In this document: positions 1 through 64,000 of the stretch, one piece after another
How the letters are laid out: every line of letters starts with the position of its first letter
How positions within the stretch are numbered: position 1 is the first letter of the stretch
Source: a virus
Direction: 5' to 3' (one strand)
Length of the DNA stretch: 64,000 nucleotides
Virus record (IMG/VR): IMGVR_UViG_3300036770_005682
Location: 1-64,000 of that record
Notes under the pieces: model-generated
What the model saw: only the letters and a program-made list of their open reading frames with translations
Databases searched by the model: none
What the model was told of the DNA's origin: nothing
Position numbers and translations under genes: made by a program

Positions 1-314
1 TCATTAATGTCATTCCAGAAAGAACTTGAAAGCAAGCCCGCAGAGTCGGTATCTGCCAAATTCAGCGTGAGTGTTATTTGCCCGTTTGACTCCGTGATGC
101 TAATTGCGTCGGTGTAAGAACCACCTGAAACGACGCTGTGAAGCATCTTGCGCCATGCAGAACCAGAGTAAACCTTTATGGTGTCCTCTGTTGAGTTATA
201 AATCAGACGACCTTCAAAGTTGCCAGTTGATGGGTCGGATGAGAGAACCTCAAAACGACCATTCAGAATCTGGTTCTGGTTTAGGTCAAGATTTGTTACG
301 AATTTTGTTGCCAT
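1..314 (-). CDS. Tail fibre / fibre-region protein, N-terminal part (runs off the window)
   Basis: The reading frame starts at the ATG on the minus strand at 314 and continues without a stop to base 1, so only about 104 N-terminal residues are visible. It opens MATKFVTNLDLNQNQILNGR and continues with a 'GRLIYNSTEDTIKVYSGSAW' type segment. That layout is common at the N-terminus of phage fibre proteins, which list features to be displayed on a repeating beta structure. It is the last visible gene of the tail operon, 9 bases after the preceding one, where P2-like phages keep the fibre gene. The receptor-binding part lies outside the window. The fibre call rests on position and sequence style. 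Confidence 0.6.
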   Translation of the reverse strand, partial: MATKFVTNLDLNQNQILNGRFEVLSSDPSTGNFEGRLIYNSTEDTIKVYSGSAWRKMLHSVVSGGSYTDAISITESNGQITLTLNLADTDSAGLLSSSFWNDIN

Positions 315-323
315 TGTCCTGCC

Positions 324-635
324 TTATGTCAAGTAAGCGAATCCCGAAAATGGAGAAGTGAAGTTGACCGTCACCTGTGAGTTACTGTTATATATTACCT
401 CACCAACAACGTAGGTATCAGCAGAATCAACTATTGTTACAGATGGCTTTCCGCCTAATGTGTGTGTGATGACCCATGTTTCTGCAGGAGACGCTTGAGT
501 ATGGATGTGGCGTCTAGTGTTTCCAGCCGCACCTCCAGAGCGCACAATCACCTGGTTCGGCGCATCCTGGTCAATCAATACCTGGTTGGGGGTATCTTGA
601 TAAACATTTACATTATTCGGAACTGTATTGCTCAT
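324..635 (-). CDS. Small fibre-region protein
   Basis: A 103-aa protein with an N-terminal stretch rich in Asn, Gln and Val (NNVNVYQDTPNQVLIDQDAPN), then a GGAAG turn and a beta-rich C-terminal half (WVITHTLGGKPSVTIVDS). The C-terminal half reads like the short beta domains that follow collar segments in phage fibre and baseplate-decoration proteins. It overlaps the end of the preceding gene by 4 bases, so translation is probably coupled. No enzymatic motif is visible. Probable virion component between the baseplate wedge genes and the fibre; the exact role is unknown. Confidence 0.55.
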   Translation of the reverse strand: MSNTVPNNVNVYQDTPNQVLIDQDAPNQVIVRSGGAAGNTRRHIHTQASPAETWVITHTLGGKPSVTIVDSADTYVVGEVIYNSNSQVTVNFTSPFSGFAYLT

Positions 636-997
636 CTAGTAACCTCTTGAGAAAGGGTAAATGTACCCTGCACGACTCTTGACACATTCCCTGACGCATC
701 TTCTATCTCAAGGTCGTATACCCCACTTGACGCAAGTCCGGCAGTATCAGAGTCAGACATTCGAATAGTTATTTTCCCATCATCGCCGTCTATCTCTATG
801 CCGCCGTTCTCCGTGGTTAGGGTAATCATGACGGTCGAAGAGTCAATCGTTCTTCTTATTTGCATTCTGGCCGTATGTCCAGTTAGGTCGTATACCTCGT
901 AGACGGTGGGGTCTGCAGGGCTGGGCGACTGAAGCTCGAGAACACGAACGAAAGTAGTCCCTTGTTCACAAAGGATGTTATACGTTCCTGCTATCAC
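632..997 (-). CDS. Small beta-sandwich protein of the baseplate/fibre region
   Basis: A 121-aa protein predicted to be almost entirely beta strands: an N-terminal GTYNILCEQGTTFVRVLELQ segment, then DLTGHTARMQIRR, a GDDGKITIRMSDSDTAGL stretch and a terminal VQGTFTLSQE. This resembles the small accessory baseplate proteins carried by many phages between the wedge genes and the fibre, with a BppU-like N-terminal beta-sandwich flavour. Pro and Asp turns and the absence of conserved polar catalytic clusters argue for a structural role. It overlaps the next gene by 4 bases. Function inferred from context. Confidence 0.5.
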   Translation of the reverse strand: MIAGTYNILCEQGTTFVRVLELQSPSPADPTVYEVYDLTGHTARMQIRRTIDSSTVMITLTTENGGIEIDGDDGKITIRMSDSDTAGLASSGVYDLEIEDASGNVSRVVQGTFTLSQEVTR

Positions 998-1054
998 GGC
1001 CTATTCTCCATACATACATTGTAGATTAATGCTGTTTCGTTATGTAGCTAATAA

Positions 1055-1303
1055 TCATTGACGGTCTTGGTTATCACCTGGATAGGAGCATTCGCCAGAC
1101 ATAATTATCTCCGAGGCCAACTCGAGCATCCCGCTCGCCAACCATGGGCTCATCCCGGCAGACACCGATACGGAGAGCTCGCTTGATTCAGCTCCAGCAA
1201 CTTCGGCAATAATTATAAAATTAGTCACCAATTTTGATGGGAGAATGTCCCTTATCAAATGCTCGAATTGTTCGCGTAAGGCCTGTTCTTCGTTGTCAAA
1301 CAT
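1055..1303 (-). CDS. Hypothetical tail-region protein
   Basis: An 82-aa protein. It begins with an acidic/amphipathic helix (MFDNEEQALREQFEHLIRD) and continues with a hydrophobic beta-like segment (LVTNFIIIAEVAGAE). I do not recognise a family. It lies between the gpI-like gene and the small fibre-region genes in the same orientation, so it is probably translated with the late tail operon. The 57 bases downstream, before the next gene, contain no obvious terminator. Confidence 0.45.
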   Translation of the reverse strand: MFDNEEQALREQFEHLIRDILPSKLVTNFIIIAEVAGAESSELSVSVSAGMSPWLASGMLELASEIIMSGECSYPGDNQDRQ

Positions 1304-1325
1304 TCCCAGACTCCATATTCTATGG

Positions 1326-2540
1326 TTATGCCGTCATTGTGTGGGTGAGTAAAACCCCTATTGGTTTTGCTTTCGCTGCTGCCTCTAAAACCAACTGCGA
1401 GCTTTCACCTATCAGTGATTCATCGCCGCCCAGCGTTTCGTACCATGGCGTTTGTATGTCTATGACAAATGGCTGTGAGGTGTAATCATAAGACAAAGAA
1501 ACTGTTTTTTCGCCGACGAGCATTAGTTTGGCCGCTTCTTCAATAGCTTCAGTTGTTCCGGCATTGAAGCCGAAATTGCGAGTTGACACTTGCCACTGAA
1601 GCAATTCTTTTTGGGCCGTCTCATCAAATGCCGGTGGGTTGAGAGACGAGTATGAAGTAACTCTTATTGTGTCTGCGCTGTCAAGCAGAGATGAATCAAG
1701 AACAAACGGGTCGGTTGCCGTCTCCTGAGAGGATGCAAATCTGGTTACCGGTTTGGTCCCAACAAATTTAGCCAACCATAACAGCTCTGGTATCCCAGCT
1801 ATTGATGGCGAAACTAGCGTGCTCTGCGTTTCAGACAAGCTGGCGTCTAGTCCAGAAACCTTGTCGATGTATGAAATTTCGAGAGCTTTTGTGACAGCCG
1901 AATCAAGCCCAACTGTTGCAACATCTATAAATCTGTGCAATGGGATGTCTATTGGCTGTACTGTTGTGAAATCATCCTCAATCATGAATTGAGGCAGGAA
2001 TCCGCTTATGTACTGAAGAGCGACATTTTCCCTAATAAATTCCATTTGTGGAACAAGAACAGGGCTAGAAAAATAGATGACTTCATTGAGTGTTTTATTT
2101 ACGCTTATGGTTATTTCTAGTGATGGTGTATTGGACGTAAATGGCGTTGTCAGGACACGAATTATGGACCACTGCGGTGATGCGACACCCTCTGCGTTGA
2201 TTGACGAGCTTGAAGCAGTGATAGGGAACTCATAAACAGAAGAGACCCCAATAACAGATGCGTCTTCAACCGTTACAGTTGCAACTCCTCCATTTGGGAC
2301 CTTCAGGGCAAAGATAAACAATGCAGAAGAACTAGAGAAAGACGCATCTCCGCCTATAGCAGACAAAGATATGGAATTGCTGATATTGCCGCTTATTTCC
2401 AACTGTCTGCAGTTTAAATTTGGAGACAATTCGGTCAGGCCGCCATCATTTATCGTCGTATTCGCCCCAGCATTCCATGTTGAAGCAGTGTTGAACGACC
2501 TGAGCGTAAAAGCATCACCGGATAAACGATTACTAATCAC
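1326..2540 (-). CDS. Baseplate / tail protein I-like (gpI position)
   Basis: A 404-aa protein overlapping the upstream gpJ-like gene by 4 bases (ATGA). The N-terminal half (about residues 1-170) is Ser/Thr-rich and beta-like. The C-terminal half has features of the P2 gpI / 'tail protein I' group: IPELLWLAKFVGTK, an LLQWQVSTRNFGFNAGTTEAIEEA helix region (given here in two parts), and a final PFVIDIQTPWYETLGG segment. The order spike, gp25, gpJ, gpI is that of P2-like baseplates, and this gene takes the gpI place, linking the wedge to the fibres. The family call rests on gene order plus weak motif similarity. Confidence 0.6.
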   Translation of the reverse strand: MISNRLSGDAFTLRSFNTASTWNAGANTTINDGGLTELSPNLNCRQLEISGNISNSISLSAIGGDASFSSSSALFIFALKVPNGGVATVTVEDASVIGVSSVYEFPITASSSSINAEGVASPQWSIIRVLTTPFTSNTPSLEITISVNKTLNEVIYFSSPVLVPQMEFIRENVALQYISGFLPQFMIEDDFTTVQPIDIPLHRFIDVATVGLDSAVTKALEISYIDKVSGLDASLSETQSTLVSPSIAGIPELLWLAKFVGTKPVTRFASSQETATDPFVLDSSLLDSADTIRVTSYSSLNPPAFDETAQKELLQWQVSTRNFGFNAGTTEAIEEAAKLMLVGEKTVSLSYDYTSQPFVIDIQTPWYETLGGDESLIGESSQLVLEAAAKAKPIGVLLTHTMTA

Positions 2541-4003
2541 GTTACTGTCACTTCTACCGTCGCCCTAGGCAGGGTTCCTGCATATAGCATTTGAAGTGCG
2601 GTAACTCCAGAACCTGGGTTTACTTCCTGCACCCCCAATTCATTACCAGCTATCGCTGTTGGGGTATCGCCATATTCGGGTATGGATGCCGTTACTGTAT
2701 TTACGTACGCAACTCCGTCTATCCCATTTGCGCGGACGACTATATCGAATAATCTGACAGTACTATTCCATTCTGGCCAGTTGTCTGGCGACACAAAAGA
2801 TTCAATTTCTGCAGCAACTGTAGCAACAACGCTAGCAGCAGAATATTCACTGTCGATAGATACGTCTATGGAGAACTCCATATCGCAAACCATGGCGTCA
2901 AGAACAACGAACGACAATCCTGCGACTATTCGCTGCGCAACAGCGTTGTATATGTTTGTCTTTATTGTCTGAGACAAAGGGCTGCCATTGTCGTCGCAAA
3001 CAAAAATTACAAAATACCCAGCGCTGTCTGGGGTCGCGTCATTGCGCAACGAGGCCATGTCGATGAACGTTGCGTCAATGGGTGTTGTTAAAGAATCTCC
3101 TTCTGAAGAAAATGTAAACGTCGTTCCGCTTGCCTGTGTTGTGTTATACAAGCCGGAGACAAGAGAAGACTGCCCAGAAGTCGATGCCTCAGTATTGATT
3201 ACTCGGGTGTAATCCGTAAAGTCTGAATTACTTATAAATGACGAGGTGGCTGTTGCTGTTGCGCTTCCACTAGATATGGCAACAACACCCGATGTGTCTA
3301 TGGTTGGGTTTCTAAGGTCATACACTTTGCAGCGATGAACCTCGGGGAAACTGGAAATAATGAATTCTTCAATTTGTGTAGCTGTCACTAGGGACGTGCT
3401 AAGTGAAGCAAGGTATGATGTGGCGCGAGAAAAATATTCCTCGTCGGTTTCTGGCTCATCGCCCTGCTGAACTAGTGCGGTTGTCACACATGATAAAACT
3501 GTTGCATTTGGCTGTACGATTATCAGCTCAGTGCCTGACAGAAGGGTCGGTATCACTCCAGGGATATCGCAAATCAAAGTCGCCTGTACTGTAGATTCAA
3601 GCTCATCGGCCGTTATGTCGGATGTAGTTTTGAACGGATACTGGACTGTTTCATCGCCGACGACTGCTTCGTAGACAACAAAAAATTCGTTAGGAACTGT
3701 TTCTCCATCATTTGCGAGAGTGAACTCGACTTCAACTGTTGAAAATGTAGCCTCATATCGCGTTAGGCCCATCAATGCAAGAATGCCCTCCATAATTCCA
3801 TGAGGCAAACGATTGATTGTTCCAATATTTAGAGACGCCATTAAAGCGCATGCTTGAAGAATCGAGTCTTCTATTGTTCCCACCCTAGGTGTGAACTCAG
3901 GGAAAGCAAGACGTGCATACTCGACAGCGTCGTCATATACGTCTGCCGCATCCCTGTCATCAATTGTAAGGTCAATATATTGAGAAAAATCAGGTGATGC
4001 CAT
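2537..4003 (-). CDS. Baseplate wedge protein, gpJ-like
   Basis: A 488-aa protein with the layout of the baseplate J family (P2 gpJ, T4 gp6 type). An N-terminal helical segment (YIDLTIDDRDAADVYDDA) is followed by TIEDSILQACALMASLNIGT and MEGILALMGLTRYEA. A large beta-rich middle domain and a C-terminal part (YVNTVTASIPEYGDTPTAIA) follow. J proteins form the wedge around the tail hub and connect to gp25. It abuts the gp25-like gene and overlaps the gpI-like gene, a conserved order in contractile-tail phages. Confidence is high because motif style, length and order agree. Confidence 0.85.
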   Translation of the reverse strand: MASPDFSQYIDLTIDDRDAADVYDDAVEYARLAFPEFTPRVGTIEDSILQACALMASLNIGTINRLPHGIMEGILALMGLTRYEATFSTVEVEFTLANDGETVPNEFFVVYEAVVGDETVQYPFKTTSDITADELESTVQATLICDIPGVIPTLLSGTELIIVQPNATVLSCVTTALVQQGDEPETDEEYFSRATSYLASLSTSLVTATQIEEFIISSFPEVHRCKVYDLRNPTIDTSGVVAISSGSATATATSSFISNSDFTDYTRVINTEASTSGQSSLVSGLYNTTQASGTTFTFSSEGDSLTTPIDATFIDMASLRNDATPDSAGYFVIFVCDDNGSPLSQTIKTNIYNAVAQRIVAGLSFVVLDAMVCDMEFSIDVSIDSEYSAASVVATVAAEIESFVSPDNWPEWNSTVRLFDIVVRANGIDGVAYVNTVTASIPEYGDTPTAIAGNELGVQEVNPGSGVTALQMLYAGTLPRATVEVTVT

Positions 4004-4302
4004 TATCGTCCCTCAAAGGAGATGTTGAGTCGAGTAGTACCGGAAGCATCTCCACGCCTATCGATTGATACGTCGTTTATCTTTATTTCTGGCCAAAAAG
4101 TAGCCATATTTCGCAGAAATTCAGACTTTAGAAAAACGCTGAATGTTGGGTCGGTTATTCCGTAGGTTGGTTCCAGTGGCAGCTCTCCAAGACCGGTTCT
4201 TGTCAAAATCGCAATAGCCTGAGACCTGTATTCCTCCGTATTTTCGGGCAGCACAATAGCTCTGCCCCTGCTAAATGAAAGAGGAAATTTTAGAGTGTCC
4301 AT
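4003..4302 (-). CDS. Baseplate wedge protein, GPW/gp25 family
   Basis: A 99-aa protein of the size expected for the GPW/gp25 family. It shows the typical helical entry with LPENTEEYRSQAIAILTRTG and a middle PLEPTYGITDPTFSVFL. It ends with a short beta strand (TTRLNISFEGR), as in gp25 proteins that contact the sheath and the wedge. Its last base is shared with the first base of the gpJ-like gene, so translation is coupled. The 40 bases upstream, before the spike gene, contain no strong regulatory signal. Confidence 0.85.
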   Translation of the reverse strand: MDTLKFPLSFSRGRAIVLPENTEEYRSQAIAILTRTGLGELPLEPTYGITDPTFSVFLKSEFLRNMATFWPEIKINDVSIDRRGDASGTTRLNISFEGR

Positions 4303-4342
4303 ACGAAACCTGCCAATATTTATTTTATATGAGTTTCATCGC

Positions 4343-4612
4343 CTAGGCAGTCTGTTTGCCCAAAACAACGACTTCTTCCATCTTTGCGTCAAGGAAACCA
4401 ACCAAGACCTTATCGCCAACTTCTATTTCTGATTCTGTGAAGACAGAGCATGGCCCCATAACCTGGCCGGGGTTTACGTTAGGGATGGTGACGAACACTT
4501 TCCCATTCGCTGATACTCTTGACACCTTGCCAATATGGAGACCAGCCTTAAACATCCCGCTCGAAGAACCACGAGTTGAATTAGTAAACCTAGATAGTGG
4601 GTCATACAGCAT
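4343..4612 (-). CDS. Baseplate spike / OB-fold protein (gpV- or gp5-like)
   Basis: An 89-aa protein beginning MLYDPLSRFTNSTRG and then showing a compact beta-barrel pattern: HIGKVSRVSANGKVFVTIPN, EIEVGDKVLVGFLDAKMEEV and VVVLGKQ. This is the OB-fold found in the phage baseplate assembly protein V / gp5 N-terminal group, which caps the tail hub. The polypeptide stops after the OB domain, without the long beta-helix needle seen in P2 gpV, so the needle tip must come from another protein or be absent. The neighbours are the hub protein upstream and gp25 downstream. Confidence 0.7.
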   Translation of the reverse strand: MLYDPLSRFTNSTRGSSSGMFKAGLHIGKVSRVSANGKVFVTIPNVNPGQVMGPCSVFTESEIEVGDKVLVGFLDAKMEEVVVLGKQTA

Positions 4613-4613
4613 T

Positions 4614-6479
4614 TTAATCCAACCTTATATTTCGTTGAGCTAGTGAAATTGGCGAAGTTCCAGCGAGGCTCTTTATTGGCTTGCCATTTTGTTTCGTGGG
4701 CTCTACTGGTGTTCTAAATTGCACGGTGGCTGATTCTGGCGAGCCTTCTGCAAAAGAAACAGATGTAGCCAAGTAGCCACCGAAAAAATAATCAGGCTTT
4801 GGCCCTACTACTACAGTGTGGCCTGGTCTTACCTGTCCACCATTAGGCATTTGCACCTTGCATGACCCAGTGGCTGCTAGCGGGTCGTTGTCTGACGTGT
4901 CGAAACTAGGCCAGGTTTCCAACCTAAAGCCAAGTCTGTCAATAACATGTTTCGAATAACGTAATTCATTCTCTTCTACTATCCCAGCAGCCTCTAGTTC
5001 GAATTCAGATATGGGCCCGTCATTTCCTGGCACGTAAAGAAGTGGTGTGTATTTTCTTACAAGTGATTTACCTGAACTTTTCACAAGAGCTTCAACTAAA
5101 CCAAACCTCCACATAAGATACTCGTGTTGTGCGTAAAACAAGATTCCATCTACCTCGAAACAAACGTATTGATTGCTCCCTGCTGTTCTACGCAATACAT
5201 CCCATACGGACTCTTCTTGGTCGCTGCTTCTTGCATTGAATTGCGATTTTGTTTTTGCAGTTTTTTGTCCAACAAATCCGAGATTGTATTTTCTCGCTGC
5301 ATTTCTTGCATATTCAAAGCCTGACCCACCCTTGACTGCGCCTCGTTTTTTGTCTCTTTTCATTTGCTGAATGGCGCGGCTGCACATAGTGACATTTACT
5401 TGCGGAGAGCCACCCTGGCCAGGGCCGCAAGATATGTCGGCGATTTCGTAATCTCTGCCCCTGTATTCGATGACCCTTCTGGGAACAAAGTAGTTATTGT
5501 CCATCATTAAAAACTTTTCATCCCTAACCGTAATGGTTACCGATGAAGTCAGGTCCATGTCGTACTGAACACGTATATCTAGCAGATTGTCATAAAAATA
5601 TTTCTGAGCTACTGGGTCGATAATCTCAGGAAGGCGCACTATGCCAGCAAATGGTGGTTCACCTTTTTGTTCCTTTATGAGCATGTCCACAGGACGCCAT
5701 GCTTTATCGAGCGCTGCCTGGGGTGTGGAGGTTTTGTAATATTTGCTGTAATAGGAATCTTGTTGCTTCACCAGTCTTTGACTAGCAATATTTGCTTCTT
5801 TTGCTGTAGCAAATTTACCCAGATGCATGCCGGTTGTTTGATACTCGGCAATGGCATCATTGGAGCTGACTACCGTTGGCTTGTTTCCTCTAATTACAAC
5901 TCTAGGAATAAGAACGTGTTTACCGCCAGAAAATATAGATATAGGAAGCAGTGTTGATATCGAGCCATCTTTGTTTTCTACTATTGGGCGTGAAAAAAGG
6001 TTTATATTGCCGGTATACCAGCTTAAGGCTTTGTTGTCGTTGTACTGGAATGTAGCGTCTACTAGTTGTTTATCAAGATGGAAACCACGTTTGATTTGCA
6101 GTGATGCCCATGATTTGTAGACTTTGTCTAGGTGTTTGGCATATTTTGTTGCGCTTTTTAAATCTTTGAAAACACCTAAATGCAAACCGGTAGATGAATA
6201 TAGTTCTGCTGCAGCTTTGTTGGATATCGTCTCACCATCCTGATTGAAGGTGGGAAAAATTACGAAGTGCTTAACTTTTGATGAAAACGAGTACATTTCT
6301 GCACCGTTATATACGTTTCCGGATACCGTGGACACTATTGGATTTAGTCCCTGTACACCCTTCCCAACACGCTTAATAAAGCGGGATGAAAGATTGATTG
6401 TCCCATATGACCATATTGAATTAACAGGTACAGCTGCCGATTTCGCAGATGGGTATATGTTTGGCGGTGTTCGTATCAT
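4614..6479 (-). CDS. Baseplate hub protein (gpD/gp27-like) with two N-terminal repeat domains
   Basis: A 621-aa protein. The central and C-terminal parts fit the tail hub family (P2 gpD, Bacillus XkdQ type): LDIRVQYDMDLTSSVTITVR, a YRGRDYEIADISCGPGQGG strand pair, VWDVLRRTAGSNQYVCFEVD and a C-terminal PGHTVVVGPKP barrel. Ahead of this are two copies of a phage virion module with the pattern NINL..RP...-(about 30)-H-hLIP-...-h.YQ.TG.HLG.F. The degenerate copy lies at about residues 25-122 (nucleotides about 6407-6114). The well-kept copy lies at about residues 154-245 (about 6020-5745), with KHVLIPRVVIRG and YQTTGMHLGKF. The module is normally found once, often at protein ends. A hub carrying two N-terminal copies is unusual. 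Confidence 0.75.
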   Translation of the reverse strand: MIRTPPNIYPSAKSAAVPVNSIWSYGTINLSSRFIKRVGKGVQGLNPIVSTVSGNVYNGAEMYSFSSKVKHFVIFPTFNQDGETISNKAAAELYSSTGLHLGVFKDLKSATKYAKHLDKVYKSWASLQIKRGFHLDKQLVDATFQYNDNKALSWYTGNINLFSRPIVENKDGSISTLLPISIFSGGKHVLIPRVVIRGNKPTVVSSNDAIAEYQTTGMHLGKFATAKEANIASQRLVKQQDSYYSKYYKTSTPQAALDKAWRPVDMLIKEQKGEPPFAGIVRLPEIIDPVAQKYFYDNLLDIRVQYDMDLTSSVTITVRDEKFLMMDNNYFVPRRVIEYRGRDYEIADISCGPGQGGSPQVNVTMCSRAIQQMKRDKKRGAVKGGSGFEYARNAARKYNLGFVGQKTAKTKSQFNARSSDQEESVWDVLRRTAGSNQYVCFEVDGILFYAQHEYLMWRFGLVEALVKSSGKSLVRKYTPLLYVPGNDGPISEFELEAAGIVEENELRYSKHVIDRLGFRLETWPSFDTSDNDPLAATGSCKVQMPNGGQVRPGHTVVVGPKPDYFFGGYLATSVSFAEGSPESATVQFRTPVEPTKQNGKPIKSLAGTSPISLAQRNIRLD

Positions 6480-6498
6480 ATAAATACCTGCACGCCAT

Positions 6499-7416
6499 TT
6501 ACGGCTGTAGTTCTTTTATCAACCAGTCGGGTACATCGATATACGATGGTATTCCTGCCTGGCCGCGCAAAGTAGAGACGGAGTATGGGTATCCAGCAAG
6601 ACCATTTGCCCTGTTTTTTGCTATCTGGGTTTCGAGCGCTTTTCTTAACCAATACAAACTTCCGACAGCAGCAGGGTCGTTGGTGGATGAGCCCTTTTTT
6701 GTTTTGGAAGAAACATCCGGAACGCCATAACGAAATCGTGGCATCAAAATAAATCGCTGGCGAAGCTGCTTGTATTCAATGCATGAAATAGAACATGTTC
6801 CAGCCACTGCCTTACCTGTAGCGTCATCTCTGTTCAATGTGAACTTCATGTCATCGATATACCACGAATTTTCTTGGATACTTGGAGACATGTTTTCAAA
6901 AGCAACAGGTATTCCCAAGTCAGCAATTGTTTTTAGACGAAGTATTTGGTCTTCTATTGAATTACTGAATCCATCGAAGTAGCTAAAGTTAGCAGTTATA
7001 TTGTTTATAACCGGTTGCCTCAGCAAAGGATTATTTCTATTCGCCTCCAGATATTCTTGCGTTGTTTCACTGAGCGCGAACCTGGAAGGACGACGCGCCA
7101 ATGTCGTAGCTGCAGAAACTTTTTTAACTATGGCAAACTCAAATGAGAGGCGTCGCAATTTACCTCCAGTTATATCCGCAATAGGTAAAGAATACGGGCG
7201 CTTGAGTTCATTTATTTCTGCACCAAATCCTTCTAGCTGAAATTGACTAGGAGGTGCCTGAAATGTATAGGACAATTTTGTTTCCGAAATTGTGTACATA
7301 ATTCTGTCTTGTGTCGGCTGGAAAGTCCACTGACGGGCACTGTTGTCCAATATCGGGCTTGGGTTATTGCTGTCAATATTAAAACGTCGCCCAGTAATAC
7401 TTATACCTTGTGGCAT
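6499..7416 (-). CDS. Baseplate hub-associated protein between tape measure and hub
   Basis: A 305-aa protein. The N-terminal half is beta-rich (ISITGRRFNI, MYTISETKLSYTFQAPPSQF, KLRRLSFEFAIV). The middle is helical and proline-poor, and the C-terminus ends IPSYIDVPDWLIKELQP. In P2- and XkdP-like tails the gene between tape measure and hub encodes a tail-tube initiator or LysM-like hub adaptor, and this gene takes that position. The segment FTLNRDDATGKAVAGTCSIS fits the gpU/XkdP-type beta domain. I see no clear LysM motif. It overlaps the tape measure gene by one base. Confidence 0.5.
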   Translation of the reverse strand: MPQGISITGRRFNIDSNNPSPILDNSARQWTFQPTQDRIMYTISETKLSYTFQAPPSQFQLEGFGAEINELKRPYSLPIADITGGKLRRLSFEFAIVKKVSAATTLARRPSRFALSETTQEYLEANRNNPLLRQPVINNITANFSYFDGFSNSIEDQILRLKTIADLGIPVAFENMSPSIQENSWYIDDMKFTLNRDDATGKAVAGTCSISCIEYKQLRQRFILMPRFRYGVPDVSSKTKKGSSTNDPAAVGSLYWLRKALETQIAKNRANGLAGYPYSVSTLRGQAGIPSYIDVPDWLIKELQP

Positions 7417-10400
7417 TATCTTCTCCTTCTGCTTTGCGCTTGCATTGCCATAATCTTTTGAACCACTTCATCAGCTGTTTCACGCGCATTATTCGACTCA
7501 ACAACGGTAATATTGAAGCTGTCGCCGCCATATGTTGTTGAGCCCGCCGTAGTTCCTCCAGAAACGGGTGATGACCTATCGCCAATAGGCCCTATCGGTG
7601 GCACTACATGCAGATGCCTCTGGCCTGCAACGCCGTGGAACTCAGCAAATCCACCAGCCGAATTTATGTTTTTTGCATACTGCTGAAGATTGTCGCCCGT
7701 TAGGTCATATGCTCTTCCAGTTGCATGGTCTGAACTTGGGGAACCAAGACCCCACTCACGCCATGAAGACGTAATCATGCGCTTCCCTGGCAGCATGTTG
7801 TTAAACCGGGAATGTGCACCCATTGTTGCGCGCAGTGCTTTGCTGGTAGACGTATCTCCAACTTTGCGTGGTACGCCACCTCTTGACTGCACATACCAAC
7901 CCGGGCCATCAACGCCACCGGACGAATATCGTGCGTTCGGATAATCTGCTGGCGGGCCTGAACTGGCACCGCTACCACCGCCACTACCGCCAGTAAAGGG
8001 ACTTGAATTCCACCAAGGCGGAGCATCTGTCCACCACTGTGGGTTGTCTGTAACCTGTGCTAGACCATCTGTGAAGGCCTGGGTCATTTGGGTATATATT
8101 TCTCTGGCACCTTCGCTCATCGCAGCAAGCGTTTCTGCGCTCATTGTCCCAGTTTCCAATGCGGTAATACGCTCTCCGCCGAGAGTTACACCGCTTTTGG
8201 GCCTCGACGAAGAAGTGATTCCCAGGAAATTGGCTATTGCCTCAGAGGCTCCCTTGGAAGTTGTAACACCGGAAAGAAGTGTTCCTGAATTAATTGCATT
8301 TTCCAATTTGAACAGCTGTTCTTGGGCAGTTTTGTCGCCACCCTTGGCTTTTGTGATTAAGCCAGAAATGGCGCTAGTAAGAACTTCTTGGCCCTTCGTG
8401 GCATCGGCAAAACCAAGATTCTTCTCAACTAATGCTTGGCCTATGTTTTTTGCATACTGAGCGCTAATTCCGGCTTGCTCTTGCGTTAATTGGTCATTTA
8501 ATAATTGGTCAAACTTTGCATTTCTAGTTACACCCTGCAGTTCGGTGTTGTATATTTCCCCGCTCACCATTCCCGAGTAACGATTTAAAAAATTTCCGAT
8601 TCCAGCGTCAGGGCTCTGGAGATTTTGTAAATCCACTACTTTTTGGTAGTAGTCAATAAATGCTTCTGTCGATGTATCGCCCCCTAACAGTCGCGTCCTA
8701 GCGGCGTTGACGGAATCCTCCATTTGCTTGCTTTCGAGGAAAGTATCAAAAACGCTCGTTGATTTAACGGCTATGTCTCTAAGTGATTGTTGAATTTGCT
8801 CTGCTGTCTCGACCATGCCAACACCAAGCTTGGCGATTACATCGGTCAATTTCACTGTTGGGTCAAATAGGTTTACATTCATCTTTGATGCGAGATTCAT
8901 TATCTCTGCCGACGACATACCGGTTGCTAGCTGTAGGCCACGCATTGACTCATCAAACTGGTCAAACATTGGCGTTATAGCCGTCTCCATATCGGAAACT
9001 TCTTTTTTGAGACGGCCTACAGCCTGTTGACCATAGCCGCCCTGACCAGACATAAGTTCAGCTGTCCGAGAGTCTATGATTCCGGCATCAACGAATTTCT
9101 TAAGTGAAGATTCCCTGTCTGATTTATTCATTTGTTCGAAATCATTGACGAATTTCTTAAAATCTCTAATTGTTTCTCGGCCGCCAGATGTGGTTCCGGA
9201 TATCAACGCCCCAGCAAGCGTATTGGCTGTCACCTCAACTAGCTTTGAATCAGCTATTGCCGTAGCTCCAGCCCTAGCCATTTTATTCTTGTTTCTAACA
9301 GATGAAATACCACCCACGATTGTGCCAACCGCAGCACCAACCGCAGCACCAACCGGGCCGCCAATCATGGAACCGAATGCTGCGCCCGCTCCTGCGCCAG
9401 CAAGCATTCCTCCCCCAGTTGTCTTTGCGTTAAATGCTGCGCCGGCCAAACCCACACCCAAGCCTAAAGCGGGAGAAAATGGCATCAACATTGCGCCAGT
9501 AGACATCCATTTCTGGGCGTTGGGGTCAGAGAACATCTTCTGCCCCATACCGCTTTCAAGGAACATGCTTGTGCCGATAGATGCAAGCATGCCGCCGCCC
9601 ATCATAGAAGAGCCAGTCCTCAGGCCTTTGCCAAGGGCTTTCATTTTGCCCATCGGCTTACCTTTATTGAAAGCCTTTTGTGCCATATTAGCATCCATGC
9701 CATTATCAATAGCCATTTTCATTATCTGGCCTTGGCTTGCTCCTGGGTTTGCGGCAGCAAGGGCCATTAGCTGTTGATTAGCATTTTGGATATTAAAAGC
9801 ATTTGTCCTGAATGCTTGTCCTGTAAAGAAAGCTCCAGCCCTTGTTTTGGCTTGTCTGCCTATGGTTGGGCTTCCGTCTGGTTTGGGGCCGAACATAAAG
9901 CTCATCGCATTTGCTCCAGCAGCTCTAAGTCTTGTAACTGGTCTCCCGCCAGCGCCTCCAGGCCCAGACTGCCCAGATACGCCAGGTCCCTGGCCGCCTG
10001 AACCACCCTTCCACCATGAAGTCATTTTCCCGGAGATACCACGCGCCACATTCCCTGGCGTCACAGGAGCAGAGTAACCAGGCATGCCCATCTGCGGTGT
10101 GTTGTTGGGGGTATATGCGGGTCCTGGAAGAACTTGACCTGATACAAGACGAGAAAAAATGCGCGAGCGGAATCGTCCTGTCTTTGTCGGGGTTTGCTGG
10201 TTCGCTATTAAGTGCGACATGCGAGCCTGGTTGTTTTTTGAATTCACCAAACCAGCGGGTCGTGTGTCTTCGCCGTGTTGTCTTCCGGTTTGAATATAGT
10301 AATCGTCAAATTCTTTGATTCTTCTAGCAGTATCCCTACCGCCGGCTTTGCGTTTTGAAAGTTCTTCTAGATACGCGGCATCAGACTTCTGTCTCCCAAC

Positions 10401-12512
10401 ATCTGTACGTCTACCACCAGCACCAACCCTCCCGTTGTTAATTACTAAATTTCCGTTTGCGTCTCTTTGAAGGGGACCGCTTGCCTCAAGCCCTCCATAT
10501 GGGGTTACATAACCTTTGGCTCCCGGGTTGACCGGAGAAAGCCTGCCCTTTGCAGGCATGGAGTTAGCAACAAACGTAGGTACAAGTTGGCCATTTGGTC
10601 CTAATGGCAACATTTGGACTGTTCCGCCAGCAACGGAACCACCGAATTGCGCTCCTGCGGGTACACCAGCGGTGGAAATAAATGCACTACTGCCATAACT
10701 CCTATCGCCAGTACTTCTCCCACCCCTGCCGCCACCGCCGCCGCCGGGAAACTTTCCATTTACCACGACTGTTCCGGCGTTGACTGTTGCTTGAGCGGCG
10801 TTTACGCCAGCGGCTCCCATTGGGCCACCGCCATTACCCATTGCTCCAGCGATATTGAAATATGACCCAGCGGGGAAGTTGGGATTTGTAGAAACAACGC
10901 TACTCATTGCTGACGCCATCGCTGCAGCATTCCGCCGCTCATACCGTTCAGAGCGACGACCCTTTAATGCGTACCGTGTCATTCCAGCAACGGCCATCGT
11001 GCCGCCCACCGGCCCAAGCGCCGCCATGAGGTTGACAACGTTTGCAATCTGTTTAAATACTATTGCTACAGCCTCTAGAACCTGGTTGATAATTGGAAGA
11101 GCAACAGTAAAAGCCTTCCTTACAGCATTGCCTATATCAAAGAACCCGTCGACGATGTTTTTTAGAGCATTACCAAATGCCAGAAAATCTTCCTTATTAT
11201 TCTTTGCAAGGTCAGCAAAAGCCTGCGCATTCTGCCCTATGCGCCTGAATACGTGGATTAATGGCTCTCCGAACATTTTAATAACGACAGAGCCACCCTC
11301 GCGCATGGATTCAAGCATGTCTCGAGCGTCTTTAAAATCGTTTACAAAAGCTCTGAAAAAGTCTCCGGTCCGTTTCCACCAGCCTGCAGCAGCTGGTAAA
11401 AACTCTCTAAACAGCTTTATTGAAAACTCTTCTGTTTTTTCAGCCAATTTTTCCAGAGAACCTAAAAGACCACCGCGACCAAAATTGATGATGTCGCCTC
11501 TAACCATTCGAAACGCTCGAGTTAGACCATTAAATATTTCATTAAAAGTTTTTTTAACCGGTTCAAGGAGGTATTTACCAGCATCAGAAAGTTCAACAAA
11601 GGCCCTGGTCAAATATGACCTAAGCTGAGCGACAAGGGTTTGATTTATTGTGTTTCCAAAACCCTCAACACCGGCAGCCCTAGCTAAAGCGCCAGATTCA
11701 AGGTCTGCTAGAAGCTTTTTTGAATCAGAATATTTCTTAGCTACTTTTTCGAATTCTGGACCAATCTGCGAAGCTAATTGTGTCGTTTGGCTTGAAAAAC
11801 CTTTGTTCTTTTTAATCAGAGATATATACTCTGCGGCAGCGGCCATGCTTTTGTCTCTGTTTGGCCCAGTACCGAAATCTGCCATTGCTTGCAGTTGCTT
11901 AACAGCCGCAGGGTCAAGTTTTGCGTTTTTACTAAATGCGGCATACGCTTGGTTGAGGGCTGTGATTCCATATGAAGCAAGAGTGGAGTTCACCTGTAGC
12001 ATGCGCAGCGCATCGGCCGACTGAGAAAGGGCGCTACCTAGGGCGGGTGATTCTTTATATCTAAATGCAAAAGCCGCAGCATTGAATTCCTGGAATGCCG
12101 CCGCTGCCGTTATGGCAGCCGCCCCAGCCGCCGCTACAGCCCCAGCGAGGCCTTGCATGCCCCAGTTGTATAGTTTTACAGCAGCATTTCCTATTGCGAA
12201 AGCAGCATTAACGCTCACTAGGGCCAGTGTGACTGCTGCAAACTCGACAGCCAAACCGATTACTAGATACATCAATTTTCTGGCATGTTTGATAAATGTC
12301 AGGTTGGTGCTGTTGAGCCGTTGCATGGTTTTATTCATGCCGCCCATCCGGCCGTTAAGTTCACCCATCCGACCGGCGAGCCTGTTGGTGTCGTTGGCTA
12401 AAGTTCTTTGAGAGCGCGACAGGGCAGTGAGGCGAGCAGCAGTTGCCTCAATTTGCTCAGTGTTCCTTGTGTCTACGTCAAGAACAATATTTATACGACT
12501 GTCAGCAGCCAC
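7416..12512 (-). CDS. Tape measure protein with C-terminal M15-type peptidase domain
   Basis: A 1698-aa protein, the longest of the leftward genes, placed directly after the chaperone pair. It starts at a GTG 17 bases after the frameshifted chaperone stop. The N-terminus is a coiled coil (residues 15-75), followed by hydrophobic helices (about 80-145) and later a Gly/Ala-rich membrane-like stretch containing GGPVGAAVGAAVGTIVGG. These features are typical of tape measures that set tail length and insert into the membrane. The C-terminus carries an M15 (D-Ala-D-Ala carboxypeptidase/VanY type) zinc peptidase: SDHATGRAYDL with H1596 and D1603, and HLHV with H1633/H1635 (7605-7616). This would cut peptidoglycan during entry. 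GRMG occurs twice near residue 48 but inside the coiled coil. Confidence 0.9.
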   Translation of the reverse strand: MAADSRINIVLDVDTRNTEQIEATAARLTALSRSQRTLANDTNRLAGRMGELNGRMGGMNKTMQRLNSTNLTFIKHARKLMYLVIGLAVEFAAVTLALVSVNAAFAIGNAAVKLYNWGMQGLAGAVAAAGAAAITAAAAFQEFNAAAFAFRYKESPALGSALSQSADALRMLQVNSTLASYGITALNQAYAAFSKNAKLDPAAVKQLQAMADFGTGPNRDKSMAAAAEYISLIKKNKGFSSQTTQLASQIGPEFEKVAKKYSDSKKLLADLESGALARAAGVEGFGNTINQTLVAQLRSYLTRAFVELSDAGKYLLEPVKKTFNEIFNGLTRAFRMVRGDIINFGRGGLLGSLEKLAEKTEEFSIKLFREFLPAAAGWWKRTGDFFRAFVNDFKDARDMLESMREGGSVVIKMFGEPLIHVFRRIGQNAQAFADLAKNNKEDFLAFGNALKNIVDGFFDIGNAVRKAFTVALPIINQVLEAVAIVFKQIANVVNLMAALGPVGGTMAVAGMTRYALKGRRSERYERRNAAAMASAMSSVVSTNPNFPAGSYFNIAGAMGNGGGPMGAAGVNAAQATVNAGTVVVNGKFPGGGGGGRGGRSTGDRSYGSSAFISTAGVPAGAQFGGSVAGGTVQMLPLGPNGQLVPTFVANSMPAKGRLSPVNPGAKGYVTPYGGLEASGPLQRDANGNLVINNGRVGAGGRRTDVGRQKSDAAYLEELSKRKAGGRDTARRIKEFDDYYIQTGRQHGEDTRPAGLVNSKNNQARMSHLIANQQTPTKTGRFRSRIFSRLVSGQVLPGPAYTPNNTPQMGMPGYSAPVTPGNVARGISGKMTSWWKGGSGGQGPGVSGQSGPGGAGGRPVTRLRAAGANAMSFMFGPKPDGSPTIGRQAKTRAGAFFTGQAFRTNAFNIQNANQQLMALAAANPGASQGQIMKMAIDNGMDANMAQKAFNKGKPMGKMKALGKGLRTGSSMMGGGMLASIGTSMFLESGMGQKMFSDPNAQKWMSTGAMLMPFSPALGLGVGLAGAAFNAKTTGGGMLAGAGAGAAFGSMIGGPVGAAVGAAVGTIVGGISSVRNKNKMARAGATAIADSKLVEVTANTLAGALISGTTSGGRETIRDFKKFVNDFEQMNKSDRESSLKKFVDAGIIDSRTAELMSGQGGYGQQAVGRLKKEVSDMETAITPMFDQFDESMRGLQLATGMSSAEIMNLASKMNVNLFDPTVKLTDVIAKLGVGMVETAEQIQQSLRDIAVKSTSVFDTFLESKQMEDSVNAARTRLLGGDTSTEAFIDYYQKVVDLQNLQSPDAGIGNFLNRYSGMVSGEIYNTELQGVTRNAKFDQLLNDQLTQEQAGISAQYAKNIGQALVEKNLGFADATKGQEVLTSAISGLITKAKGGDKTAQEQLFKLENAINSGTLLSGVTTSKGASEAIANFLGITSSSRPKSGVTLGGERITALETGTMSAETLAAMSEGAREIYTQMTQAFTDGLAQVTDNPQWWTDAPPWWNSSPFTGGSGGGSGASSGPPADYPNARYSSGGVDGPGWYVQSRGGVPRKVGDTSTSKALRATMGAHSRFNNMLPGKRMITSSWREWGLGSPSSDHATGRAYDLTGDNLQQYAKNINSAGGFAEFHGVAGQRHLHVVPPIGPIGDRSSPVSGGTTAGSTTYGGDSFNITVVESNNARETADEVVQKIMAMQAQSRRRR

Positions 12513-12528
12513 TTATACCCCAATATGC

Positions 12529-13226
12529 TCAATATCCTTGAGCTTTACGCTCGGCAGCGGCGCGGTCCGCCTCAATAACTTTAGCACATGAGACGCGTAT
12601 TATCCATTCTTCAGCAGTGCAGTCGAGCAGCTGAATGGGGTCTGTACCGAATAACTCTCCTAGACGAGCGGCCGTCACTATACGGCCGTCCTCCGTCAAT
12701 TCATCTAGGATTGCTTCGTAGGGTTTTCGGTTTGCTCCACCGTGTCGCCGTAGCCGGCAGCGTCAATGATTGCCAATGCTGCAGCCTCTACGTGAGGGTC
12801 GAGACCGAAAAATGCGATAACAGCATCCGGCAGCGCACGTGCAGCACCGGTCATTCTCAGGACTGAAGGAGATGCAAAACCGAGTGACTTGCCATCCTCG
12901 AATACCTCTTCGCCGTTTAGGTAGATGCCACGAGTCGTGTGTCCAATTACCTGGCAAGCAAATTTGGTTGCGTCAATTCCATTCTTCGTCTCAGAGCCAG
13001 CATTTTTTTGCCATGCACGAAGTTGTTGCTGAGTAATGTTCGGACTGATTAGAAGCTGGACACCCGGACGCTCTGGAACGTTAATAAAGACCTCAGGGCG
13101 CATAACTTTCTTGCTCACAACGGCCTTCAGTTGTTCAAGAACGTTGTCCGTGTCAGTATCTTCGGCAAAGGAAGAGACATTGGAGTTTTCATCTATTGGT
13201 TCGTACAGATTGCTCATATGCGTCAC
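12529..13226 (-). CDS. Tail assembly chaperone gpGT (-1 frameshift product)
   Basis: The zero-frame protein (12705-13226, 173 aa) has the size and acidic start of tail assembly chaperone gpG and ends at TAG 12707-12705. Five codons before that stop, the minus strand reads A AAC CCT (12726-12720), a canonical X XXY YYZ slippery heptamer in the correct phase. A -1 shift leads into an open frame of 63 codons (YEAILDELTEDGRIVTAARL and on) ending at TGA 12531-12529, giving a 232-aa GT protein. Such pairs, immediately upstream of the tape measure, chaperone its assembly. No long downstream hairpin was verified. The longer product is inferred from this layout. Confidence 0.8.
12705..13226 (-). CDS. 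Tail assembly chaperone gpG (zero-frame product)
   Basis: A 173-aa product of the unshifted frame, starting ATG at 13226. The N-terminal 45 residues are acidic and probably flexible (PIDENSNVSSFAEDTDTDNV). A mixed alpha/beta domain follows (FINVPERPGVQLLISPNITQ, CQVIGHTTRGIYLNG). In known phages gpG is made in excess over gpGT, and both bind the tape measure before tube polymerisation. The gene lies between the tail tube and tape measure genes. Confidence 0.8.
   Translation of the reverse strand: MTHMSNLYEPIDENSNVSSFAEDTDTDNVLEQLKAVVSKKVMRPEVFINVPERPGVQLLISPNITQQQLRAWQKNAGSETKNGIDATKFACQVIGHTTRGIYLNGEEVFEDGKSLGFASPSVLRMTGAARALPDAVIAFFGLDPHVEAAALAIIDAAGYGDTVEQTENPTKQS
12720..12726 (-). other. 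Programmed -1 ribosomal frameshift site
   Basis: The minus strand reads AAACCCT in zero-frame phase A AAC CCT. Both tRNAs can re-pair after a one-base slip (AAA and CCC). The zero-frame stop is five codons downstream and the -1 frame stays open for 63 codons. Confidence 0.75.
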
Positions 13227-13258
13227 ATTAGCACTACTACCAGCGTGCTAGTGGATGT

Positions 13259-13275
13259 CAATAATTAAATTATTG
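13259..13275. repeat. Perfect AT-rich inverted repeat over the tail tube stop codon
   Basis: The arms CAATAATT and AATTATTG flank a single central base and overlap the TAA of the tail tube gene. A second six-base pair, TAGCAC (13229-13234) with GTGCTA (13245-13250), lies just beyond it. There is no T-run, so this is not a standard terminator. It could be an mRNA processing or stability element behind a highly expressed gene. Confidence 0.4.
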
Positions 13276-13716
13276 AGTTGGAGCGCCTGAAATTGCAAAT
13301 GTCAGCGCGAATGTCGCTGGTGCACCAGATGAAGCATCGCCCTCTGGCTCTGAAAGACCCACAAGAAGGGCCTTTGCATAAATGCGCTCGGACTGTGCGT
13401 TTTTGAGGTCGCAGTCTGTGTCGTAAATCTTGATTTCATAGTAGGCGCGGCCAACTACTCCTCTAACCGTGTTGAGCACGGTGCGCAAGCTTGAGTCGTA
13501 ATGCTTGGTGAGCGTAACGTCTCCAACCTCTGACGGGGCGCAAAGTGTTTCGGGGAATGGGTTACCGCCGGTATAAATCTTTTCTACCGAAGCAGTTATT
13601 TCACCGCCAGAAACTTGAGCGAAGTATCCACTCAAGTTTGGGCCCGTCACATCACCACCTGAGAGCGGTGTTATTTCGGCGATAATTTGCCTCTGAGCCA
13701 ACTTTGACGTTGCCAT
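13270..13716 (-). CDS. Tail tube protein
   Basis: A 148-aa protein directly downstream of the sheath, as in most contractile-tail phages. It is predicted to be mainly beta, with segments QRQIIAEITPLSGGDVTGPN, GEITASVEKIYTGG, GDVTLTKHYD and AYYEIKIYDTDCDL. This fits the T4 gp19 / phage tail tube fold, which stacks as hexameric rings inside the sheath. A strong ribosome binding site (GGAGG) precedes the ATG. Codons are mostly C- or T-ending major ones, as expected for an abundant structural protein. Confidence 0.85.
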   Translation of the reverse strand: MATSKLAQRQIIAEITPLSGGDVTGPNLSGYFAQVSGGEITASVEKIYTGGNPFPETLCAPSEVGDVTLTKHYDSSLRTVLNTVRGVVGRAYYEIKIYDTDCDLKNAQSERIYAKALLVGLSEPEGDASSGAPATFALTFAISGAPTQ

Positions 13717-13727
13717 TTATTCCTCCG

Positions 13728-15185
13728 TTATACCAATGTTGAAGTTAGATTTGACTTGGTGATTTCGACCTCGATGCGGTCACCCACCGAGCTGACTCGT
13801 GCACCAACCTTGGCCTTAATTACGCCGGTTGCCAACTGGGTCAGCGGGTTTATAGCATCGTTGACTTGGACTGTGTATCCGGGGTCGATTTGCCTTCCTG
13901 TACCGTCAAAAGCTTCGTACAGACCACCACCGAGGCGGATTCTTTCCATAATGCCAGTCAATGTGGCTGCAACTCTCGAGAAAGTTGAGCGGCGACCATC
14001 GATGGGCAAGAACAGAAGAGCCTCAAGTGCTGTTTCTGCTTCGTAGACAATCTGGTTTAGTACCTCTCTGGCAACGATGAACCTGAAGTTGTCGGTATCG
14101 CCAGAAGCAGAACGTGCTCCATATACCCGTGTTGTGCCGTTGATAACCTTGATTGCGTTTACGTAACCGGCATCAAGAGTGTCTGCTTCTGTGCTTGAAA
14201 GAATGACATATGGGGCTGTTACGAACTTTGCCTCTGACTTTTCTCCCGCATATGGAGTCCATGAGCCAGAAGTGTTGTGAACCATCGCGCGCTTAGCGCA
14301 GACATAACCCTCACAGGGGATTGTCTTCGTCAGCGTTCCGTTTGGAATTTTTACCCATGGGTAAAAGAACGCTGCATACTCAGAATTTTCAGCATCTGAA
14401 TAGTTGGCTAGGTCTGTTACAGCGTCGTTAACTGAATCGTCTTTGTCAAAGCCAAGAATTGCAATGCGACGATTTGTTGCTGCATGGGCAATCAAAGCAT
14501 CGCGAACAGTTGAAGAGGTGTATCCGGGTGCACAAATAGCGCCTGGTCCAAGGCTCTCCGTGAATAGCCCAACTGCAGTCACAACATCCGCTGCGGCAAT
14601 TGCACCACCATCATCGCCGCCGGTGAAGTTGCCAGAAGCCAAAACGGCTGGAATTCCAGTTCCTCCCTCGTCTACGGCTGTCACATAGAGAGCAGCAACG
14701 GCACTGTTGTTGATTTCGTTAACAGCGTCGGCCACGGTAGTGTGAATTTGGCTGCGGAATACGGTGCTTCCATTCAGAAGAATAGAAATCCTAAAGTTCG
14801 ACCCAGCTGTTGGCTGTGCAACTGCCGCTTGAAGAACACCGCCATTTGCCCACGTTCCCTTGCCTGCGGCAGTAAGGGTGATAACGGCAGTTCCGCCAGT
14901 CTCATCGAGCTCCAGCGTTGCCTCTGCAGCGTCGCCGGCCACAACGCGAGACACGTAAGCGCGAGCACCGCCCTCTTCAAAGAATGTCTCGATGGTCTCA
15001 TGTGTCCACCCAGCAGCAATAGAGCCACCAAAAATATCCTCATAGTCAGACAAGCTCGTAATGAGATGAACGGTGCCGTCAGGGCCGCGCTCTGTCAGAC
15101 CGGCAACGAACATTGTCGCTGTGGCCGCTGTCTGTGCAGTTGTTGGTCCTGTCCGAACCGCCGTTGTTACGATTACACCTGGCAT
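13728..15185 (-). CDS. Contractile tail sheath protein
   Basis: A 485-aa protein with the classic sheath start PGVIVTTAVRTGPTTAQTA followed by MFVAGLTERGPDGTVHLITS and SLSDYEDIFGG. Near the C-terminus it has IVYEAETALEALLFLPIDGR and VQVNDAINPLTQLATGVIK. These are hallmarks of the phage tail sheath family; the C-terminal domain polymerises around the tube and contracts on infection. It establishes the myovirus morphology of this phage. The ATG is preceded by GGAGGAAC, and a TAGGAT hexamer (15206-15201 on the minus strand) in the 55-base gap upstream could be a -10 element. Confidence 0.92.
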   Translation of the reverse strand: MPGVIVTTAVRTGPTTAQTAATATMFVAGLTERGPDGTVHLITSLSDYEDIFGGSIAAGWTHETIETFFEEGGARAYVSRVVAGDAAEATLELDETGGTAVITLTAAGKGTWANGGVLQAAVAQPTAGSNFRISILLNGSTVFRSQIHTTVADAVNEINNSAVAALYVTAVDEGGTGIPAVLASGNFTGGDDGGAIAAADVVTAVGLFTESLGPGAICAPGYTSSTVRDALIAHAATNRRIAILGFDKDDSVNDAVTDLANYSDAENSEYAAFFYPWVKIPNGTLTKTIPCEGYVCAKRAMVHNTSGSWTPYAGEKSEAKFVTAPYVILSSTEADTLDAGYVNAIKVINGTTRVYGARSASGDTDNFRFIVAREVLNQIVYEAETALEALLFLPIDGRRSTFSRVAATLTGIMERIRLGGGLYEAFDGTGRQIDPGYTVQVNDAINPLTQLATGVIKAKVGARVSSVGDRIEVEITKSNLTSTLV

Positions 15186-15240
15186 TTGTTCCTCCGTCCC
15201 ATCCTAAGTGTATGGGCTATTTATTTCGAGACTACTCAGA

Positions 15241-15726
15241 TTATACTGACTGACTATCTGTTTCTGGCGAACCTTCGCCCTGTAATTCGGCAGAAGATTC
15301 GACATCTACTACTGAATCTGCTTCTACTAATTGTTCCACGTTTTCTGGTTCTGCGGCACTAGTTTTATCTTCGCCGCTGATTACGGCGGCAAGGTCAGCC
15401 ACAGCACCTTCTAGAGGCTGGGGGGATGAAGTTGACTGGTCTTTTTTGCGACGCTTTTTTTTTGGAGCTTCTGTTTCATTTATGGGCGCAGCGGAGGAAG
15501 AGGTGGTGAATGGACGCACCTTAAGAAGCTTTTTGTCAATTAGTGATTTAATTTGTTCATTGTTAGCGTTTGCAAGAAATGTTGACAGCGGCGTCGAAAA
15601 AACGTCGTTAATCACTTCTATTGTTCTTCCGGAGACGTTCTGGACTTGTACACAATCCGCAAATTCAAGTGGCAGCTCTGCCGAATTGCCGTCTAGAAAA
15701 TAAAAGAAATTTATATCTCGTGTCAT
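15241..15726 (-). CDS. Hypothetical protein with folded N-terminus and disordered acidic tail
   Basis: A 161-aa protein. The first 85 residues look folded (FFYFLDGNSAELPLEFADCV, RTIEVINDVFSTPLSTFLAN, IKSLIDKKLLKVRPF). A basic patch (PKKKRRKKD) follows, then a long Ser/Glu/Ala tail of low complexity. It lies directly upstream of the sheath gene in the tail operon. I recognise no family. A chaperone or minor neck protein is possible from position only. Confidence 0.45.
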   Translation of the reverse strand: MTRDINFFYFLDGNSAELPLEFADCVQVQNVSGRTIEVINDVFSTPLSTFLANANNEQIKSLIDKKLLKVRPFTTSSSAAPINETEAPKKKRRKKDQSTSSPQPLEGAVADLAAVISGEDKTSAAEPENVEQLVEADSVVDVESSAELQGEGSPETDSQSV

Positions 15727-15735
15727 CTGTTTCTC

Positions 15736-16350
15736 CTAAAAAAGATTCTCTAAGTCGTCTTCTGACAAATCGCCCGTGCCTCGTATATCGATGTCGTATT
15801 CCGTAACGGTTCCTACATCTTCACGTGTAATCACTTCATCCAATAATAGGTCATAACCTATGTAAGCACCAGCAAGAACCCTGTCCCCTTTGAGCAAGGT
15901 TAACTCAGAATATTCCTCGGACATCGTTGTTTCTTCCACTCTTGCAGCCCTAGAAGTGTCAAGCCGTGTCAAGCATGGGTAATCCAGCAAAGCAGAACGA
16001 ATAACCGTAGTAAGGCGGTCCCTCATGAGGGTTGATTCATAAGAGCCCTCTGTTTTCACCCAAACATAGGTTCTCATCCCATAAGCGACCCTATAGAGAG
16101 GGTCGAGTGTTGTTCCGTCGTACTCTAATCTGGTGAATGATTTCGCATTGATGGCGACTGTAATTATCGATGGCCATGCATCAAGGGCCAGCGGTTCATA
16201 TGTTAGGTATTCTGCTGGATTGGGTAATGTGATGTCATCTACTGACCAACCATTTCGATATTTAACCAAACGCGTCGGTATATCGTTTTTTAAATACTCA
16301 TTGACATAATATTTTGCAGAATGAGAACCCTGCATTAGTTCTTTCGTCAT
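15736..16350 (-). CDS. Tail completion / neck protein (putative)
   Basis: A 204-aa protein in the position of a tail terminator or completion factor, between a virion morphogenesis protein and the sheath block. It contains an N-terminal helical region (KYYVNEYLKNDIPTRLVKYR), central beta strands (AWPSIITVAINAKSFTRLEY, MRTYVWVKTEGSYESTLMRD) and C-terminal strands ending DIDIRGTGDLSEDDLENLF. The size and alpha/beta pattern are compatible with gpU/gp15-like tail terminators. Assignment is by context. It shares its first base with the end of the preceding gene. Confidence 0.5.
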   Translation of the reverse strand: MTKELMQGSHSAKYYVNEYLKNDIPTRLVKYRNGWSVDDITLPNPAEYLTYEPLALDAWPSIITVAINAKSFTRLEYDGTTLDPLYRVAYGMRTYVWVKTEGSYESTLMRDRLTTVIRSALLDYPCLTRLDTSRAARVEETTMSEEYSELTLLKGDRVLAGAYIGYDLLLDEVITREDVGTVTEYDIDIRGTGDLSEDDLENLF

Positions 16351-16811
16351 TAAATTACCTGCCCGTCAACAACCCAATCGGCGGCGTCGTTGGCATATTT
16401 TTCAGCGAATCCAGCGGGCTCAAATACTATTTTGCGTTTTGGCATTTTAGTAGTTCCATACTGGTGAAATTTTGCGTATTCAACCTTTGTTCCGAGGGAC
16501 ATGGATTTTGGAGTCATCGAAAAAATAGAATCAGGACTATTGCCAGTCATGCTGGCTAACAGCCTTCCTGTCCTAACCATTGGCGGAGCACCAGGGAAGC
16601 GTGTTGCCTTCCACGCTCCATAACCAGCATCGAGTGGGGCCCATCCTCCTGATGGAAGTCCACCCAGCGCAAAGTTGGAAGCATTCATCGCCCCTATCTC
16701 TGCTTTGGCCTTCATAAAAAGCGGCGCAAAGTTTTGTGAGCGTAGAAACGCTGCAGTCAAGCTGGCTTGTGTTTTTTCTACTCCACTAATTCTTATGTCT
16801 ACAGAAGCCAC
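16350..16811 (-). CDS. Phage virion morphogenesis / tail completion protein (gpG of Mu / HK97 gp10 type)
   Basis: A 153-aa protein. The middle contains the recognisable core of the phage virion morphogenesis family: GGWAPLDAGYGAWKATRFPG, MVRTGRLLASMTG and SLGTKVEYAKFHQYGTTKMP. It ends with a KIVFEPAGFAEKYAND helix. The 'YAKFHQYGT..MP.R' signature is typical for proteins that join head and tail or complete the tail tube. The gene overlaps its neighbours by one base on each side. Confidence 0.75.
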   Translation of the reverse strand: MASVDIRISGVEKTQASLTAAFLRSQNFAPLFMKAKAEIGAMNASNFALGGLPSGGWAPLDAGYGAWKATRFPGAPPMVRTGRLLASMTGNSPDSIFSMTPKSMSLGTKVEYAKFHQYGTTKMPKRKIVFEPAGFAEKYANDAADWVVDGQVI

Positions 16812-17668
16812 TAAATTCTCCGTCTTCTGTACCGTCTCAGGGCTAGCAATTCCTTTTCGGTGAAGCCAGTTTCAAGTGGAGCGACATTACGTGGATTCAG
16901 GTCTTTGACGCCAACAACATCATCGTGCATATTTTGCATTTCTCGTGTTGCGGCCCTCAAAATAAACAATTTGAAAAGATGAAGATTTTCCCCATCCAGG
17001 CCGCCGGTGTACGTTATCTCAACATTGTCATTTGGGAAGCCACGGTACATTTCTAAACCATACCTATGAACAACATAATCGTTGCCCGTGGCGGTAGCAG
17101 TACCACCACTAACGTATGCCCCAGGGTTCGTATCAAAACCGCCAACCGTGAATGAATTAGTTGTAACAGCAGTTATTTGTTTCCCAGAGAAAGAAAAAGA
17201 TTCTGGAGAGACGCCCGTGACAACAACAAACTGTCCCACAGTAAAGCCGTGAGCTGCGGCCGTAAATACAACATTCGAGCCGGAAAAGGAGGCTCCAGTT
17301 ATCGTTGCTTGGCGCTTTTTGGCCTCACCGAGGAGCATGCCGGTTTCTGAAAGGTTTTTAATTACCACTTTTGAAACGGAAACAACTGGTGTATTTCTGA
17401 GGCTTAGGACAACCGAAGGCTGCATGTAGTTAATTGTTGTACCCGTAGTATCGAGGCTGTTGTCATAAAAAAAAGATGTGGCTGGGACCCCCTGGAAGTA
17501 TGAGGGTATAACGTGAGTTTCGACAAATTCATCAACCTCTATAGGTCGACGCAAAAATGCTTCTAGCTCACTCTGGAGACCCATTAACACCAGTTCAGCA
17601 GCGTCCTGTTGACGCAGGCTGAAACTAATATCCATGTATGTGGTCAGTTCACTGACGGAAACCAGCAC
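16811..17668 (-). CDS. Head-tail connector / adaptor with inserted beta domain
   Basis: A 285-aa protein. The N-terminal helices (MLVSVSELTTYMDIS, ELVLMGLQSELEAFLRRPIE) and the C-terminal helix (LFKLFILRAATREMQNM) are those of head-tail adaptors such as HK97 gp6, which are usually 100-190 aa. Between them, at about residues 119-195 (nucleotides about 17314-17085), sits a separate beta domain. It has the repeat style seen in many phage fibres: FTAAAHGFTVGQFVVVTG, KQITAVTTNSFTV and YVSGGTATATGN. The inserted domain explains the extra length and would project from the neck. Confidence 0.65.
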   Translation of the reverse strand: MLVSVSELTTYMDISFSLRQQDAAELVLMGLQSELEAFLRRPIEVDEFVETHVIPSYFQGVPATSFFYDNSLDTTGTTINYMQPSVVLSLRNTPVVSVSKVVIKNLSETGMLLGEAKKRQATITGASFSGSNVVFTAAAHGFTVGQFVVVTGVSPESFSFSGKQITAVTTNSFTVGGFDTNPGAYVSGGTATATGNDYVVHRYGLEMYRGFPNDNVEITYTGGLDGENLHLFKLFILRAATREMQNMHDDVVGVKDLNPRNVAPLETGFTEKELLALRRYRRRRI

Positions 17669-17670
17669 AG

Positions 17671-17895
17671 TTATACCGCCCGACCAAGGCGAAGATTTCT
17701 GCGTTCACGAAGGAGTCTCCGGCCCTCTCCGCTTCGAGTTCTATTTCTTCCGCCTCCGCCCACAGTGTCGCTGAGGCGTCTTAGGGCATATGACGTAGCC
17801 CTCTTCCACCACGACGGAAGATTTGTTCCTGCTGGCGCAATTCTGCGCGTTGGGGCAGGCAACTCAGTATCGGTTATGTTGTTAGTGCTTGGCAT
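17671..17895 (-). CDS. Small basic hypothetical protein
   Basis: A 74-aa protein with a polar Pro/Thr-rich start and a strongly Arg-rich C-terminal half (GGGGRNRTRSGEGRRLLRER). It has no recognisable family and no signal or membrane segment. It ends 2 bases before the adaptor gene. The basic tail could bind DNA or an acidic partner at the portal, but this is only suggested by composition. Confidence 0.4.
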   Translation of the reverse strand: MPSTNNITDTELPAPTRRIAPAGTNLPSWWKRATSYALRRLSDTVGGGGRNRTRSGEGRRLLRERRNLRLGRAV

Positions 17896-17932
17896 AGCTA
17901 CCTCACTGCGTAGTCAATGCCAATATTTTACT

Positions 17933-18472
17933 TTATGAGTCGGCGTTTGGAGGGCGTTCGAATTCCATGGAGTCGACAGCACCAACAGGGGCTTCAATTG
18001 GAACCCACGCCTTAGAGTATTTGTGCTCAGAGACTTTGCGCATTTTTATCAACGACCCATCAAGAAGCATGTCTAGTTCAATCATTGACATCCCAAGAAC
18101 ATCTTCCAGTGCAGCTGCTGTGTATTTCCCAGATTGATGTATTTTTTTGACGGTTCTTGACAGGTGGTGATTAACTATTGAACCGCGCGCCCTGTTGAGA
18201 CTTATATGCATAATCATCGCCTCGATGTCGTCACAGTCGACAACATGAACTGGGACCTTATTGCCATACATTGACTTCAAGCGCTTACTTGTTGCGATTG
18301 AGACAACGCGATGAAAGCCGTCAATGATAAACCCAGAACTCTTCTGAACAACGATAGGACTAATGATGCCGTATTTCTCTATTGACTGAGACAGCAGCTT
18401 TAGGTCTGGCCGCAATACGTGCGTTGTTCGCCAGGGGGCAGGACGCAGGTTTTCTAATTTTTCTGTTGCCAT
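17933..18472 (-). CDS. ParB/Sulfiredoxin-like nuclease-domain protein
   Basis: A 179-aa protein. The N-terminal 110 residues show the ParB N-terminal fold: LRPAPWRTTHVLRPDLKLLS, then SIEKYGIISPIVVQKSSGF, and the core IIDGFHRVVSIATSKRL in the place of the usual 'DGhhRl' motif, followed by VPVHVVDCDDIEAMIMHISL. The later part (SIVNHHLSRTVKKI, AALEDVLGMSMIELDMLLDG) is a helix-turn-helix-like region. Phage ParB-like proteins act as CTPase, nuclease or regulator; partition is not implied. It is the first gene of the cluster that links recombination genes to the tail operon. Confidence 0.7.
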   Translation of the reverse strand: MATEKLENLRPAPWRTTHVLRPDLKLLSQSIEKYGIISPIVVQKSSGFIIDGFHRVVSIATSKRLKSMYGNKVPVHVVDCDDIEAMIMHISLNRARGSIVNHHLSRTVKKIHQSGKYTAAALEDVLGMSMIELDMLLDGSLIKMRKVSEHKYSKAWVPIEAPVGAVDSMEFERPPNADS

Positions 18473-18474
18473 AA

Positions 18475-18810
18475 CTACACCTGTGCTCTGATGTTGGCGT
18501 TAAGGGTACGAAGAGCGTCGATACTGGTACGCAATGAGAGTAGTTTTTCCCTCTTGGCCTTCAGTAATGATTCAGCAATTTTGTAGTCAAACATGAGCTC
18601 ATCCATTTTGTAGTCCGCCCACGCTTCGCGCTCCTTGATGGAGCCTTTTGCGGATAAATATTCTTTTGCCCAGTTCGTTTTGTATTGAGCATCTTTTTTC
18701 GCAGAGTCTTCTGCTAGACGTTCAAAAGCTTCTGTTTCTTTTTCTAGCTCGTCAATTAATTCGAGCAAAGTTTCTTCAACATCTATTTGGCTAATTGGTC
18801 GATTGCGCAC
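18475..18810 (-). CDS. Coiled-coil hypothetical protein
   Basis: A 111-aa protein that is nearly all charged helix (ETLLELIDELEKETEAFERL, SIKEREAWADYKMDELMFDY, LLKAKREKLLSLRTSIDALR), consistent with one long coiled coil. It is spaced 9 bases from the RuvC-like gene and 2 bases from the ParB-like gene. It has no catalytic residues that I can name. Recombination operons of phages often contain such small helical partners. Confidence 0.45.
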   Translation of the reverse strand: MRNRPISQIDVEETLLELIDELEKETEAFERLAEDSAKKDAQYKTNWAKEYLSAKGSIKEREAWADYKMDELMFDYKIAESLLKAKREKLLSLRTSIDALRTLNANIRAQV

Positions 18811-18819
18811 AATGGAATA

Positions 18820-19353
18820 CTACCTGCTTGTTGCAATTTCATCCAGTGGCAACCAGCATATTTTTTCCATAGCCGACAGGTGCGAGGCTGGCCAGTCGTA
18901 TGCCGATTGACCAATCCTGGTCATGCCCATTTGCTCCAGAATCCAGGCATCACATCTATCGTCAGCGCCAGAGCCTGACCAGACTATACTGGTCTTAGCT
19001 GATATAGCAGAGACAACTTCTGTTTTTGATGCATTGCCTTTGCCAGTGGCAAATTTTGCTCGTGACGTTGGGGGAACGTCGACAAACGGTATGCCTCTTT
19101 CCCATAGCATCATTCTGACGCAGCCGCCCAATTCACCAATGCTGTGAGCTTGACTGTTTCTCGAAGCAAACGAATATCCTTCAATGATGAAACATTCGAT
19201 TGATTGCTCTACTGATAAACGTTCAATTTCTCTTGTTAAAAAAGACAGACGCTCAGCACCCCTCACGCCGTTGGGGGCAGAAATACATAATGTTTCACTG
19301 TTACTAGAGTATCCAGTAGATGTTAGTGATAAATCAAGTCCGGCTATCCGCAT
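18820..19353 (-). CDS. RuvC-like Holliday-junction resolvase
   Basis: A 177-aa protein. The start chosen is the ATG at 19353, because MRIAGLDLSLTSTGYS is the canonical first strand of RuvC-like nucleases with the first catalytic Asp (D6). Longer frames would read through hairpins in the upstream gap. The second acidic residue lies in ECFIIEGYSFASRNSQA. The third region is VVSAISAKTSIVWSGSGADD with two Asp near the end, and the last helix is RCDAWILEQMGM. The enzyme would cut branched DNA before packaging. It neighbours Rad52-like and Cas4-like genes and fits their recombination pathway. Confidence 0.75.
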   Translation of the reverse strand: MRIAGLDLSLTSTGYSSNSETLCISAPNGVRGAERLSFLTREIERLSVEQSIECFIIEGYSFASRNSQAHSIGELGGCVRMMLWERGIPFVDVPPTSRAKFATGKGNASKTEVVSAISAKTSIVWSGSGADDRCDAWILEQMGMTRIGQSAYDWPASHLSAMEKICWLPLDEIATSR

Positions 19354-19549
19354 GACACAACAGTAGCCCAAGCAGCAGAAAACCCGCCCATCGCGAACAG
19401 GCGGGTACTGAGGGGATAAGCCTCGCTGCCACGGAGTGGACTGCTCTCCGCTAGATATTGACCACCTGCCTTCCTTGTCCACAGATAAGGATTGCGCGCT
19501 GCTTAAAGATTACCAAACGCAGTTTGTATTTGGTGTAAATGTTTCGGTG
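19354..19549 (-). ncRNA. Structured intergenic region, possible small RNA
   Basis: A 196-base gap inside an otherwise tightly packed operon. On the minus strand three hairpins follow each other: CGGAG/CTCCG, GAGG/CCTC, and ACCCGCC/GGCGGGT (19406-19400 with 19388-19382). The last is followed by TTTTCT. The series looks like a structured RNA ending in an intrinsic terminator. A perfect actinobacterial-type DnaA box, TTGTCCACA, lies at 19475-19483 on the plus strand inside a CCTT...AAGG dyad. No tRNA arm pattern and no start codon with a good ribosome site were found. Confidence 0.35.
19379..19406 (-). terminator. Possible intrinsic terminator upstream of the RuvC-like gene
   Basis: A 7-bp perfect stem ACCCGCC/GGCGGGT with an 11-base loop on the minus strand, followed by TTTT and then C. 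It lies 26 bases before the RuvC-like start and could end transcripts from the HNH gene or from the structured region above it. Confidence 0.45.
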
Positions 19550-19852
19550 CTATTCTTCCCATCCATGCTTTGCAAGCCCAAGCTCAAAAGCCAACGCTGG
19601 GTAGCGACCAATTCTGTCGTGGCACGGCCTGCATACTGATAAAAGATTATCTTCATCCAAAATTGAGCCACCTTGTGAGCGACGCTTTAATTCGTGTATG
19701 TCGACACTTTTGTTTCTTGTGTATATGGCCTTGCCATCATGCTCTGCAAAAACTGGGCATGCTTCGCAGTGTGGACGCTGTTCAAGCAATCTTGCGACAA
19801 GTGGACGCCTTAGGCGGTATTCCGCCTCTTTCTTTTTTGAACGGTGACGCAT
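19550..19852 (-). CDS. HNH endonuclease
   Basis: A 100-aa protein. The ATG at 19852 is preferred because it lies 2 bases after the stop of the upstream gene. The sequence shows the zinc-dependent HNH fold: first CxxC in RPHCEACPVF, then VDIHELKRRSQGG with the catalytic His, then LDEDNLLSVCRPCHDRIG with the second CxxCH. Small HNH enzymes of this size in phages often sit near packaging genes and help terminase cutting, or act as homing nucleases. Its location two genes from recombination functions permits either role. Confidence 0.8.
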   Translation of the reverse strand: MRHRSKKKEAEYRLRRPLVARLLEQRPHCEACPVFAEHDGKAIYTRNKSVDIHELKRRSQGGSILDEDNLLSVCRPCHDRIGRYPALAFELGLAKHGWEE

Positions 19853-19854
19853 CA

Positions 19855-20334
19855 CTACATAGTAATGCCGTCGAACTCCCACTTGCCATCAAGGGTTGCC
19901 CACAAAGCCTCGTCTGCGGCTGATGGCTCCATATCGAATTCTTCCATCAGGCGCTTGTGTTGGAGAATGGCTTTCTCAAACATTTCACTGCGCGACACAA
20001 ATTCTGCCGTATCGGGCATGGCCTGAACACGCTCAAGCTTGGCTTGGACATAATGTTTGAAGCGCTCCACTTTGTGTCGGCGCGACCCGTATGTTGCTAT
20101 TGCTTCTGCGAGTAAAGCGGCCCCTGCAGACCCCATACGCTCATAGCGCTCCCTGTCGGCATCCTCGTCGTCAAGCAAATCTGAAATTTGGTCTTCCAGG
20201 TTGTCGATAAGGGCAGATAGCGCCTTCTTCCAACGCTCCCTGTTTGCTGGCATTTCCAGGTACTCACGCTGGCTGAGTGTTGCTTTGTTTTTTACCTCAT
20301 CGGCGACAATACGTGCAAATGTGTCGTCATTCAT
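19855..20334 (-). CDS. Conserved phage protein of unknown function
   Basis: A 159-aa protein, starting at the ATG at 20334 just after the stop of the Cas4-like gene; a longer frame to 20421 overlaps that gene heavily. It is helical, with TLSQREYLEMPANRERWKKA, LIDNLEDQISDLLDDEDADR, a short GSAGAALLAEAIATYGSRRH loop-helix, and KVERFKHYVQAKLERVQAMP. I know this pattern (REYL..P..W.RW, R.KVERF..HV...L..V) from many actinobacteriophage genomes, where it has no assigned function. Its repeated association with recombination genes is consistent here. Confidence 0.6.
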   Translation of the reverse strand: MNDDTFARIVADEVKNKATLSQREYLEMPANRERWKKALSALIDNLEDQISDLLDDEDADRERYERMGSAGAALLAEAIATYGSRRHKVERFKHYVQAKLERVQAMPDTAEFVSRSEMFEKAILQHKRLMEEFDMEPSAADEALWATLDGKWEFDGITM

Positions 20335-20335
20335 T

Positions 20336-21109
20336 TCAGTTCCAATACGAGCAAAGCCCTTGTTTGAATATGCACCAGTTGCATAGTGCTGATGGTTTTG
20401 TTTCCCAATCGTTGTTTGCATGGCAGGTTTCTATTTCCCTTCTTACTGTTACGACAGTTTCTTTTACTGCTTCTATTTCCGCCCGAGTAGGCGTGTGGGT
20501 TAAGCGAGCTCCGTCTTTTAGGTATAAAAGCTCTAGCTCGAAATTATCTACACCAAGCGACTTTTCCAACATTGCGGCATACAAAGTCAGCTGAAAAAAT
20601 TTGTCACTTGCATAACGCGGATTTGGTGTCTTGCCTGTTTTGTAGTCGGTTATTTTGGCAGTGTCAAGCTTTTCACGCTGCCAGCGGTCAATAAACCCCT
20701 TGATAACAACACCATCGATGTCGTCGTTTAGTTCATACTCGACACCATCGGGTTGTATTGCCGTGGGGTCCTCCATGTCAAAAAGGTTCTCGACACACCA
20801 CCAGCACGACCAGCGAAATTCATTTAAGGTTGTTTTGCCAAGATATGGCTTGACCTTAGATTCCCATTCACCGGACTCCCAAATGGACGTACACAGAGAG
20901 CGGGCTGTTGATACATTTCGGTCTTCGGGCTTGTAGTCAGCATACATGCGCTCGAGAACCTCATGGACAAAATTACCCATCAGTGTGTGAATTGTCGGCG
21001 GTTCTGAATGGCCATCCACGCGAGACAGTTTGAATTTCATCGGGCATTGCTGAAATGTTGAGATTGATGACGCCGAAAGATGCTTCGGCAATGTGCCTGG
21101 CTCACTCAT
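20336..21109 (-). CDS. Cas4/RecB-like PD-(D/E)XK nuclease
   Basis: A 257-aa protein, starting ATG 21109 and overlapping the Rad52-like stop by 8 bases. It begins HLSASSISTFQQCPMKFKLS, the typical first motif with the first iron-sulfur Cys. The nuclease core follows: MGNFVHEVLERM, then IDRWQREKLDTAKITDYKTG, containing the D...DYKTG signature, and QLTLYAAMLEKSL. The end, LCNWCIFKQGLCSYW, supplies the remaining cysteines of a Cas4-type 4Fe-4S cluster. Such exonucleases resect ends to provide single strands for annealing proteins, here probably its neighbour. All key residues appear intact. Confidence 0.85.
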   Translation of the reverse strand: MSEPGTLPKHLSASSISTFQQCPMKFKLSRVDGHSEPPTIHTLMGNFVHEVLERMYADYKPEDRNVSTARSLCTSIWESGEWESKVKPYLGKTTLNEFRWSCWWCVENLFDMEDPTAIQPDGVEYELNDDIDGVVIKGFIDRWQREKLDTAKITDYKTGKTPNPRYASDKFFQLTLYAAMLEKSLGVDNFELELLYLKDGARLTHTPTRAEIEAVKETVVTVRREIETCHANNDWETKPSALCNWCIFKQGLCSYWN

Positions 21110-21758
21110 CGTTGTTATCTGCTGCCTCAAAAGAAATCTTAACTATTGCAGCAATCAACTCATCGAGGTCATCGTGTGTAGCGGTTGATTTCGTCGGCTT
21201 TGCGCGGCCGCCAGCGTAAGCATCCCAATGGGTGTTCAGCTTTGCCTTTTGGTCTGCATTGAGGGACTTCACAAGTCCTATGAAGTTGTCCCACTTTTGC
21301 ATCAACTCAGAATCGCTTTCAACAGATTGGGATGCAGCAATAAATTCTTCAATCTCGATTGCTTCTTCCGAGCGAGATAGGTACAAACCAACGCCAAGTG
21401 TCTGCGCAGCTTTTTTGAGTGCATCGGATACCGCGCCCTTGAACTCGTCACCAAGGTCGACAATGTCGCCCTGCTTTGTGCGCTTAATCTTTTGCCCGCC
21501 AAATCCGTCACGCGAAATCCATCCGACATTTTCACTCGTGTGCCATGTGATGCGAACGTGGGCAACAATGTAGTCGGGGTCGCGTGAATCACGCTGGCAT
21601 GACACAATGTCGAAAGACCACTTGTCAACACCAAGAACCTTGTTCAGACGTGTGATTACCTCGCTGACGGGGATGTAGGTAAGGTTTGCCCCACCCTTAC
21701 GAAGTTCCCGCTCCATTTCTGGCGGGAATGGTGCTGATAGGTCGCTGTACAGCGTCAC
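21102..21758 (-). CDS. Rad52/Sak-like single-strand annealing protein
   Basis: A 218-aa protein, starting GTG at 21758 with GGAGAG upstream. It shows the Rad52/22 pattern: YIPVSEVITRLNKVLGVDKW, then DPDYIVAHVRITWH, ISRDGFGGQKIKR and the very characteristic EFKGAVSDALKKAAQTLGVG followed by LYLS. The C-terminal 80 residues are acidic and variable, as in other members. The protein binds single-stranded DNA and anneals homologous strands; with the adjacent Cas4-like nuclease it forms a minimal recombination pair. Confidence 0.85.
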   Translation of the reverse strand: MTLYSDLSAPFPPEMERELRKGGANLTYIPVSEVITRLNKVLGVDKWSFDIVSCQRDSRDPDYIVAHVRITWHTSENVGWISRDGFGGQKIKRTKQGDIVDLGDEFKGAVSDALKKAAQTLGVGLYLSRSEEAIEIEEFIAASQSVESDSELMQKWDNFIGLVKSLNADQKAKLNTHWDAYAGGRAKPTKSTATHDDLDELIAAIVKISFEAADNNDE

Positions 21759-22270
21759 TTTGCTCTCCTGACAATAATGCTTTCTTTGGATTCGGATACG
21801 TCACAGAATTTATCGGCGTTAATGCCAATTTTGGCAAGCTCTTTTACGCGCCAGTACGAGGGGGCGCAATAATCAAGCATCTTGACCATCATGTCCTGCG
21901 GGGTCATTACGACTTCGCCTGTTTCAAGGTCTACAGCCATGTCACTAATGCGGCTGGCCACATTCTGGGCGATGTTTTCATGCTGCCACTTTTTACGGTC
22001 GGCGGCAGCACGCTTTTCAATCTTTGTGCCGTCGCTCAAAACCATTTCCGGAACAGAGTCCATTGCCTTGCTCAGCGACGAGCAGGCGCTGTCGTAAACA
22101 ATCGACACATCTGCCTTAACCGCATGGAGCGCAGAAACATATTCGGCGATGACAGACATATCCGCACCACTCTCTGAGAGCTCGTGTGTCATTAAGTCTG
22201 CTGCCGAAATCATCTTACGGATGTCGTCGACAATGGAACGCCAGTTTGGCGCATTCCCTTCTTGTGTCAT
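21755..22270 (-). CDS. Hypothetical protein of the recombination cluster
   Basis: A 171-aa protein. The first 90 residues are helical (WRSIVDDIRKMISAADLMTH, VIAEYVSALHAVKADVSIVY). A short beta segment ending MVLSDGTKIEKRAAADRKKW follows, then NIAQNVASRISDMAVDLETG and a C-terminal VKMLDYCAPSYWRVKELAKI helix. Its end overlaps the start of the Rad52-like gene by 4 bases. I do not recognise the family, but similar proteins precede annealing proteins in several phages. A partner role in recombination or recombinase loading is possible. Confidence 0.5.
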   Translation of the reverse strand: MTQEGNAPNWRSIVDDIRKMISAADLMTHELSESGADMSVIAEYVSALHAVKADVSIVYDSACSSLSKAMDSVPEMVLSDGTKIEKRAAADRKKWQHENIAQNVASRISDMAVDLETGEVVMTPQDMMVKMLDYCAPSYWRVKELAKIGINADKFCDVSESKESIIVRRAK

Positions 22271-22303
22271 ATTCTCCTACTTACTTAGTTGATAGGGGTT
22301 GGT

Positions 22304-23614
22304 TTAGATGAGTATAGCGACAGGTCTTCTCTGTGGCAAGCCCAAACCTGCCAAATATGTAAAAGCTCCCACTGCAGAGTCAACCTGGTCGTCATGGTCG
22401 CAAGCCTCAGGAAATGAAGAAAATTCATCCAGCCAATCTGTTACCCAGCTTGAGCGCACAACGCGTACGTTGCCATTCGCGACTGCAGCAGCGAACGGGC
22501 GGGCACGTGTGAATTTATCACCGGTAGAACGAATTCCTTGAAAGTCGTACCCAGGGACAACATAGCGAGCATATTGGTCAACAAGGGCCTTCCCGGAGGA
22601 GCCCGGCTCTTGCTCCATCCGTATTGCTACGGTGAGTCCGTCTTCGGCGGCTGTTTGAGCAATTAGCTGTTCTACTTTTTCATTCTTAACGCGGGCTCTT
22701 TTCACATCGAGCACATACGCTATGCCTTGGTCAAACAACATCAACGTCCCAACTGTCCAGTCGGGGTTGGGATTGGAGTGGCTGGGCTCTGTCGCCGCCA
22801 AGTCCCAAAAACGTACAGCCCTAGCGGCAGATGTGACCTGCGGCACTTCGTGGTGGTCAATGATTGGAAAGTCAGTTCTGTCAAACAACGTACCTAGGGT
22901 GGTTGCCCACCAGTCACCCATTTCCAACCTACGCCTCTCAATAGGGTCAAGGGCTGAAAGAGCCATGCGGTAAGAGTCGGCATCGATACCGGGGTTGTCT
23001 GTAAGCATGGATGGTACGAATATCCGACCAGTTTCCTGCCCCTCCACGATAAAGCGCTGTCTTACCCAGTTGGGCGCTGGGTTGGATGCTGCCCGCATTC
23101 GCAGGGGGACTTTGGCTAATTCTCCGCTAGCTGGGCGGCGGAGACGAGAGAAGAGGTATCTGTAGTCAGACTCCCTGATTTCCGTGACTTCGTCCATCCC
23201 TATAAATTGGAATTCGGAGCCCTTGTAGCGTAAATAGTCATTTGTATTGTTCAAGTATCCAAACGATATTCTGGCAGTAGATGGGAATGTTGCAACATAG
23301 CTATTCGCATTCCAGTGAATATCGTCGTAGTTAGAAATCCAAGATTTAAAACGGTCCATCAAAGCGCCAGGCAGCGACAGGTCGGCAAATGTGCGCCTGA
23401 AGAGAATCGCTGAATAACCGGGAACGTCAACATATTGCAAAGCCGCCATAAGAAGGGCGGAGCTTTTACCACCACCAGCCGCACCGCCAAATAGAGCCTC
23501 TAGCGACATTGTCCTTAAAAATACCTTCTGAGTCAATGAAGGCTCTTCTGGACAAAAGACAGGAGGTTTAGGCTGCAGATATTCGAGTACTTCGTTCCAG
23601 TTAGTCACACACAT
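22304..23614 (-). CDS. terL: Terminase large subunit
   Basis: A 436-aa protein with both domains of the packaging motor. ATPase: Walker A GGAAGGGKS, an adenine-motif region RTFADLSLPGALMDRF, and Walker B FQFIGMDEVTE. Nuclease: RFWDLAATEPSHSNPNPDW with the first Asp, then IRMEQEPGSSGKALVDQY with an acidic centre, and the final EACDHDDQVDSAVGAFTYL with Asp pairs. The annotated start is ATG 23614. An in-frame GTG at 23608 lies six bases behind a TAGGAT hexamer (23620-23615) and could be a leaderless start. The gene is transcribed away from the portal gene, which is uncommon because the two usually form one operon. Confidence 0.93.
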   Translation of the reverse strand: MCVTNWNEVLEYLQPKPPVFCPEEPSLTQKVFLRTMSLEALFGGAAGGGKSSALLMAALQYVDVPGYSAILFRRTFADLSLPGALMDRFKSWISNYDDIHWNANSYVATFPSTARISFGYLNNTNDYLRYKGSEFQFIGMDEVTEIRESDYRYLFSRLRRPASGELAKVPLRMRAASNPAPNWVRQRFIVEGQETGRIFVPSMLTDNPGIDADSYRMALSALDPIERRRLEMGDWWATTLGTLFDRTDFPIIDHHEVPQVTSAARAVRFWDLAATEPSHSNPNPDWTVGTLMLFDQGIAYVLDVKRARVKNEKVEQLIAQTAAEDGLTVAIRMEQEPGSSGKALVDQYARYVVPGYDFQGIRSTGDKFTRARPFAAAVANGNVRVVRSSWVTDWLDEFSSFPEACDHDDQVDSAVGAFTYLAGLGLPQRRPVAILI

Positions 23615-23678
23615 ATCCTACATTGATGCATGCTGTGACTAGTATAGGAATATCCGCGCCGAAAGAGAGTAATCAAGA
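23615..23678. promoter_or_regulatory. Divergent promoter region between terminase and head genes
   Basis: 64 bases separate the two divergent operons. On the minus strand TAGGAT (23620-23615) is a plausible -10 element immediately before the terminase start. On the plus strand TAGTAT (23640-23645) could serve the head genes. GCATGC and ACTAGT lie between them. No good -35 hexamers are visible. Confidence 0.4.
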
Positions 23679-23870
23679 GTGAATAAACTCCGGGCTTTAT
23701 TGCGAAAAACTGCTGGCCTACGCCTAACAAGGGGTGCAACTGCCAATTTAATGATGGCGTCATTTATAATTATGACATCGATTGGCGCATTTTACATTGA
23801 CACTTCCGTTGGTTTCATTACCCTCGGTGTGTCATGTGGGTTGTTGGGTCTGCTTTTGGGTCTAGAGTAA
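23679..23870 (+). CDS. Small membrane protein
   Basis: A 63-aa protein, starting GTG with GAAAGAGAG upstream. A basic N-terminus (MNKLRALLRKTAGLRLTRG) is followed by two hydrophobic segments, NLMMASFIIMTSIGAFYI and GFITLGVSCGLLGLLLGL, separated by a short DTSV loop. This is the topology of a small holin-like or membrane-anchoring protein. It is the first gene of the rightward operon, 11 bases before the portal gene. Holin function is possible but not proven. No lysin gene is adjacent. Confidence 0.55.
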   Translation: MNKLRALLRKTAGLRLTRGATANLMMASFIIMTSIGAFYIDTSVGFITLGVSCGLLGLLLGLE

Positions 23871-23881
23871 ATTAGGTAAAT

Positions 23882-26167
23882 ATGGCATGGAACTCCGGTA
23901 GCAATAAAGCTTTACAATCCGGCTCTCAAAAATCTATTTTAACACCTGGAGCGCCAGTGGCGTTCAATACTGGCATTGCTGGGAAACCTTACAGGGACTC
24001 ATGGGACATTGAGCGCGCCTATCGCGAAGGCATGTCGAAGGTCACCTGGGTTACCAGGTGTATTGACGCTATCGCCGGCAACCAAGCAAGATTGCCGGTA
24101 ATTCTCAGGCAAGACAATTCACCATCCGGGAAAATAGTTACTGACAATAAGAACAACTCAATATTGGATATTTTGAACACAAAGTCCAATATGGGTGAAA
24201 ACTCTTTCGTTTTCCGCTATAGGCTTTCTTCGCAGCTACTCCTCTCTTCGCGCGGAGCATTTATTGAAAAGGTTCGCGGCAGGGATGGTTCCGTGGTGGC
24301 ACTGCAACTTTTGCCCCCACAGCACACTGCCCCAATCCCGGACCCCAAAAGGTTCGTTGCTGGCTTTGAAGTCGACATGAGGAACGGAACCAAGATAGTT
24401 CTCCCGCCTAAAGATGTCATTTGGATTAGGAAGCCTCACCCGCTAGACCCGTACCTTTCGCTCACTCCGCTCGAGTCTGCTGGTATCGCTGTTGAAATAG
24501 AAAACCTATCGAAGATTTACAACAGAAACTTTTTGCTCAACGACGGTCGCCCGGGCGGAATGATTGTTGTTCGTGGCGAAATAGACGATGACGACAAAGA
24601 CGAGCTACGAGCGCGCTTTCGTGGAAACATCAACCGTGCTGGCGCAATCACTGTTGTTTCTTCGGATGAAGGCGTTGATTACGTAGATACTGGTGCCAGC
24701 CCAAGGGATGCCAACTACATCCAAATGAGGCAGATAACCAAAGAAGAGATTCTTGCTGCATTCGGTGTTCCGGAATCTGTAATCGGCAACGCTTCCGGCA
24801 GGACATTTTCTAATGCAGGGGAAGAACATCGCGTTTTCTGGAACGAAACCCTACTCCCCCATTTGGAACTAATCGCCAGAGGTCTGGACGAGCTTGACCC
24901 GGATTACTACATCGACTTTGATACTTCAGATGTACCTATTCTTATTCTGTACAAGCAGGAGAGAGAGCGGTACTTGCTGGATGAGTTCCAAAACGGCCTC
25001 ATCAGCGGCAACGAATACAGAGCCGAGACTGGACGGAAAAGGGTTGACTCTGACCTCATGCAGGCAATGCTTGCTAATCCGAACCTAACTCCGATTGGCT
25101 ATACAGACAGAAGGTTTGACTCACAAGAGCAAGCCCAACAGCAAGCCGCGATGATGGGTGGGCAGCCTGGAATGCCGGGCGTTGCAGCAGCGGGGATGAT
25201 GCCTGCAGCACCACCGGACCAGGGTGGCGGAGCAGAACAACCGACACCTCCGGAGATGGGCTCGATACCCGCACAGGTAATTAATCTTGATGCCGGTCAG
25301 CCGCAGGAAGGAATGACGGCCACGCTTAATGCAGAGGCAGCACAGCAGGTTGCGCCGACTATGGCATCGCCCAGTGCGTTGTCCGCGTTCGACGCAGAAA
25401 TGCAAGTTAAGTCCGATTTCATAAGAAACGAATGGGAAGTAAAAGCAGACCAGTCTGCCGATACGTGGACAGAAATATTGGATAGGACTCTGGAGCGATT
25501 CTTTGAGCGCCAGCAGCGTGTTGTTTTGGAAAAAACACTTGGGGCAAAATCACGAAAAGCGATAGACGCCGGAAGTCTTGATGTTGACTCTGTATATGAC
25601 ATAGCAGTTTGGAACAAGCAAATAGAAGATGATGTCCGACCTGTTGTTTCCGGGATTATAAAAGACGCTTCACAAATAGCATCTGAGCAAACCGGCATAC
25701 CTGTCGACATGGATGAAGAAGAAATAAAGAGCATGATTGATGCCCAGATGGAGCGCATCAAGAAAACCAACAACACAACAAAAGATGAAATAGCCTCAGC
25801 AATACTTATAGCTCTGGCTCTTTCGGATGATGAAGACCGCGCCGGAATGCTAAAAGCAGCGCTGTCTGCGATATTCATTAACCTCTTGGCAAAGCGCAAG
25901 CGTGCAATAGCCGAGCATGAAGCACAGAGCGCCTACAACGGCGGTACATACTTTGGCGCGCGTCAATCTGGAGCAACATCAAAGACCTGGGTAACACGAA
26001 AAGATGCCAAGGTTCGGGGAGAGCATAAGCTTCTTGAAAATAAAACAGTGGGCCTAATTGATGATTTCCAAATCGGACCTGAAACACTACGTTTTCCGGG
26101 CGACCCACTTGCTCCACCTCATTTGACGATGAATTGTCGCTGCAAGCTTCGATTCAGCACTAGTTAA
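23882..26167 (+). CDS. Portal protein fused to a MuF-type C-terminal domain
   Basis: A 761-aa protein, much longer than a plain HK97 portal (about 400-500 aa). Residues 25-400 are an HK97-like portal: SWDIERAYREGMSKVTWVTR, RLSSQLLLSSRGAFIEKVRG, LTPLESAGIAVEIENLSKIY, MRQITKEEILAAFGVPESVI, GEEHRVFWNETLLPHLELI. A Pro/Gln/Met/Gly-rich linker follows (about 415-500). The C-terminal 250 residues end with the MuF signature: SKTWVTRKDAKVRGEHKLLE and LRFPGDPLAPPHLTMNCRCK. MuF proteins are minor head proteins that associate with the portal; here both are one chain. The portal forms the DNA channel at the packaging vertex. Confidence 0.88.
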   Translation: MAWNSGSNKALQSGSQKSILTPGAPVAFNTGIAGKPYRDSWDIERAYREGMSKVTWVTRCIDAIAGNQARLPVILRQDNSPSGKIVTDNKNNSILDILNTKSNMGENSFVFRYRLSSQLLLSSRGAFIEKVRGRDGSVVALQLLPPQHTAPIPDPKRFVAGFEVDMRNGTKIVLPPKDVIWIRKPHPLDPYLSLTPLESAGIAVEIENLSKIYNRNFLLNDGRPGGMIVVRGEIDDDDKDELRARFRGNINRAGAITVVSSDEGVDYVDTGASPRDANYIQMRQITKEEILAAFGVPESVIGNASGRTFSNAGEEHRVFWNETLLPHLELIARGLDELDPDYYIDFDTSDVPILILYKQERERYLLDEFQNGLISGNEYRAETGRKRVDSDLMQAMLANPNLTPIGYTDRRFDSQEQAQQQAAMMGGQPGMPGVAAAGMMPAAPPDQGGGAEQPTPPEMGSIPAQVINLDAGQPQEGMTATLNAEAAQQVAPTMASPSALSAFDAEMQVKSDFIRNEWEVKADQSADTWTEILDRTLERFFERQQRVVLEKTLGAKSRKAIDAGSLDVDSVYDIAVWNKQIEDDVRPVVSGIIKDASQIASEQTGIPVDMDEEEIKSMIDAQMERIKKTNNTTKDEIASAILIALALSDDEDRAGMLKAALSAIFINLLAKRKRAIAEHEAQSAYNGGTYFGARQSGATSKTWVTRKDAKVRGEHKLLENKTVGLIDDFQIGPETLRFPGDPLAPPHLTMNCRCKLRFSTS

Positions 26168-26254
26168 CAACTTGCATTAAAGTCGATAATTTCTGCTGCC
26201 AGCATCAGCTATTGAGGCATTATTATTTACTATGACGCTCTAGAAAGGCACCAA

Positions 26255-28624
26255 ATGCACTTCAGCAACTTTACTGAAAGTAGAGACTTTACTGAAACTA
26301 ACTACAAATCCCTGTCTGGACAAATAAATGTCAATGAAGCCAAGGGCATTGTGGAATGTTTCGTTGCTGCAATAGGCAACAAGGACAGCGTCGGAGACAT
26401 CTGTCTTCCTGGCTGCTTCACAGAGAGCCTTAAGAGACGTAAACCACGTGTTGTCTGGGGACACAACTGGAACGAGCCAATCGGAAAGGTGTTGGAAATA
26501 TACGAAGTCGGCCCAAGCGACCCACGACTGCCAGCAAAAATGAAAGAAAGGGGCGTTGGCGGACTATTCGCCAAAGTCCAGTTCAATCTTGGCGCAGAGA
26601 AAGGTCGTGAGGCTTTTGCAAATGTTGCGTTCTTCGGCTTGGAGCAGGAGTGGTCAATTGGCTACAAGACCCTAGATGCGGTTTTTGATGGTGGCCAGCA
26701 AGCCAATCTTCTGAAAGAAGTTGAACTTTACGAGGTGTCTCCTGTTCTGCACGGCGCAAACCAGCTGACAGCGACATTGTCAATCAAATCTGAAAACCAG
26801 ACAGACAGCTCTTATGGTGAAAAATCTTCATCCAAACCGCTAAAAGACCCTGATGGCGGACTTACTGCTGCTGGAAGAGCGCACTTCAAGCGCACAGAGG
26901 GAGCAAACCTGAAACCGGGGGTAAAGGGGCCAGCGGATACGCCGGAGAAAATGCGGCGCAAGGGTTCGTTCTTGACAAGGTTCTTCACCAACCCGTCTGG
27001 GCCAATGAAAGATGAAAAGGGAAAACCAACAAGACTCGCCCTATCCGCAGCAGCATGGGGTGAGCCGGTACCCCAGGACAGGTCGGACGCAGCTGCTCTT
27101 GCCGCAAAGGGACGACGCCTTCTTGAAAGGTATGAAAATTCAAAGGAAAAATCCCTAGATTCCGACACTGAATCGAAGAACCATTCGATTATTTACTCCC
27201 CACAGGGTTCTGGTGTCTCTAATCCGGCATCAGGCAGGATGGGCGGCCTCGCCAGAAGCATTGGCATGCATTTCGGCGGAGAGGTTGTAATTAGAAGTGC
27301 TGACGAAAACATGGTCATCTTTGACATAACCAAAGATGGTGTTTCCGAGACCATGCGGGCCGGTTACCACACCCCCAATGAAATAGATTTCATGTTCGGG
27401 CCAGCAACGAGGGTTCGTCAAGAGGTTGTATACATACCGGTTGAAGGCTCGTCTGGTAGTCGCGTTTCCGGTATTGAGCTTCCTGCAAAGGCTGGCGGGT
27501 GCGGGTGTGGCGGTGCTTGCGGTGGCGCTAAATCAGAGCGCCAGTGCGGCGGCTCGTGCGGCGGCTCCTGCTCCATGAATCAAATAAAATCATGGAGTGA
27601 CTATAAGTCAGAAAACCCTGGCGTTCATTTATTCATAAAGACTGCCAGTATAGAAATGTATGAAGCCGCACAGGAAATCGGCTTCCATCATGGTTTTGAT
27701 GTCGAACTCCTGTCGGATGGATTTGCTATTCCAAATATTGACTGGTACGGCAGCGACGCCTCCGACGCTGTCATCACCGCAATGGATGGCATCGAAGAAA
27801 AATTCGAATTTGGTAGACGGGCACGTTCGGCCTCCAGAAAGCCGGGGAGAATGATGAAGCCGGCAAAATTCGACGGCGACAGCGATGGCTTCAGAACAGG
27901 ACCTGACGGCAGGGATAATATTCCATACCTCCCCAGAATGCCAGAGACCGAAGAGCCAATCGAGCTCCCAGATGAGATTCCGGTACCAGAACCAACCAGA
28001 GTGCCAAAACCGAACCCCGACAGGACCCCATCTAGGCCAAACCCGATACCGGCACCATCGCGGCCGGTTCCACAACGACCTGGCGTACCTTCTGGCGGGA
28101 GAAGAGGTATTGAGCCAAGGATGCCGGAAACAGAAGAGCCGATTGAGCTTCCTGATGAAATTCCAGTACCAGAGCCGACCAGGGTTCCGAAACCCAATCC
28201 GGACAGGACTCCTTCTAGGCCGAACCCGATACCTGCCCCTTCCAGGCCAGTACCACAACGCCCTGGTATTCCAACAGGAGAGCAGCGGCGAGAAGAAATC
28301 CGCAGGCAAATGATGGAGGCACTCCGCCGTCAGCGCATGGCCTCAAGAGGTAAGTCAGACTCCTTTTCCGCATACGTAACAGTGTCAGAGGACTACGACA
28401 TCAATGTGAAGACAGCCCGCAATACGGACACTAGAGAGATAGACACAATGGTGCTTGAGATGCCGGCGGAGATGCTGTTCGATTTCAAGTCTCTTATTGA
28501 CCCCGTAGCGGACTATTACCGAATTAGTGTAGTCGCTGTGGACTCTGGACTGAAAATTTATGACGCCTCAAAGCTGACAGTGGATGCACTGGATGCTATG
28601 GGTTCAGTCATAAGAAACTGGTGA
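26255..28624 (+). CDS. Prohead protease (S78, HK97 type) with long C-terminal extension
   Basis: A 789-aa protein; normal prohead proteases have about 200. Residues 15-185 are the protease: GIVECFVAAIGNKDSVGDIC, VVWGHNWNEPIG with H70, LEQEWSIGYKT with S134, then LYEVSPVLHGANQL. Residues about 195-292 resemble the DUF6321 family (GGLTAAGRAHFKR, LALSAAAWGEPVP). Then comes ASGRMG (residues 325-330, 27227-27244), the same element that separates domains in the giant proteins. A beta domain (332-410), a segment with six Cys (416-439, CGCGG and CGGSCGGSC), a small alpha/beta domain, two identical 50-residue proline-rich repeats (561-610 and 622-671) and a C-terminal domain follow. It probably processes the head and the polyproteins encoded downstream. 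Confidence 0.82.
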   Translation: MHFSNFTESRDFTETNYKSLSGQINVNEAKGIVECFVAAIGNKDSVGDICLPGCFTESLKRRKPRVVWGHNWNEPIGKVLEIYEVGPSDPRLPAKMKERGVGGLFAKVQFNLGAEKGREAFANVAFFGLEQEWSIGYKTLDAVFDGGQQANLLKEVELYEVSPVLHGANQLTATLSIKSENQTDSSYGEKSSSKPLKDPDGGLTAAGRAHFKRTEGANLKPGVKGPADTPEKMRRKGSFLTRFFTNPSGPMKDEKGKPTRLALSAAAWGEPVPQDRSDAAALAAKGRRLLERYENSKEKSLDSDTESKNHSIIYSPQGSGVSNPASGRMGGLARSIGMHFGGEVVIRSADENMVIFDITKDGVSETMRAGYHTPNEIDFMFGPATRVRQEVVYIPVEGSSGSRVSGIELPAKAGGCGCGGACGGAKSERQCGGSCGGSCSMNQIKSWSDYKSENPGVHLFIKTASIEMYEAAQEIGFHHGFDVELLSDGFAIPNIDWYGSDASDAVITAMDGIEEKFEFGRRARSASRKPGRMMKPAKFDGDSDGFRTGPDGRDNIPYLPRMPETEEPIELPDEIPVPEPTRVPKPNPDRTPSRPNPIPAPSRPVPQRPGVPSGGRRGIEPRMPETEEPIELPDEIPVPEPTRVPKPNPDRTPSRPNPIPAPSRPVPQRPGIPTGEQRREEIRRQMMEALRRQRMASRGKSDSFSAYVTVSEDYDINVKTARNTDTREIDTMVLEMPAEMLFDFKSLIDPVADYYRISVVAVDSGLKIYDASKLTVDALDAMGSVIRNW
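27935..28267 (+). repeat. Tandem proline-rich repeat inside the protease gene, period 183 bp
   Basis: Copy 1 is at 27935-28084 and copy 2 at 28118-28267. Both encode the same 50 residues, beginning RMPETEEPIELPDEIPVPEP and ending SRPVPQRPG. 30 of the 50 codons differ between copies, all synonymously. A short spacer (VPSGGRRGIEP) separates them. Confidence 0.9.
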
Positions 28625-28628
28625 CAAA

Positions 28629-28832
28629 GTGTCGTCTCGATTCTCTCGTCCCAAGAAGAACGTCAGCCAGAATAAGCCGCAAATAGGTTATTCTAAACCT
28701 GTAGACAATCAAAAAAAATCGTACAAGTATCACTGCATGGTAACGGGCGATAAGCGTGCTTTCCCATGTGGAGGATGCGTCAACCCTAAAGGTTGTTTAT
28801 CAAATTCGATGCAGTACAAGGAGACAAAGTAA
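28629..28832 (+). CDS. Small Cys-rich protein
   Basis: A 67-aa protein, starting GTG 4 bases after the protease stop. The first 30 residues are basic and polar (SSRFSRPKKNVSQNKPQIGY). The rest contains YHCMVTGDKRAFPCGGCVNP and KGCL, a Cys arrangement C-x(10)-C-x(2)-C-x(5)-C that could bind one zinc ion. A similar C..CxxC..C series is found in the next protein. The stop codon overlaps the next start (TAATG). Family not recognised. Confidence 0.55.
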   Translation: MSSRFSRPKKNVSQNKPQIGYSKPVDNQKKSYKYHCMVTGDKRAFPCGGCVNPKGCLSNSMQYKETK

Positions 28833-30238
28833 TGGCCGAGGCACCAGTAGTAAAGCTAAATGCTGATGGTGAAGTAGTGCAATGCGCTAAGGGTATGGAC
28901 TCTGGCGAGTGCGGTTACACGCCTGGAGCAAAAGTGTGCGGCAAATGCGGTGCCGTTGCCCAGCAGATGAAGGCTGCGTCAATGATGAACCCAATGATGC
29001 AGGGTCCTGCGCCAGCAATGCCAATGCGCAAAAAGCCGCGCCCCATGGGTCCAATGACACTTCAGGACGAGGAAGACGACGACCTCGTAGGTATGGAGGG
29101 CATGGAGGATGACATGGATGATGACGACATGATGGACACCGAAGACGGCAAGATGATGGGATACGACGAAGAAGAAGACGAAATGTATGTCCGTCGCGCC
29201 GCTCCAAAGCGTAAGCGCGGTGTTGTTGCCATGGAAGATGCTGAAATGGAAGACGAAATGGAAGACGAAGATGAAGATGTCTCCATGGAAGCAACCAGAC
29301 TAAAGATGCGTAATCGCCGCCTTGGCTCAATGGGATACAAGTCTTCCGAGTTTGACAAAGACGCATTTTTGTGCTCTTTTGACCGCAAGGTATACCCAGG
29401 CGGTTCGCCAGTGTGTGACTCATGCCCAGGTGGATGCGTTCCGGAAGAGGGCATGCCATCACTGCTCGAAGTCGAGGGCATGGCTGAGGACATGTTCAAG
29501 GGCAAGGTTCTTGATTCTGGCTACTCAGACGAAGCAGACCTATTTGTTGTGGACATCGAAAGAAAAGACGGAAAGCCAGTAGAGATTTTCTTTGATGGTT
29601 CCTCCGGCGAAGTAATGGGCTGGCACCTACTAAATAGCGACCTTGTTGAAGTGAAGTCAGCACTGGTTAACAAGGCGATGATTAGCTTTGGTGACGCTGC
29701 AGACATCGCCGTTAAGACGGTGAACGGAGACATCGTTGCTGTTGAGCCAGATGTTTTTGAGGGATACGACGTTTATGCGGTTGAAATTGACGGCGTAAAC
29801 GGAAAGTCCTATGACGTGTTTGTCAGCCTTGATGGAGAGGTTCTCGGTTATGACGAGTACACGATGGAAGAGGCAACAGAAATCGAGGCTGAAGCAGCGG
29901 AGATTGCCCTAAAGCGTGCGTATAGCGAAGACACTCGTCAGTCAATGGCCGATAAGGGCCAGGCCCTCCCAGACGGTTCATACCCGATTGCGGACGAAGC
30001 GGACTTGCGTAATGCAATCCAGGCTTTTGGACGCGCCAAGGACAAGACGGCAGCAAAAGCTCACATCATGAAGCGTGCTGTTGCCCTAGGCAAGGAAGAG
30101 CTTATTCCTGTGTCATGGGTGTCAAAGGAAGATATCGAAAAAGCCAAGGGTGAAGAAAAGTCAGAAGATGACAACTTCTTATCGACACTCATGGAATTTG
30201 AGATGCTTACAGTCGCAGAAGAAAAAGATTCGGAGTAA
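28832..30238 (+). CDS. Acidic Cys-motif protein with PepSY-like repeats and a DUF6582-like C-terminus
   Basis: A 468-aa protein. The ATG at 28832 overlaps the previous stop and has AAGGAG upstream. The N-terminus has a zinc-ribbon pattern (QCAKGMDSGECG, KVCGKCG), followed by a Met/Asp/Glu-rich stretch (to about residue 160). A second Cys group is FLCSFDRKVYPGGSPVCDSC with PGGC. Next are two PepSY-like units with EIFFDGSSGEVMGWHLL and YDVFVSLDGEVLGYDEY. The C-terminal 60 residues resemble DUF6582 (LPDGSYPIADEADLRNAIQA). PepSY domains are known from propeptides and as peptidase inhibitors, which is suggestive beside a protease. The scaffold-like acidity also permits an assembly role. Confidence 0.6.
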   Translation: MAEAPVVKLNADGEVVQCAKGMDSGECGYTPGAKVCGKCGAVAQQMKAASMMNPMMQGPAPAMPMRKKPRPMGPMTLQDEEDDDLVGMEGMEDDMDDDDMMDTEDGKMMGYDEEEDEMYVRRAAPKRKRGVVAMEDAEMEDEMEDEDEDVSMEATRLKMRNRRLGSMGYKSSEFDKDAFLCSFDRKVYPGGSPVCDSCPGGCVPEEGMPSLLEVEGMAEDMFKGKVLDSGYSDEADLFVVDIERKDGKPVEIFFDGSSGEVMGWHLLNSDLVEVKSALVNKAMISFGDAADIAVKTVNGDIVAVEPDVFEGYDVYAVEIDGVNGKSYDVFVSLDGEVLGYDEYTMEEATEIEAEAAEIALKRAYSEDTRQSMADKGQALPDGSYPIADEADLRNAIQAFGRAKDKTAAKAHIMKRAVALGKEELIPVSWVSKEDIEKAKGEEKSEDDNFLSTLMEFEMLTVAEEKDSE

Positions 30239-30240
30239 TA

Positions 30241-30438
30241 ATGAGAAAACTAACTAACGAGCAGAGAGAGCAACTTCGCGCCGAAAAGGCAGCGAAAGCG
30301 GCGGCAGCTGAGGTATCAGCAAAAAAGGAAACTAAGCCGAAAAAGACGAAAGATGTGGTGGACGATGTTGAAACAGCGACAGACAATCAAGAGCCTGTGG
30401 TTGAAGTTTCGACGGAGACTGACGACATTTCTAGTTAA
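30241..30438 (+). CDS. Small charged hypothetical protein
   Basis: A 65-aa protein with a Lys/Ala/Glu-rich helical first half (LTNEQREQLRAEKAAKAAAA) and an acidic second half. It is low in complexity, and no family is recognised. It begins 2 bases after the previous stop and lies 20 bases before the first giant gene. It could be a scaffold fragment or a flexible linker protein. Confidence 0.45.
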   Translation: MRKLTNEQREQLRAEKAAKAAAAEVSAKKETKPKKTKDVVDDVETATDNQEPVVEVSTETDDISS

Positions 30439-30458
30439 CCTGCACTGGCGGTGGTCCG

Positions 30459-33400
30459 GTGCGCGATGATGAAATCAAACAAAAGCTAATTGGTGCAGCG
30501 TCACAAAAAGACGCAAAATTAGAAACAGCACCAAAATCGGCCGCTCAAGAGAAAAATAAAAACTCCAAAGAGCCAGAAAAAGACAAACCAGAAAAGCCAT
30601 CAAAGGCAAAATCTGAGTTTGAGCAGTTTCTTATCGATTGGGAACCTGGTGACCCACTGCCATTTTTCCCTCCTGGGAAAATATTAAGGCTTTGCCATCT
30701 AAGCAATAACCCGATGGTTACTGGTTCGGATTATTATTTCGACAACCCTAAAACAACAATCAAGCCTTATAGGCCTGGCCAAAAGTCTATAGAAGAAGAG
30801 TTTATAGAGGTAAAAAACCTTGGGCCGAAACTCAAAGAAGGCCTTTCCTCTCTTCTTGGTATGGTGGCGCGTTCGCGTGGCCTTTGGGTTGACGACAAAA
30901 ACAAACTACGTTGCCCTGCAGGTACTCCAAACGCAAACCAGTTCACCGACATAACTGGGAGCAACTGCTTTATCCCAACGCCAGCAACGGCAGCGCAATC
31001 TGGGGCAAGAGCAGCTAGAAGAGTTCTCGGCACGGCAGAGCAGATGGCTGCAGGAGTAGGACAGAGAGTAGATAGAAGCACGTCCGGTCGTGCTGCGACA
31101 GCGCAGCGGTGGACGACAGGAGATTTGGCATATCTGCAACAGGGCATGGATTTTGGCGGCAGAATGGGCATGCCCGGCAGCAGAGTATCCCCCAGTCAAA
31201 GGACGACGCGCGCCGGCAGGGTATCTCCTGCCACTGGAAGCTCAATTTACTATATTGGTCGGCGTGAGGCCATAGCTCGCGGGAAAGACCTGACACGTGC
31301 AGCACGCGACCTCAGCGATAGATACAAAGTTGGGGCACAAACACAAGCAGCGATACGTCTTCCCAATGGTCAGCTGGTAGGAAACGTTTTGAATAGAGCC
31401 GACTTTATGGCGGCCATGACGTACCTAATGCCAAACGTAGACCCTAACGAGATAGAGGAGTACTACAGCAACGCCATCCCTGGAACGCTCTCGTTGACGG
31501 ATAGAAGAAAGTACCAATCTGGATTTAAAGCGTTCTGGGAAGCTCACATTTTTGAAATGATTGAAAATGCAGAAGCATATAAATTAATCACAAAATTTGA
31601 GATGATGGACGACCTCAATACGGCTATTGAGATTTCAGTCGAACCCTTCGGCCCAAGCCCACTAAGCGGCGGACGAAGAGCAGGAATTGGCGCAACACAA
31701 ATGGCGACACAGGCAAACCTGATGGCCGAAGGCGGCGCACATGTTTCGTTCAAGGTAAGCCCATTCGGTATGTGGCAACAGATGAACGGCGTTGGTCGCA
31801 ACATGGACAGCGATGGGTCTGGGTGGCTTGACTCAATTGAAGGAAGAATGCATTACGTTGCGGTGCACGAAGCTGGGCACACAGTGGATTTTTACAACAA
31901 ACTCAAAGCTTTTGGTCTAGACCCCAATTCAATGCAAAGATACACAGCCCCTAGGCGTGTTGTATCTGTTGGCGGTTCGCCGACGGTTCAGCAAGATAAA
32001 TACAACGGCGCTTGGATTATTGATTGGGCAAATGTTACAAATCCCCAGAATAATCCATTCGTCGACGACATGATAGATGCCGCCAGAAGGTTAAAGAATA
32101 CTTCTTATACAGGTTCAAAATTTAGTGGCAGAAAAATAGACCTACAAAACGATTTGACAACGTTCTACGACAATTTGGCTTGGGCGTTTCAAAACAACAT
32201 TACTCATGATGTGGGCGACTTAGTAATTATGGCTGCTGCGGTGGGAGGGGAATACGCAACAGTCAATGGCGTCGAGACATCAGCAGAATTTTATGCATGG
32301 AGAAGATTGTTCGGCGAACTTAGGGGAAATGCGGCAGCAAGCAGAATGCCAATAGGCAGGGATATTCTCCAAGAGGGTCCTTTTGATTTAACCCCAAGCG
32401 ACATCGATTTACGCACAACAAATGCAAGAAACAGCCCTACCGCAAATCTTCTTACACATTTTGCCGCCGCTTGGGCAGTGCAAGAACGTGACCGGGCTAT
32501 GCAACCAGGTGGGGCCCTAGACCAAATTCAACAGCAGCTTCCACCTGGCGTAGGTTTGCCACAATCAATCATAGATAACTTTGAACAAAACGCTGCTGCG
32601 GATGCTGTCGCTAGATTGAATCAAGTTGGGCAATCATCATTTGGCGTCAGCCCAACGGGGTGGAACATATCTGGGCGCATGGGGAACATGCAGGGACCAA
32701 ACGACCGCCCGCAAACATTGCATGCTCGTAGAGTCAGGAACGCTGTTCGTTCGTACGACGCCAATAAGACAAGAGTAAAAACAAGCTTTAGCATCTCTGG
32801 ACGCATGGGGACACCAGACCCTGTAAAACCGCAAAGACCGCGAGAGCCAGATAATGGTCCATTCACTGGAAAGTTTCTTGATGTTCTTCGTGGCGCTTCC
32901 ACCTGGAAAGAGTTTGCAAGCAAATACCGCAAACAGACGGTTGTATTTTTTGACTACGAAACGACCGGATTTGGTGATGATGGGAACATGCCGGTTCAGA
33001 TAGGCGCGGTAAAAATGCGCGGCGGTAAAGTTGTAGAAAGATTTAACGTTTTTGTTAACCCCGGTATCCCACTTGGCGACTGGGCAAAAAAGAATTTGAA
33101 AAATGATAAAGGCGAGCCACTAACCGATGAGTGGCTAGCATCAAAAGCGGGAATGCGCCAGGCCCATGAACAGCTGCTTGAATTTTTTGGCGAAGATGCG
33201 CTGTTAGGTGGGCAATATACGCCATTTGACCTAGAAGTACTAGAGCGTATTCTCAAACAAGAAGGTATTGATTACAAACCAGCCGGTGTAATTGACTCAA
33301 AAGCGATGGCTGACGAACTACTTCCGCGATGGTCTCCCCAAAATCCCGATGGCCCAACAATGGTTGACCCTAAAACAGGAGAGAAAAAAGCATCAAACTC

Positions 33401-35600
33401 TCTTGGACCATTAGCCGAATATCTAGAGGTCGACCTCGGGGATGGCTGGCATACTGCAGACGCTGACTCTGAGGCATCAGCAATGATTATTGAGAAGATG
33501 CTAGATAGGGCAGCGTCTAAGCAAGACACATCAAAACGGCTATTGGACGTAGACCAAGTCCCACGAATTGTCCAGGAACGTCGCGCGAAATACGAGCGCG
33601 ACATGGCTGATTATCAAAAGGCAAAGGCAGAATACGACCAGCTTATTTCTGGCCGTATGGGTGTTGTGCAGTTTGAAACTGCTAATGGCTCTGTTTACAC
33701 AAGGCAAGCTGACGGCAGATTCCGTCGCAGAAAGAGCGCAGTGCTCGGCACGACCATAGAAGATTCTGACGTTGAGTCCACCTTTGACAACACCGTATTT
33801 GTTAATGACAATGACGCGTATGCAATTATGGCCAAAGGACAACGTGGCCGGATAGTAGACGACAGTGGGAATTTGATTGGTCGCATATATGACGACACTA
33901 ATCTAGATAGTTCTAAATTCATGTCTCTTCGTCGTGATGGAGACGATTTTGATACCGCTTATAGAAAAGCAGGCGGAACGATAAAAGATGAAGCAATCCC
34001 GGCAGCACGCATATACAGGGAACCACAGACCGGTTTAGCCCCAATTGAGTGGAACAACGCAGACAACAAGTACCACGTAGGAAGCAGTGTTTCGTCCGTG
34101 ACAACAGAGCCATCTACGTCTATATCTGGAAGAATGGGAAATCCTGAGCGCGCATCGAAAGCAAAGACCGCACAGGTAAAAGAAGTTTTGTCGACCACAA
34201 AAAGCTCTGTCGGAGCAAACATGAGCGACGAATACGTAGATAATTGGGAATCAATAGAACCGCGACTCAGTGGAGAATTGGGCATTAGAAAGCCACTCAA
34301 AAAGGCAGAAGCTAGAGCCCAAAGCAGCGAAGCAATGAGACGTTTTGGTTCAATGTTGCGAGACTCAATCGGCAACGAGAATAAACCGGCACAGCAGACT
34401 CCATACAGCCCTCTGTTTGCTGGCGTCGAATTAGATTTTATGGCTCACATTGGCTCAATGACTGATGAAGAAATTGAAAACGAATTAGTAGATGCAATGA
34501 CTGAGTTCCATGCTGGACTCGACCCACGCCCTAGGGTGCAAGTATGGCAGGGAGATTTGACACGCATACTGCAACACGGGTATAAAACGACACACAACAT
34601 CACCAGTGACCACAGTTCTAGCCCAATGCGTAAAACGTATGAAGCAGAAATTGGCATTCATCCTGATTTCCCAGACACGATGAGACCAGCTTCAGGATAC
34701 ATGGTTCATTCTGATTGGCTGAATGCTGAAGAAACTATTGCCTCTGCCGCAGTGGAGGCGCTCCCCGGAGCTGATGAAGAAACAAATTTCCCCGAATACA
34801 TGGATAGAAAAGGCATAGAAGACCACCGTGGTCCAGTTAGCGTATACGGAGGAGCGGAAATAATTCTTAGACCGGAGACATCAGGACGCACATACTACGG
34901 GTATGGAGACTCGTTGTCAATGAGATTCACGCCAGTGTCTATAAATTCCACTGACCCAGATGAAATAGTGCGCCCTATGGCCATGGGTGGGACAATAGCC
35001 GGCACAAATATGTTTGATTTGCTTTATGGCAAATGGAAGGGTGACTACTCGGCACTCAGGTATCAGCCCAATGGTAAGAGCGGGCGGCATTATTTCGAAT
35101 CGATGGTTGTCGGCGGATTTGACGCTGCAGACATAGAAGAAGTAGTTATCCCTAATTCTGGAGCCATCCCTGTTGGGGTTTTGTTTGAGCCGGACAACCT
35201 TCCCGAATCAAGAGGAAACATAACAGGCTCCGATTACGACGATATGGCCACAATCCCGGCATTCGCAAAAATGTCTGACGCACAGTATTGGATTGATAAC
35301 GCTGGCTCATCTGAAGAGCAGGCATCAGAAATAGTCAAGATGATAAATGACAAAAAGATGCTGACTGTTAGGGCCAACCCCCAGCTCGCCCGTGGACTAG
35401 CAGCCCAGAAAATTAAAGAGCGCCTGCTTGAAGCTGGCGCAAAACTGACAGTTAGAAACCAGCAGGGGATGGACTATTTTGACCCCCAAAGCTGGGTTGA
35501 CGACCTTAAGGCAAAGACATTAGAAGATGCTATAGAGATGGCTATGAGAAACAAGGTAATGAGGGCCATTAGCCAGGCAATGAAAGAAGCACAGCGATGA
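30459..35600 (+). CDS. Giant polyvalent protein 1: zincin motif, DEDDh exonuclease, DUF3626-like domain
   Basis: A 1713-aa protein, starting GTG. An acidic N-terminus is followed by a Cys-18-Cys element (C152 in RCPAGTPNANQFTD, C170). A zinc-peptidase motif follows (VAVHEAGHTVDF, H470/E471/H474). A 3'-5' exonuclease of DEDDh type has D832 and E834 in FDYETTGF, D924 in YTPFD, and H998 and D1003 in HTADADSE, all catalytic residues present. The C-terminal domain (about 1355-1575) resembles DUF3626 (YGGAEIILRP, YGDSLSM, FESMVVGGFDAADIEEV). ISGRMG elements lie between these units: 32667-32684, 32793-32810, 33645-33662 and 34122-34139, plus FGGRMG at 31152-31169. The exonuclease lies exactly between the second and third ISGRMG. 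It probably enters the host after processing. Confidence 0.75.
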   Translation: MRDDEIKQKLIGAASQKDAKLETAPKSAAQEKNKNSKEPEKDKPEKPSKAKSEFEQFLIDWEPGDPLPFFPPGKILRLCHLSNNPMVTGSDYYFDNPKTTIKPYRPGQKSIEEEFIEVKNLGPKLKEGLSSLLGMVARSRGLWVDDKNKLRCPAGTPNANQFTDITGSNCFIPTPATAAQSGARAARRVLGTAEQMAAGVGQRVDRSTSGRAATAQRWTTGDLAYLQQGMDFGGRMGMPGSRVSPSQRTTRAGRVSPATGSSIYYIGRREAIARGKDLTRAARDLSDRYKVGAQTQAAIRLPNGQLVGNVLNRADFMAAMTYLMPNVDPNEIEEYYSNAIPGTLSLTDRRKYQSGFKAFWEAHIFEMIENAEAYKLITKFEMMDDLNTAIEISVEPFGPSPLSGGRRAGIGATQMATQANLMAEGGAHVSFKVSPFGMWQQMNGVGRNMDSDGSGWLDSIEGRMHYVAVHEAGHTVDFYNKLKAFGLDPNSMQRYTAPRRVVSVGGSPTVQQDKYNGAWIIDWANVTNPQNNPFVDDMIDAARRLKNTSYTGSKFSGRKIDLQNDLTTFYDNLAWAFQNNITHDVGDLVIMAAAVGGEYATVNGVETSAEFYAWRRLFGELRGNAAASRMPIGRDILQEGPFDLTPSDIDLRTTNARNSPTANLLTHFAAAWAVQERDRAMQPGGALDQIQQQLPPGVGLPQSIIDNFEQNAAADAVARLNQVGQSSFGVSPTGWNISGRMGNMQGPNDRPQTLHARRVRNAVRSYDANKTRVKTSFSISGRMGTPDPVKPQRPREPDNGPFTGKFLDVLRGASTWKEFASKYRKQTVVFFDYETTGFGDDGNMPVQIGAVKMRGGKVVERFNVFVNPGIPLGDWAKKNLKNDKGEPLTDEWLASKAGMRQAHEQLLEFFGEDALLGGQYTPFDLEVLERILKQEGIDYKPAGVIDSKAMADELLPRWSPQNPDGPTMVDPKTGEKKASNSLGPLAEYLEVDLGDGWHTADADSEASAMIIEKMLDRAASKQDTSKRLLDVDQVPRIVQERRAKYERDMADYQKAKAEYDQLISGRMGVVQFETANGSVYTRQADGRFRRRKSAVLGTTIEDSDVESTFDNTVFVNDNDAYAIMAKGQRGRIVDDSGNLIGRIYDDTNLDSSKFMSLRRDGDDFDTAYRKAGGTIKDEAIPAARIYREPQTGLAPIEWNNADNKYHVGSSVSSVTTEPSTSISGRMGNPERASKAKTAQVKEVLSTTKSSVGANMSDEYVDNWESIEPRLSGELGIRKPLKKAEARAQSSEAMRRFGSMLRDSIGNENKPAQQTPYSPLFAGVELDFMAHIGSMTDEEIENELVDAMTEFHAGLDPRPRVQVWQGDLTRILQHGYKTTHNITSDHSSSPMRKTYEAEIGIHPDFPDTMRPASGYMVHSDWLNAEETIASAAVEALPGADEETNFPEYMDRKGIEDHRGPVSVYGGAEIILRPETSGRTYYGYGDSLSMRFTPVSINSTDPDEIVRPMAMGGTIAGTNMFDLLYGKWKGDYSALRYQPNGKSGRHYFESMVVGGFDAADIEEVVIPNSGAIPVGVLFEPDNLPESRGNITGSDYDDMATIPAFAKMSDAQYWIDNAGSSEEQASEIVKMINDKKMLTVRANPQLARGLAAQKIKERLLEAGAKLTVRNQQGMDYFDPQSWVDDLKAKTLEDAIEMAMRNKVMRAISQAMKEAQR

Positions 35601-35920
35601 AAAAGTCACTAGTTGGCAAAACTAGAGATGGCGGAAAGTTGTTTTTCGTGTCAGGAGGCCGCAGTACAGGGATATTCCAAATTGGCAGAACCATGACAGA
35701 AATCAACTTCTGGGATTTTGTTGACAAGAGGCCTGACCTAGAAGAGATGATGATAACGCCAATGCAGAAAAGGCTTTGGTCAAGAAATATCTCAGACCCT
35801 CAGTGGGTTGCGCAGTTCATGCCGGCGCATTGGAGAAAGCGGGAAGATGAAAACCCATACAACCAAAAAGTTAGCCAGGCATTAGATACAATAAGAACAA
35901 CGACAGATTTGCTGTTCTAG
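35597..35920 (+). CDS. Small hypothetical protein, coupled to giant gene 1
   Basis: A 107-aa protein whose ATG overlaps the TGA of the preceding giant gene (ATGA). It begins MKKSLVGKTRDGGKLFFVSG and has an aromatic-rich centre (TEINFWDFVDKRPDLEEMMI, PQWVAQFMPAHWRKRE). No family is recognised. Small proteins follow three of the four giant genes in this locus, and translational coupling suggests stoichiometric partners or chaperones; that is inference. Confidence 0.5.
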   Translation: MKKSLVGKTRDGGKLFFVSGGRSTGIFQIGRTMTEINFWDFVDKRPDLEEMMITPMQKRLWSRNISDPQWVAQFMPAHWRKREDENPYNQKVSQALDTIRTTTDLLF

Positions 35921-35948
35921 TATTACGAATGTCGCATAAGGACCGCCA

Positions 35949-36593
35949 GTGGACAACTTTGAAAAATTCCTGAGTAATAAAATAATAATTGTAGACGAGG
36001 AAAAGGCCGGAGGCCCAGCTGGCGCTGTGATACCTCAGGAAAACATCACAGGTGACGTACTTAAAGGACGTGGTCCACGCAGGGGAAATCTAGAAAGACT
36101 ACTCAGGTATTGGCGTCCAATAATGAAAAAACCCGGAGGATTCCGCCGTTGCCGCGTGATACTTGCGGACCATCCGGAGCTGTACCCTCTTGAAAACATC
36201 TGTGCCTGGCTGCACCATGAGACAACAGGATTATGGCCGAACGAGGGTTGTCACCATCCAGGTATGAAAAACTGCCGCAAAAAGTTGAAAAACGTCACCA
36301 ATGGCAGTATATGGACAGACAAAGATTTTGATGAAAGAATAAGGAAACTTACATCCAGGGGGACCAGAAAGAGTCTACAATTTTCTGGAGTAGTTGTTCC
36401 CGATGAGCCCTTCACACCAGTCGTAACAAACGAAGATTACGACCATGCCTTCAAGGTTCTGCAAGACTTTATGGACATGGAGCCAGATTTCTGCAAAACA
36501 TTGATGGATGAGTCGAACTGGGAACATTTGCACGGCATGCAGTCCACCGAACTGAAACATATTGCGCCAGATGAAGACAGTATCTCTTTCTAA
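35949..36593 (+). CDS. Conserved actinophage-type head-locus protein with His/Cys cluster
   Basis: A 214-aa protein, starting GTG with TAAGGA upstream. The central segment GNLERLLRYWRPIMKKPGGF, RRCRVILADHPELYPLE and ICAWLHHETTGLWPNEGCHH-PGMKNC is one I recall as highly conserved near the capsid genes of many actinobacteriophages. The HH...C-HH...C group could bind a metal. In other phages similar segments lie inside larger structural proteins; here it is a separate gene. The C-terminal part is acidic and helical. Function unknown. Confidence 0.6.
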   Translation: MDNFEKFLSNKIIIVDEEKAGGPAGAVIPQENITGDVLKGRGPRRGNLERLLRYWRPIMKKPGGFRRCRVILADHPELYPLENICAWLHHETTGLWPNEGCHHPGMKNCRKKLKNVTNGSIWTDKDFDERIRKLTSRGTRKSLQFSGVVVPDEPFTPVVTNEDYDHAFKVLQDFMDMEPDFCKTLMDESNWEHLHGMQSTELKHIAPDEDSISF

Positions 36594-38628
36594 TTGCTGC
36601 GATGAAAAATCGCTGACACCAATTGTACAAACACGTCATGTAACGCCAGAGTTGGCGCTTACACACGTAAACGCATTCACCCAGCCATTGCCCAAAGATG
36701 GCAATTATAAAAATGCTGTAATGTACAAGTGTGCTATGCAGCGTCGAGGCGGACGAGTAAATCTAGAGGTAAAAGTCGGTTCGGTGACATCGACTAGTCC
36801 TGTTTTGCAGGGGCTTCAATCTGTCGGCTCAATGATTATCCCCGGAGATACGGCACCACTCAGAAGCCCTCTTCGCTCAGGGCTGGCTAGGGCCATAACG
36901 CCTGGCGGCGGCAGAGGAATTAATCCGTTTGCCTATGGTAAACCCAATCGCGGATACAGATGTCCAGAGGGTTACCAATATGGTGGACGCTTTACAGATT
37001 CCAGATTCTCAACATGTGGAAAACAATTGTTTGACCTTCCTGGGATAATTGGAGCAGCAATCGGCACAGCAATTAGACGTTCTGCCGCCGGTGTCGCCAA
37101 TTTTGAACCAAGCGGACGTCGGGTTGGGGCCCTATCCGTCTCTGGTGACATTATCCAAAGTCGCGCACCGCAAATTCCTAAAGTTTCAGCATTAAATAAG
37201 CGCGACAGAAACGCTAATATCGCATCTATTGTTGCTGCTATGGCCGGTGTTGCCGAACCATACAGAAGAATGGTCCGTCGTGATGGTTTCGTTCTTGAGC
37301 CAGTAGTAAGCAACGCAGTACTAAGAACAATCCCAGACAACAGGGATATGGAAGGTGCAACATTTGTTCAGACTGCCCTGGATAGAGCAGTTATAGGGAA
37401 AGATGAACTTGGGTTGCTATCCAATACTGGTGTCCAAAAGCTTGTTTATGTTTTGCCTGGTGGCTCGACGCTAAATATAGAAAAAGCGCGCCCATTAACA
37501 GTTGGCGAACGACGCAAATTGGGCAAGACGGTTAACGTAGCCATTAATGCAGAAAACAATTCTGACCCAGCATCTAGGTTGCGTTTCGTTGCAGAGCAGA
37601 TGGGCGATGCTATTGCCTACAGCGAGTCCTTTAACGACATAAAGGACCCCAATGCAATAATTACAGTGACGTTGCCTGGCACAAAGCGGAAAACTCAACT
37701 GAAGAGATGGGTTTACGAATCGTTTTATAAGCGCAAGCCAGACGTTCCAACCCCTTCAGAAACTGAAATAACAGAAGGCGATTCAGTAGGGCCAAGCGAA
37801 AAAATCGACAACCTTTCGGGGGCAGTGAGGCACCTCAATGCTGGAGGCTCACTAGAAAACATATCCAGCTCATTGCGGGTTGAAGCACTGAGGCGGAGCA
37901 GGCTTTACAAGAGTGGAAAACTCAAAGAGGGCGTAATCCTTCATGAGCGCGCAGATGGGCAAACCGTATTCGAAATACGTCCGAAGCGAGATTTTGAACA
38001 TATTGGGGCTTCGGTTGCTTCTGAGGTGCAACGTTCGTTAGGCCTGAGTGCGCCAAAAGTAAGATTGTCTGGCTCTGGAAATAGGAGAACCTATCTTATA
38101 GGGGAAGCGCAGGATACGCCAATTGCCGGTTCACAAAATAGAGCAAGCGGTTTAGAAAATGTTGCTGTGGAGGATTTGGTTGGACTAGCTGTCGCAGACT
38201 GGCTTTTGGACACTCACGGCAGAACTCCGGCAAACATTTCTCCTATAAATATATCTGGAGCCATGAGGGCGGTTGCATCGATTAACCCGATGTCTGGAGG
38301 AATATCTGCAAGAGGCAATAACAGGCAACGTTTCGACATAGACATGAACGATTTTTTCGGACAAGAATTGCGCGAAATGTACCGTCGCAATTTCGAAAAA
38401 CTAAAACTTGAGCAGAGGCGCAAGGCTCTCAACATGATTGCAACATATATAGAAAGAGCTCAAAATATAGATTTCCCAGAATTGCGCAAAAGGCTGAGTC
38501 TCGACGGTGAAATGTCCGAAGCAGAAAAGCGACACCTTTCTATTATTGAAACACTGTTCAATAGAAGACTAGAAACACTGAGAACATCCAGAGCCGCATT
38601 CATGTCTGCACTAGGATTGCGGCAGTAA
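36571..38628 (+). CDS. Polyvalent-type protein 2 with kinase-like (HipA/PI-kinase-like) fold
   Basis: A 685-aa protein. ATG 36571 is preferred over an upstream TTG; both overlap the previous gene. The N-terminus carries the Cys-18-Cys element (RCPEGYQYGGRFTD, C131 and C149). Near the C-terminus a series resembles the HipA/phosphatidylinositol-kinase fold: EGVILHERADGQTVFEIRP, ASEVQRSLGLSAPKVRLSG, LVGLAVADWLLDTHGRTPAN and FDIDMNDFFG. In active kinases the third motif reads 'NxDRHxGN'; here the Asp is replaced (THGRTPAN), so activity is doubtful. A variant of the linker element, ISGAMR, lies at 38251-38268. The stop overlaps the next start (TAATG). Confidence 0.5.
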   Translation: MKTVSLSNCCDEKSLTPIVQTRHVTPELALTHVNAFTQPLPKDGNYKNAVMYKCAMQRRGGRVNLEVKVGSVTSTSPVLQGLQSVGSMIIPGDTAPLRSPLRSGLARAITPGGGRGINPFAYGKPNRGYRCPEGYQYGGRFTDSRFSTCGKQLFDLPGIIGAAIGTAIRRSAAGVANFEPSGRRVGALSVSGDIIQSRAPQIPKVSALNKRDRNANIASIVAAMAGVAEPYRRMVRRDGFVLEPVVSNAVLRTIPDNRDMEGATFVQTALDRAVIGKDELGLLSNTGVQKLVYVLPGGSTLNIEKARPLTVGERRKLGKTVNVAINAENNSDPASRLRFVAEQMGDAIAYSESFNDIKDPNAIITVTLPGTKRKTQLKRWVYESFYKRKPDVPTPSETEITEGDSVGPSEKIDNLSGAVRHLNAGGSLENISSSLRVEALRRSRLYKSGKLKEGVILHERADGQTVFEIRPKRDFEHIGASVASEVQRSLGLSAPKVRLSGSGNRRTYLIGEAQDTPIAGSQNRASGLENVAVEDLVGLAVADWLLDTHGRTPANISPINISGAMRAVASINPMSGGISARGNNRQRFDIDMNDFFGQELREMYRRNFEKLKLEQRRKALNMIATYIERAQNIDFPELRKRLSLDGEMSEAEKRHLSIIETLFNRRLETLRTSRAAFMSALGLRQ

Positions 38629-41600
38629 TGAAATCTATATCGCTAGTTAGAGACAAGATTGACGGCTCTCCATTTGCTGTATTGCTTATCAACAAAGATG
38701 ATGTAACTGCATTCGGGTCATCTGGCCAAGGAAAAAATTGGGCCGATTGGGTAAATAGTCAAAACACTCAATTTGACAGCATTGATGACCTACTTGATGT
38801 AAGGCTAATTGCTGATACACCTGTACCGGCAAAAACGTTCAATGAAAGCAACCTGAGCAGCTATTTAGACCAGGAAAACATGGACCTGGTTATGCAGGAG
38901 CTGAATAAAAAAGTATTGCTAGAAGTAGTCAATACTAAATCAGCACAGCAAGAAGAGCCAATATTCAATGACGAGGAAGATGACTTACCAGACTTCATTC
39001 CGATGTCAATGTGGCCACTTTCTGATATTTCCCTTGCCTCGATAGATGTTGCATTTAAGTCAAATCTTGCAGCCTACAAAGCAAAGGCATTCAACCTAGA
39101 TAGAGACAGGCGAGCAATAGAGCTCGAGGTTAAATGGGCTCGTGCTATTTGGGACAATGACAGACAAGGGTGGCGCTGCCCACCAGAAACCCCTAATGGT
39201 GGTCAGTTTACCAACCGAATGGGCCTTGGATGCACAACAGGAATGATACGACGCCTTGGCCAGACGTTGATGAGCATCGAGGACCGCAACAAACTTCAAA
39301 TGACACTTCCGGGCCTTGAAGACCCACGCGGATTTCTATACAGAGCTGGAGCTCTGATAGATGAAAGAGCAGAGACGCGAGTAAGGAAATTTGCTGAGCG
39401 CAAAGAGCGTAGAGCAGCAAGGCGAGTTCGTAACATAATCGCCAAAGAAGGGAAAAAAGAACAGGAAAAACTGCAAAAAGAAAAGCGCCGCCATAATAGG
39501 TCTGGTGAATCAATAGGTGACATCTACAGAAGCCTTACTCCAGATGCAACCAGAACATCGAGAGTCCGCGCTGCCGGCGCAGTAAAGCTACGTAGATTTG
39601 CAGCACGAATAGAAGAAGAATCGCTTAGGGACGTAGGTCAAAGTCAACAGCGTCGTGACCGCAGAATGAGAGCTGTCACTGAAGAGCGTCTCAGCCCAAG
39701 AAAACTAAAACAATTACGCGACCAGGGCGGAAGAATACCCGGCTCCGACCTTGGTGGATATGTCCAAATGGACGTCAAGAGCGATGACGAAACATACAGG
39801 GCGATGGACGTCAATGGACAACTTATGGTGCCACGTGTCCTTGTGGACATGGACGAAATGCACTCTAATCCATTCTATGGTCGCCCAACATTGAAGGATG
39901 ACACAGGAAAAGAAATACCAAACCCACATGTTGACCATAAGTGGGTCACGGTTGAAGAAGTTCTCGCCATGTCATCTGTTAACCGCGCAACAAAACCAGT
40001 TCACGACTGGATTGAGATGCGCAAAGGACGTGGCTTTCCCGGTGATGAAACAATCAGCTACGTAGACGCCAAAGAATTAAAAAAGATACAAAAAGAGAAC
40101 GGCAGTATTGGCGTTAGGGTAAAGCTAAAAGACGACGGTAAAGGCACGTCTGCTGGGCGCGGAAAAGGAAAAGCAAAAACTAAACCGGCGCAAGGTGGCC
40201 CAATAGGTGATTTGGAGTGGCAGCCGGACGAGCTACCGCCGACGACTGCAAAGCAAATCCGCGACTCCTGGAGGGAAAGCAGAAAGCGTCTCGGCTCATG
40301 GATAGCAAGTCTCGACCCTTTGTCAGAGGACGACGGGAAAACACGTCGCGAAAAACGAAGAGAAAAACGCTCTAAAGCAAACAAGCCTGTTAGTGCAGTA
40401 ACTGCGGATGGATTTTGGTCCTCACTTTATCCCGATATCGAATCCCCGATTGAGGCTATGGATAGAGCAAGAGAAGCAAGCAGCGCTTCTGACAGCTTCA
40501 GGCAATGGTTTGAATCTGGTCAGTCGGGGAACTCACGCCGCTGGGGCTATAACGAAGTAATCGGAACTCCAACGCCGGAATTTGCCGCTTTTAAACGACT
40601 AGCCGACGGTGTTATTAGCGAACACGGAGGAGAAGTTCTCGTCGAAGGACCAGATTCAGGACACCCCCTGCGAAACGAGCTAGACAATAATTTTGAATTC
40701 AATACTAACTACAGAACATCATCTCCATTTCAACTTTACAACCTACGAGTCGTCACGTTAAATGATGGCGTAGAAGAGCGTAAAGTAATAGTTCTCGACA
40801 CGGTGTTTGCTAATGCTTGGACGGATAATCCACGAGATGAAAACAATAGACAATTAGACCCTACAGAAGCAGGTGTCCTACAACTTGCAACAAAATCAAC
40901 AGTTCTTGATGTTCCCCAAGATATTGTCGAACAAGCGGAAAAAGGAGATATGCGCGTTTGGGACTTTCTCGAAAGTGCAAACTTCGCGTTAATGTCAGGA
41001 CGACCAGGAACAACTCCAGGAAGCGTGTGGCTCGGATTCCCCCCAGCAGATGGAGCGCAAAACTTCGGCGGCGACAGGGTAATACGGTTTAATAAACGAG
41101 GAGCACCACTAAGCATTGCTTCTGGCTACCACGCAAGGAGCAATACGCCAAACCTTATCGGCGTAAAGACAGTGCACCTTGGCGGTACTAGCAATGCAAC
41201 AATAGACCTCCGAACTGGAGCAATGATTTCTGGTCGCATGGGTCCAGAGACGATACTTACACCAGATGGAGAAAAAGTACTTGATGACCCATCAATAAAC
41301 CCATTTACTGGCGAAAAAGAAAAAATGTGGATAGACAGGCTACCTGGCGCACGCAGGGGACGAAAGTCTCGTCGCCGCGTCGTCGGAGATAGGCCAGAAC
41401 AACCAGGAATAATCAGCCGCGTTGCCACAGCAGAGGGGCGACAGTTCTCTAGAGAGCGTCGAGCCGCCAGAAGAATGATTAAGGGCAAGACGCCTAGGGA
41501 CACAAGACCGCTCCGCCAGAGAATTGAAGCATCTTTATACGAGCGTTCACGTAGACGTACTGGCGATATCCGTCCGGAATGGCTACAGGCTCCAGATATA

Positions 41601-44600
41601 AATCCAGCAATAATCGAACAAGAGATACGCGATGCAGCTAGGTCGAATGACCCAGAAATAATTGCATCGCTGCCTGAAATAGGTGGAGTTTACGGTTGGC
41701 TTCTTCCTGAATCGTACCCAACAGGGACTTCCTGGTGGGACTCCGGCGTGAATAAACAAAGAGTTGATGCTCTCAATGCTTCTCTACACGAATTAGGTGG
41801 TTCATTTTTCCCACCAGTTACGCAAGAAGACATAGACAGGCTCCCCGAACTAGCAGAACAGGGGAGACTATGGTTGGAAGACATAAATGACCCAGACCAG
41901 CAAAGCACCCCTGGTGAAGTATCAAACTGGGGATTTGCTGAGTGGAAAGAATTCGAAGGGATGACGTATGTATACGATTCCCGAAATGAAACAAAACCAC
42001 CTATAGCAATAGTTCATAATGCATCTGGGACGACGCACCTAATTGGGAAAGACGGCAAGCATCTACTTTCCCTTGTCCCAAGGCTATCTAGCAACGGCGA
42101 AAATGTTTTCGTACCAATTGGTTCCCCTGAACTTCATAGAAAACTAGAAACCCCAAGCCAGGAAACTGGATTTTTGCAAACGCTTCTAGGGAAATTTAGA
42201 CGACGCGATAGACAGCAAGTCGAAACAGAACAAGTTATCCCAGGACTACGAGGTAGACGCAGAACATTTACGCGTGGGGATACAAGCATCAACGACGTAC
42301 GGGCAATATTCGAAGCCGGAGATGCTGGCTCTAGCCCAACATGGCCCTACTCATTTGCCACGCAGCAGAGAACTGGTTCGCAAATTCTTCCTAAAGCAAT
42401 GTCTGACGCTCAGATAGCGTTGGTTTTGGCTTCAGCAGAAAAAATGCAGGCGCAGCTAGAAGCATCCTTTAGACGGCAACTCGGTTTGCCACAAAACGAA
42501 TCTCTTACAGAAGATGGCATAAAAGACTTCATTGATGAACTATCTCGCAACGGCCGGAAACGCGAGGCTGGCATAGTAATAAATAATTTGCACGACCTTG
42601 CTGTGCTGGATGACCTTCTTTTTACTCAGGATATTGGCCACGTTAATAACCTAAAGCCTGGTAGGCGTCACATGATAATGCTTGATGCTGGAATTCCATT
42701 GTCAGACGCAGAGAAAAAGTCTAGACGTCGGATGACGCCTGACTTAATTTGGATAACGAAAGATACGGCTGGAAGTTCATATTTCAGGCTCTCCGACACT
42801 GGCGAACGAGGTCAATTCACATCTAGACGAACATTCCCCCAAGGAGATGTAAATCTATTAGATGTTGCTACTCCGCAAGGTCCATCATCTCCACGGCCAA
42901 CACCAACTGGGCCAGCGCTAATTCCCGGCACAGGGGACGTGACTGGAACAATCATTTATAGGGGTGGCTTATACTTTGACACTTCGACCGGCAGATACGT
43001 TGAAGACCTGACTGGTCTTGACTCAGATGGCGCGGACTTCTTGCATAAGCCTGTTCCTTTAGAAAACTATACGTTCAATGCGCTTGGAGATTTACAGGGC
43101 CAAGAATTTCCAAAGATTATTCTAAGCAGTGGACCAGGTGCTCCAAGGAGAGAGCTAGCAGTTGCTGCTCCTGGAATAAATCCACAAGACAAACGAGTTG
43201 CTGTTCAAACTAGACCTGACCTTGTGGAGGCTATAGTCACACAGCCATCATCGTTTACAGAGCTTTTCTACATGCTTAGAAACAGATGGCGCGCACTTGG
43301 TTCAGCTCAAAAATCGGAAGCCAAACTGCAGAAGCTGGGGCGGAATCCTGTTGCAACCGCCGACCTGATAAGTGGTATCAACAGCCCGCTACTAGCCAGA
43401 GCAGACGGCCTAGAAACAGAAGAGGGGATGTCTCTGTTTACATCGCCGGTAAATGCACCGGGCAGAACTATAAATAATGCTGCGGAAGTTCTTCGCGCGA
43501 TAAGAAATGCATCACGCAAGACCCCAACTGAAAATGGCCTATTTGATGAGTATTTGCCCGGGAGTGCTGGCGATTTAAGGCGTCAATCAACTGTAGTTTC
43601 AGGACCACACGAACTGCACCACTTACACGTTTTGGACAGTCTTGGGATAATGGAATCACTTCCATTTGAAACTGTTTACCTACCAAGCACACAACCAATA
43701 GGCAACCAAGTTGACATGCAAGCCTACGGTTACGGTCTTCCGCACATAGACAATGGTCTTTTCATGCCGCTCAACTCGGCTCTGCAACTTGATTTTGCCG
43801 CGAGGACAATGCGCAGATTGCTTGATTCTGGCAGCCAGCAAGACCGAGATGGATGGGATAGGACTTGGGGTAGGCGTGCTGGCGGCAGGTACGACATAAA
43901 TAAAGCAGACGTTGAAGAAGTAGAAAGAATGAGCGCCCTTGCATGGAAGCATGCAGCAGATGAACTTTCTAGAGTTGCCTCAGAATATGGAAACAAAAGA
44001 AATGACGCACTAGGAAGGTGGAGAGTAGGCAATGGGGTTGGGGAGAAAGACAACGATAAAGACCTGGCAGAAGTAACAAATTACGTCATGAATGGTGTCA
44101 TAGCTGAGCAGGCAGAATATCTATTGCACAGACACATCATTACTAACGATGACGTAATGCAGCAGATTGCTGAATCACATATTGCAGACATGACGAGACG
44201 CTCAATAGATGCGAACAAGAGAATCGACAGGCTTGAACAACTGCGCTCCGCTCAAACAGCAGTAGGTCGCAGAGCGACTGGCGGATATTCTCCAGACGAT
44301 GTCGACCCAATCGAATTGTTGCCCATACTTGACCGTCACGGAGATGGAGTAACAACAACTGCTCCGCTTAGAGATTTAGGCGAAATATCCGAAATAATGG
44401 CAGACCATAAAGCTCTCGGTTTTGCCGCCCCACTTGAGATAGACCCCGTAACAGGAGAGTTTGTTCCTCAAATTCTCACAGATGACCAAATAGAAGCCCT
44501 AGCGCTAATTGACTATGCATACAAGCGCCACAACATCATGACAAACATGATGGGGCAATCCAGGAATGCGGCAATAGAGGAAGCTCGTGCTGAATTCGGT

Positions 44601-46007
44601 TACGCGCCAGGTTCGCCAGAAGCAGACACAGCTTATGGACATATTGATATAGATGCGCTGGACGGAATTTACAAACTTGGTCAGCGCCCCAACATGGGTG
44701 ACAACATATTGTGGGGTTTCCTGCAAGCTTCTGGTTTCAATGACAACCCACTATTGCTAGACGTACAAGAATTGAGAGAAATAGCTCAGACAGAAGACGG
44801 GAATGGCAAACGTCAAGCAATTTTGATGTCGCGAGGGGTTAATTCAACCGTTGACGCTAGCGGAAGAAGCGTCCCCGCAACGCGTTTTGTCAACATGCTT
44901 TTGCGACTAAAGAGGTCGATAACTGGACGTGGCGGGCAACAGCATGGTACGGGAGAATATTGGAGCTCTCAACCAACAGAATGGGCCCCAAACAACGATG
45001 GTGCTGCTATCGGCGTATTGGCTAGAGACATGGCCCGCATTGCTTCGCATGAGGTCATGGTTGGCCCAAATTCCAGCGCCACCACCAATGGAGCAGGTGG
45101 AATAGTATCAAGCCACATGTACGAAGCTCTATGGGCGATAGCTAACGCATTGGGTGCGCGAGGGTTTGGGAGAGGCCCCAACGCACTCCATGGAAGCGAA
45201 TACCAAACAGACATACCTGTCAACTCGGTGAATTTCGACCCGGTAACTGGCCTCTATGACCAGGGGGGCTTGGATGCTTTGCGAGACAAGGTGATGGAAC
45301 TTCTTGAGGAATACAACCCAAATGTTCCAGGTTCACAGGGAGGCCTAATGACAGTCGAAAACTGGTCATTGCGGACAGGACGCTTCCAGAGCTCAATAAT
45401 CCCAGATATGGGCCAGGGTTCAATTGTTAACCAAGAACGTAACGATGCTGCCCAGCGTGAACGCCGCCATCTAAACGCTTGGTTGGGGCAGCAAGCAAGC
45501 TGGCTAATACAATTAGCTCAACTACGGAGAGACGAATCAGACCCGGTAAACGGAGACGAAAACAAAGAGTGGAATCGCCGCCTTGAGGCTGCCGGCCATT
45601 CGCTCGTAATGATGGCACCGAATGGAAGAGCTGCGCTAATGGGATACGACGCACTAATACGAAACACCCAAGACTCAATACAGGTTGGTGGTTTAACTAA
45701 TGCTGACAACAGGTTCAGTGACTACGACTTCTGGGAAGACGATATTAGTAGAATCACATTATACCCGCCTAAAGTTGTAGTACTTCTGAATAGGACTTCA
45801 GTTCCGATGCTGCGCATAGCACACGAGCCGACTCAGACAGTTACCAATTATTCGCGGACAAGACAATTTATGGGATGGCTAGAAAACACCGGACTAACAT
45901 GGGACGACATTGTTCCAGAACCTATGGCAAACCCAACCACACAAGAAGAAATTGACCTTGCAAGAAGGCTCACTACGTATCTCCGGCGCTGGGGGTTAAG
46001 CCAATGA
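38628..46007 (+). CDS. Giant polyvalent protein 3 with HExxH motif and possible ADP-ribosyltransferase-like domain
   Basis: A 2459-aa protein. The Cys-18-Cys element is at C184 (RCPPETPNGGQFTN) and C202. A very basic coiled region (230-350) follows. ISGRMG is found once (41226-41243, residues 867-872), dividing the chain into about 870 and 1590 residues. A zincin-like motif, GPHELHHLHVLD, gives H1661, E1662 and H1665. Further on, ILMSRGVNSTVD and GGQQHGTGEYWSSQPTEW (about residues 2060-2125) resemble the R...G.G.Y.S pattern of ADP-ribosyltransferases. That match is weak. Long stretches are not assignable. Rare-type codons AGA and ATA are frequent, unlike in the capsid gene. It is probably an injected multidomain protein. 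Confidence 0.6.
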   Translation: MKSISLVRDKIDGSPFAVLLINKDDVTAFGSSGQGKNWADWVNSQNTQFDSIDDLLDVRLIADTPVPAKTFNESNLSSYLDQENMDLVMQELNKKVLLEVVNTKSAQQEEPIFNDEEDDLPDFIPMSMWPLSDISLASIDVAFKSNLAAYKAKAFNLDRDRRAIELEVKWARAIWDNDRQGWRCPPETPNGGQFTNRMGLGCTTGMIRRLGQTLMSIEDRNKLQMTLPGLEDPRGFLYRAGALIDERAETRVRKFAERKERRAARRVRNIIAKEGKKEQEKLQKEKRRHNRSGESIGDIYRSLTPDATRTSRVRAAGAVKLRRFAARIEEESLRDVGQSQQRRDRRMRAVTEERLSPRKLKQLRDQGGRIPGSDLGGYVQMDVKSDDETYRAMDVNGQLMVPRVLVDMDEMHSNPFYGRPTLKDDTGKEIPNPHVDHKWVTVEEVLAMSSVNRATKPVHDWIEMRKGRGFPGDETISYVDAKELKKIQKENGSIGVRVKLKDDGKGTSAGRGKGKAKTKPAQGGPIGDLEWQPDELPPTTAKQIRDSWRESRKRLGSWIASLDPLSEDDGKTRREKRREKRSKANKPVSAVTADGFWSSLYPDIESPIEAMDRAREASSASDSFRQWFESGQSGNSRRWGYNEVIGTPTPEFAAFKRLADGVISEHGGEVLVEGPDSGHPLRNELDNNFEFNTNYRTSSPFQLYNLRVVTLNDGVEERKVIVLDTVFANAWTDNPRDENNRQLDPTEAGVLQLATKSTVLDVPQDIVEQAEKGDMRVWDFLESANFALMSGRPGTTPGSVWLGFPPADGAQNFGGDRVIRFNKRGAPLSIASGYHARSNTPNLIGVKTVHLGGTSNATIDLRTGAMISGRMGPETILTPDGEKVLDDPSINPFTGEKEKMWIDRLPGARRGRKSRRRVVGDRPEQPGIISRVATAEGRQFSRERRAARRMIKGKTPRDTRPLRQRIEASLYERSRRRTGDIRPEWLQAPDINPAIIEQEIRDAARSNDPEIIASLPEIGGVYGWLLPESYPTGTSWWDSGVNKQRVDALNASLHELGGSFFPPVTQEDIDRLPELAEQGRLWLEDINDPDQQSTPGEVSNWGFAEWKEFEGMTYVYDSRNETKPPIAIVHNASGTTHLIGKDGKHLLSLVPRLSSNGENVFVPIGSPELHRKLETPSQETGFLQTLLGKFRRRDRQQVETEQVIPGLRGRRRTFTRGDTSINDVRAIFEAGDAGSSPTWPYSFATQQRTGSQILPKAMSDAQIALVLASAEKMQAQLEASFRRQLGLPQNESLTEDGIKDFIDELSRNGRKREAGIVINNLHDLAVLDDLLFTQDIGHVNNLKPGRRHMIMLDAGIPLSDAEKKSRRRMTPDLIWITKDTAGSSYFRLSDTGERGQFTSRRTFPQGDVNLLDVATPQGPSSPRPTPTGPALIPGTGDVTGTIIYRGGLYFDTSTGRYVEDLTGLDSDGADFLHKPVPLENYTFNALGDLQGQEFPKIILSSGPGAPRRELAVAAPGINPQDKRVAVQTRPDLVEAIVTQPSSFTELFYMLRNRWRALGSAQKSEAKLQKLGRNPVATADLISGINSPLLARADGLETEEGMSLFTSPVNAPGRTINNAAEVLRAIRNASRKTPTENGLFDEYLPGSAGDLRRQSTVVSGPHELHHLHVLDSLGIMESLPFETVYLPSTQPIGNQVDMQAYGYGLPHIDNGLFMPLNSALQLDFAARTMRRLLDSGSQQDRDGWDRTWGRRAGGRYDINKADVEEVERMSALAWKHAADELSRVASEYGNKRNDALGRWRVGNGVGEKDNDKDLAEVTNYVMNGVIAEQAEYLLHRHIITNDDVMQQIAESHIADMTRRSIDANKRIDRLEQLRSAQTAVGRRATGGYSPDDVDPIELLPILDRHGDGVTTTAPLRDLGEISEIMADHKALGFAAPLEIDPVTGEFVPQILTDDQIEALALIDYAYKRHNIMTNMMGQSRNAAIEEARAEFGYAPGSPEADTAYGHIDIDALDGIYKLGQRPNMGDNILWGFLQASGFNDNPLLLDVQELREIAQTEDGNGKRQAILMSRGVNSTVDASGRSVPATRFVNMLLRLKRSITGRGGQQHGTGEYWSSQPTEWAPNNDGAAIGVLARDMARIASHEVMVGPNSSATTNGAGGIVSSHMYEALWAIANALGARGFGRGPNALHGSEYQTDIPVNSVNFDPVTGLYDQGGLDALRDKVMELLEEYNPNVPGSQGGLMTVENWSLRTGRFQSSIIPDMGQGSIVNQERNDAAQRERRHLNAWLGQQASWLIQLAQLRRDESDPVNGDENKEWNRRLEAAGHSLVMMAPNGRAALMGYDALIRNTQDSIQVGGLTNADNRFSDYDFWEDDISRITLYPPKVVVLLNRTSVPMLRIAHEPTQTVTNYSRTRQFMGWLENTGLTWDDIVPEPMANPTTQEEIDLARRLTTYLRRWGLSQ

Positions 46008-46393
46008 AAAAAATAGACAAATCAGAGCTGAGTCGTGATGAATTTGCAATGTATTCGCAAAGCAAATTAAAACTCACACAAGCAGTTGAGGAGCTTATCA
46101 ACCTGCTTGGGTATCCGCCATTCGGATTTGATAAAACCGGCAAGTCAAGCGAAATGTATGCCGAAGTCATGGCTGACATAAATGAAACTTTAAACAACAT
46201 TGATGAGGAAGATTTCATTACAGATAGATACGTGCCACTAGCCGAAATAAAGAAAAAATACGCAACAGAAATATCTCAAGCCAAGCGGCTGAGAGATGCA
46301 CATCCAAACATTGGCGCTGCGATTAAAGCATGGTTCGAAGATAATAAATTACAATTAGACGAGTCGATTGCATACCAATATGGCATTGGCTGA
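46004..46393 (+). CDS. Small helical hypothetical protein
   Basis: A 129-aa protein starting within the stop of giant gene 3 (ATGA). It is nearly all helix: LSRDEFAMYSQSKLKLTQAV, EELINLLGYPPFGFDKTG, AEVMADINETLNNIDEEDFI, IKKKYATEISQAKRLRDAHP. No conserved catalytic pattern is visible. It lies between two giant genes. A chaperone-like partner is possible from size, helicity and coupling. Confidence 0.5.
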   Translation: MKKIDKSELSRDEFAMYSQSKLKLTQAVEELINLLGYPPFGFDKTGKSSEMYAEVMADINETLNNIDEEDFITDRYVPLAEIKKKYATEISQAKRLRDAHPNIGAAIKAWFEDNKLQLDESIAYQYGIG

Positions 46394-46395
46394 AC

Positions 46396-49300
46396 ATGGA
46401 AGACGAAGCAAAAAAACCGGATAATAGAAAAAATCGCCGGAAGAAAAAGAACTGGGAAAAACTGAAAGAATCTCCGATAGTCGGTATTTCAACCCTTCCT
46501 GGCGGGGGACTTGTTTCCGCACCGATAATGGGAAAAGCTCTGGGCTCAAGAATAGGTCGCCGAATAGGCGGAGCAGGCAAAACACCAACAGACATGAACC
46601 CGGCAACCGCCAGAGATGCTGACAAGGACATGATAGTTCTTGAAGGTGTACCCACCATAAATCAGGGTAGAGGAGTACCCGACCCAACGCCAGGCGGTGA
46701 AATATCAGGCCGCATGGGGAGGGAACAAAACAAAGAAGAATTTGTGGGCTTAGAAAAGTTGCTCAGGCAACATTTTGGCCAATTTGCAAAATTCCAAGAA
46801 TGGACGAGAAACAAAGATTGGCGCGCATTCCACAGAAACCATTTTGACTGGTGGATGTTCCCAATCCCAAGGGGCTCTAATACGTATCGCGATGAGTACA
46901 ACGTCGCAGGCGAGCCACTGGCAGAACTATTAAACAATAGACGATATATGGAAACCTTGCCAGCAGCAATGCGAATGTATCTTCGCTCAATCGGCTGGGA
47001 CATGGATAAGAAAAACTGGATTGCTGATGCTGATATAGAAAACGGTCAAGAGCCGGTACGAAGTCTAAATCAAGCTCGCTTGTATAAAATCGCTCAGTCC
47101 GCAGAAGCACACAACTTGATTGACGAACTGCGCTCAGTGAGTCTGATGGTTGACGATATGCGAGCCAGTGGGATACGCGTAGGAAATGATAATTATTGGA
47201 ACTCTATTTCTGGTCGCATGGCCAACAACGAATTTGTAAAACCAGATTTTCCAGAAAATGCAAAACCTGGAGACAAGTACTCGACAGGCGTTGAAGGTGA
47301 TACGCGCGAGTGGCAATTTGACGGCAGACTATGGGTAAGACAGGACTCAGGCGGCAAGCGCGCGGCAACAATGGGGTTCCGCAAAGCTGGTGGAAGTACA
47401 GGGAAAAGTATTTCGCCATCCGCTACATCAATTGCTGTTGGCCAAAACAAAAGAGCAATGACATATGGGACTCCAGAATTTGATGAAATATGGGCCCGCA
47501 GGGACGCCAATAACGAAGCCGGGGAAGGCGATGGAGTTACGTTTGACTGGAAAGATGAATCCTCGAGACTCCAATACATAGCATTAATGAATGGCTCCGG
47601 ATTCCCGATGAAACACCCGAAGACCAGAAAACGTGTTGGTTGGGCAAAATTCGGAGAAGGGGCAAACCCTCCAGGGGATTATCCGAGAAGGGGTGTGCCC
47701 GGATGGGTCGACAGGCTTAAACCAGAACTAAAGGACCTCGGAATAGCAATAGTACCCAAAGACCACAGCACAATGGGGGACCAGTACGGTTCATGGATTT
47801 CTTTTTCTGGCACCCCTGGTTCGCCCTCCGCTGAAGGCCAAGCAGCAAAACAACTTTTAACACATTTGGCAGAAACTATAAGCCCAGATACGTTTTATGA
47901 ACACTTTGAAGCGTGGTTACGAAATCCTTACGTGACTGCGAAAAAAAATGGGAAAGATGTTGGCGTTAGGCTTGCGTTTAATAACGATAGAGAGCGCTTA
48001 CTAAATGAATACAGGCGTCGCGTCATTGCTCTACGAGATTCTATGTATGACTACTTCGGTAACCCAATGGATGAAGTTGGCGCAACGATGGTTAAACCTG
48101 TTGTAGACGATGAACTATCCCCATCTACTCAAATAGGAAGCACTGGGAACGACTGGAAAGACATAACATCATCTGCCCCTTGGGCTGCACAGCGCATTGC
48201 AGCTGCCGCAACAGAGGCTGCAGCAGACGAAATACCACGCAGCAAAGACAGACTGAAGCACATGATTCAATCACGTGTTCAAATGACATTGCCGCAAGAA
48301 ATAGTTGATTTAATCGGCACATCTGAATCATTGATTGACACGCTCTTGCGAGAGAATTTCAAAAATAGAGATTGGGGCCGTGATTCGGAATTTGACGCCC
48401 CAGATATTTTGCCGTCAGGTGACGCAGAAACTCTGGAAATTGTCGATGAACTAGGAGACCAGTTTATTGAATTAATAACCAGTAGAGAATCAACCACAGA
48501 AATAACAGACAATGACGCAATAGAGTTCGCTAGAGACATGGCAGATGACAGCGTGAACATGCGAGCAGTAAAGCCGTTTCTCCAGAAAAAATTAGACGCA
48601 AAAATATCTGGCAGGATGGGAAACAAACCAGAAACAAACGTTGAAGCCGAGAACATAGATTTTCTCCCAGAGTCACCGAATCATCTCGGCAACCACTTCA
48701 CATCGCGCCACGAGGGCTATGACATCAGGCCGGACCCCGTTGACTCGATACAGGAGGCTCGCAGAACTGGAGCTCCATTAAAGGGTCTTACTCCTGGCTC
48801 TTACAGCGAACAAATCCAGAAATATATGAACGGGCTTACAGATTATGTAATTGGTCTTGGGTTTACAAGCTACATGCAAACCAACCCAGATTTCTATATT
48901 GGCTCACAAGATGAAGAGGGTAGACAGAGGGCCGCTGATTTTCGCGGCTACCTCGGAGGATGGATTGGCACCGTATCTGCCGCAATAATGGATTTGGGCA
49001 CCTTTGGTGAAGATTTTGAGCTAGACGATGAACACAGAGAATTTCTGCGTCCATTCCTGGGTTCATCGGTAGACAAAATGAAAAATTTTTCCGACATACC
49101 AGACGAGGACCCTTCTGGGTATGGCGGCAACACAATGCAGGTGCTAAAGGGTTTGCTTTCCAGGGGTGTTGTGACAAGCACCCCAACAGATGGCAACGAA
49201 CTTAATGACATTGCTACAGGGTTGGCAATGAGGGCCATACATGCAGCAATAAAAACCAATAACCATGAACGAATCGGCGTTTCTGATGCACGGCAAGCAA

Positions 49301-50190
49301 CAGAAGACACGCTTGACTGGTGGAATGACGCCATAGGTGCTGCACTACTTACGACATCGCCTTCCGACTATGAATCAATCGATGATATTGGTTACTCAAA
49401 TCTAATGACCGAATCAGAAGTGTCAGTGGCTATGCCGGTATCAGCTGCTATACAAATGCTGAGGGAAGGCGAATTCAAAACACTCTTCGAAACAGATACA
49501 AGCCAAGGTAATAGCAACAAGTCTGCAAGGAGGACAGCAGAGTTTGCAATGTTTGGCATTTTGCCATCATATGCAGGCAAGCGCCCATCTTATGGCGTCC
49601 TTCATGTCGGAGGAATAACAGAGGATGCCCTTCAAAACACCAATCAATACGGCCCAGTACGTATTGTATTGAAAAAAGATGTCAATAAAGACGTTACATG
49701 GACCGAAATAGACTCTCTATCTTTGATGTCGTCAGCCTCAACGTTGCAAAAGCCGTCAAAACACAGTCTTTTCGGGCAGAGGCTAACCGCCGATACGCCA
49801 TTCACTAGAGTGAGCGCAGAGGACATCATTGCTCTAATTGAAAGAGGAAGAAATACTGGTTCAGCCGACGATAAAACAGCAATCGGAAGAACCAAGTATG
49901 CAGAAGCTCAAATTCATAAGTCAATTACCCCCGACGATATTGCATACATAATTATTGACGACACTGAATGGTACGGAACCCCTACACCTGATTTTCCGCC
50001 GCTGCGAGCCAATGGCGCTGCCATCAATGACGACTCAGCTGAATACGAAGCTGCCATGGACGTGTACCCAGATGACATAATGGATTATGACGGGTACATA
50101 CAGATATCAAAAATTGCTGAATCTCTTAACATACCCGTGATTCGTGCTTCAGACACCTATGACGCCGGCGAGGAAATAATTAGGCCATGA
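46396..50190 (+). CDS. Giant polyvalent protein 4 with DUF3626-like C-terminal domain
   Basis: A 1264-aa protein. A lysine-rich start is followed by a 36-residue block (residues 67-102, NPATARDADKD, VPTINQGRGVPDPTPGGE) shared with the 3462-aa protein. Immediately behind it is ISGRMG (46702-46719). Further elements are ISGRMA at 47206-47223 and ISGRMG at 48604-48621. The predicted pieces are about 105, 168, 466 and 525 residues. The last contains a DUF3626-like domain (about 1009-1195): FKTLFETDTSQG, FAMFGILPSYAGKRPSYGVL, QYGPVRIVLKKDV, DSLSL, AEAQIHKSITPDDI. It is clearly related to the end of giant protein 1. The middle pieces have no recognised domain. Confidence 0.65.
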   Translation: MEDEAKKPDNRKNRRKKKNWEKLKESPIVGISTLPGGGLVSAPIMGKALGSRIGRRIGGAGKTPTDMNPATARDADKDMIVLEGVPTINQGRGVPDPTPGGEISGRMGREQNKEEFVGLEKLLRQHFGQFAKFQEWTRNKDWRAFHRNHFDWWMFPIPRGSNTYRDEYNVAGEPLAELLNNRRYMETLPAAMRMYLRSIGWDMDKKNWIADADIENGQEPVRSLNQARLYKIAQSAEAHNLIDELRSVSLMVDDMRASGIRVGNDNYWNSISGRMANNEFVKPDFPENAKPGDKYSTGVEGDTREWQFDGRLWVRQDSGGKRAATMGFRKAGGSTGKSISPSATSIAVGQNKRAMTYGTPEFDEIWARRDANNEAGEGDGVTFDWKDESSRLQYIALMNGSGFPMKHPKTRKRVGWAKFGEGANPPGDYPRRGVPGWVDRLKPELKDLGIAIVPKDHSTMGDQYGSWISFSGTPGSPSAEGQAAKQLLTHLAETISPDTFYEHFEAWLRNPYVTAKKNGKDVGVRLAFNNDRERLLNEYRRRVIALRDSMYDYFGNPMDEVGATMVKPVVDDELSPSTQIGSTGNDWKDITSSAPWAAQRIAAAATEAAADEIPRSKDRLKHMIQSRVQMTLPQEIVDLIGTSESLIDTLLRENFKNRDWGRDSEFDAPDILPSGDAETLEIVDELGDQFIELITSRESTTEITDNDAIEFARDMADDSVNMRAVKPFLQKKLDAKISGRMGNKPETNVEAENIDFLPESPNHLGNHFTSRHEGYDIRPDPVDSIQEARRTGAPLKGLTPGSYSEQIQKYMNGLTDYVIGLGFTSYMQTNPDFYIGSQDEEGRQRAADFRGYLGGWIGTVSAAIMDLGTFGEDFELDDEHREFLRPFLGSSVDKMKNFSDIPDEDPSGYGGNTMQVLKGLLSRGVVTSTPTDGNELNDIATGLAMRAIHAAIKTNNHERIGVSDARQATEDTLDWWNDAIGAALLTTSPSDYESIDDIGYSNLMTESEVSVAMPVSAAIQMLREGEFKTLFETDTSQGNSNKSARRTAEFAMFGILPSYAGKRPSYGVLHVGGITEDALQNTNQYGPVRIVLKKDVNKDVTWTEIDSLSLMSSASTLQKPSKHSLFGQRLTADTPFTRVSAEDIIALIERGRNTGSADDKTAIGRTKYAEAQIHKSITPDDIAYIIIDDTEWYGTPTPDFPPLRANGAAINDDSAEYEAAMDVYPDDIMDYDGYIQISKIAESLNIPVIRASDTYDAGEEIIRP

Positions 50191-50411
50191 ACGAACTATT
50201 TGCAGAGGGTATTGGAGGGGGTGCCAAAATGTATAAAACCCATACTACATTTGTTGGAGATAGCCCTATCTACTTCGGGTACATCCTGAAAAATGGACAA
50301 AAAGGTGGAATAATTAATTTGTCTTCCGTTGTTGCCTCCAACCCTTCCTGGAAGGTTGTGGACGAATTTGCTACTACTAACGAACCTCTAGAAAACCCTA
50401 GAAATCAATGA
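50187..50411 (+). CDS. Small hypothetical protein
   Basis: A 74-aa protein if read from the ATGA overlap. An internal ATG at 50229 has a strong GGAGGGGG ribosome site (50214-50221) and would give 60 aa (MYKTHTTFVGDSPIYFGYIL). The fold looks like a short beta protein with GQKGGIINLSSVVAS. It is coupled at its end to the largest gene (ATGA). Function unknown. Confidence 0.5.
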   Translation: MNELFAEGIGGGAKMYKTHTTFVGDSPIYFGYILKNGQKGGIINLSSVVASNPSWKVVDEFATTNEPLENPRNQ

Positions 50412-53400
50412 ACGAAAATAACGATTTACAATTTGATGAAAAGGACATACTTGGCGCTCCACGGATGGTGCGCGTCACGGACCCAGATGTTTTTTCAGAC
50501 CCAGACTCAGCGCGAGTAGCAGCTAGGCGCTTGGGGTGTATTGGAATCAGAAGATACTTAAACCGTTCCGGCGGTGAGTCATGGATGCCGTGTACAAACG
50601 AATCAGACTACAGAAAATACAGCGGCATAGGTGTTTCTGGAAGAAGATTTAGACGTCAACAGCTAGAAAGAGAAATACGTCAAATAACCGGCCGTGGCAA
50701 ACTAGCAAAAAAGACTATCGATTCTGCTGTAGAAACAAAAGCATCCAAGGCGAACAACTACACCAAACCCGAACTGCGCGAACGCCTCAAGCAGCGTATT
50801 ATGGCTGGTTCTGACGGAGGTGCACCTGGTCAGTGGTCTGCGCGCAAGGCACAAATGCTGGCTCAAGCGTACAAAAAAGCTGGCGGTGGATATAAGACTG
50901 GTGGAAAATCAAAAACGCAGCGTTCACTTTCTACATGGACAAAGCAAAACTGGCGAACAAGCGACGGCAAAAAAGCCAGACGAGGAAACTACACAAGGAG
51001 ATACCTCCCAGCTAAAGCGTGGTCAAAACTAACACCAGCGCAAAGAGCTGCAACGAATAAGAAGAAAATAGAAGGCTCAAAACAAGGTGAGCAGTTTGTG
51101 CCTAATACTGCCGCTGCTCGCTCCGCAAGAAAGCGGTCTGTTCGCGGGGCAAAACATTCTGCTTTTTATGAACTTCTTGAAATAAAAAGCATAGAAGGTT
51201 TAATAGAAGTAAAAGCCTTGCCTAGAAGAGCTGCCAGAAGAACACTGCAAACACCAGGCGCACTAAAGCCGCGCCTTAACTCAATGGGGAGAGACCTCAA
51301 CCCCGCTACGGCGCGAAACGCCGACAAAGACCCGTATGTTCTTGAAGGAATCCCAACAATCAACCGTGGGCGAGGCGTTCTTGACCCCACGCCTGGAGGA
51401 AAGCCAAGCCGGTGGGTTCCTCGCGTAAGAAAAGCGCCTTCCAAACCTGAAGTAGCTCCAGAAGCAAAGCCTGCACGTGTTTTACAGAGACAAGCAGAAC
51501 GCCTACCAAAACCACCACAGACACAGCGGCGAGAGTCTTCTTTCGATTGGCTACCTTCAGATTCAGATACATGGACAGAAGAAAACAAGAGACGTCTATT
51601 CGGGTTGCATAAAGAATCAGGGTTTTCTTACTCTGAGTTTGCTAAACGAAATGGTTTATTCGCGGACGACGTACGTGAGTCTGTCGAGACCATAAAGAAC
51701 AAGCGCAAGTCACGGCTCAACGCATTCAAGAAAAATCACCCCAAGTTGATGTCCGTAATTGGTTCGTTTGGTGCCGTGCGAGATGAAGCCATGGAAGCTG
51801 TCGCAGACGGAAAAGTAAAGGATTGGCCTTCCGTTGTGTCATGGGCATTCAAGGACCCCGAACTACGCCGCCAGCGTCTTTCAGACAGAGCAGTTAACGA
51901 CCTTTTCAATAGTGTAAGTAATGGCCTTGACCCCGATGGCAAGTCAGACACTGTTCTCGGATTTATACCCTCTAAAACAAAACCAGGAAAATCTGTTAAA
52001 ACGTTTGCAAAGCGTGGAGCACTCCCCCCAGATTTCACCAGTAGATTCACAACACGCAGAACAGCAGTAGCGCCAGCAAGAAGCATTACATCTATACCAG
52101 AAAGAGCGATACGCCGCCCAGAACGACGCATACAGCGAATTAGTCGCGATATCGAGCGCACGGCGGCAGCATACGAACGTCTTGATGCGATATCGGGTCG
52201 AATGACATCAATATCCGGGCGTATGGCTACGCCCCCTGGCCCAGACTCATCATGGTCGAACCAGCAAAAAGCTCAATGGAAAGCAGAGCAATGGCGGAAA
52301 CGATTCCTATTTGACGAAGCGTTGAATTCAGCAAGAGTCAATCTTTCACCAGAGCTTCAGGCGCACATTGCTAAGTATCCAGATACAGCCACTGCGGCAC
52401 GAGCGATAATGGATATGTCCGACAAGGACCTAGACGCACTGTTCAAGGCTCATAATGATGCACTCAAGGGAGCCAACATAACCATTAAGCCACCTCGTAG
52501 AGATGAGCTCCCTCTTCTGCCGTCCGAAGTGGCCGAAGCAGCCCAAATCAAACGCCCATTGGTTAGAGCATTCCTTGATGAATACAGGAAAATGGCACCG
52601 AACGGAACACTGTCGAGGCTCGATGTCGACACAATGTCAAATGAAGACGTCGAAGAAATGTTCAACCGCTATATCTTGCCGGAAATGGTTGACCCAACAC
52701 GCTTGGATGCAGCAGGTGTTGTAGACGTTGCGCAGAGAATCTCCCAGCCAGGTCAGGAAAATTCCCCTCTCCGTCTGTTGGACAATCTCGCCTACATGGC
52801 CAGCGACGACATGATGAGCCTAGAAGCTCGACGCAGGATTTTAGAAGAACGACTGAATGCTGGTATTGCGGCTGGAACAATGACTCCGGCGCAGCAGCAA
52901 GCTACGCAAAATGCTCTAGACGCAATAGACATGGAACTAGCGAAACTAGTTGCCGATTACGAGGCAGGTCAGCCGCTAGATACATCAATTCCATTTATCC
53001 CTGAAAACATACCTGACCCACGCAAAATGCCTCTCTGGGCTGGGGGACGTCGAGCCCTGGATTTCAACGACCCCGTTACAGCAGAAGATTACGTCATGTT
53101 CCTTCTAGAAAACGACGACGTAGGATTTCACCCTGAGTGGGGCCCCATAACACGCCAGGAATGGAACAACTGGGATGAAGATATAGAACAACGTATACAA
53201 CGAGCAGTCGAAGTGCATTACGAGGGTGGCGAGCTAGAAGCGGAAGATGCAATGAACGCTCTCACGGCCGAATACCAACAATGGTACAACGTTGGCATTG
53301 AAGCAGGCTGGATTGAAGGACAAGAAGAAGAAGAGCCACAACCCGAAAGGCCAATACGAGACGAATTTGGTGTACTCGATGAAGACTGGGTTTGGAATAC

Positions 53401-56400
53401 TGAATTTGGTTCACCCGAAGAGCTCGGCGTCACGGATGACCCATCAACATGGGCTCTACATCCGGACAACGTGCAGGATGATGGTGTAACCCCAATTGAG
53501 TTAGATGAACTTGAGCAGCTCATACTTAAATATGCACCGCGTAAATTTCAAGCCGACTTACTTGAAATGCTCAAGCCAAGTGAATGGACAGACCCTCATA
53601 GTGGCCACATTGACCAGCGCTATGTTGACCTGCCTCCAGAAATGATTGATTATTTTGTTGCTCAGGCTATGGGCACAATGCCACCTATGCCATCCGGTTC
53701 AGGAAATTTACCCACACCGAATATGGGCGGCGTCCAAGGAGATGGAGTAGGAATTTCAGACCCTGGCGGTCCGCGTCTGCGTCGCGGTATACCGTTTATA
53801 CCCAGAAACATAAACTGGGATTCAGCCTTGCGAATGTTCAAACGAATTATCGACAGACAGGGAACTTCTGCATCTGCTCCAGGTTCGTATCGCACCGCAT
53901 CGCTACGTTATGACCCAGCACTTGGTGTATATGAAGACTGGGGACCACTTCAGCTGCAAAACCAGTTTGTTGAAGCGGCTAAAGCAGCAAGAGAACTATA
54001 TGTATCGGGCACTGGGCAAGACTCACGGAAAGCAAGAGAGCAGGTATGGAACCTTCTCCAAGCGGGCAGAACCCCAGAAGAAATAGGACATGAGCTAATA
54101 ATCTTTGGAGCAGACCAGCCAGATACAAATAGGCCGCCACAGCCACTGGATGTATCTGACCTTGTGAAAGCCGCAGCGACAGCGTATGCAGTTGAAAACA
54201 ATCTCCCAGTTGCTGATGTTTCCAAAATGCTTAATGCAAATGCTAAAGCGTTCAATGCTGACGCTACACGCCAAGAAACTCTCCGCCGCTCACAACTGGA
54301 AAGGCTTCGTGCTGATTTAGATAGGCTTCTCAGTGGTCAAAGCATGGACCAAATTATCAAGTCCATTGACGGTTTGATTGAAGAAACAGAACGTAAGAAA
54401 TGGTTTGCTGACCAGGCCTACAGAATTGAGCGCGGCCATGACGCGCGACTACGGAAAGCTATTCTGGACCTAGCGGAAATGTACCCATTGCCTACGGCAC
54501 GCCGCCAAATATTTATGGAGCCAGACGGCTCTATCACTGGTACACCTTCGCGAAACTCAAGGACGTTGTACCAAGAGCCATACACGGGCGAAATATCGGC
54601 TGACGCAAATCTTGGCTGGCCATTAGCTTTTGATGAAGGTTATGACCCCACAAAAATTACTAGGGCTAGGCAGGCTAACAGAATTTACAGATGGTGGCGT
54701 CAGAACTGGGGCTATGTTGACCGCGATGAAAATGGTGAAATAATTCGTCAGTATGTTGGCCCGCTCCAGGGAACGTTAACTGCTCACCAAACTCACGCCA
54801 GAAAATATGGCAACGCGGGTCTATCTGGCACAACAGCATACGCAACCAAAACAGCTGATGCTCGAGTTAGGCAGCTAAAAGAAGTACAAAAACTTCTCAG
54901 TGAAGCCCGCCGCGAAGGCCGCAACTTTAACATCAGTGGATACATGCGTAATGCTGGTCCAAATCTTTATGAGTCATATTCACGCAATGCTGCGCGCTCA
55001 CTAGTTGCTGGGCGTAAAAATAAAAAATCTGCATCAATGCTTCTTGGTTTTGATTCAGAAAACATGCCTGTGACAAGAGCTATGAGGATTGCCTTCACTG
55101 GTGGTTCAGGAAAATTTAGTGATGCCGAAAATATGCATTCTTTTGCATCAATAATGAATCCAGAAAACATCGATTACTTTAATCACCTTTCTCCGGTAGA
55201 AAAAGATTATTTTAGGTCTCTTTATTCTGACGCTGAATTCGTTGTAGCCGTACCTCGAGACGCTGCAGTTTCGGCCAGTCGTTCAATTCGCGGGAAAGAC
55301 GGACTTACACCAGATGAAAAGCTAAGTCAGGCTTTCTATAAAGCAATGTCAGATACACGCCCAACTATTTCTGGACAGATGGGACTTAAGAGAAATCTGT
55401 CAAAAGCAAGGGGAATGGCAAGACGCAACCCTGAGTTGTGGCAGCGCCGCTACATGACTGCGCGTAATAGCTTCAGGATGGCGACGCCATTTAGACGGAC
55501 CACATTGCAAAACTATGACCTAGAACTCAGGCAGGTTGATGACAGCGTGTTTGGGCCAATTTCGGGTCTCTACCTTGTTGATAGAGCAACGGGAAATGTA
55601 ATCGATGGCCCATACAAATCAACGGAATTGATGTCGGCTGTGGATGCAGGCCGTGGCGCCATGAGGAAGGTCAAGGAACAAAATTATCCTCGCCCATGGG
55701 AGCAAATGCCGGAAATACAGAAAGCAATTGCATATGGCGTATCCAACGAAATGCGCGATTTCCTGACTCTCGATGCATATAAGTTGAGCGACATACGCAG
55801 TACGGTAAATGAGAGAGCTCTATCCTTGGATAAGGGCATTCCACAAGAAGCAGCAGATACCGCCGTATTTAGTCGTGACCCAGATACTAGCGACCTAATG
55901 GTTCTTATGATTCAGCGTGAATGGGGACCACATAAGGACGACACGGGCGCATGGGTACTGCCTGGTGGTTTCTCCGACCCAGGTGAAACATCACTAGAAA
56001 CAGCCATGAGAGAGCTCGCAGAAGAGACTGGGATAAAACTTCCAGCAGAGTCTTCCGACCCACAATGGTGGACGACAGAAGGTGCTAAAGCTTTCCGCCT
56101 CAAGCAAATAGGCACAATAGAAGCTCCAGACTGGGATGTGCGATTTACCAAAGGTGTAAAAGTTGGAGGCGCAGCATTGTTTGTATCTCCGGACATAGCG
56201 TTCTCGGCGGGGGATGATGCACGCAGGGCACAATGGATTAGTGTTCGCGACATTGCTGATGGCAAGATACCAGTTGGCTTCGGGCATATAGCTTGGATAA
56301 AGAACGCTTTGGGCCTAGAAAAAGATGACCCAGACGAACTTGATAGCGACCTTACGGACATTGGCTCAAAGCTGGAAAGAATAGAGCGCGCGACTAGAGC

Positions 56401-59400
56401 AAGAAACAAAGAGCTCATAGAAATATCGAATGACTGGCGTAAAAAACTCAACGCAAGTCGCGATAAAGATAATCAAATACCGCTATTCGATGAAAAAAAT
56501 CTTGGCTCCTACTCATCTTGGGAGTTAATACCATCCGATGACCTGATGTACATGGGTGCATTGTCCAAGCTCAAAGTGACAGGAAAACCGCATTCAGATG
56601 CTGACGTAAAAGCAGAAGTGGAGCGAACACGTGAAGTTCGCTTAGGCAGGGTTGGAACGAATTTTGGTCCATCCATATCTGGCCAAATGGGCAATATCGG
56701 ACCGGTCGACATCTACAAAATGCACATATCCGGCAAGACCTCAAACGACATATCTGAATCACTTCCCAGTACAGAAGCAATGCTTAGAGCAACACTGGCT
56801 CTTGGTATGCCGCTCAGTAAAGAGAGCCACAATATTAATCCCCAGGATGAACGAATTTTTCTTTCATCTGCTGTTCGTGGAGAGAATATTGCCGACATCG
56901 CGAGAAGAAACAACATGTCAGTGTCGGAAGCAAACAGTGTCGTCCAGAATTTCGCAAAAATGCGTGAATCTACGGAACCGGCAATCAATAAATCTTTCCG
57001 CAAAGCAATAAAACAAGACAAAAAACTTTCTGGAGCAGAAAAACAAGCCCTTACTCGTCGCCTTAACGGCGCAACAGTCAAAGAAGCGGCCGACTTCCTC
57101 GGTGTAAAGGAAGATGCTTATATACGGCGAGAGGCAAAACTGTTAAACGCCATTCGCGAATCGAATCCTAAAATGTTCAAATCGAACGGAGCCTGGTCAG
57201 ATAACCCACGCGCCCTGGCAGTAGACCAGGAAATATTTATGCGCTTTGTTCATGATGGCCAGCCAGCCTCACGTATAGCAGGCAACATGGGCATGACCGA
57301 AAAGCTTGTGAACAACATTGTCAAGCGCTACGCAAGATGGAGAGACTCCAATGCGCCAATTGAAACAAGCTCTATTAAAAACGCATTGCTCCGTCATTCG
57401 GATTCTTTAACTCCTGGCGAAAATATATTAATGAGTCGCATAGCAGATGGTGAGTCTGTATATGACTTTGCGAAGCGGACTAGAATGCCACGTAAAAGCG
57501 CTGAGCGTATGTATAACTCAGCAATGCTCAAGCTTCATATTGAGTCCGGTGTTGCTCCGAGCTCCAGGGTATTTAGCGCAAACATTTTCAAGGCTGCTCC
57601 AAAGCGTTGGATTTCGCCAATTATGCCAGCAGATATTTTGGCCAAAAAACCAAAAATATCTGGGCGCATGAGTAATAACGACAAAGCTATTTCAACCATC
57701 AAAGAATCTAATGCGTTTAACGAAACGGAACGTGGATTTGTTTCTGCGCCAATGAATGTTTTACGTGAAATGGCTATTGATATACGTCAGGAACTTCGCG
57801 ACCAAGTTGCAGATTTGTCACAAACTTCAGCAGAAATGCATCCGGTGCTCGGAGGGCATGAAGGCGTAAAGAAAATGGCGACACTGGGTGCATATATATC
57901 CAGGACACTAGAAGAGTCTCGTATTTCGGCATTGCTAGACGAATACAAGAGCGCAAAAACAAAATTCATATCGCGCGAACGAAGAGAGTCGGTCGAAAAG
58001 CAGGCAATACTTGACGCAACAAAAAAGCTTTCGGAAGAGCTATGGCTTAAAAAGCAATTTATGGATTTGGCGTCAAACATCTACGACGCTTATGAAAGAG
58101 CATCTTGGCCATGGTTGAAATGGGACAAGTCAAGCCCTGAGTGGAAACGACATTTAGGTGTCTTTGAAACAATGGAAATGTACAAAATCGACACTCCTAG
58201 CGGCAGAAGAAAATACATCAATGATGGCTATTACATGCCGCTGAACCCACGAGAAATGGAAGCATTCCTTGATGCTGTTAATACAAACAACGGCATTACT
58301 GGAAGGATGTCCAACCCGCGCCAATGGGCACGCTCTAGAGACCTATATGAAATCCTTGGTGTTCCAGATACTGCAAGCCCTGAAGATTTAAAGAAAGCTT
58401 TTAGGACAAAATCCAGGGAACTGCATCCAGACGTTAATAAGCGTGCTGACGCAGATGAGCAGTTCAAAGAGCTTGGTTTTGCTTGGGAAACTCTAAGTAA
58501 TTCGAGCCTTAAAGCTCAATACGACTCCTGGAGAACACGCAATGCATCTGGAGCTGCTGCTGACGGCGAAGTAGATAACTTTGAAGAAGATGCCAACTTT
58601 AAAGTCGACGACAACATGTACATTACGGACGAGCGTGGCCGACTATGGCCGCGTCATAATGCAAATAGGGACGACTGGCCGACAGTTCCATTTACAGAAA
58701 ATACAGTGTTCCCGCAGCGCAAATGGGCAGAAAAAGAGTTTGACGAATGGTCGGATTGGACAAGCCACAAAATACAACCATCGAGACCAGCCGGAAGTGC
58801 CCTATGGGGAGAGCGTGGCCCTGGCGACGACATAAGAGATGGTATCGAAACTGACTTTGGTGGAGGAGGCGGTGGGTTCCCAGAGGGCTTCATGTATCGA
58901 GAATCACCAGAGGAATTCGAGAGGCGACTAAGAGATGAATTTGAGAAGCGGCTAAGGGATGAGGGTGCTCAGTTTTGGGATGAGCGGACAATGGGCCCTC
59001 CCCCACGGCCTGATGATTTTCCTGGACCCCCTGGCTTCCCGTCACCTGAAGGGTCTATCAGTGGCAGGATGAGCAATTTCGCCCCACTAGATGACACTAC
59101 GAGGCAGCGTCTCGGTATAGGGGACCTTCCAAGTCTTTACGACCAGCAACAGCTAACTGCGCAATACCCCAAAGACACCGCCATGTTTTATGCTGCTAAG
59201 CCGGGAGAACCAGCAATAGAGGTAACAACAACATTTGGCGGGAAACTAAACCTGGCGCAGCATAGATACGACAACGTATATAGGCCAATTATTGACGCAA
59301 TGATAAATGCAGTCCGCCAAAATAATCGTGGACGTAAAAGGTTCATATCGGTAGGTGGCCCTGCCGGTTCGGGTAAAACAACTGACAGAAAAACTGGCGC

Positions 59401-60796
59401 TCACGGCATACCAACAGTGGAAAATGCCCTCCATGTTGATGCTGACGAGATAAAAACTCTAATACCTGAAGCCAGGGCACTGCATGCCGCAGGAAACCCA
59501 CAATGGGCTGGAGCAGTGCATGAAGAATCAAGAATCATTGCTGACCTTGCTCTTCAAGAAGCAATAGCAAATGGTTTAGACGTTGTATACGACTCAACGG
59601 GTCAGTACAACTCTGGTTTTGGAACGTTGCAGGCTGCACGCAATGCTGGATACGACATTGTTATGCACTACAACACCGCAGAGCCAGACGCCCTTGCCGC
59701 AGCAATTGAAAGCCGCTCGCAGACAGATTCGCGTCGCCTACCATCTGGCTTTAACAATGCTGTTATGCAACGCAATAAGACAATTATGCCTAGTGTTGCT
59801 AAAGCCGCAGATGAGTTCTATTTGTGGGATTCATCTGACATAAAATCACGCAAATTGCTGGCCCAAAAGCAAACTCCACAGTCAATGCTTCAGATAATGG
59901 ACCCGAACGCATACGTTTATGGAAGCTTCGATGAAGCAGGCCAAGCAATAACCAAGGGTGGCAGGCCAACTGCCCGCCTTAACCAGTACAGATATGCGGC
60001 AGAGAGCCCTGAAGGACGAGCAATTCAGGCTTTTGAAAATGGTTCAACAATTGACCAAATATCTGAAACAATGCCCGATATGAAGCGCGACAGAATATTT
60101 GATGTTGTCACCGGAGGGGTAATTGACCCATCACTCCAATACAGGCCGCCAGTATCACCATCACAAAGGCCTGCAATCAACCCAGAAAAGAAGATTGATG
60201 ACTTCGTATCTGATGACAACCTTGAGAATATATGGAACAGCCTGGAAGAAGCACAACAACAAATCGTAAGAAATGTTCTCAAAAAACAACCAGGCGCTAT
60301 GGACGAGTTTGATGATTCGGGCCTACCGATGGACATAATTATCTGGGCCGCGCAAAACAATATCAGTGGGAGAATGGGCGCTGTCTACGATAGAGATAGA
60401 TATAGCGCCGATGATGTGAATAATGCAATTCTTGAGGTTTATGGTCGTGGCCTACAGGCTGCAGAAATGCTCGAAACGCTCAAGAGCGAGTACGACATTT
60501 CAATGGCTCGGGCAGACCTAACAGCACGAATCACCAGACTGAGAAAAGCTGGCAAATTAGACACTTATCGTCTTCCGAATAAAAAGAAAACAGCAAGACG
60601 AATAAAGAAAAGCGCAACTCAAAAATTTGTTGACAAGCGAGATAAGCAAATAGTTCGTTTAGCCAAAACAAGACCCAACCTAACAGCGAACCAGATAGCT
60701 CAAATAATCAACAACATGCCTATTCCTCCGGGAGTAGCAGTGCAGCCAATGAGTGCTAGTTCCGTGTCGCGGATAGTAAACAGCAAAGGCAAATAA
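50408..60796 (+). CDS. Giant polyvalent protein 5: DUF5872-like, Nudix, HTH array, J domain, zeta-type kinase
   Basis: A 3462-aa protein from one 10.4-kb frame. C44 and C62 form a variant Cys-18-Cys element. Residues about 116-243 resemble DUF5872 (YTKPELRERLKQRIMAG). A Nudix hydrolase has its box at G1854-I1876 (GGFSDPGE, MRELAEETG). A tandem HTH array spans 2100-2376. The J domain has HPD at 2673-2675. The P-loop kinase of zeta-toxin type has GGPAGSGKT at 2983-2991, VDADE and VVYDSTGQ. A C-terminal HTH follows. Linker elements lie at 52190, 52211, 55367, 56675, 57656, 58295, 59057 and 60362 (18 bases each), plus ISGYMR at 54932. Nudix, HTH array, J domain, kinase and C-terminus each fall in a separate interval. 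Residues 608-1650 are not assigned. Confidence 0.75.
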   Translation: MNENNDLQFDEKDILGAPRMVRVTDPDVFSDPDSARVAARRLGCIGIRRYLNRSGGESWMPCTNESDYRKYSGIGVSGRRFRRQQLEREIRQITGRGKLAKKTIDSAVETKASKANNYTKPELRERLKQRIMAGSDGGAPGQWSARKAQMLAQAYKKAGGGYKTGGKSKTQRSLSTWTKQNWRTSDGKKARRGNYTRRYLPAKAWSKLTPAQRAATNKKKIEGSKQGEQFVPNTAAARSARKRSVRGAKHSAFYELLEIKSIEGLIEVKALPRRAARRTLQTPGALKPRLNSMGRDLNPATARNADKDPYVLEGIPTINRGRGVLDPTPGGKPSRWVPRVRKAPSKPEVAPEAKPARVLQRQAERLPKPPQTQRRESSFDWLPSDSDTWTEENKRRLFGLHKESGFSYSEFAKRNGLFADDVRESVETIKNKRKSRLNAFKKNHPKLMSVIGSFGAVRDEAMEAVADGKVKDWPSVVSWAFKDPELRRQRLSDRAVNDLFNSVSNGLDPDGKSDTVLGFIPSKTKPGKSVKTFAKRGALPPDFTSRFTTRRTAVAPARSITSIPERAIRRPERRIQRISRDIERTAAAYERLDAISGRMTSISGRMATPPGPDSSWSNQQKAQWKAEQWRKRFLFDEALNSARVNLSPELQAHIAKYPDTATAARAIMDMSDKDLDALFKAHNDALKGANITIKPPRRDELPLLPSEVAEAAQIKRPLVRAFLDEYRKMAPNGTLSRLDVDTMSNEDVEEMFNRYILPEMVDPTRLDAAGVVDVAQRISQPGQENSPLRLLDNLAYMASDDMMSLEARRRILEERLNAGIAAGTMTPAQQQATQNALDAIDMELAKLVADYEAGQPLDTSIPFIPENIPDPRKMPLWAGGRRALDFNDPVTAEDYVMFLLENDDVGFHPEWGPITRQEWNNWDEDIEQRIQRAVEVHYEGGELEAEDAMNALTAEYQQWYNVGIEAGWIEGQEEEEPQPERPIRDEFGVLDEDWVWNTEFGSPEELGVTDDPSTWALHPDNVQDDGVTPIELDELEQLILKYAPRKFQADLLEMLKPSEWTDPHSGHIDQRYVDLPPEMIDYFVAQAMGTMPPMPSGSGNLPTPNMGGVQGDGVGISDPGGPRLRRGIPFIPRNINWDSALRMFKRIIDRQGTSASAPGSYRTASLRYDPALGVYEDWGPLQLQNQFVEAAKAARELYVSGTGQDSRKAREQVWNLLQAGRTPEEIGHELIIFGADQPDTNRPPQPLDVSDLVKAAATAYAVENNLPVADVSKMLNANAKAFNADATRQETLRRSQLERLRADLDRLLSGQSMDQIIKSIDGLIEETERKKWFADQAYRIERGHDARLRKAILDLAEMYPLPTARRQIFMEPDGSITGTPSRNSRTLYQEPYTGEISADANLGWPLAFDEGYDPTKITRARQANRIYRWWRQNWGYVDRDENGEIIRQYVGPLQGTLTAHQTHARKYGNAGLSGTTAYATKTADARVRQLKEVQKLLSEARREGRNFNISGYMRNAGPNLYESYSRNAARSLVAGRKNKKSASMLLGFDSENMPVTRAMRIAFTGGSGKFSDAENMHSFASIMNPENIDYFNHLSPVEKDYFRSLYSDAEFVVAVPRDAAVSASRSIRGKDGLTPDEKLSQAFYKAMSDTRPTISGQMGLKRNLSKARGMARRNPELWQRRYMTARNSFRMATPFRRTTLQNYDLELRQVDDSVFGPISGLYLVDRATGNVIDGPYKSTELMSAVDAGRGAMRKVKEQNYPRPWEQMPEIQKAIAYGVSNEMRDFLTLDAYKLSDIRSTVNERALSLDKGIPQEAADTAVFSRDPDTSDLMVLMIQREWGPHKDDTGAWVLPGGFSDPGETSLETAMRELAEETGIKLPAESSDPQWWTTEGAKAFRLKQIGTIEAPDWDVRFTKGVKVGGAALFVSPDIAFSAGDDARRAQWISVRDIADGKIPVGFGHIAWIKNALGLEKDDPDELDSDLTDIGSKLERIERATRARNKELIEISNDWRKKLNASRDKDNQIPLFDEKNLGSYSSWELIPSDDLMYMGALSKLKVTGKPHSDADVKAEVERTREVRLGRVGTNFGPSISGQMGNIGPVDIYKMHISGKTSNDISESLPSTEAMLRATLALGMPLSKESHNINPQDERIFLSSAVRGENIADIARRNNMSVSEANSVVQNFAKMRESTEPAINKSFRKAIKQDKKLSGAEKQALTRRLNGATVKEAADFLGVKEDAYIRREAKLLNAIRESNPKMFKSNGAWSDNPRALAVDQEIFMRFVHDGQPASRIAGNMGMTEKLVNNIVKRYARWRDSNAPIETSSIKNALLRHSDSLTPGENILMSRIADGESVYDFAKRTRMPRKSAERMYNSAMLKLHIESGVAPSSRVFSANIFKAAPKRWISPIMPADILAKKPKISGRMSNNDKAISTIKESNAFNETERGFVSAPMNVLREMAIDIRQELRDQVADLSQTSAEMHPVLGGHEGVKKMATLGAYISRTLEESRISALLDEYKSAKTKFISRERRESVEKQAILDATKKLSEELWLKKQFMDLASNIYDAYERASWPWLKWDKSSPEWKRHLGVFETMEMYKIDTPSGRRKYINDGYYMPLNPREMEAFLDAVNTNNGITGRMSNPRQWARSRDLYEILGVPDTASPEDLKKAFRTKSRELHPDVNKRADADEQFKELGFAWETLSNSSLKAQYDSWRTRNASGAAADGEVDNFEEDANFKVDDNMYITDERGRLWPRHNANRDDWPTVPFTENTVFPQRKWAEKEFDEWSDWTSHKIQPSRPAGSALWGERGPGDDIRDGIETDFGGGGGGFPEGFMYRESPEEFERRLRDEFEKRLRDEGAQFWDERTMGPPPRPDDFPGPPGFPSPEGSISGRMSNFAPLDDTTRQRLGIGDLPSLYDQQQLTAQYPKDTAMFYAAKPGEPAIEVTTTFGGKLNLAQHRYDNVYRPIIDAMINAVRQNNRGRKRFISVGGPAGSGKTTDRKTGAHGIPTVENALHVDADEIKTLIPEARALHAAGNPQWAGAVHEESRIIADLALQEAIANGLDVVYDSTGQYNSGFGTLQAARNAGYDIVMHYNTAEPDALAAAIESRSQTDSRRLPSGFNNAVMQRNKTIMPSVAKAADEFYLWDSSDIKSRKLLAQKQTPQSMLQIMDPNAYVYGSFDEAGQAITKGGRPTARLNQYRYAAESPEGRAIQAFENGSTIDQISETMPDMKRDRIFDVVTGGVIDPSLQYRPPVSPSQRPAINPEKKIDDFVSDDNLENIWNSLEEAQQQIVRNVLKKQPGAMDEFDDSGLPMDIIIWAAQNNISGRMGAVYDRDRYSADDVNNAILEVYGRGLQAAEMLETLKSEYDISMARADLTARITRLRKAGKLDTYRLPNKKKTARRIKKSATQKFVDKRDKQIVRLAKTRPNLTANQIAQIINNMPIPPGVAVQPMSASSVSRIVNSKGK
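56693..57655 (+). repeat. Region of the giant gene encoding a tandem helix-turn-helix array
   Basis: Four sigma-region-4-like units start near residues 2147, 2211, 2273 and 2337, a period of 62-64 residues, with a weaker unit near 2100. Each has a hydrophobic helix, a G at the turn (RGENIADIARRNNMS, NGATVKEAADFLGV, DGQPASRIAGNMGM, DGESVYDFAKRTRM) and a recognition-helix segment. The nucleotide sequence is not repetitive. Confidence 0.7.
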
Positions 60797-60798
60797 CA

Positions 60799-60978
60799 AT
60801 GAATAAGCCAATACTTCAGGATGAACTTGAAAAAATCTACATCGCCGCGATAAGAAACGAAGACCTGTCGCAACATGGCGTCAAAGAAACTCCAGAAAAC
60901 ATAGCGCTGTATTGGAGGTTGATGGCAGAAGCTCGCGAAATAGCTAATTCTGGCGACGCTTTACACATTCCAAATTAG
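60799..60978 (+). CDS. Small hypothetical protein between giant gene and capsid gene
   Basis: A 59-aa protein, ATG 60799 to TAG 60978, two bases after the giant gene. It starts MNKPILQDELEKIYIAAIRN and is mainly helical (ETPENIALYWRLMAEAREIA). No family is recognised. The position is that of a small capsid accessory or scaffold-like factor, but the sequence shows no direct proof. Confidence 0.5.
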   Translation: MNKPILQDELEKIYIAAIRNEDLSQHGVKETPENIALYWRLMAEAREIANSGDALHIPN

Positions 60979-61123
60979 TTGTTATTTCTATTAATACTTC
61001 CACTACAACGGATATTAGGTTTGGTACATTAGGTATCAGGACACAGGAGCTGGGTGCTTACCTAAGCAGATGTATCTGACCCATAATCCAAAAATCCAAA
61101 ACTTCTACAAGGAGAAAATCCAA
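60979..61123 (+). promoter_or_regulatory. Capsid gene leader: extended -10 promoter and palindrome
   Basis: TGG-TACATT (61022-61030) fits an extended -10 element. Downstream, TGCTTA-CC-TAAGCA (61055-61068) is a perfect 14-base palindrome, and TAGGTA (61030-61035) can pair alternatively with TACCTA (61059-61064). An AAGGAG ribosome site precedes ATG 61124. This is the largest gap in the rightward operon and is consistent with independent strong expression of the capsid gene. Confidence 0.4.
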
Positions 61124-62461
61124 ATGTCTTACGACGAAGCAAGAGTGCGTGAGCTTCAAAGCGCACTAAGAGTAAAGATGGCCGAGAACAAGCAAATTGC
61201 TGATTCGTTCAAGGTCGAGGACGGCACCGTTGTCGTTTCCTCAGAGCAAAAGTCAGCTTTTGACAACAACATGCGTGACATCCGCGAAATTCGTAGCCTC
61301 ATCGATGGCCTCGAGCAGATGAAGGATGTCGACGGCTGGAGCCGCGAAGAGGGTTCTTCCGTTGCTGTTGAGTATGCAGCCAAGAGTGCGGAGAATGCCC
61401 TTAACGAGGCAGCCCGCGAGTTCGGCTTCAAGTCAATCGGCGAAATGTTCGTCAACTCACCAGAGTTCAAGTCACTCCAGGGTGGCCGCAATGGCGCAAA
61501 CATGGTTACCCCATGGCAAGCCGGTCTTTCACTCACCAGCTATGGTGTGAAGGACGTTTACTCGGCGCTGCCTTCAGGTACACCAGGCTCATTCGGCACC
61601 ATCCAGCGTGACCCGATTGTCACACCTCCGACCCGCACAAAGCGTGTTCGCGACCTGTTCCCAACTCGTACCACGACAGCAGCTGTCATTGAGTACTTCC
61701 GCCAGCTTGGTTTCACAAGCGCCGGCGGCGGCACCAATAACGCCGCTGCTGTTGCAGAGCGCAGTGGAAGTGCATTCGGTGCAAAGCCACAGTCGAGCAT
61801 GGTGTTCGTTGGTGAGCAAGCTCCAGTTCGCACACTCGCACACTGGGAAGCTGCACACCGCAACGTTCTAGCCGACGAGCCACAGCTCCGCAGCATCATC
61901 GACAATGAGTTGATGTACGGTCTACGTCTTCTCGAGGACGACCAAATCCTCAACGGAGACGGAACTGGTGAGAACCTCACTGGCGTTCTGCAGACAACGG
62001 GTATCCAGGAGTACGCATGGTCGGATGGTGCAACCCTTCCGGTCGCCGACACCAAGGCGGATGCAATCCGTCGTGCGGCTACTCTCTCGTTCTTGTCATA
62101 CTACGAGCCAACTGGCGTGGTTATGCACCCGAACGACTGGGAAGACATCGAACTGACCAAGGATGCCAACGGCCAATACCTCGTCGCAGTTTCAGTTGCG
62201 ATGGGTGGCGAGCCAAAAATCTGGCGTCTCCCAATCATCGACACACCAGCAATCGCAGAGGGCACAGCTCTCGTCGGAGCTTTCGGCACCGGCGCACAGC
62301 TGTACGACCGCGAGCAGGCAAGTATCAGAATCTCTGAGCAGCACGCAGACTTCTTCGTGCGCAACGCGATTGTGGTACTCGCTGAGCAGCGTCTCGCCCT
62401 CGCGGTTAAGCGTCCAGAGGCCTTCGTAAAGGTGACATTCGACGGCGCACCAACCGTTTAG
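61124..62461 (+). CDS. Major capsid protein, HK97 fold
   Basis: A 445-aa protein. ATG 61124 follows AAGGAGAAAATCCA. Residues 1-118 form a helical delta-like domain (RVRELQSALRVKMAENKQIA, MRDIREIRSLIDGLEQMKDV). GGRNG at residues 120-124 (61481-61495) follows, near where HK97 removes its delta domain. The HK97 core comes next: GIQEYAWSDG, RAATLSFLSYYEPTGVVMHP, WEDIELTKDANGQYL, and the C-terminal LVGAFGTGAQLYDREQASIR and FVRNAIVVLAEQRLALAVKR. Codons are strongly biased to CGT/CGC, AAC, GAC and CTC, unlike the giant genes, as expected for the most abundant protein. Confidence 0.92.
   Translation: MSYDEARVRELQSALRVKMAENKQIADSFKVEDGTVVVSSEQKSAFDNNMRDIREIRSLIDGLEQMKDVDGWSREEGSSVAVEYAAKSAENALNEAAREFGFKSIGEMFVNSPEFKSLQGGRNGANMVTPWQAGLSLTSYGVKDVYSALPSGTPGSFGTIQRDPIVTPPTRTKRVRDLFPTRTTTAAVIEYFRQLGFTSAGGGTNNAAAVAERSGSAFGAKPQSSMVFVGEQAPVRTLAHWEAAHRNVLADEPQLRSIIDNELMYGLRLLEDDQILNGDGTGENLTGVLQTTGIQEYAWSDGATLPVADTKADAIRRAATLSFLSYYEPTGVVMHPNDWEDIELTKDANGQYLVAVSVAMGGEPKIWRLPIIDTPAIAEGTALVGAFGTGAQLYDREQASIRISEQHADFFVRNAIVVLAEQRLALAVKRPEAFVKVTFDGAPTV
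61481..61495 (+). other. Putative delta-domain cleavage region in the capsid protein
   Basis: Encodes GGRNG after about 119 residues. It resembles the GRMG core that separates domains in the giant proteins and lies at the delta/core boundary expected for an HK97-type capsid. Cleavage is inferred. Confidence 0.4.
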
Positions 62462-62484
62462 TAAATAGCCGCTACTAAGGACCG

Positions 62485-62516
62485 AGCCCCTGGGTGTAAA
62501 AACCCGGGGGCTTTGT
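62485..62516 (+). terminator. Rho-independent terminator after the capsid gene
   Basis: An 11-bp stem: AGCCCCTGGGT pairs with ACCCGGGGGCT (one G-U pair), with a six-base loop GTAAAA, followed by TTGT. It lies 23 bases behind the capsid stop and should end the head operon transcript. Confidence 0.85.
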
Positions 62517-62521
62517 CTATG

Positions 62522-62536
62522 TGGGATAATGTTTAT
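62522..62536 (+). promoter_or_regulatory. Extended -10 promoter, probably leaderless
   Basis: TGG-GATAAT (62522-62530) lies directly behind the terminator and ends six bases before ATG 62537, a spacing that would start the transcript at or next to the start codon. No ribosome binding site is present. Confidence 0.5.
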
Positions 62537-62935
62537 ATGAGCCAGCGTTTTTGGTACGGAGCAACAGTTTTGAATGTCGTTGATGGTGACACAATCGACC
62601 TAATGATTGACCTTGGGTTTAATATTCACCATAAAATTAGAGTACGCCTTTATGGTGTTAATACACCAGAATCCAGGACATCAAACAAGGAAGAAAAGGC
62701 TCTTGGCCTTAAAGCAAAAGGTTTCACTAAGGACTGGCTGGATTCACATAAGTGGGTTTATGTAAATACCATTCCAGACAAAAACGACAAGTACGGTCGT
62801 ATCCTTGCAAAAATATATAGCTCTGAGAACATCAACGATACCGCTACGGCATGTCTAAACAATGACATTATTGAGTCAGGATTGGCACGTGAGTACTATG
62901 GTGTCGGAGACAAAACATGGGTGGAATTTAAATGA
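62537..62935 (+). CDS. Staphylococcal nuclease (thermonuclease) family protein
   Basis: A 132-aa protein. ATG 62537 is chosen because it immediately precedes the conserved core and follows the promoter; in-frame upstream starts overlap the promoter. The SNase pattern is clear: ATVLNVVDGDTIDLMIDLGF with the metal-binding Asp residues, KIRVRLYGVNTPESRT with the catalytic Arg and Glu, KAKGFTKDWLDSHKWVYVNT, DKYGRILAKIY and IIESGLAREYYG. The enzyme degrades DNA or RNA with calcium. It could attack host nucleic acid or trim DNA. It overlaps the next gene by 4 bases. Confidence 0.88.
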   Translation: MSQRFWYGATVLNVVDGDTIDLMIDLGFNIHHKIRVRLYGVNTPESRTSNKEEKALGLKAKGFTKDWLDSHKWVYVNTIPDKNDKYGRILAKIYSSENINDTATACLNNDIIESGLAREYYGVGDKTWVEFK

Positions 62936-63288
62936 ACGAGAATAACTCATTAATGAACATAATCTCGGCGCTTGTTGGGGGCGGCGGCATCAGGATTGTA
63001 AAAATACAGCAAGAGAAGCCAACGCTCCAGCCGGAAGAAAGAGAACTAGCAGACGCCTTAGTTTCAATATCCAAGAAATACGGGAAATTTAACGAAGATG
63101 GCAAGGGGATATGGGCTGGATATAAATCTGCAGCAGAAAATCAGAAAGCTTCGATAGGGGTTAAGTGCTCTAATTGCGTTCTATACCAGGGCGGTTCATC
63201 TTGCAAAATACTTGCAATACCAGTAGAGTCTGATGGCAAATGCAGATTTGCAGTGATACCAGACGGCGTAGTTAAAGGGTACAAGTGA
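62932..63288 (+). CDS. Hypothetical protein downstream of the capsid gene
   Basis: A 118-aa protein coupled to the nuclease gene (ATGA). The N-terminus is hydrophobic and Gly-rich (LMNIISALVGGGGIRIVKIQ). A helical part (ERELADALVSISKKYGKFNE) follows, then a short Cys cluster, GVKCSNCVLYQGGSSCKILA with FAVIPDGVVKGYK. The CxxC...C..C arrangement resembles a high-potential iron-sulfur-like or small zinc motif seen in phage capsid-adjacent proteins. Function not known. Confidence 0.5.
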   Translation: MNENNSLMNIISALVGGGGIRIVKIQQEKPTLQPEERELADALVSISKKYGKFNEDGKGIWAGYKSAAENQKASIGVKCSNCVLYQGGSSCKILAIPVESDGKCRFAVIPDGVVKGYK

Positions 63289-63554
63289 AGAAGAAGTTCA
63301 GCGACGACGTAGAAAGCCTAAAAGGCGAGATAGACGCCCTTGAGCGTGAGGTTGCATTTCTGAAGAAAGAAATTGAATCAATCTACAAGACCATGCAATT
63401 CTATGTAGAGAGACTCAAGCAAGTTGAATCACAAAAACAGAAGGCCTATACGCGCGGAATACAGCTCACAAATACGGCCGAAGACACACTGGGTGGTTTG
63501 CTGCAGAATATTGGTCAAACATATGGCCAAATAGGCGACATCACCCACAAATAG
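63285..63554 (+). CDS. Coiled-coil hypothetical protein
   Basis: An 89-aa protein, starting GTG within the stop of the previous gene. Most of it is a long heptad-patterned helix (DDVESLKGEIDALEREVAFL, KKEIESIYKTMQFYVERLKQ), followed by a Gly/Gln-rich tail. It is the last rightward gene; its stop abuts the stop of the convergent leftward gene with no space between. Confidence 0.5.
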   Translation: MKKKFSDDVESLKGEIDALEREVAFLKKEIESIYKTMQFYVERLKQVESQKQKAYTRGIQLTNTAEDTLGGLLQNIGQTYGQIGDITHK

Positions 63555-63830
63555 CTATCTGTAGTGGTTTCTCCACTGTGAAGGTGAGTGCGATTCCTCT
63601 ATAGCCTGACGATGTTCGTCATCCTCATACAAACGCACAATATGCACGCATGGGTCATGCTCTTCGAACTCTTCATCTTCTGCTGGCGAAGTCGGCAACC
63701 CGTCATGGGTGTAGCAGACAGGTGGCCCGCACCAACCCATTTTTATGCCATAGGACATCCATTCATTAAATGACATACCCTGGGCTTTGTAGTAATCATG
63801 GTCCATATTTGGTGCGTCTTGACCAACCAC
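63555..63830 (-). CDS. Conserved actinobacteriophage hypothetical protein
   Basis: A 91-aa protein. The GTG at 63830 is chosen because AAGGAG lies seven bases upstream and it overlaps the previous stop by one base (TAGTG). An ATG at 63851 would overlap more and lacks a ribosome site. The sequence MSYGIKMGWCGPPVCYTHDG, then EDEEFEEHDPCVHIVRLYED and HSPSQWRNHYR is one I recall as widespread in phages of Actinobacteria. It has no known function. Its Cys and His residues could bind metal. Confidence 0.7.
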   Translation of the reverse strand: MVGQDAPNMDHDYYKAQGMSFNEWMSYGIKMGWCGPPVCYTHDGLPTSPAEDEEFEEHDPCVHIVRLYEDDEHRQAIEESHSPSQWRNHYR

Positions 63831-64000
63831 TATTTGCTCCTTCTTATGCATGACTCACAGGTCACTATATTGCGGTCGTTTGATATCTGTTCTGATGGCG
63901 GGTTTATCCAGCCACATACAGTTACGTCAACGACGGAAATATTATCTTTGTCAATTCGCTCCCCGTACCAGAGGTGAATTGGTTTTATTTCTGGCTTTTC
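63830..64000 (-). CDS. C-terminal part of a hypothetical protein (runs off the window)
   Basis: The last 56 codons of a leftward frame, ending TAG 63832-63830. The visible part includes KPIHLWYGERIDKDNISVVD, VTVCGWINPPSEQ and VTCESCIRRSK; the CESC near the end and the single Cys before it suggest a small zinc site. It overlaps the next start by one base, so both belong to the same operon, whose beginning is outside the window. Confidence 0.55.
   Translation of the reverse strand, partial: EKPEIKPIHLWYGERIDKDNISVVDVTVCGWINPPSEQISNDRNIVTCESCIRRSK

What the first reader, a model, noticed from the sequence alone, without database searches (positions are those of the whole stretch)
30459..60796. 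A recurrent I-[ST]-G-[RQ]-M-[GAST] element separates the domains of four giant proteins: probable polyprotein processing sites
Seen: the element occurs 16 times in four proteins (4 in the 1713-aa, 1 in the 2459-aa, 3 in the 1264-aa, 8 in the 3462-aa protein), plus variants FGGRMG, ISGAMR and ISGYMR. Start positions: 32667, 32793, 33645, 34122, 41226, 46702, 47206, 48604, 52190, 52211, 55367, 56675, 57656, 58295, 59057, 60362. Codons vary freely (Arg as CGC, CGT, CGA, AGA, AGG; Ile as ATA, ATT, ATC), so selection acts on the peptide and not on DNA. Exonuclease, Nudix, HTH array, J domain and kinase each fall in a separate interval. Known: the genes follow an S78 prohead protease, and multidomain 'polyvalent proteins' are a described phage class. 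Inference: the element is cut by the head protease (or by one of the encoded zincins), releasing many injected effectors from a few packaged chains.
Basis: partly seen in the sequence, partly recalled or inferred. Interest (0 to 1): 0.93.

Follow-up and report, generated by a model that had tools for sequence, protein, structure and literature searches.

The report
Border peptides in giant phage polyproteins
This phage encodes giant multi-enzyme proteins whose parts are separated by the same six-residue peptide, and relatives carry their own version of that peptide at the same borders, which points to a few long chains that are cut into many small proteins delivered into the bacterial host.

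Summary
All 16 I-[ST]-G-[RQ]-M-[GAST] elements are at the stated coordinates, in frame, in four giant ORFs; shuffled proteins give 0.016. All 16 have different DNA. The element survives as a conserved island in variable linkers of relatives down to about 36% identity.

It goes well beyond this phage. Related uncultivated phages carry, in the same gene block, other clade-specific recurrent elements: GMRSR (37 copies), GSKSTT (30), STRS (39), SSRSTR, SMRSxR, GGMSS. All fit [GS]-x-[M/K/R]-[small]. The exonuclease module that ISGRMG brackets here is bracketed by GSKSTT and by GMRS[QR] in homologues 40% identical. Modules are permuted, inserted or deleted, often with ends at elements. None of 107 elements lies in a Pfam domain (8.9 expected), and all eight tested lie in low-confidence linkers of AlphaFold models.

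Best explanation: processing sites of virion-borne polyvalent polyproteins, most likely cut after M/K/R and before a small residue by the S78 head protease. That protease carries the element and in relatives is fused to the polyprotein; HK97 cuts its capsid protein at K103|S104. Cleavage itself is not shown. A zincin, or an uncut docking peptide, remains possible. New variant of a known kind.

The parts
32667..32684 (+). border element ISGRMG, 1713-aa protein aa 737
   Evidence: exact match; kept as ISGHMG in G003; AF2 pLDDT <50
32793..32810 (+). border element ISGRMG, aa 779, left border of exonuclease module
   Evidence: replaced by GSKSTT (G032) and GMRSQ (G035) at the homologous border
33645..33662 (+). 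border element ISGRMG, aa 1063, right border of exonuclease module
   Evidence: replaced by GASKSTT (G032) and GMRSR (G035) at the homologous border
34122..34139 (+). border element ISGRMG, aa 1222
   Evidence: insertion breakpoint in L053
41226..41243 (+). border element ISGRMG, 2459-aa protein aa 867
   Evidence: G001 ISGRMS; G003 has ITGQMS at aa 808 but the global alignment does not place it in register
46702..46719 (+). border element ISGRMG, 1264-aa protein aa 103
47206..47223 (+). border element ISGRMA, aa 271
48604..48621 (+). border element ISGRMG, aa 737
52190..52207 (+). border element ISGRMT, 3462-aa protein aa 595 (tandem with next)
   Evidence: absent in G003
52211..52228 (+). 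border element ISGRMA, aa 602
54932..54949 (+). variant element ISGYMR, aa 1509
   Evidence: ISGFMR / VSGFMR in G001 / G003
55367..55384 (+). border element ISGQMG, aa 1654
56675..56692 (+). border element ISGQMG, aa 2090
57656..57673 (+). border element ISGRMS, aa 2417
58295..58312 (+). border element ITGRMS, aa 2630, start of J-domain module
59057..59074 (+). border element ISGRMS, aa 2884
60362..60379 (+). border element ISGRMG, aa 3319; about 500 aa (two modules) present here in G001 and G003 are missing in the window
38251..38268 (+). variant element ISGAMR in the 688-aa protein (aa 564)
27227..27244 (+). element-like site ASGRMG in the S78 protease protein, after the S78 and DUF6321 domains
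10020..10037 (-). element ISGKMT in a Gly-rich linker of the tape measure protein
   Evidence: absent in the close relative G001
26255..28624 (+). S78 prohead protease + DUF6321 + C-terminal region: candidate processing enzyme
   Evidence: Pfam PF04586 E 4.6e-11, PF19846 E 6e-30; phrog_80 head maturation protease
30459..35600 (+). giant protein 1, 1713 aa (zincin motif HEAGH at aa 470, RNase_T exonuclease)
38628..46007 (+). giant protein 2, 2459 aa
46396..50190 (+). giant protein 3, 1264 aa (C-terminal match to DUF3626)
50408..60796 (+). giant protein 4, 3462 aa (NUDIX, HTH, DnaJ, Zeta-type kinase)
61070..62461 (+). HK97-type major capsid protein; conserved FKSLxGGRNGANM segment, no clade-specific element
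23882..26167 (+). portal-MuF fusion upstream of the block

Best explanation
The four giants are polyvalent polyproteins made of independent modules (exonuclease, NUDIX, DNA-binding, J domain, kinase and others). They are probably packaged in the virion. The recurrent peptide is a protease recognition site between modules: the chain is cut after the long side chain M (or R/K in variants and other clades) and before a small residue (G/S/A/T), which releases single-module effectors. The most likely cutter is the S78 head protease encoded just upstream, which also carries the element itself. Shown: the repeats, border position, conservation, class switching in relatives, linker location and module shuffling. 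Inferred: packaging, cleavage, the exact bond, and the S78 protease as the cutter.
For: 16 copies against 0.016 expected, 16 different DNA sequences. Element kept in variable linkers: G kept in 17 and M in 16 of 18 sites against the distant relative, mean flank identity 0.30. None of 107 elements of four classes lies in a Pfam domain, 8.9 expected, none of 2000 rotations as low. All eight elements in two AF2 models fall in segments of pLDDT <50. Alignment breakpoints lie within 15 aa of an element 44 times against 14.7 expected. The exonuclease module starts at the element where it has been moved (L051 1791/1792, L040 2274/2275). Homologous borders carry each clade's own element: ISGRMG, GSKSTT, GMRSQ/R for one module; SMRSIRERIPL versus STRSIRERIPL; 46 such coincidences against 7.8 expected. 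S78 domain fused in frame to an 18-element chain in G035. The protease protein carries the element in nearly all ISGRM-clade relatives. HK97 cuts K103|S104, readable from the PDB chains, and the conserved FK|S of this MCP fits the same P1 long / P1' small rule; when position 4 of the element is not basic, position 6 is often R, as expected if the cut moves one residue. MPTase-PolyVal and ArdcN in the relatives' chains mark them as polyvalent proteins. Precedent: the SPN3US prohead protease cuts ejection proteins and itself, with a P1' serine preference (PMC10052503).
Against: No proteomic data. The MCP segment that should be cut is constant across clades while the element switches. Tape measure proteins in several genomes carry the clade's element, although tails assemble outside the head. 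The 2459-aa protein has one site only. The two sites 7 residues apart (52190, 52211) are redundant as cuts. Several relatives of the gene block show no detectable element. The [MKR]|[small] rule is loose and was drawn after seeing the data.
Confidence: 0.55

Rival explanations
1. The element is a processing site, but the cutter is another protease: a zincin-like metallopeptidase within the giants, or a host protease, acting in the capsid or after ejection.
For: HExxH motifs sit in giants of every clade examined; MPTase-PolyVal in G032 and G035. Iyer et al. 2017 proposed zincin processing of polyvalent proteins (PMC5512222). It would explain element-bearing tape measure proteins and why the MCP segment does not switch with the element.
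Against: S78, not a zincin, is fused to the chain at its N-terminus and its protein carries the element. The [KRM]|small rule fits the known HK97 cut.
Confidence: 0.16
2. The element is not cut. It is a repeated docking peptide, such as an encapsulin-type cargo-loading or scaffold-binding peptide that tethers linkers to the inner capsid wall or to an ejection chaperone.
For: Multicopy short motif in linkers of presumed head cargo; the tandem pair (52190, 52211) fits avidity; HK97-fold shells are known to bind short cargo peptides (encapsulin literature).
Against: Small single-module proteins of the same gene block lack it; the homologues of the 688-aa protein in G032 and G035 have none. Copies lie at module borders, not at chain ends. 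Classes such as STRS lack a hydrophobic anchor.
Confidence: 0.17
3. The element is a passive, flexible linker or a scar of module shuffling.
For: It lies in variable linkers with low model confidence and at breakpoints.
Against: The sequence is far too specific for a linker (conserved I, G, M), is conserved at 36% overall identity, and switches wholesale between clades. DNA sequences differ, so it is not a recombination site acting through DNA identity.
Confidence: 0.07

Closest known systems
Polyvalent proteins of phages and conjugative elements (Iyer et al. 2017, PMC5512222)
   Same: Giant multidomain chains next to head genes with exonuclease, NUDIX, kinase and zincin domains; relatives carry MPTase-PolyVal and ArdcN. 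Processing by embedded peptidases was already proposed there.
   Different: In the passages read (keyword search) no processing site was described, and zincins, not S78, were the favoured enzymes; here recurrent, clade-specific border peptides are identified.
Prohead protease processing of ejection proteins in phiKZ-like phages (SPN3US gp245, PMC10052503)
   Same: A head protease cuts packaged and ejected proteins and itself at a short motif, with P1' Ser preferred.
   Different: There the cuts mostly remove N-terminal propeptides; here up to about 18 sites per chain would separate functional modules. Different protease specificity.
HK97 gp4/gp5 prohead maturation
   Same: S78-type protease (family assignment of HK97 gp4 from general knowledge), HK97-fold MCP, cut at K103|S104.
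   Different: HK97 has no giant polyprotein substrates (general knowledge).
Polyproteins of RNA viruses
   Same: Modules in one chain, recurrent short sites at borders, protease within the chain (S78 fusion in G035).
   Different: DNA phage, structural or ejected effectors, unrelated protease.
Encapsulin cargo-loading peptides
   Same: Short peptides binding the inside of an HK97-fold shell.
   Different: To general knowledge mostly terminal and single-copy; here internal and multicopy at module borders. No shell binding known.

Membership tests
Polyvalent proteins | Long multidomain protein with several distinct enzymatic or DNA-binding domains in a mobile element | tested here: met
   RNase_T, NUDIX, DnaJ, Zeta_toxin in the window; more in relatives
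Polyvalent proteins | Typical hub domains (MPTase-PolyVal, ArdcN) | tested here: inconclusive
   Found in giants of the same block in G032 and G035; in the window only an HExxH motif, with no Pfam match
Polyvalent proteins | Delivered with the DNA at invasion | not testable with these tools
   Only gene position between portal and MCP
Prohead protease substrates | S78 protease encoded in the same head operon | tested here: met
   PF04586 directly upstream; fused in frame in G035
Prohead protease substrates | Recurrent motif shared by MCP and the other substrates | tested here: not met
   The MCP lacks the clade-specific element in all clades examined; only the loose [KRM]-S pair is shared
Prohead protease substrates | Cleavage observed | not testable with these tools
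   Needs virion mass spectrometry or in vitro cleavage
Viral polyprotein | Recurrent site at module borders, absent inside domains | tested here: met
   0 of 107 elements in domains, breakpoints, AF2 linkers
Viral polyprotein | Protease in the same chain | tested here: inconclusive
   Yes in several relatives; in the window it is a separate gene that carries the element
Encapsulin cargo-loading peptide | Every packaged cargo carries the peptide | tested here: inconclusive
   Neighbouring small proteins lack it, but it is unknown whether they are packaged
Encapsulin cargo-loading peptide | Binds the shell interior | not tested

The most novel reading that the evidence does not exclude
A widespread group of tailed phages packs a few giant polyproteins that the head protease dices into dozens of injected effectors at 15-40 sites per genome, and the site sequence has been re-specified wholesale between clades (ISGRM|G, GMR|S, GSK|S, STR|S, GGM|S) while the protease domain and capsid protein stayed about 70% identical or more. 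This would be a coordinated rewrite of many sites at once.
Probability: 0.4. Interest if true: 0.88.

Novelty: new variant of a known kind. Interest (0 to 1): 0.77.

Why it matters
How polyvalent phage proteins are divided into working parts is an open question, and I found no published site for it in the searches made. These elements give exact, testable bonds in a whole group of phages, a way to define module borders in giant phage proteins that have few database matches, and a case in which dozens of sites in one genome changed together between clades. If cleavage is confirmed, it would be a DNA-phage counterpart of RNA-virus polyproteins, with a head protease as the processing enzyme.

Tried and rejected
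DNA-level repeat or recombination site: rejected, 16 of 16 copies in the window differ in DNA. Internal translation starts at the ATG of R-M: rejected by reading the sequences, since codons before the ATG vary with no constant ribosome-binding sequence, and other classes (GSKSTT, STRS) have no Met. MCP carrying the same element as its delta-domain site: tested in window and relatives, not found. Element in cultured actinophage giants (Streptomyces phage Gilgamesh gp48, Actinomycetia phage DSL-LC01, Brevibacterium phage Cantare): none found. Re-scanning viral contigs with the 1264-aa alignment added no new relatives; the protease alignment gave 80. Genome contigs gave three stray MAG contigs and no host information. 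S78 tree: element classes follow protease clades, but the labelled sample is small and this is expected from descent, so it does not identify the enzyme. Fold search only re-found the DnaQ-like exonuclease. One translation call used a wrong frame and was ignored.

Full report
WHAT WAS CLAIMED AND WHAT IS THERE. The window is part of a 137,811-bp IMG/VR virus record. Shuffling gives 0.0155 expected copies, and the rest of the genome's ORFs contain none under the strict pattern. No two copies share DNA, so the peptide is under selection. Two further carriers were missed: the S78 protease protein (ASGRMG at 27227) and the tape measure protein (ISGKMT, minus strand 10037).

CONSERVATION. Relatives in viral contigs share the whole gene block. 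Against the most distant full relative of this clade (G003; 31-41% identity in the four giants), the element Gly is kept at 17 of 18 sites and the Met at 16 of 18, while the 20-residue flanks average 30% identity and are often gapped. Position 4 drifts (R, K, Q, H, A, N), position 5 is nearly always M, and position 6 is small. When position 4 is not basic, position 6 is often R followed by another residue (ISGAMRA, ISGYMRN, ISGSMRA, ISGFMRS, VSGFMRG, VSGAMRT), as if the key bond had moved by one residue.

BORDERS OF MODULES. Every Pfam domain sits inside one interval; across 14 chains and four element classes 0 of 107 elements fall in a domain (8.9 expected; none of 2000 rotations as low). In AlphaFold models of two 1200-residue pieces, all eight elements are in segments of pLDDT below 50 between better-ordered blocks; these models rest on 7-8 sequences and are of modest quality. 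In relatives the modules are reordered or inserted with ends at elements: the exonuclease module (aa 779-1063) starts at aa 1791 of the L051 chain (element at 1792) and at aa 2274 of the L040 chain (element at 2275). At element 3319 the window lacks about 500 residues that G001 and G003 carry, and the gap runs from one element to another. Over all pairs of this clade, 44 of 280 breakpoints lie within 15 residues of an element, 14.7 expected; part of this excess is expected if elements simply lie in linkers.

OTHER CLADES, OTHER PEPTIDES. De novo k-mer searches showed that related phages have different recurrent peptides in the same block: GMRSR in G035 (37 copies), GSKSTT in G032 (30), STRS in G016 (39), SSRS[ST]R in G025 (9), SMRSxR in L085, GGMSS in L109. 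They occupy homologous borders. For the exonuclease module, at 40% identity, the left border reads ISGRMGTPDP (window), IAGSKSTTKP (G032), TGMRSQSGPK (G035); the right border ISGRMGVV, SGASKSTTRS, GGMRSRTATR. Closer pairs show the exchange in register: SMRSIRERIPL (L085) and STRSIRERIPL (G016); SMRSRRGKNRKKWN and STRSKRGKNRKKWN; GSKSRTDRYS (G032) and STRSRTDTYL (G016). Coincidence of both clades' own elements at homologous alignment ends was seen 46 times, against a mean of 7.8 and a maximum of 21 in 500 rotations; these 46 are not independent events, since related genomes recur. All classes fit [GS]-x-[M/K/R]-[S/G/A/T], a rule drawn after seeing the data. Some related loci show no detectable element.

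HOW IT MOST LIKELY WORKS. The chains are polyvalent proteins: giants of the same block in relatives contain MPTase-PolyVal and ArdcN, and polyvalent proteins were proposed to be processed by embedded peptidases and likened to RNA-virus polyproteins (PMC5512222). I think the elements are the processing sites, cut between the long residue and the small one. For the S78 protease as cutter: position in the operon; in-frame fusion of S78 to an 18-element chain in G035; the element inside the protease protein just after its enzymatic part in nearly all relatives of this clade, as expected for self-release; the HK97 cut at K103|S104, readable from the lengths and alignment of PDB chains 3qpr and 1ohg; a conserved FK-S in this MCP, although where this MCP is cut is not known; and precedent in SPN3US (PMC10052503). 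Against: the MCP segment does not switch with the element, tape measure proteins in G032, G035 and the window carry it, the 2459-aa protein has one site, and nothing here shows a cut. A zincin or host protease (0.16) and an uncut docking peptide (0.17) stay open. The docking idea is weakened because single-module proteins of the same block lack the element.

STATUS. Shown here: presence, significance, peptide-level selection, border location, class switching, module shuffling. Inferred: packaging, cleavage, bond position, enzyme. Known in kind (polyvalent proteins; head protease processing of ejection proteins), new in the identification of recurrent, clade-specific border sites; a search of an open-access library found no report of them, but subscription papers and preprints are not covered.

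Noticed in passing
window 27935-28084 and 28118-28267: The protease protein contains a perfect 50-residue Pro-rich repeat (aa 561 and 622, RMPETEEPIELPDEIPVPEP...); G001 has its own two matching copies with a different sequence, suggesting concerted evolution.
   Followed up: partly
window 36958-36993, 39174-39209 and about 30900-30980: A short module RCPxxTPxGGQFTDxxGxxC recurs near the N-terminus of the 1713-, 688- and 2459-aa proteins; possibly a virion-targeting signal.
   Followed up: no
window 46615-46647 and about 51290-51400: A short acidic module NPATARDADKDxxVLEGxPTINxGRG, with a calcium-loop look, is shared by the 1264- and 3462-aa proteins; related DADSDGIVFEGKP / DGDEDGIVFEGTP stretches occur early in giants of other clades.
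   Followed up: partly
window about 50700-51380: The N-terminal block of the 3462-aa protein (aa 98-325, DUF6321-like WTKQNWRTSDGK) is a stand-alone gene near the MCP in other clades (L116, L132, L127), at 48-62% identity.
   Followed up: partly
L087, L103, L105, L073, L081, L095 and others: In many relatives the S78 protease domain is the N-terminus of a chain of roughly 1600 to over 4000 residues (4433 aa in G025).
   Followed up: partly
G032, L131:5986-15231: A 3082-aa giant on the opposite strand, downstream of the MCP, carries eight GSKS-type elements, some in pairs 33 residues apart (GSKSTT...GSKSRTDRY).
   Followed up: partly
window about 49400-49970: The C-terminal part of the 1264-aa protein matches DUF3626 (PF12294, below cut-off) and a protein encoded next to the portal gene of Actinomycetia phage DSL-LC01.
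   Followed up: no
L022 (MN234216): Streptomyces phage Gilgamesh has a 4624-aa protein at the same place between portal and MCP, without a detectable recurrent element.
   Followed up: partly
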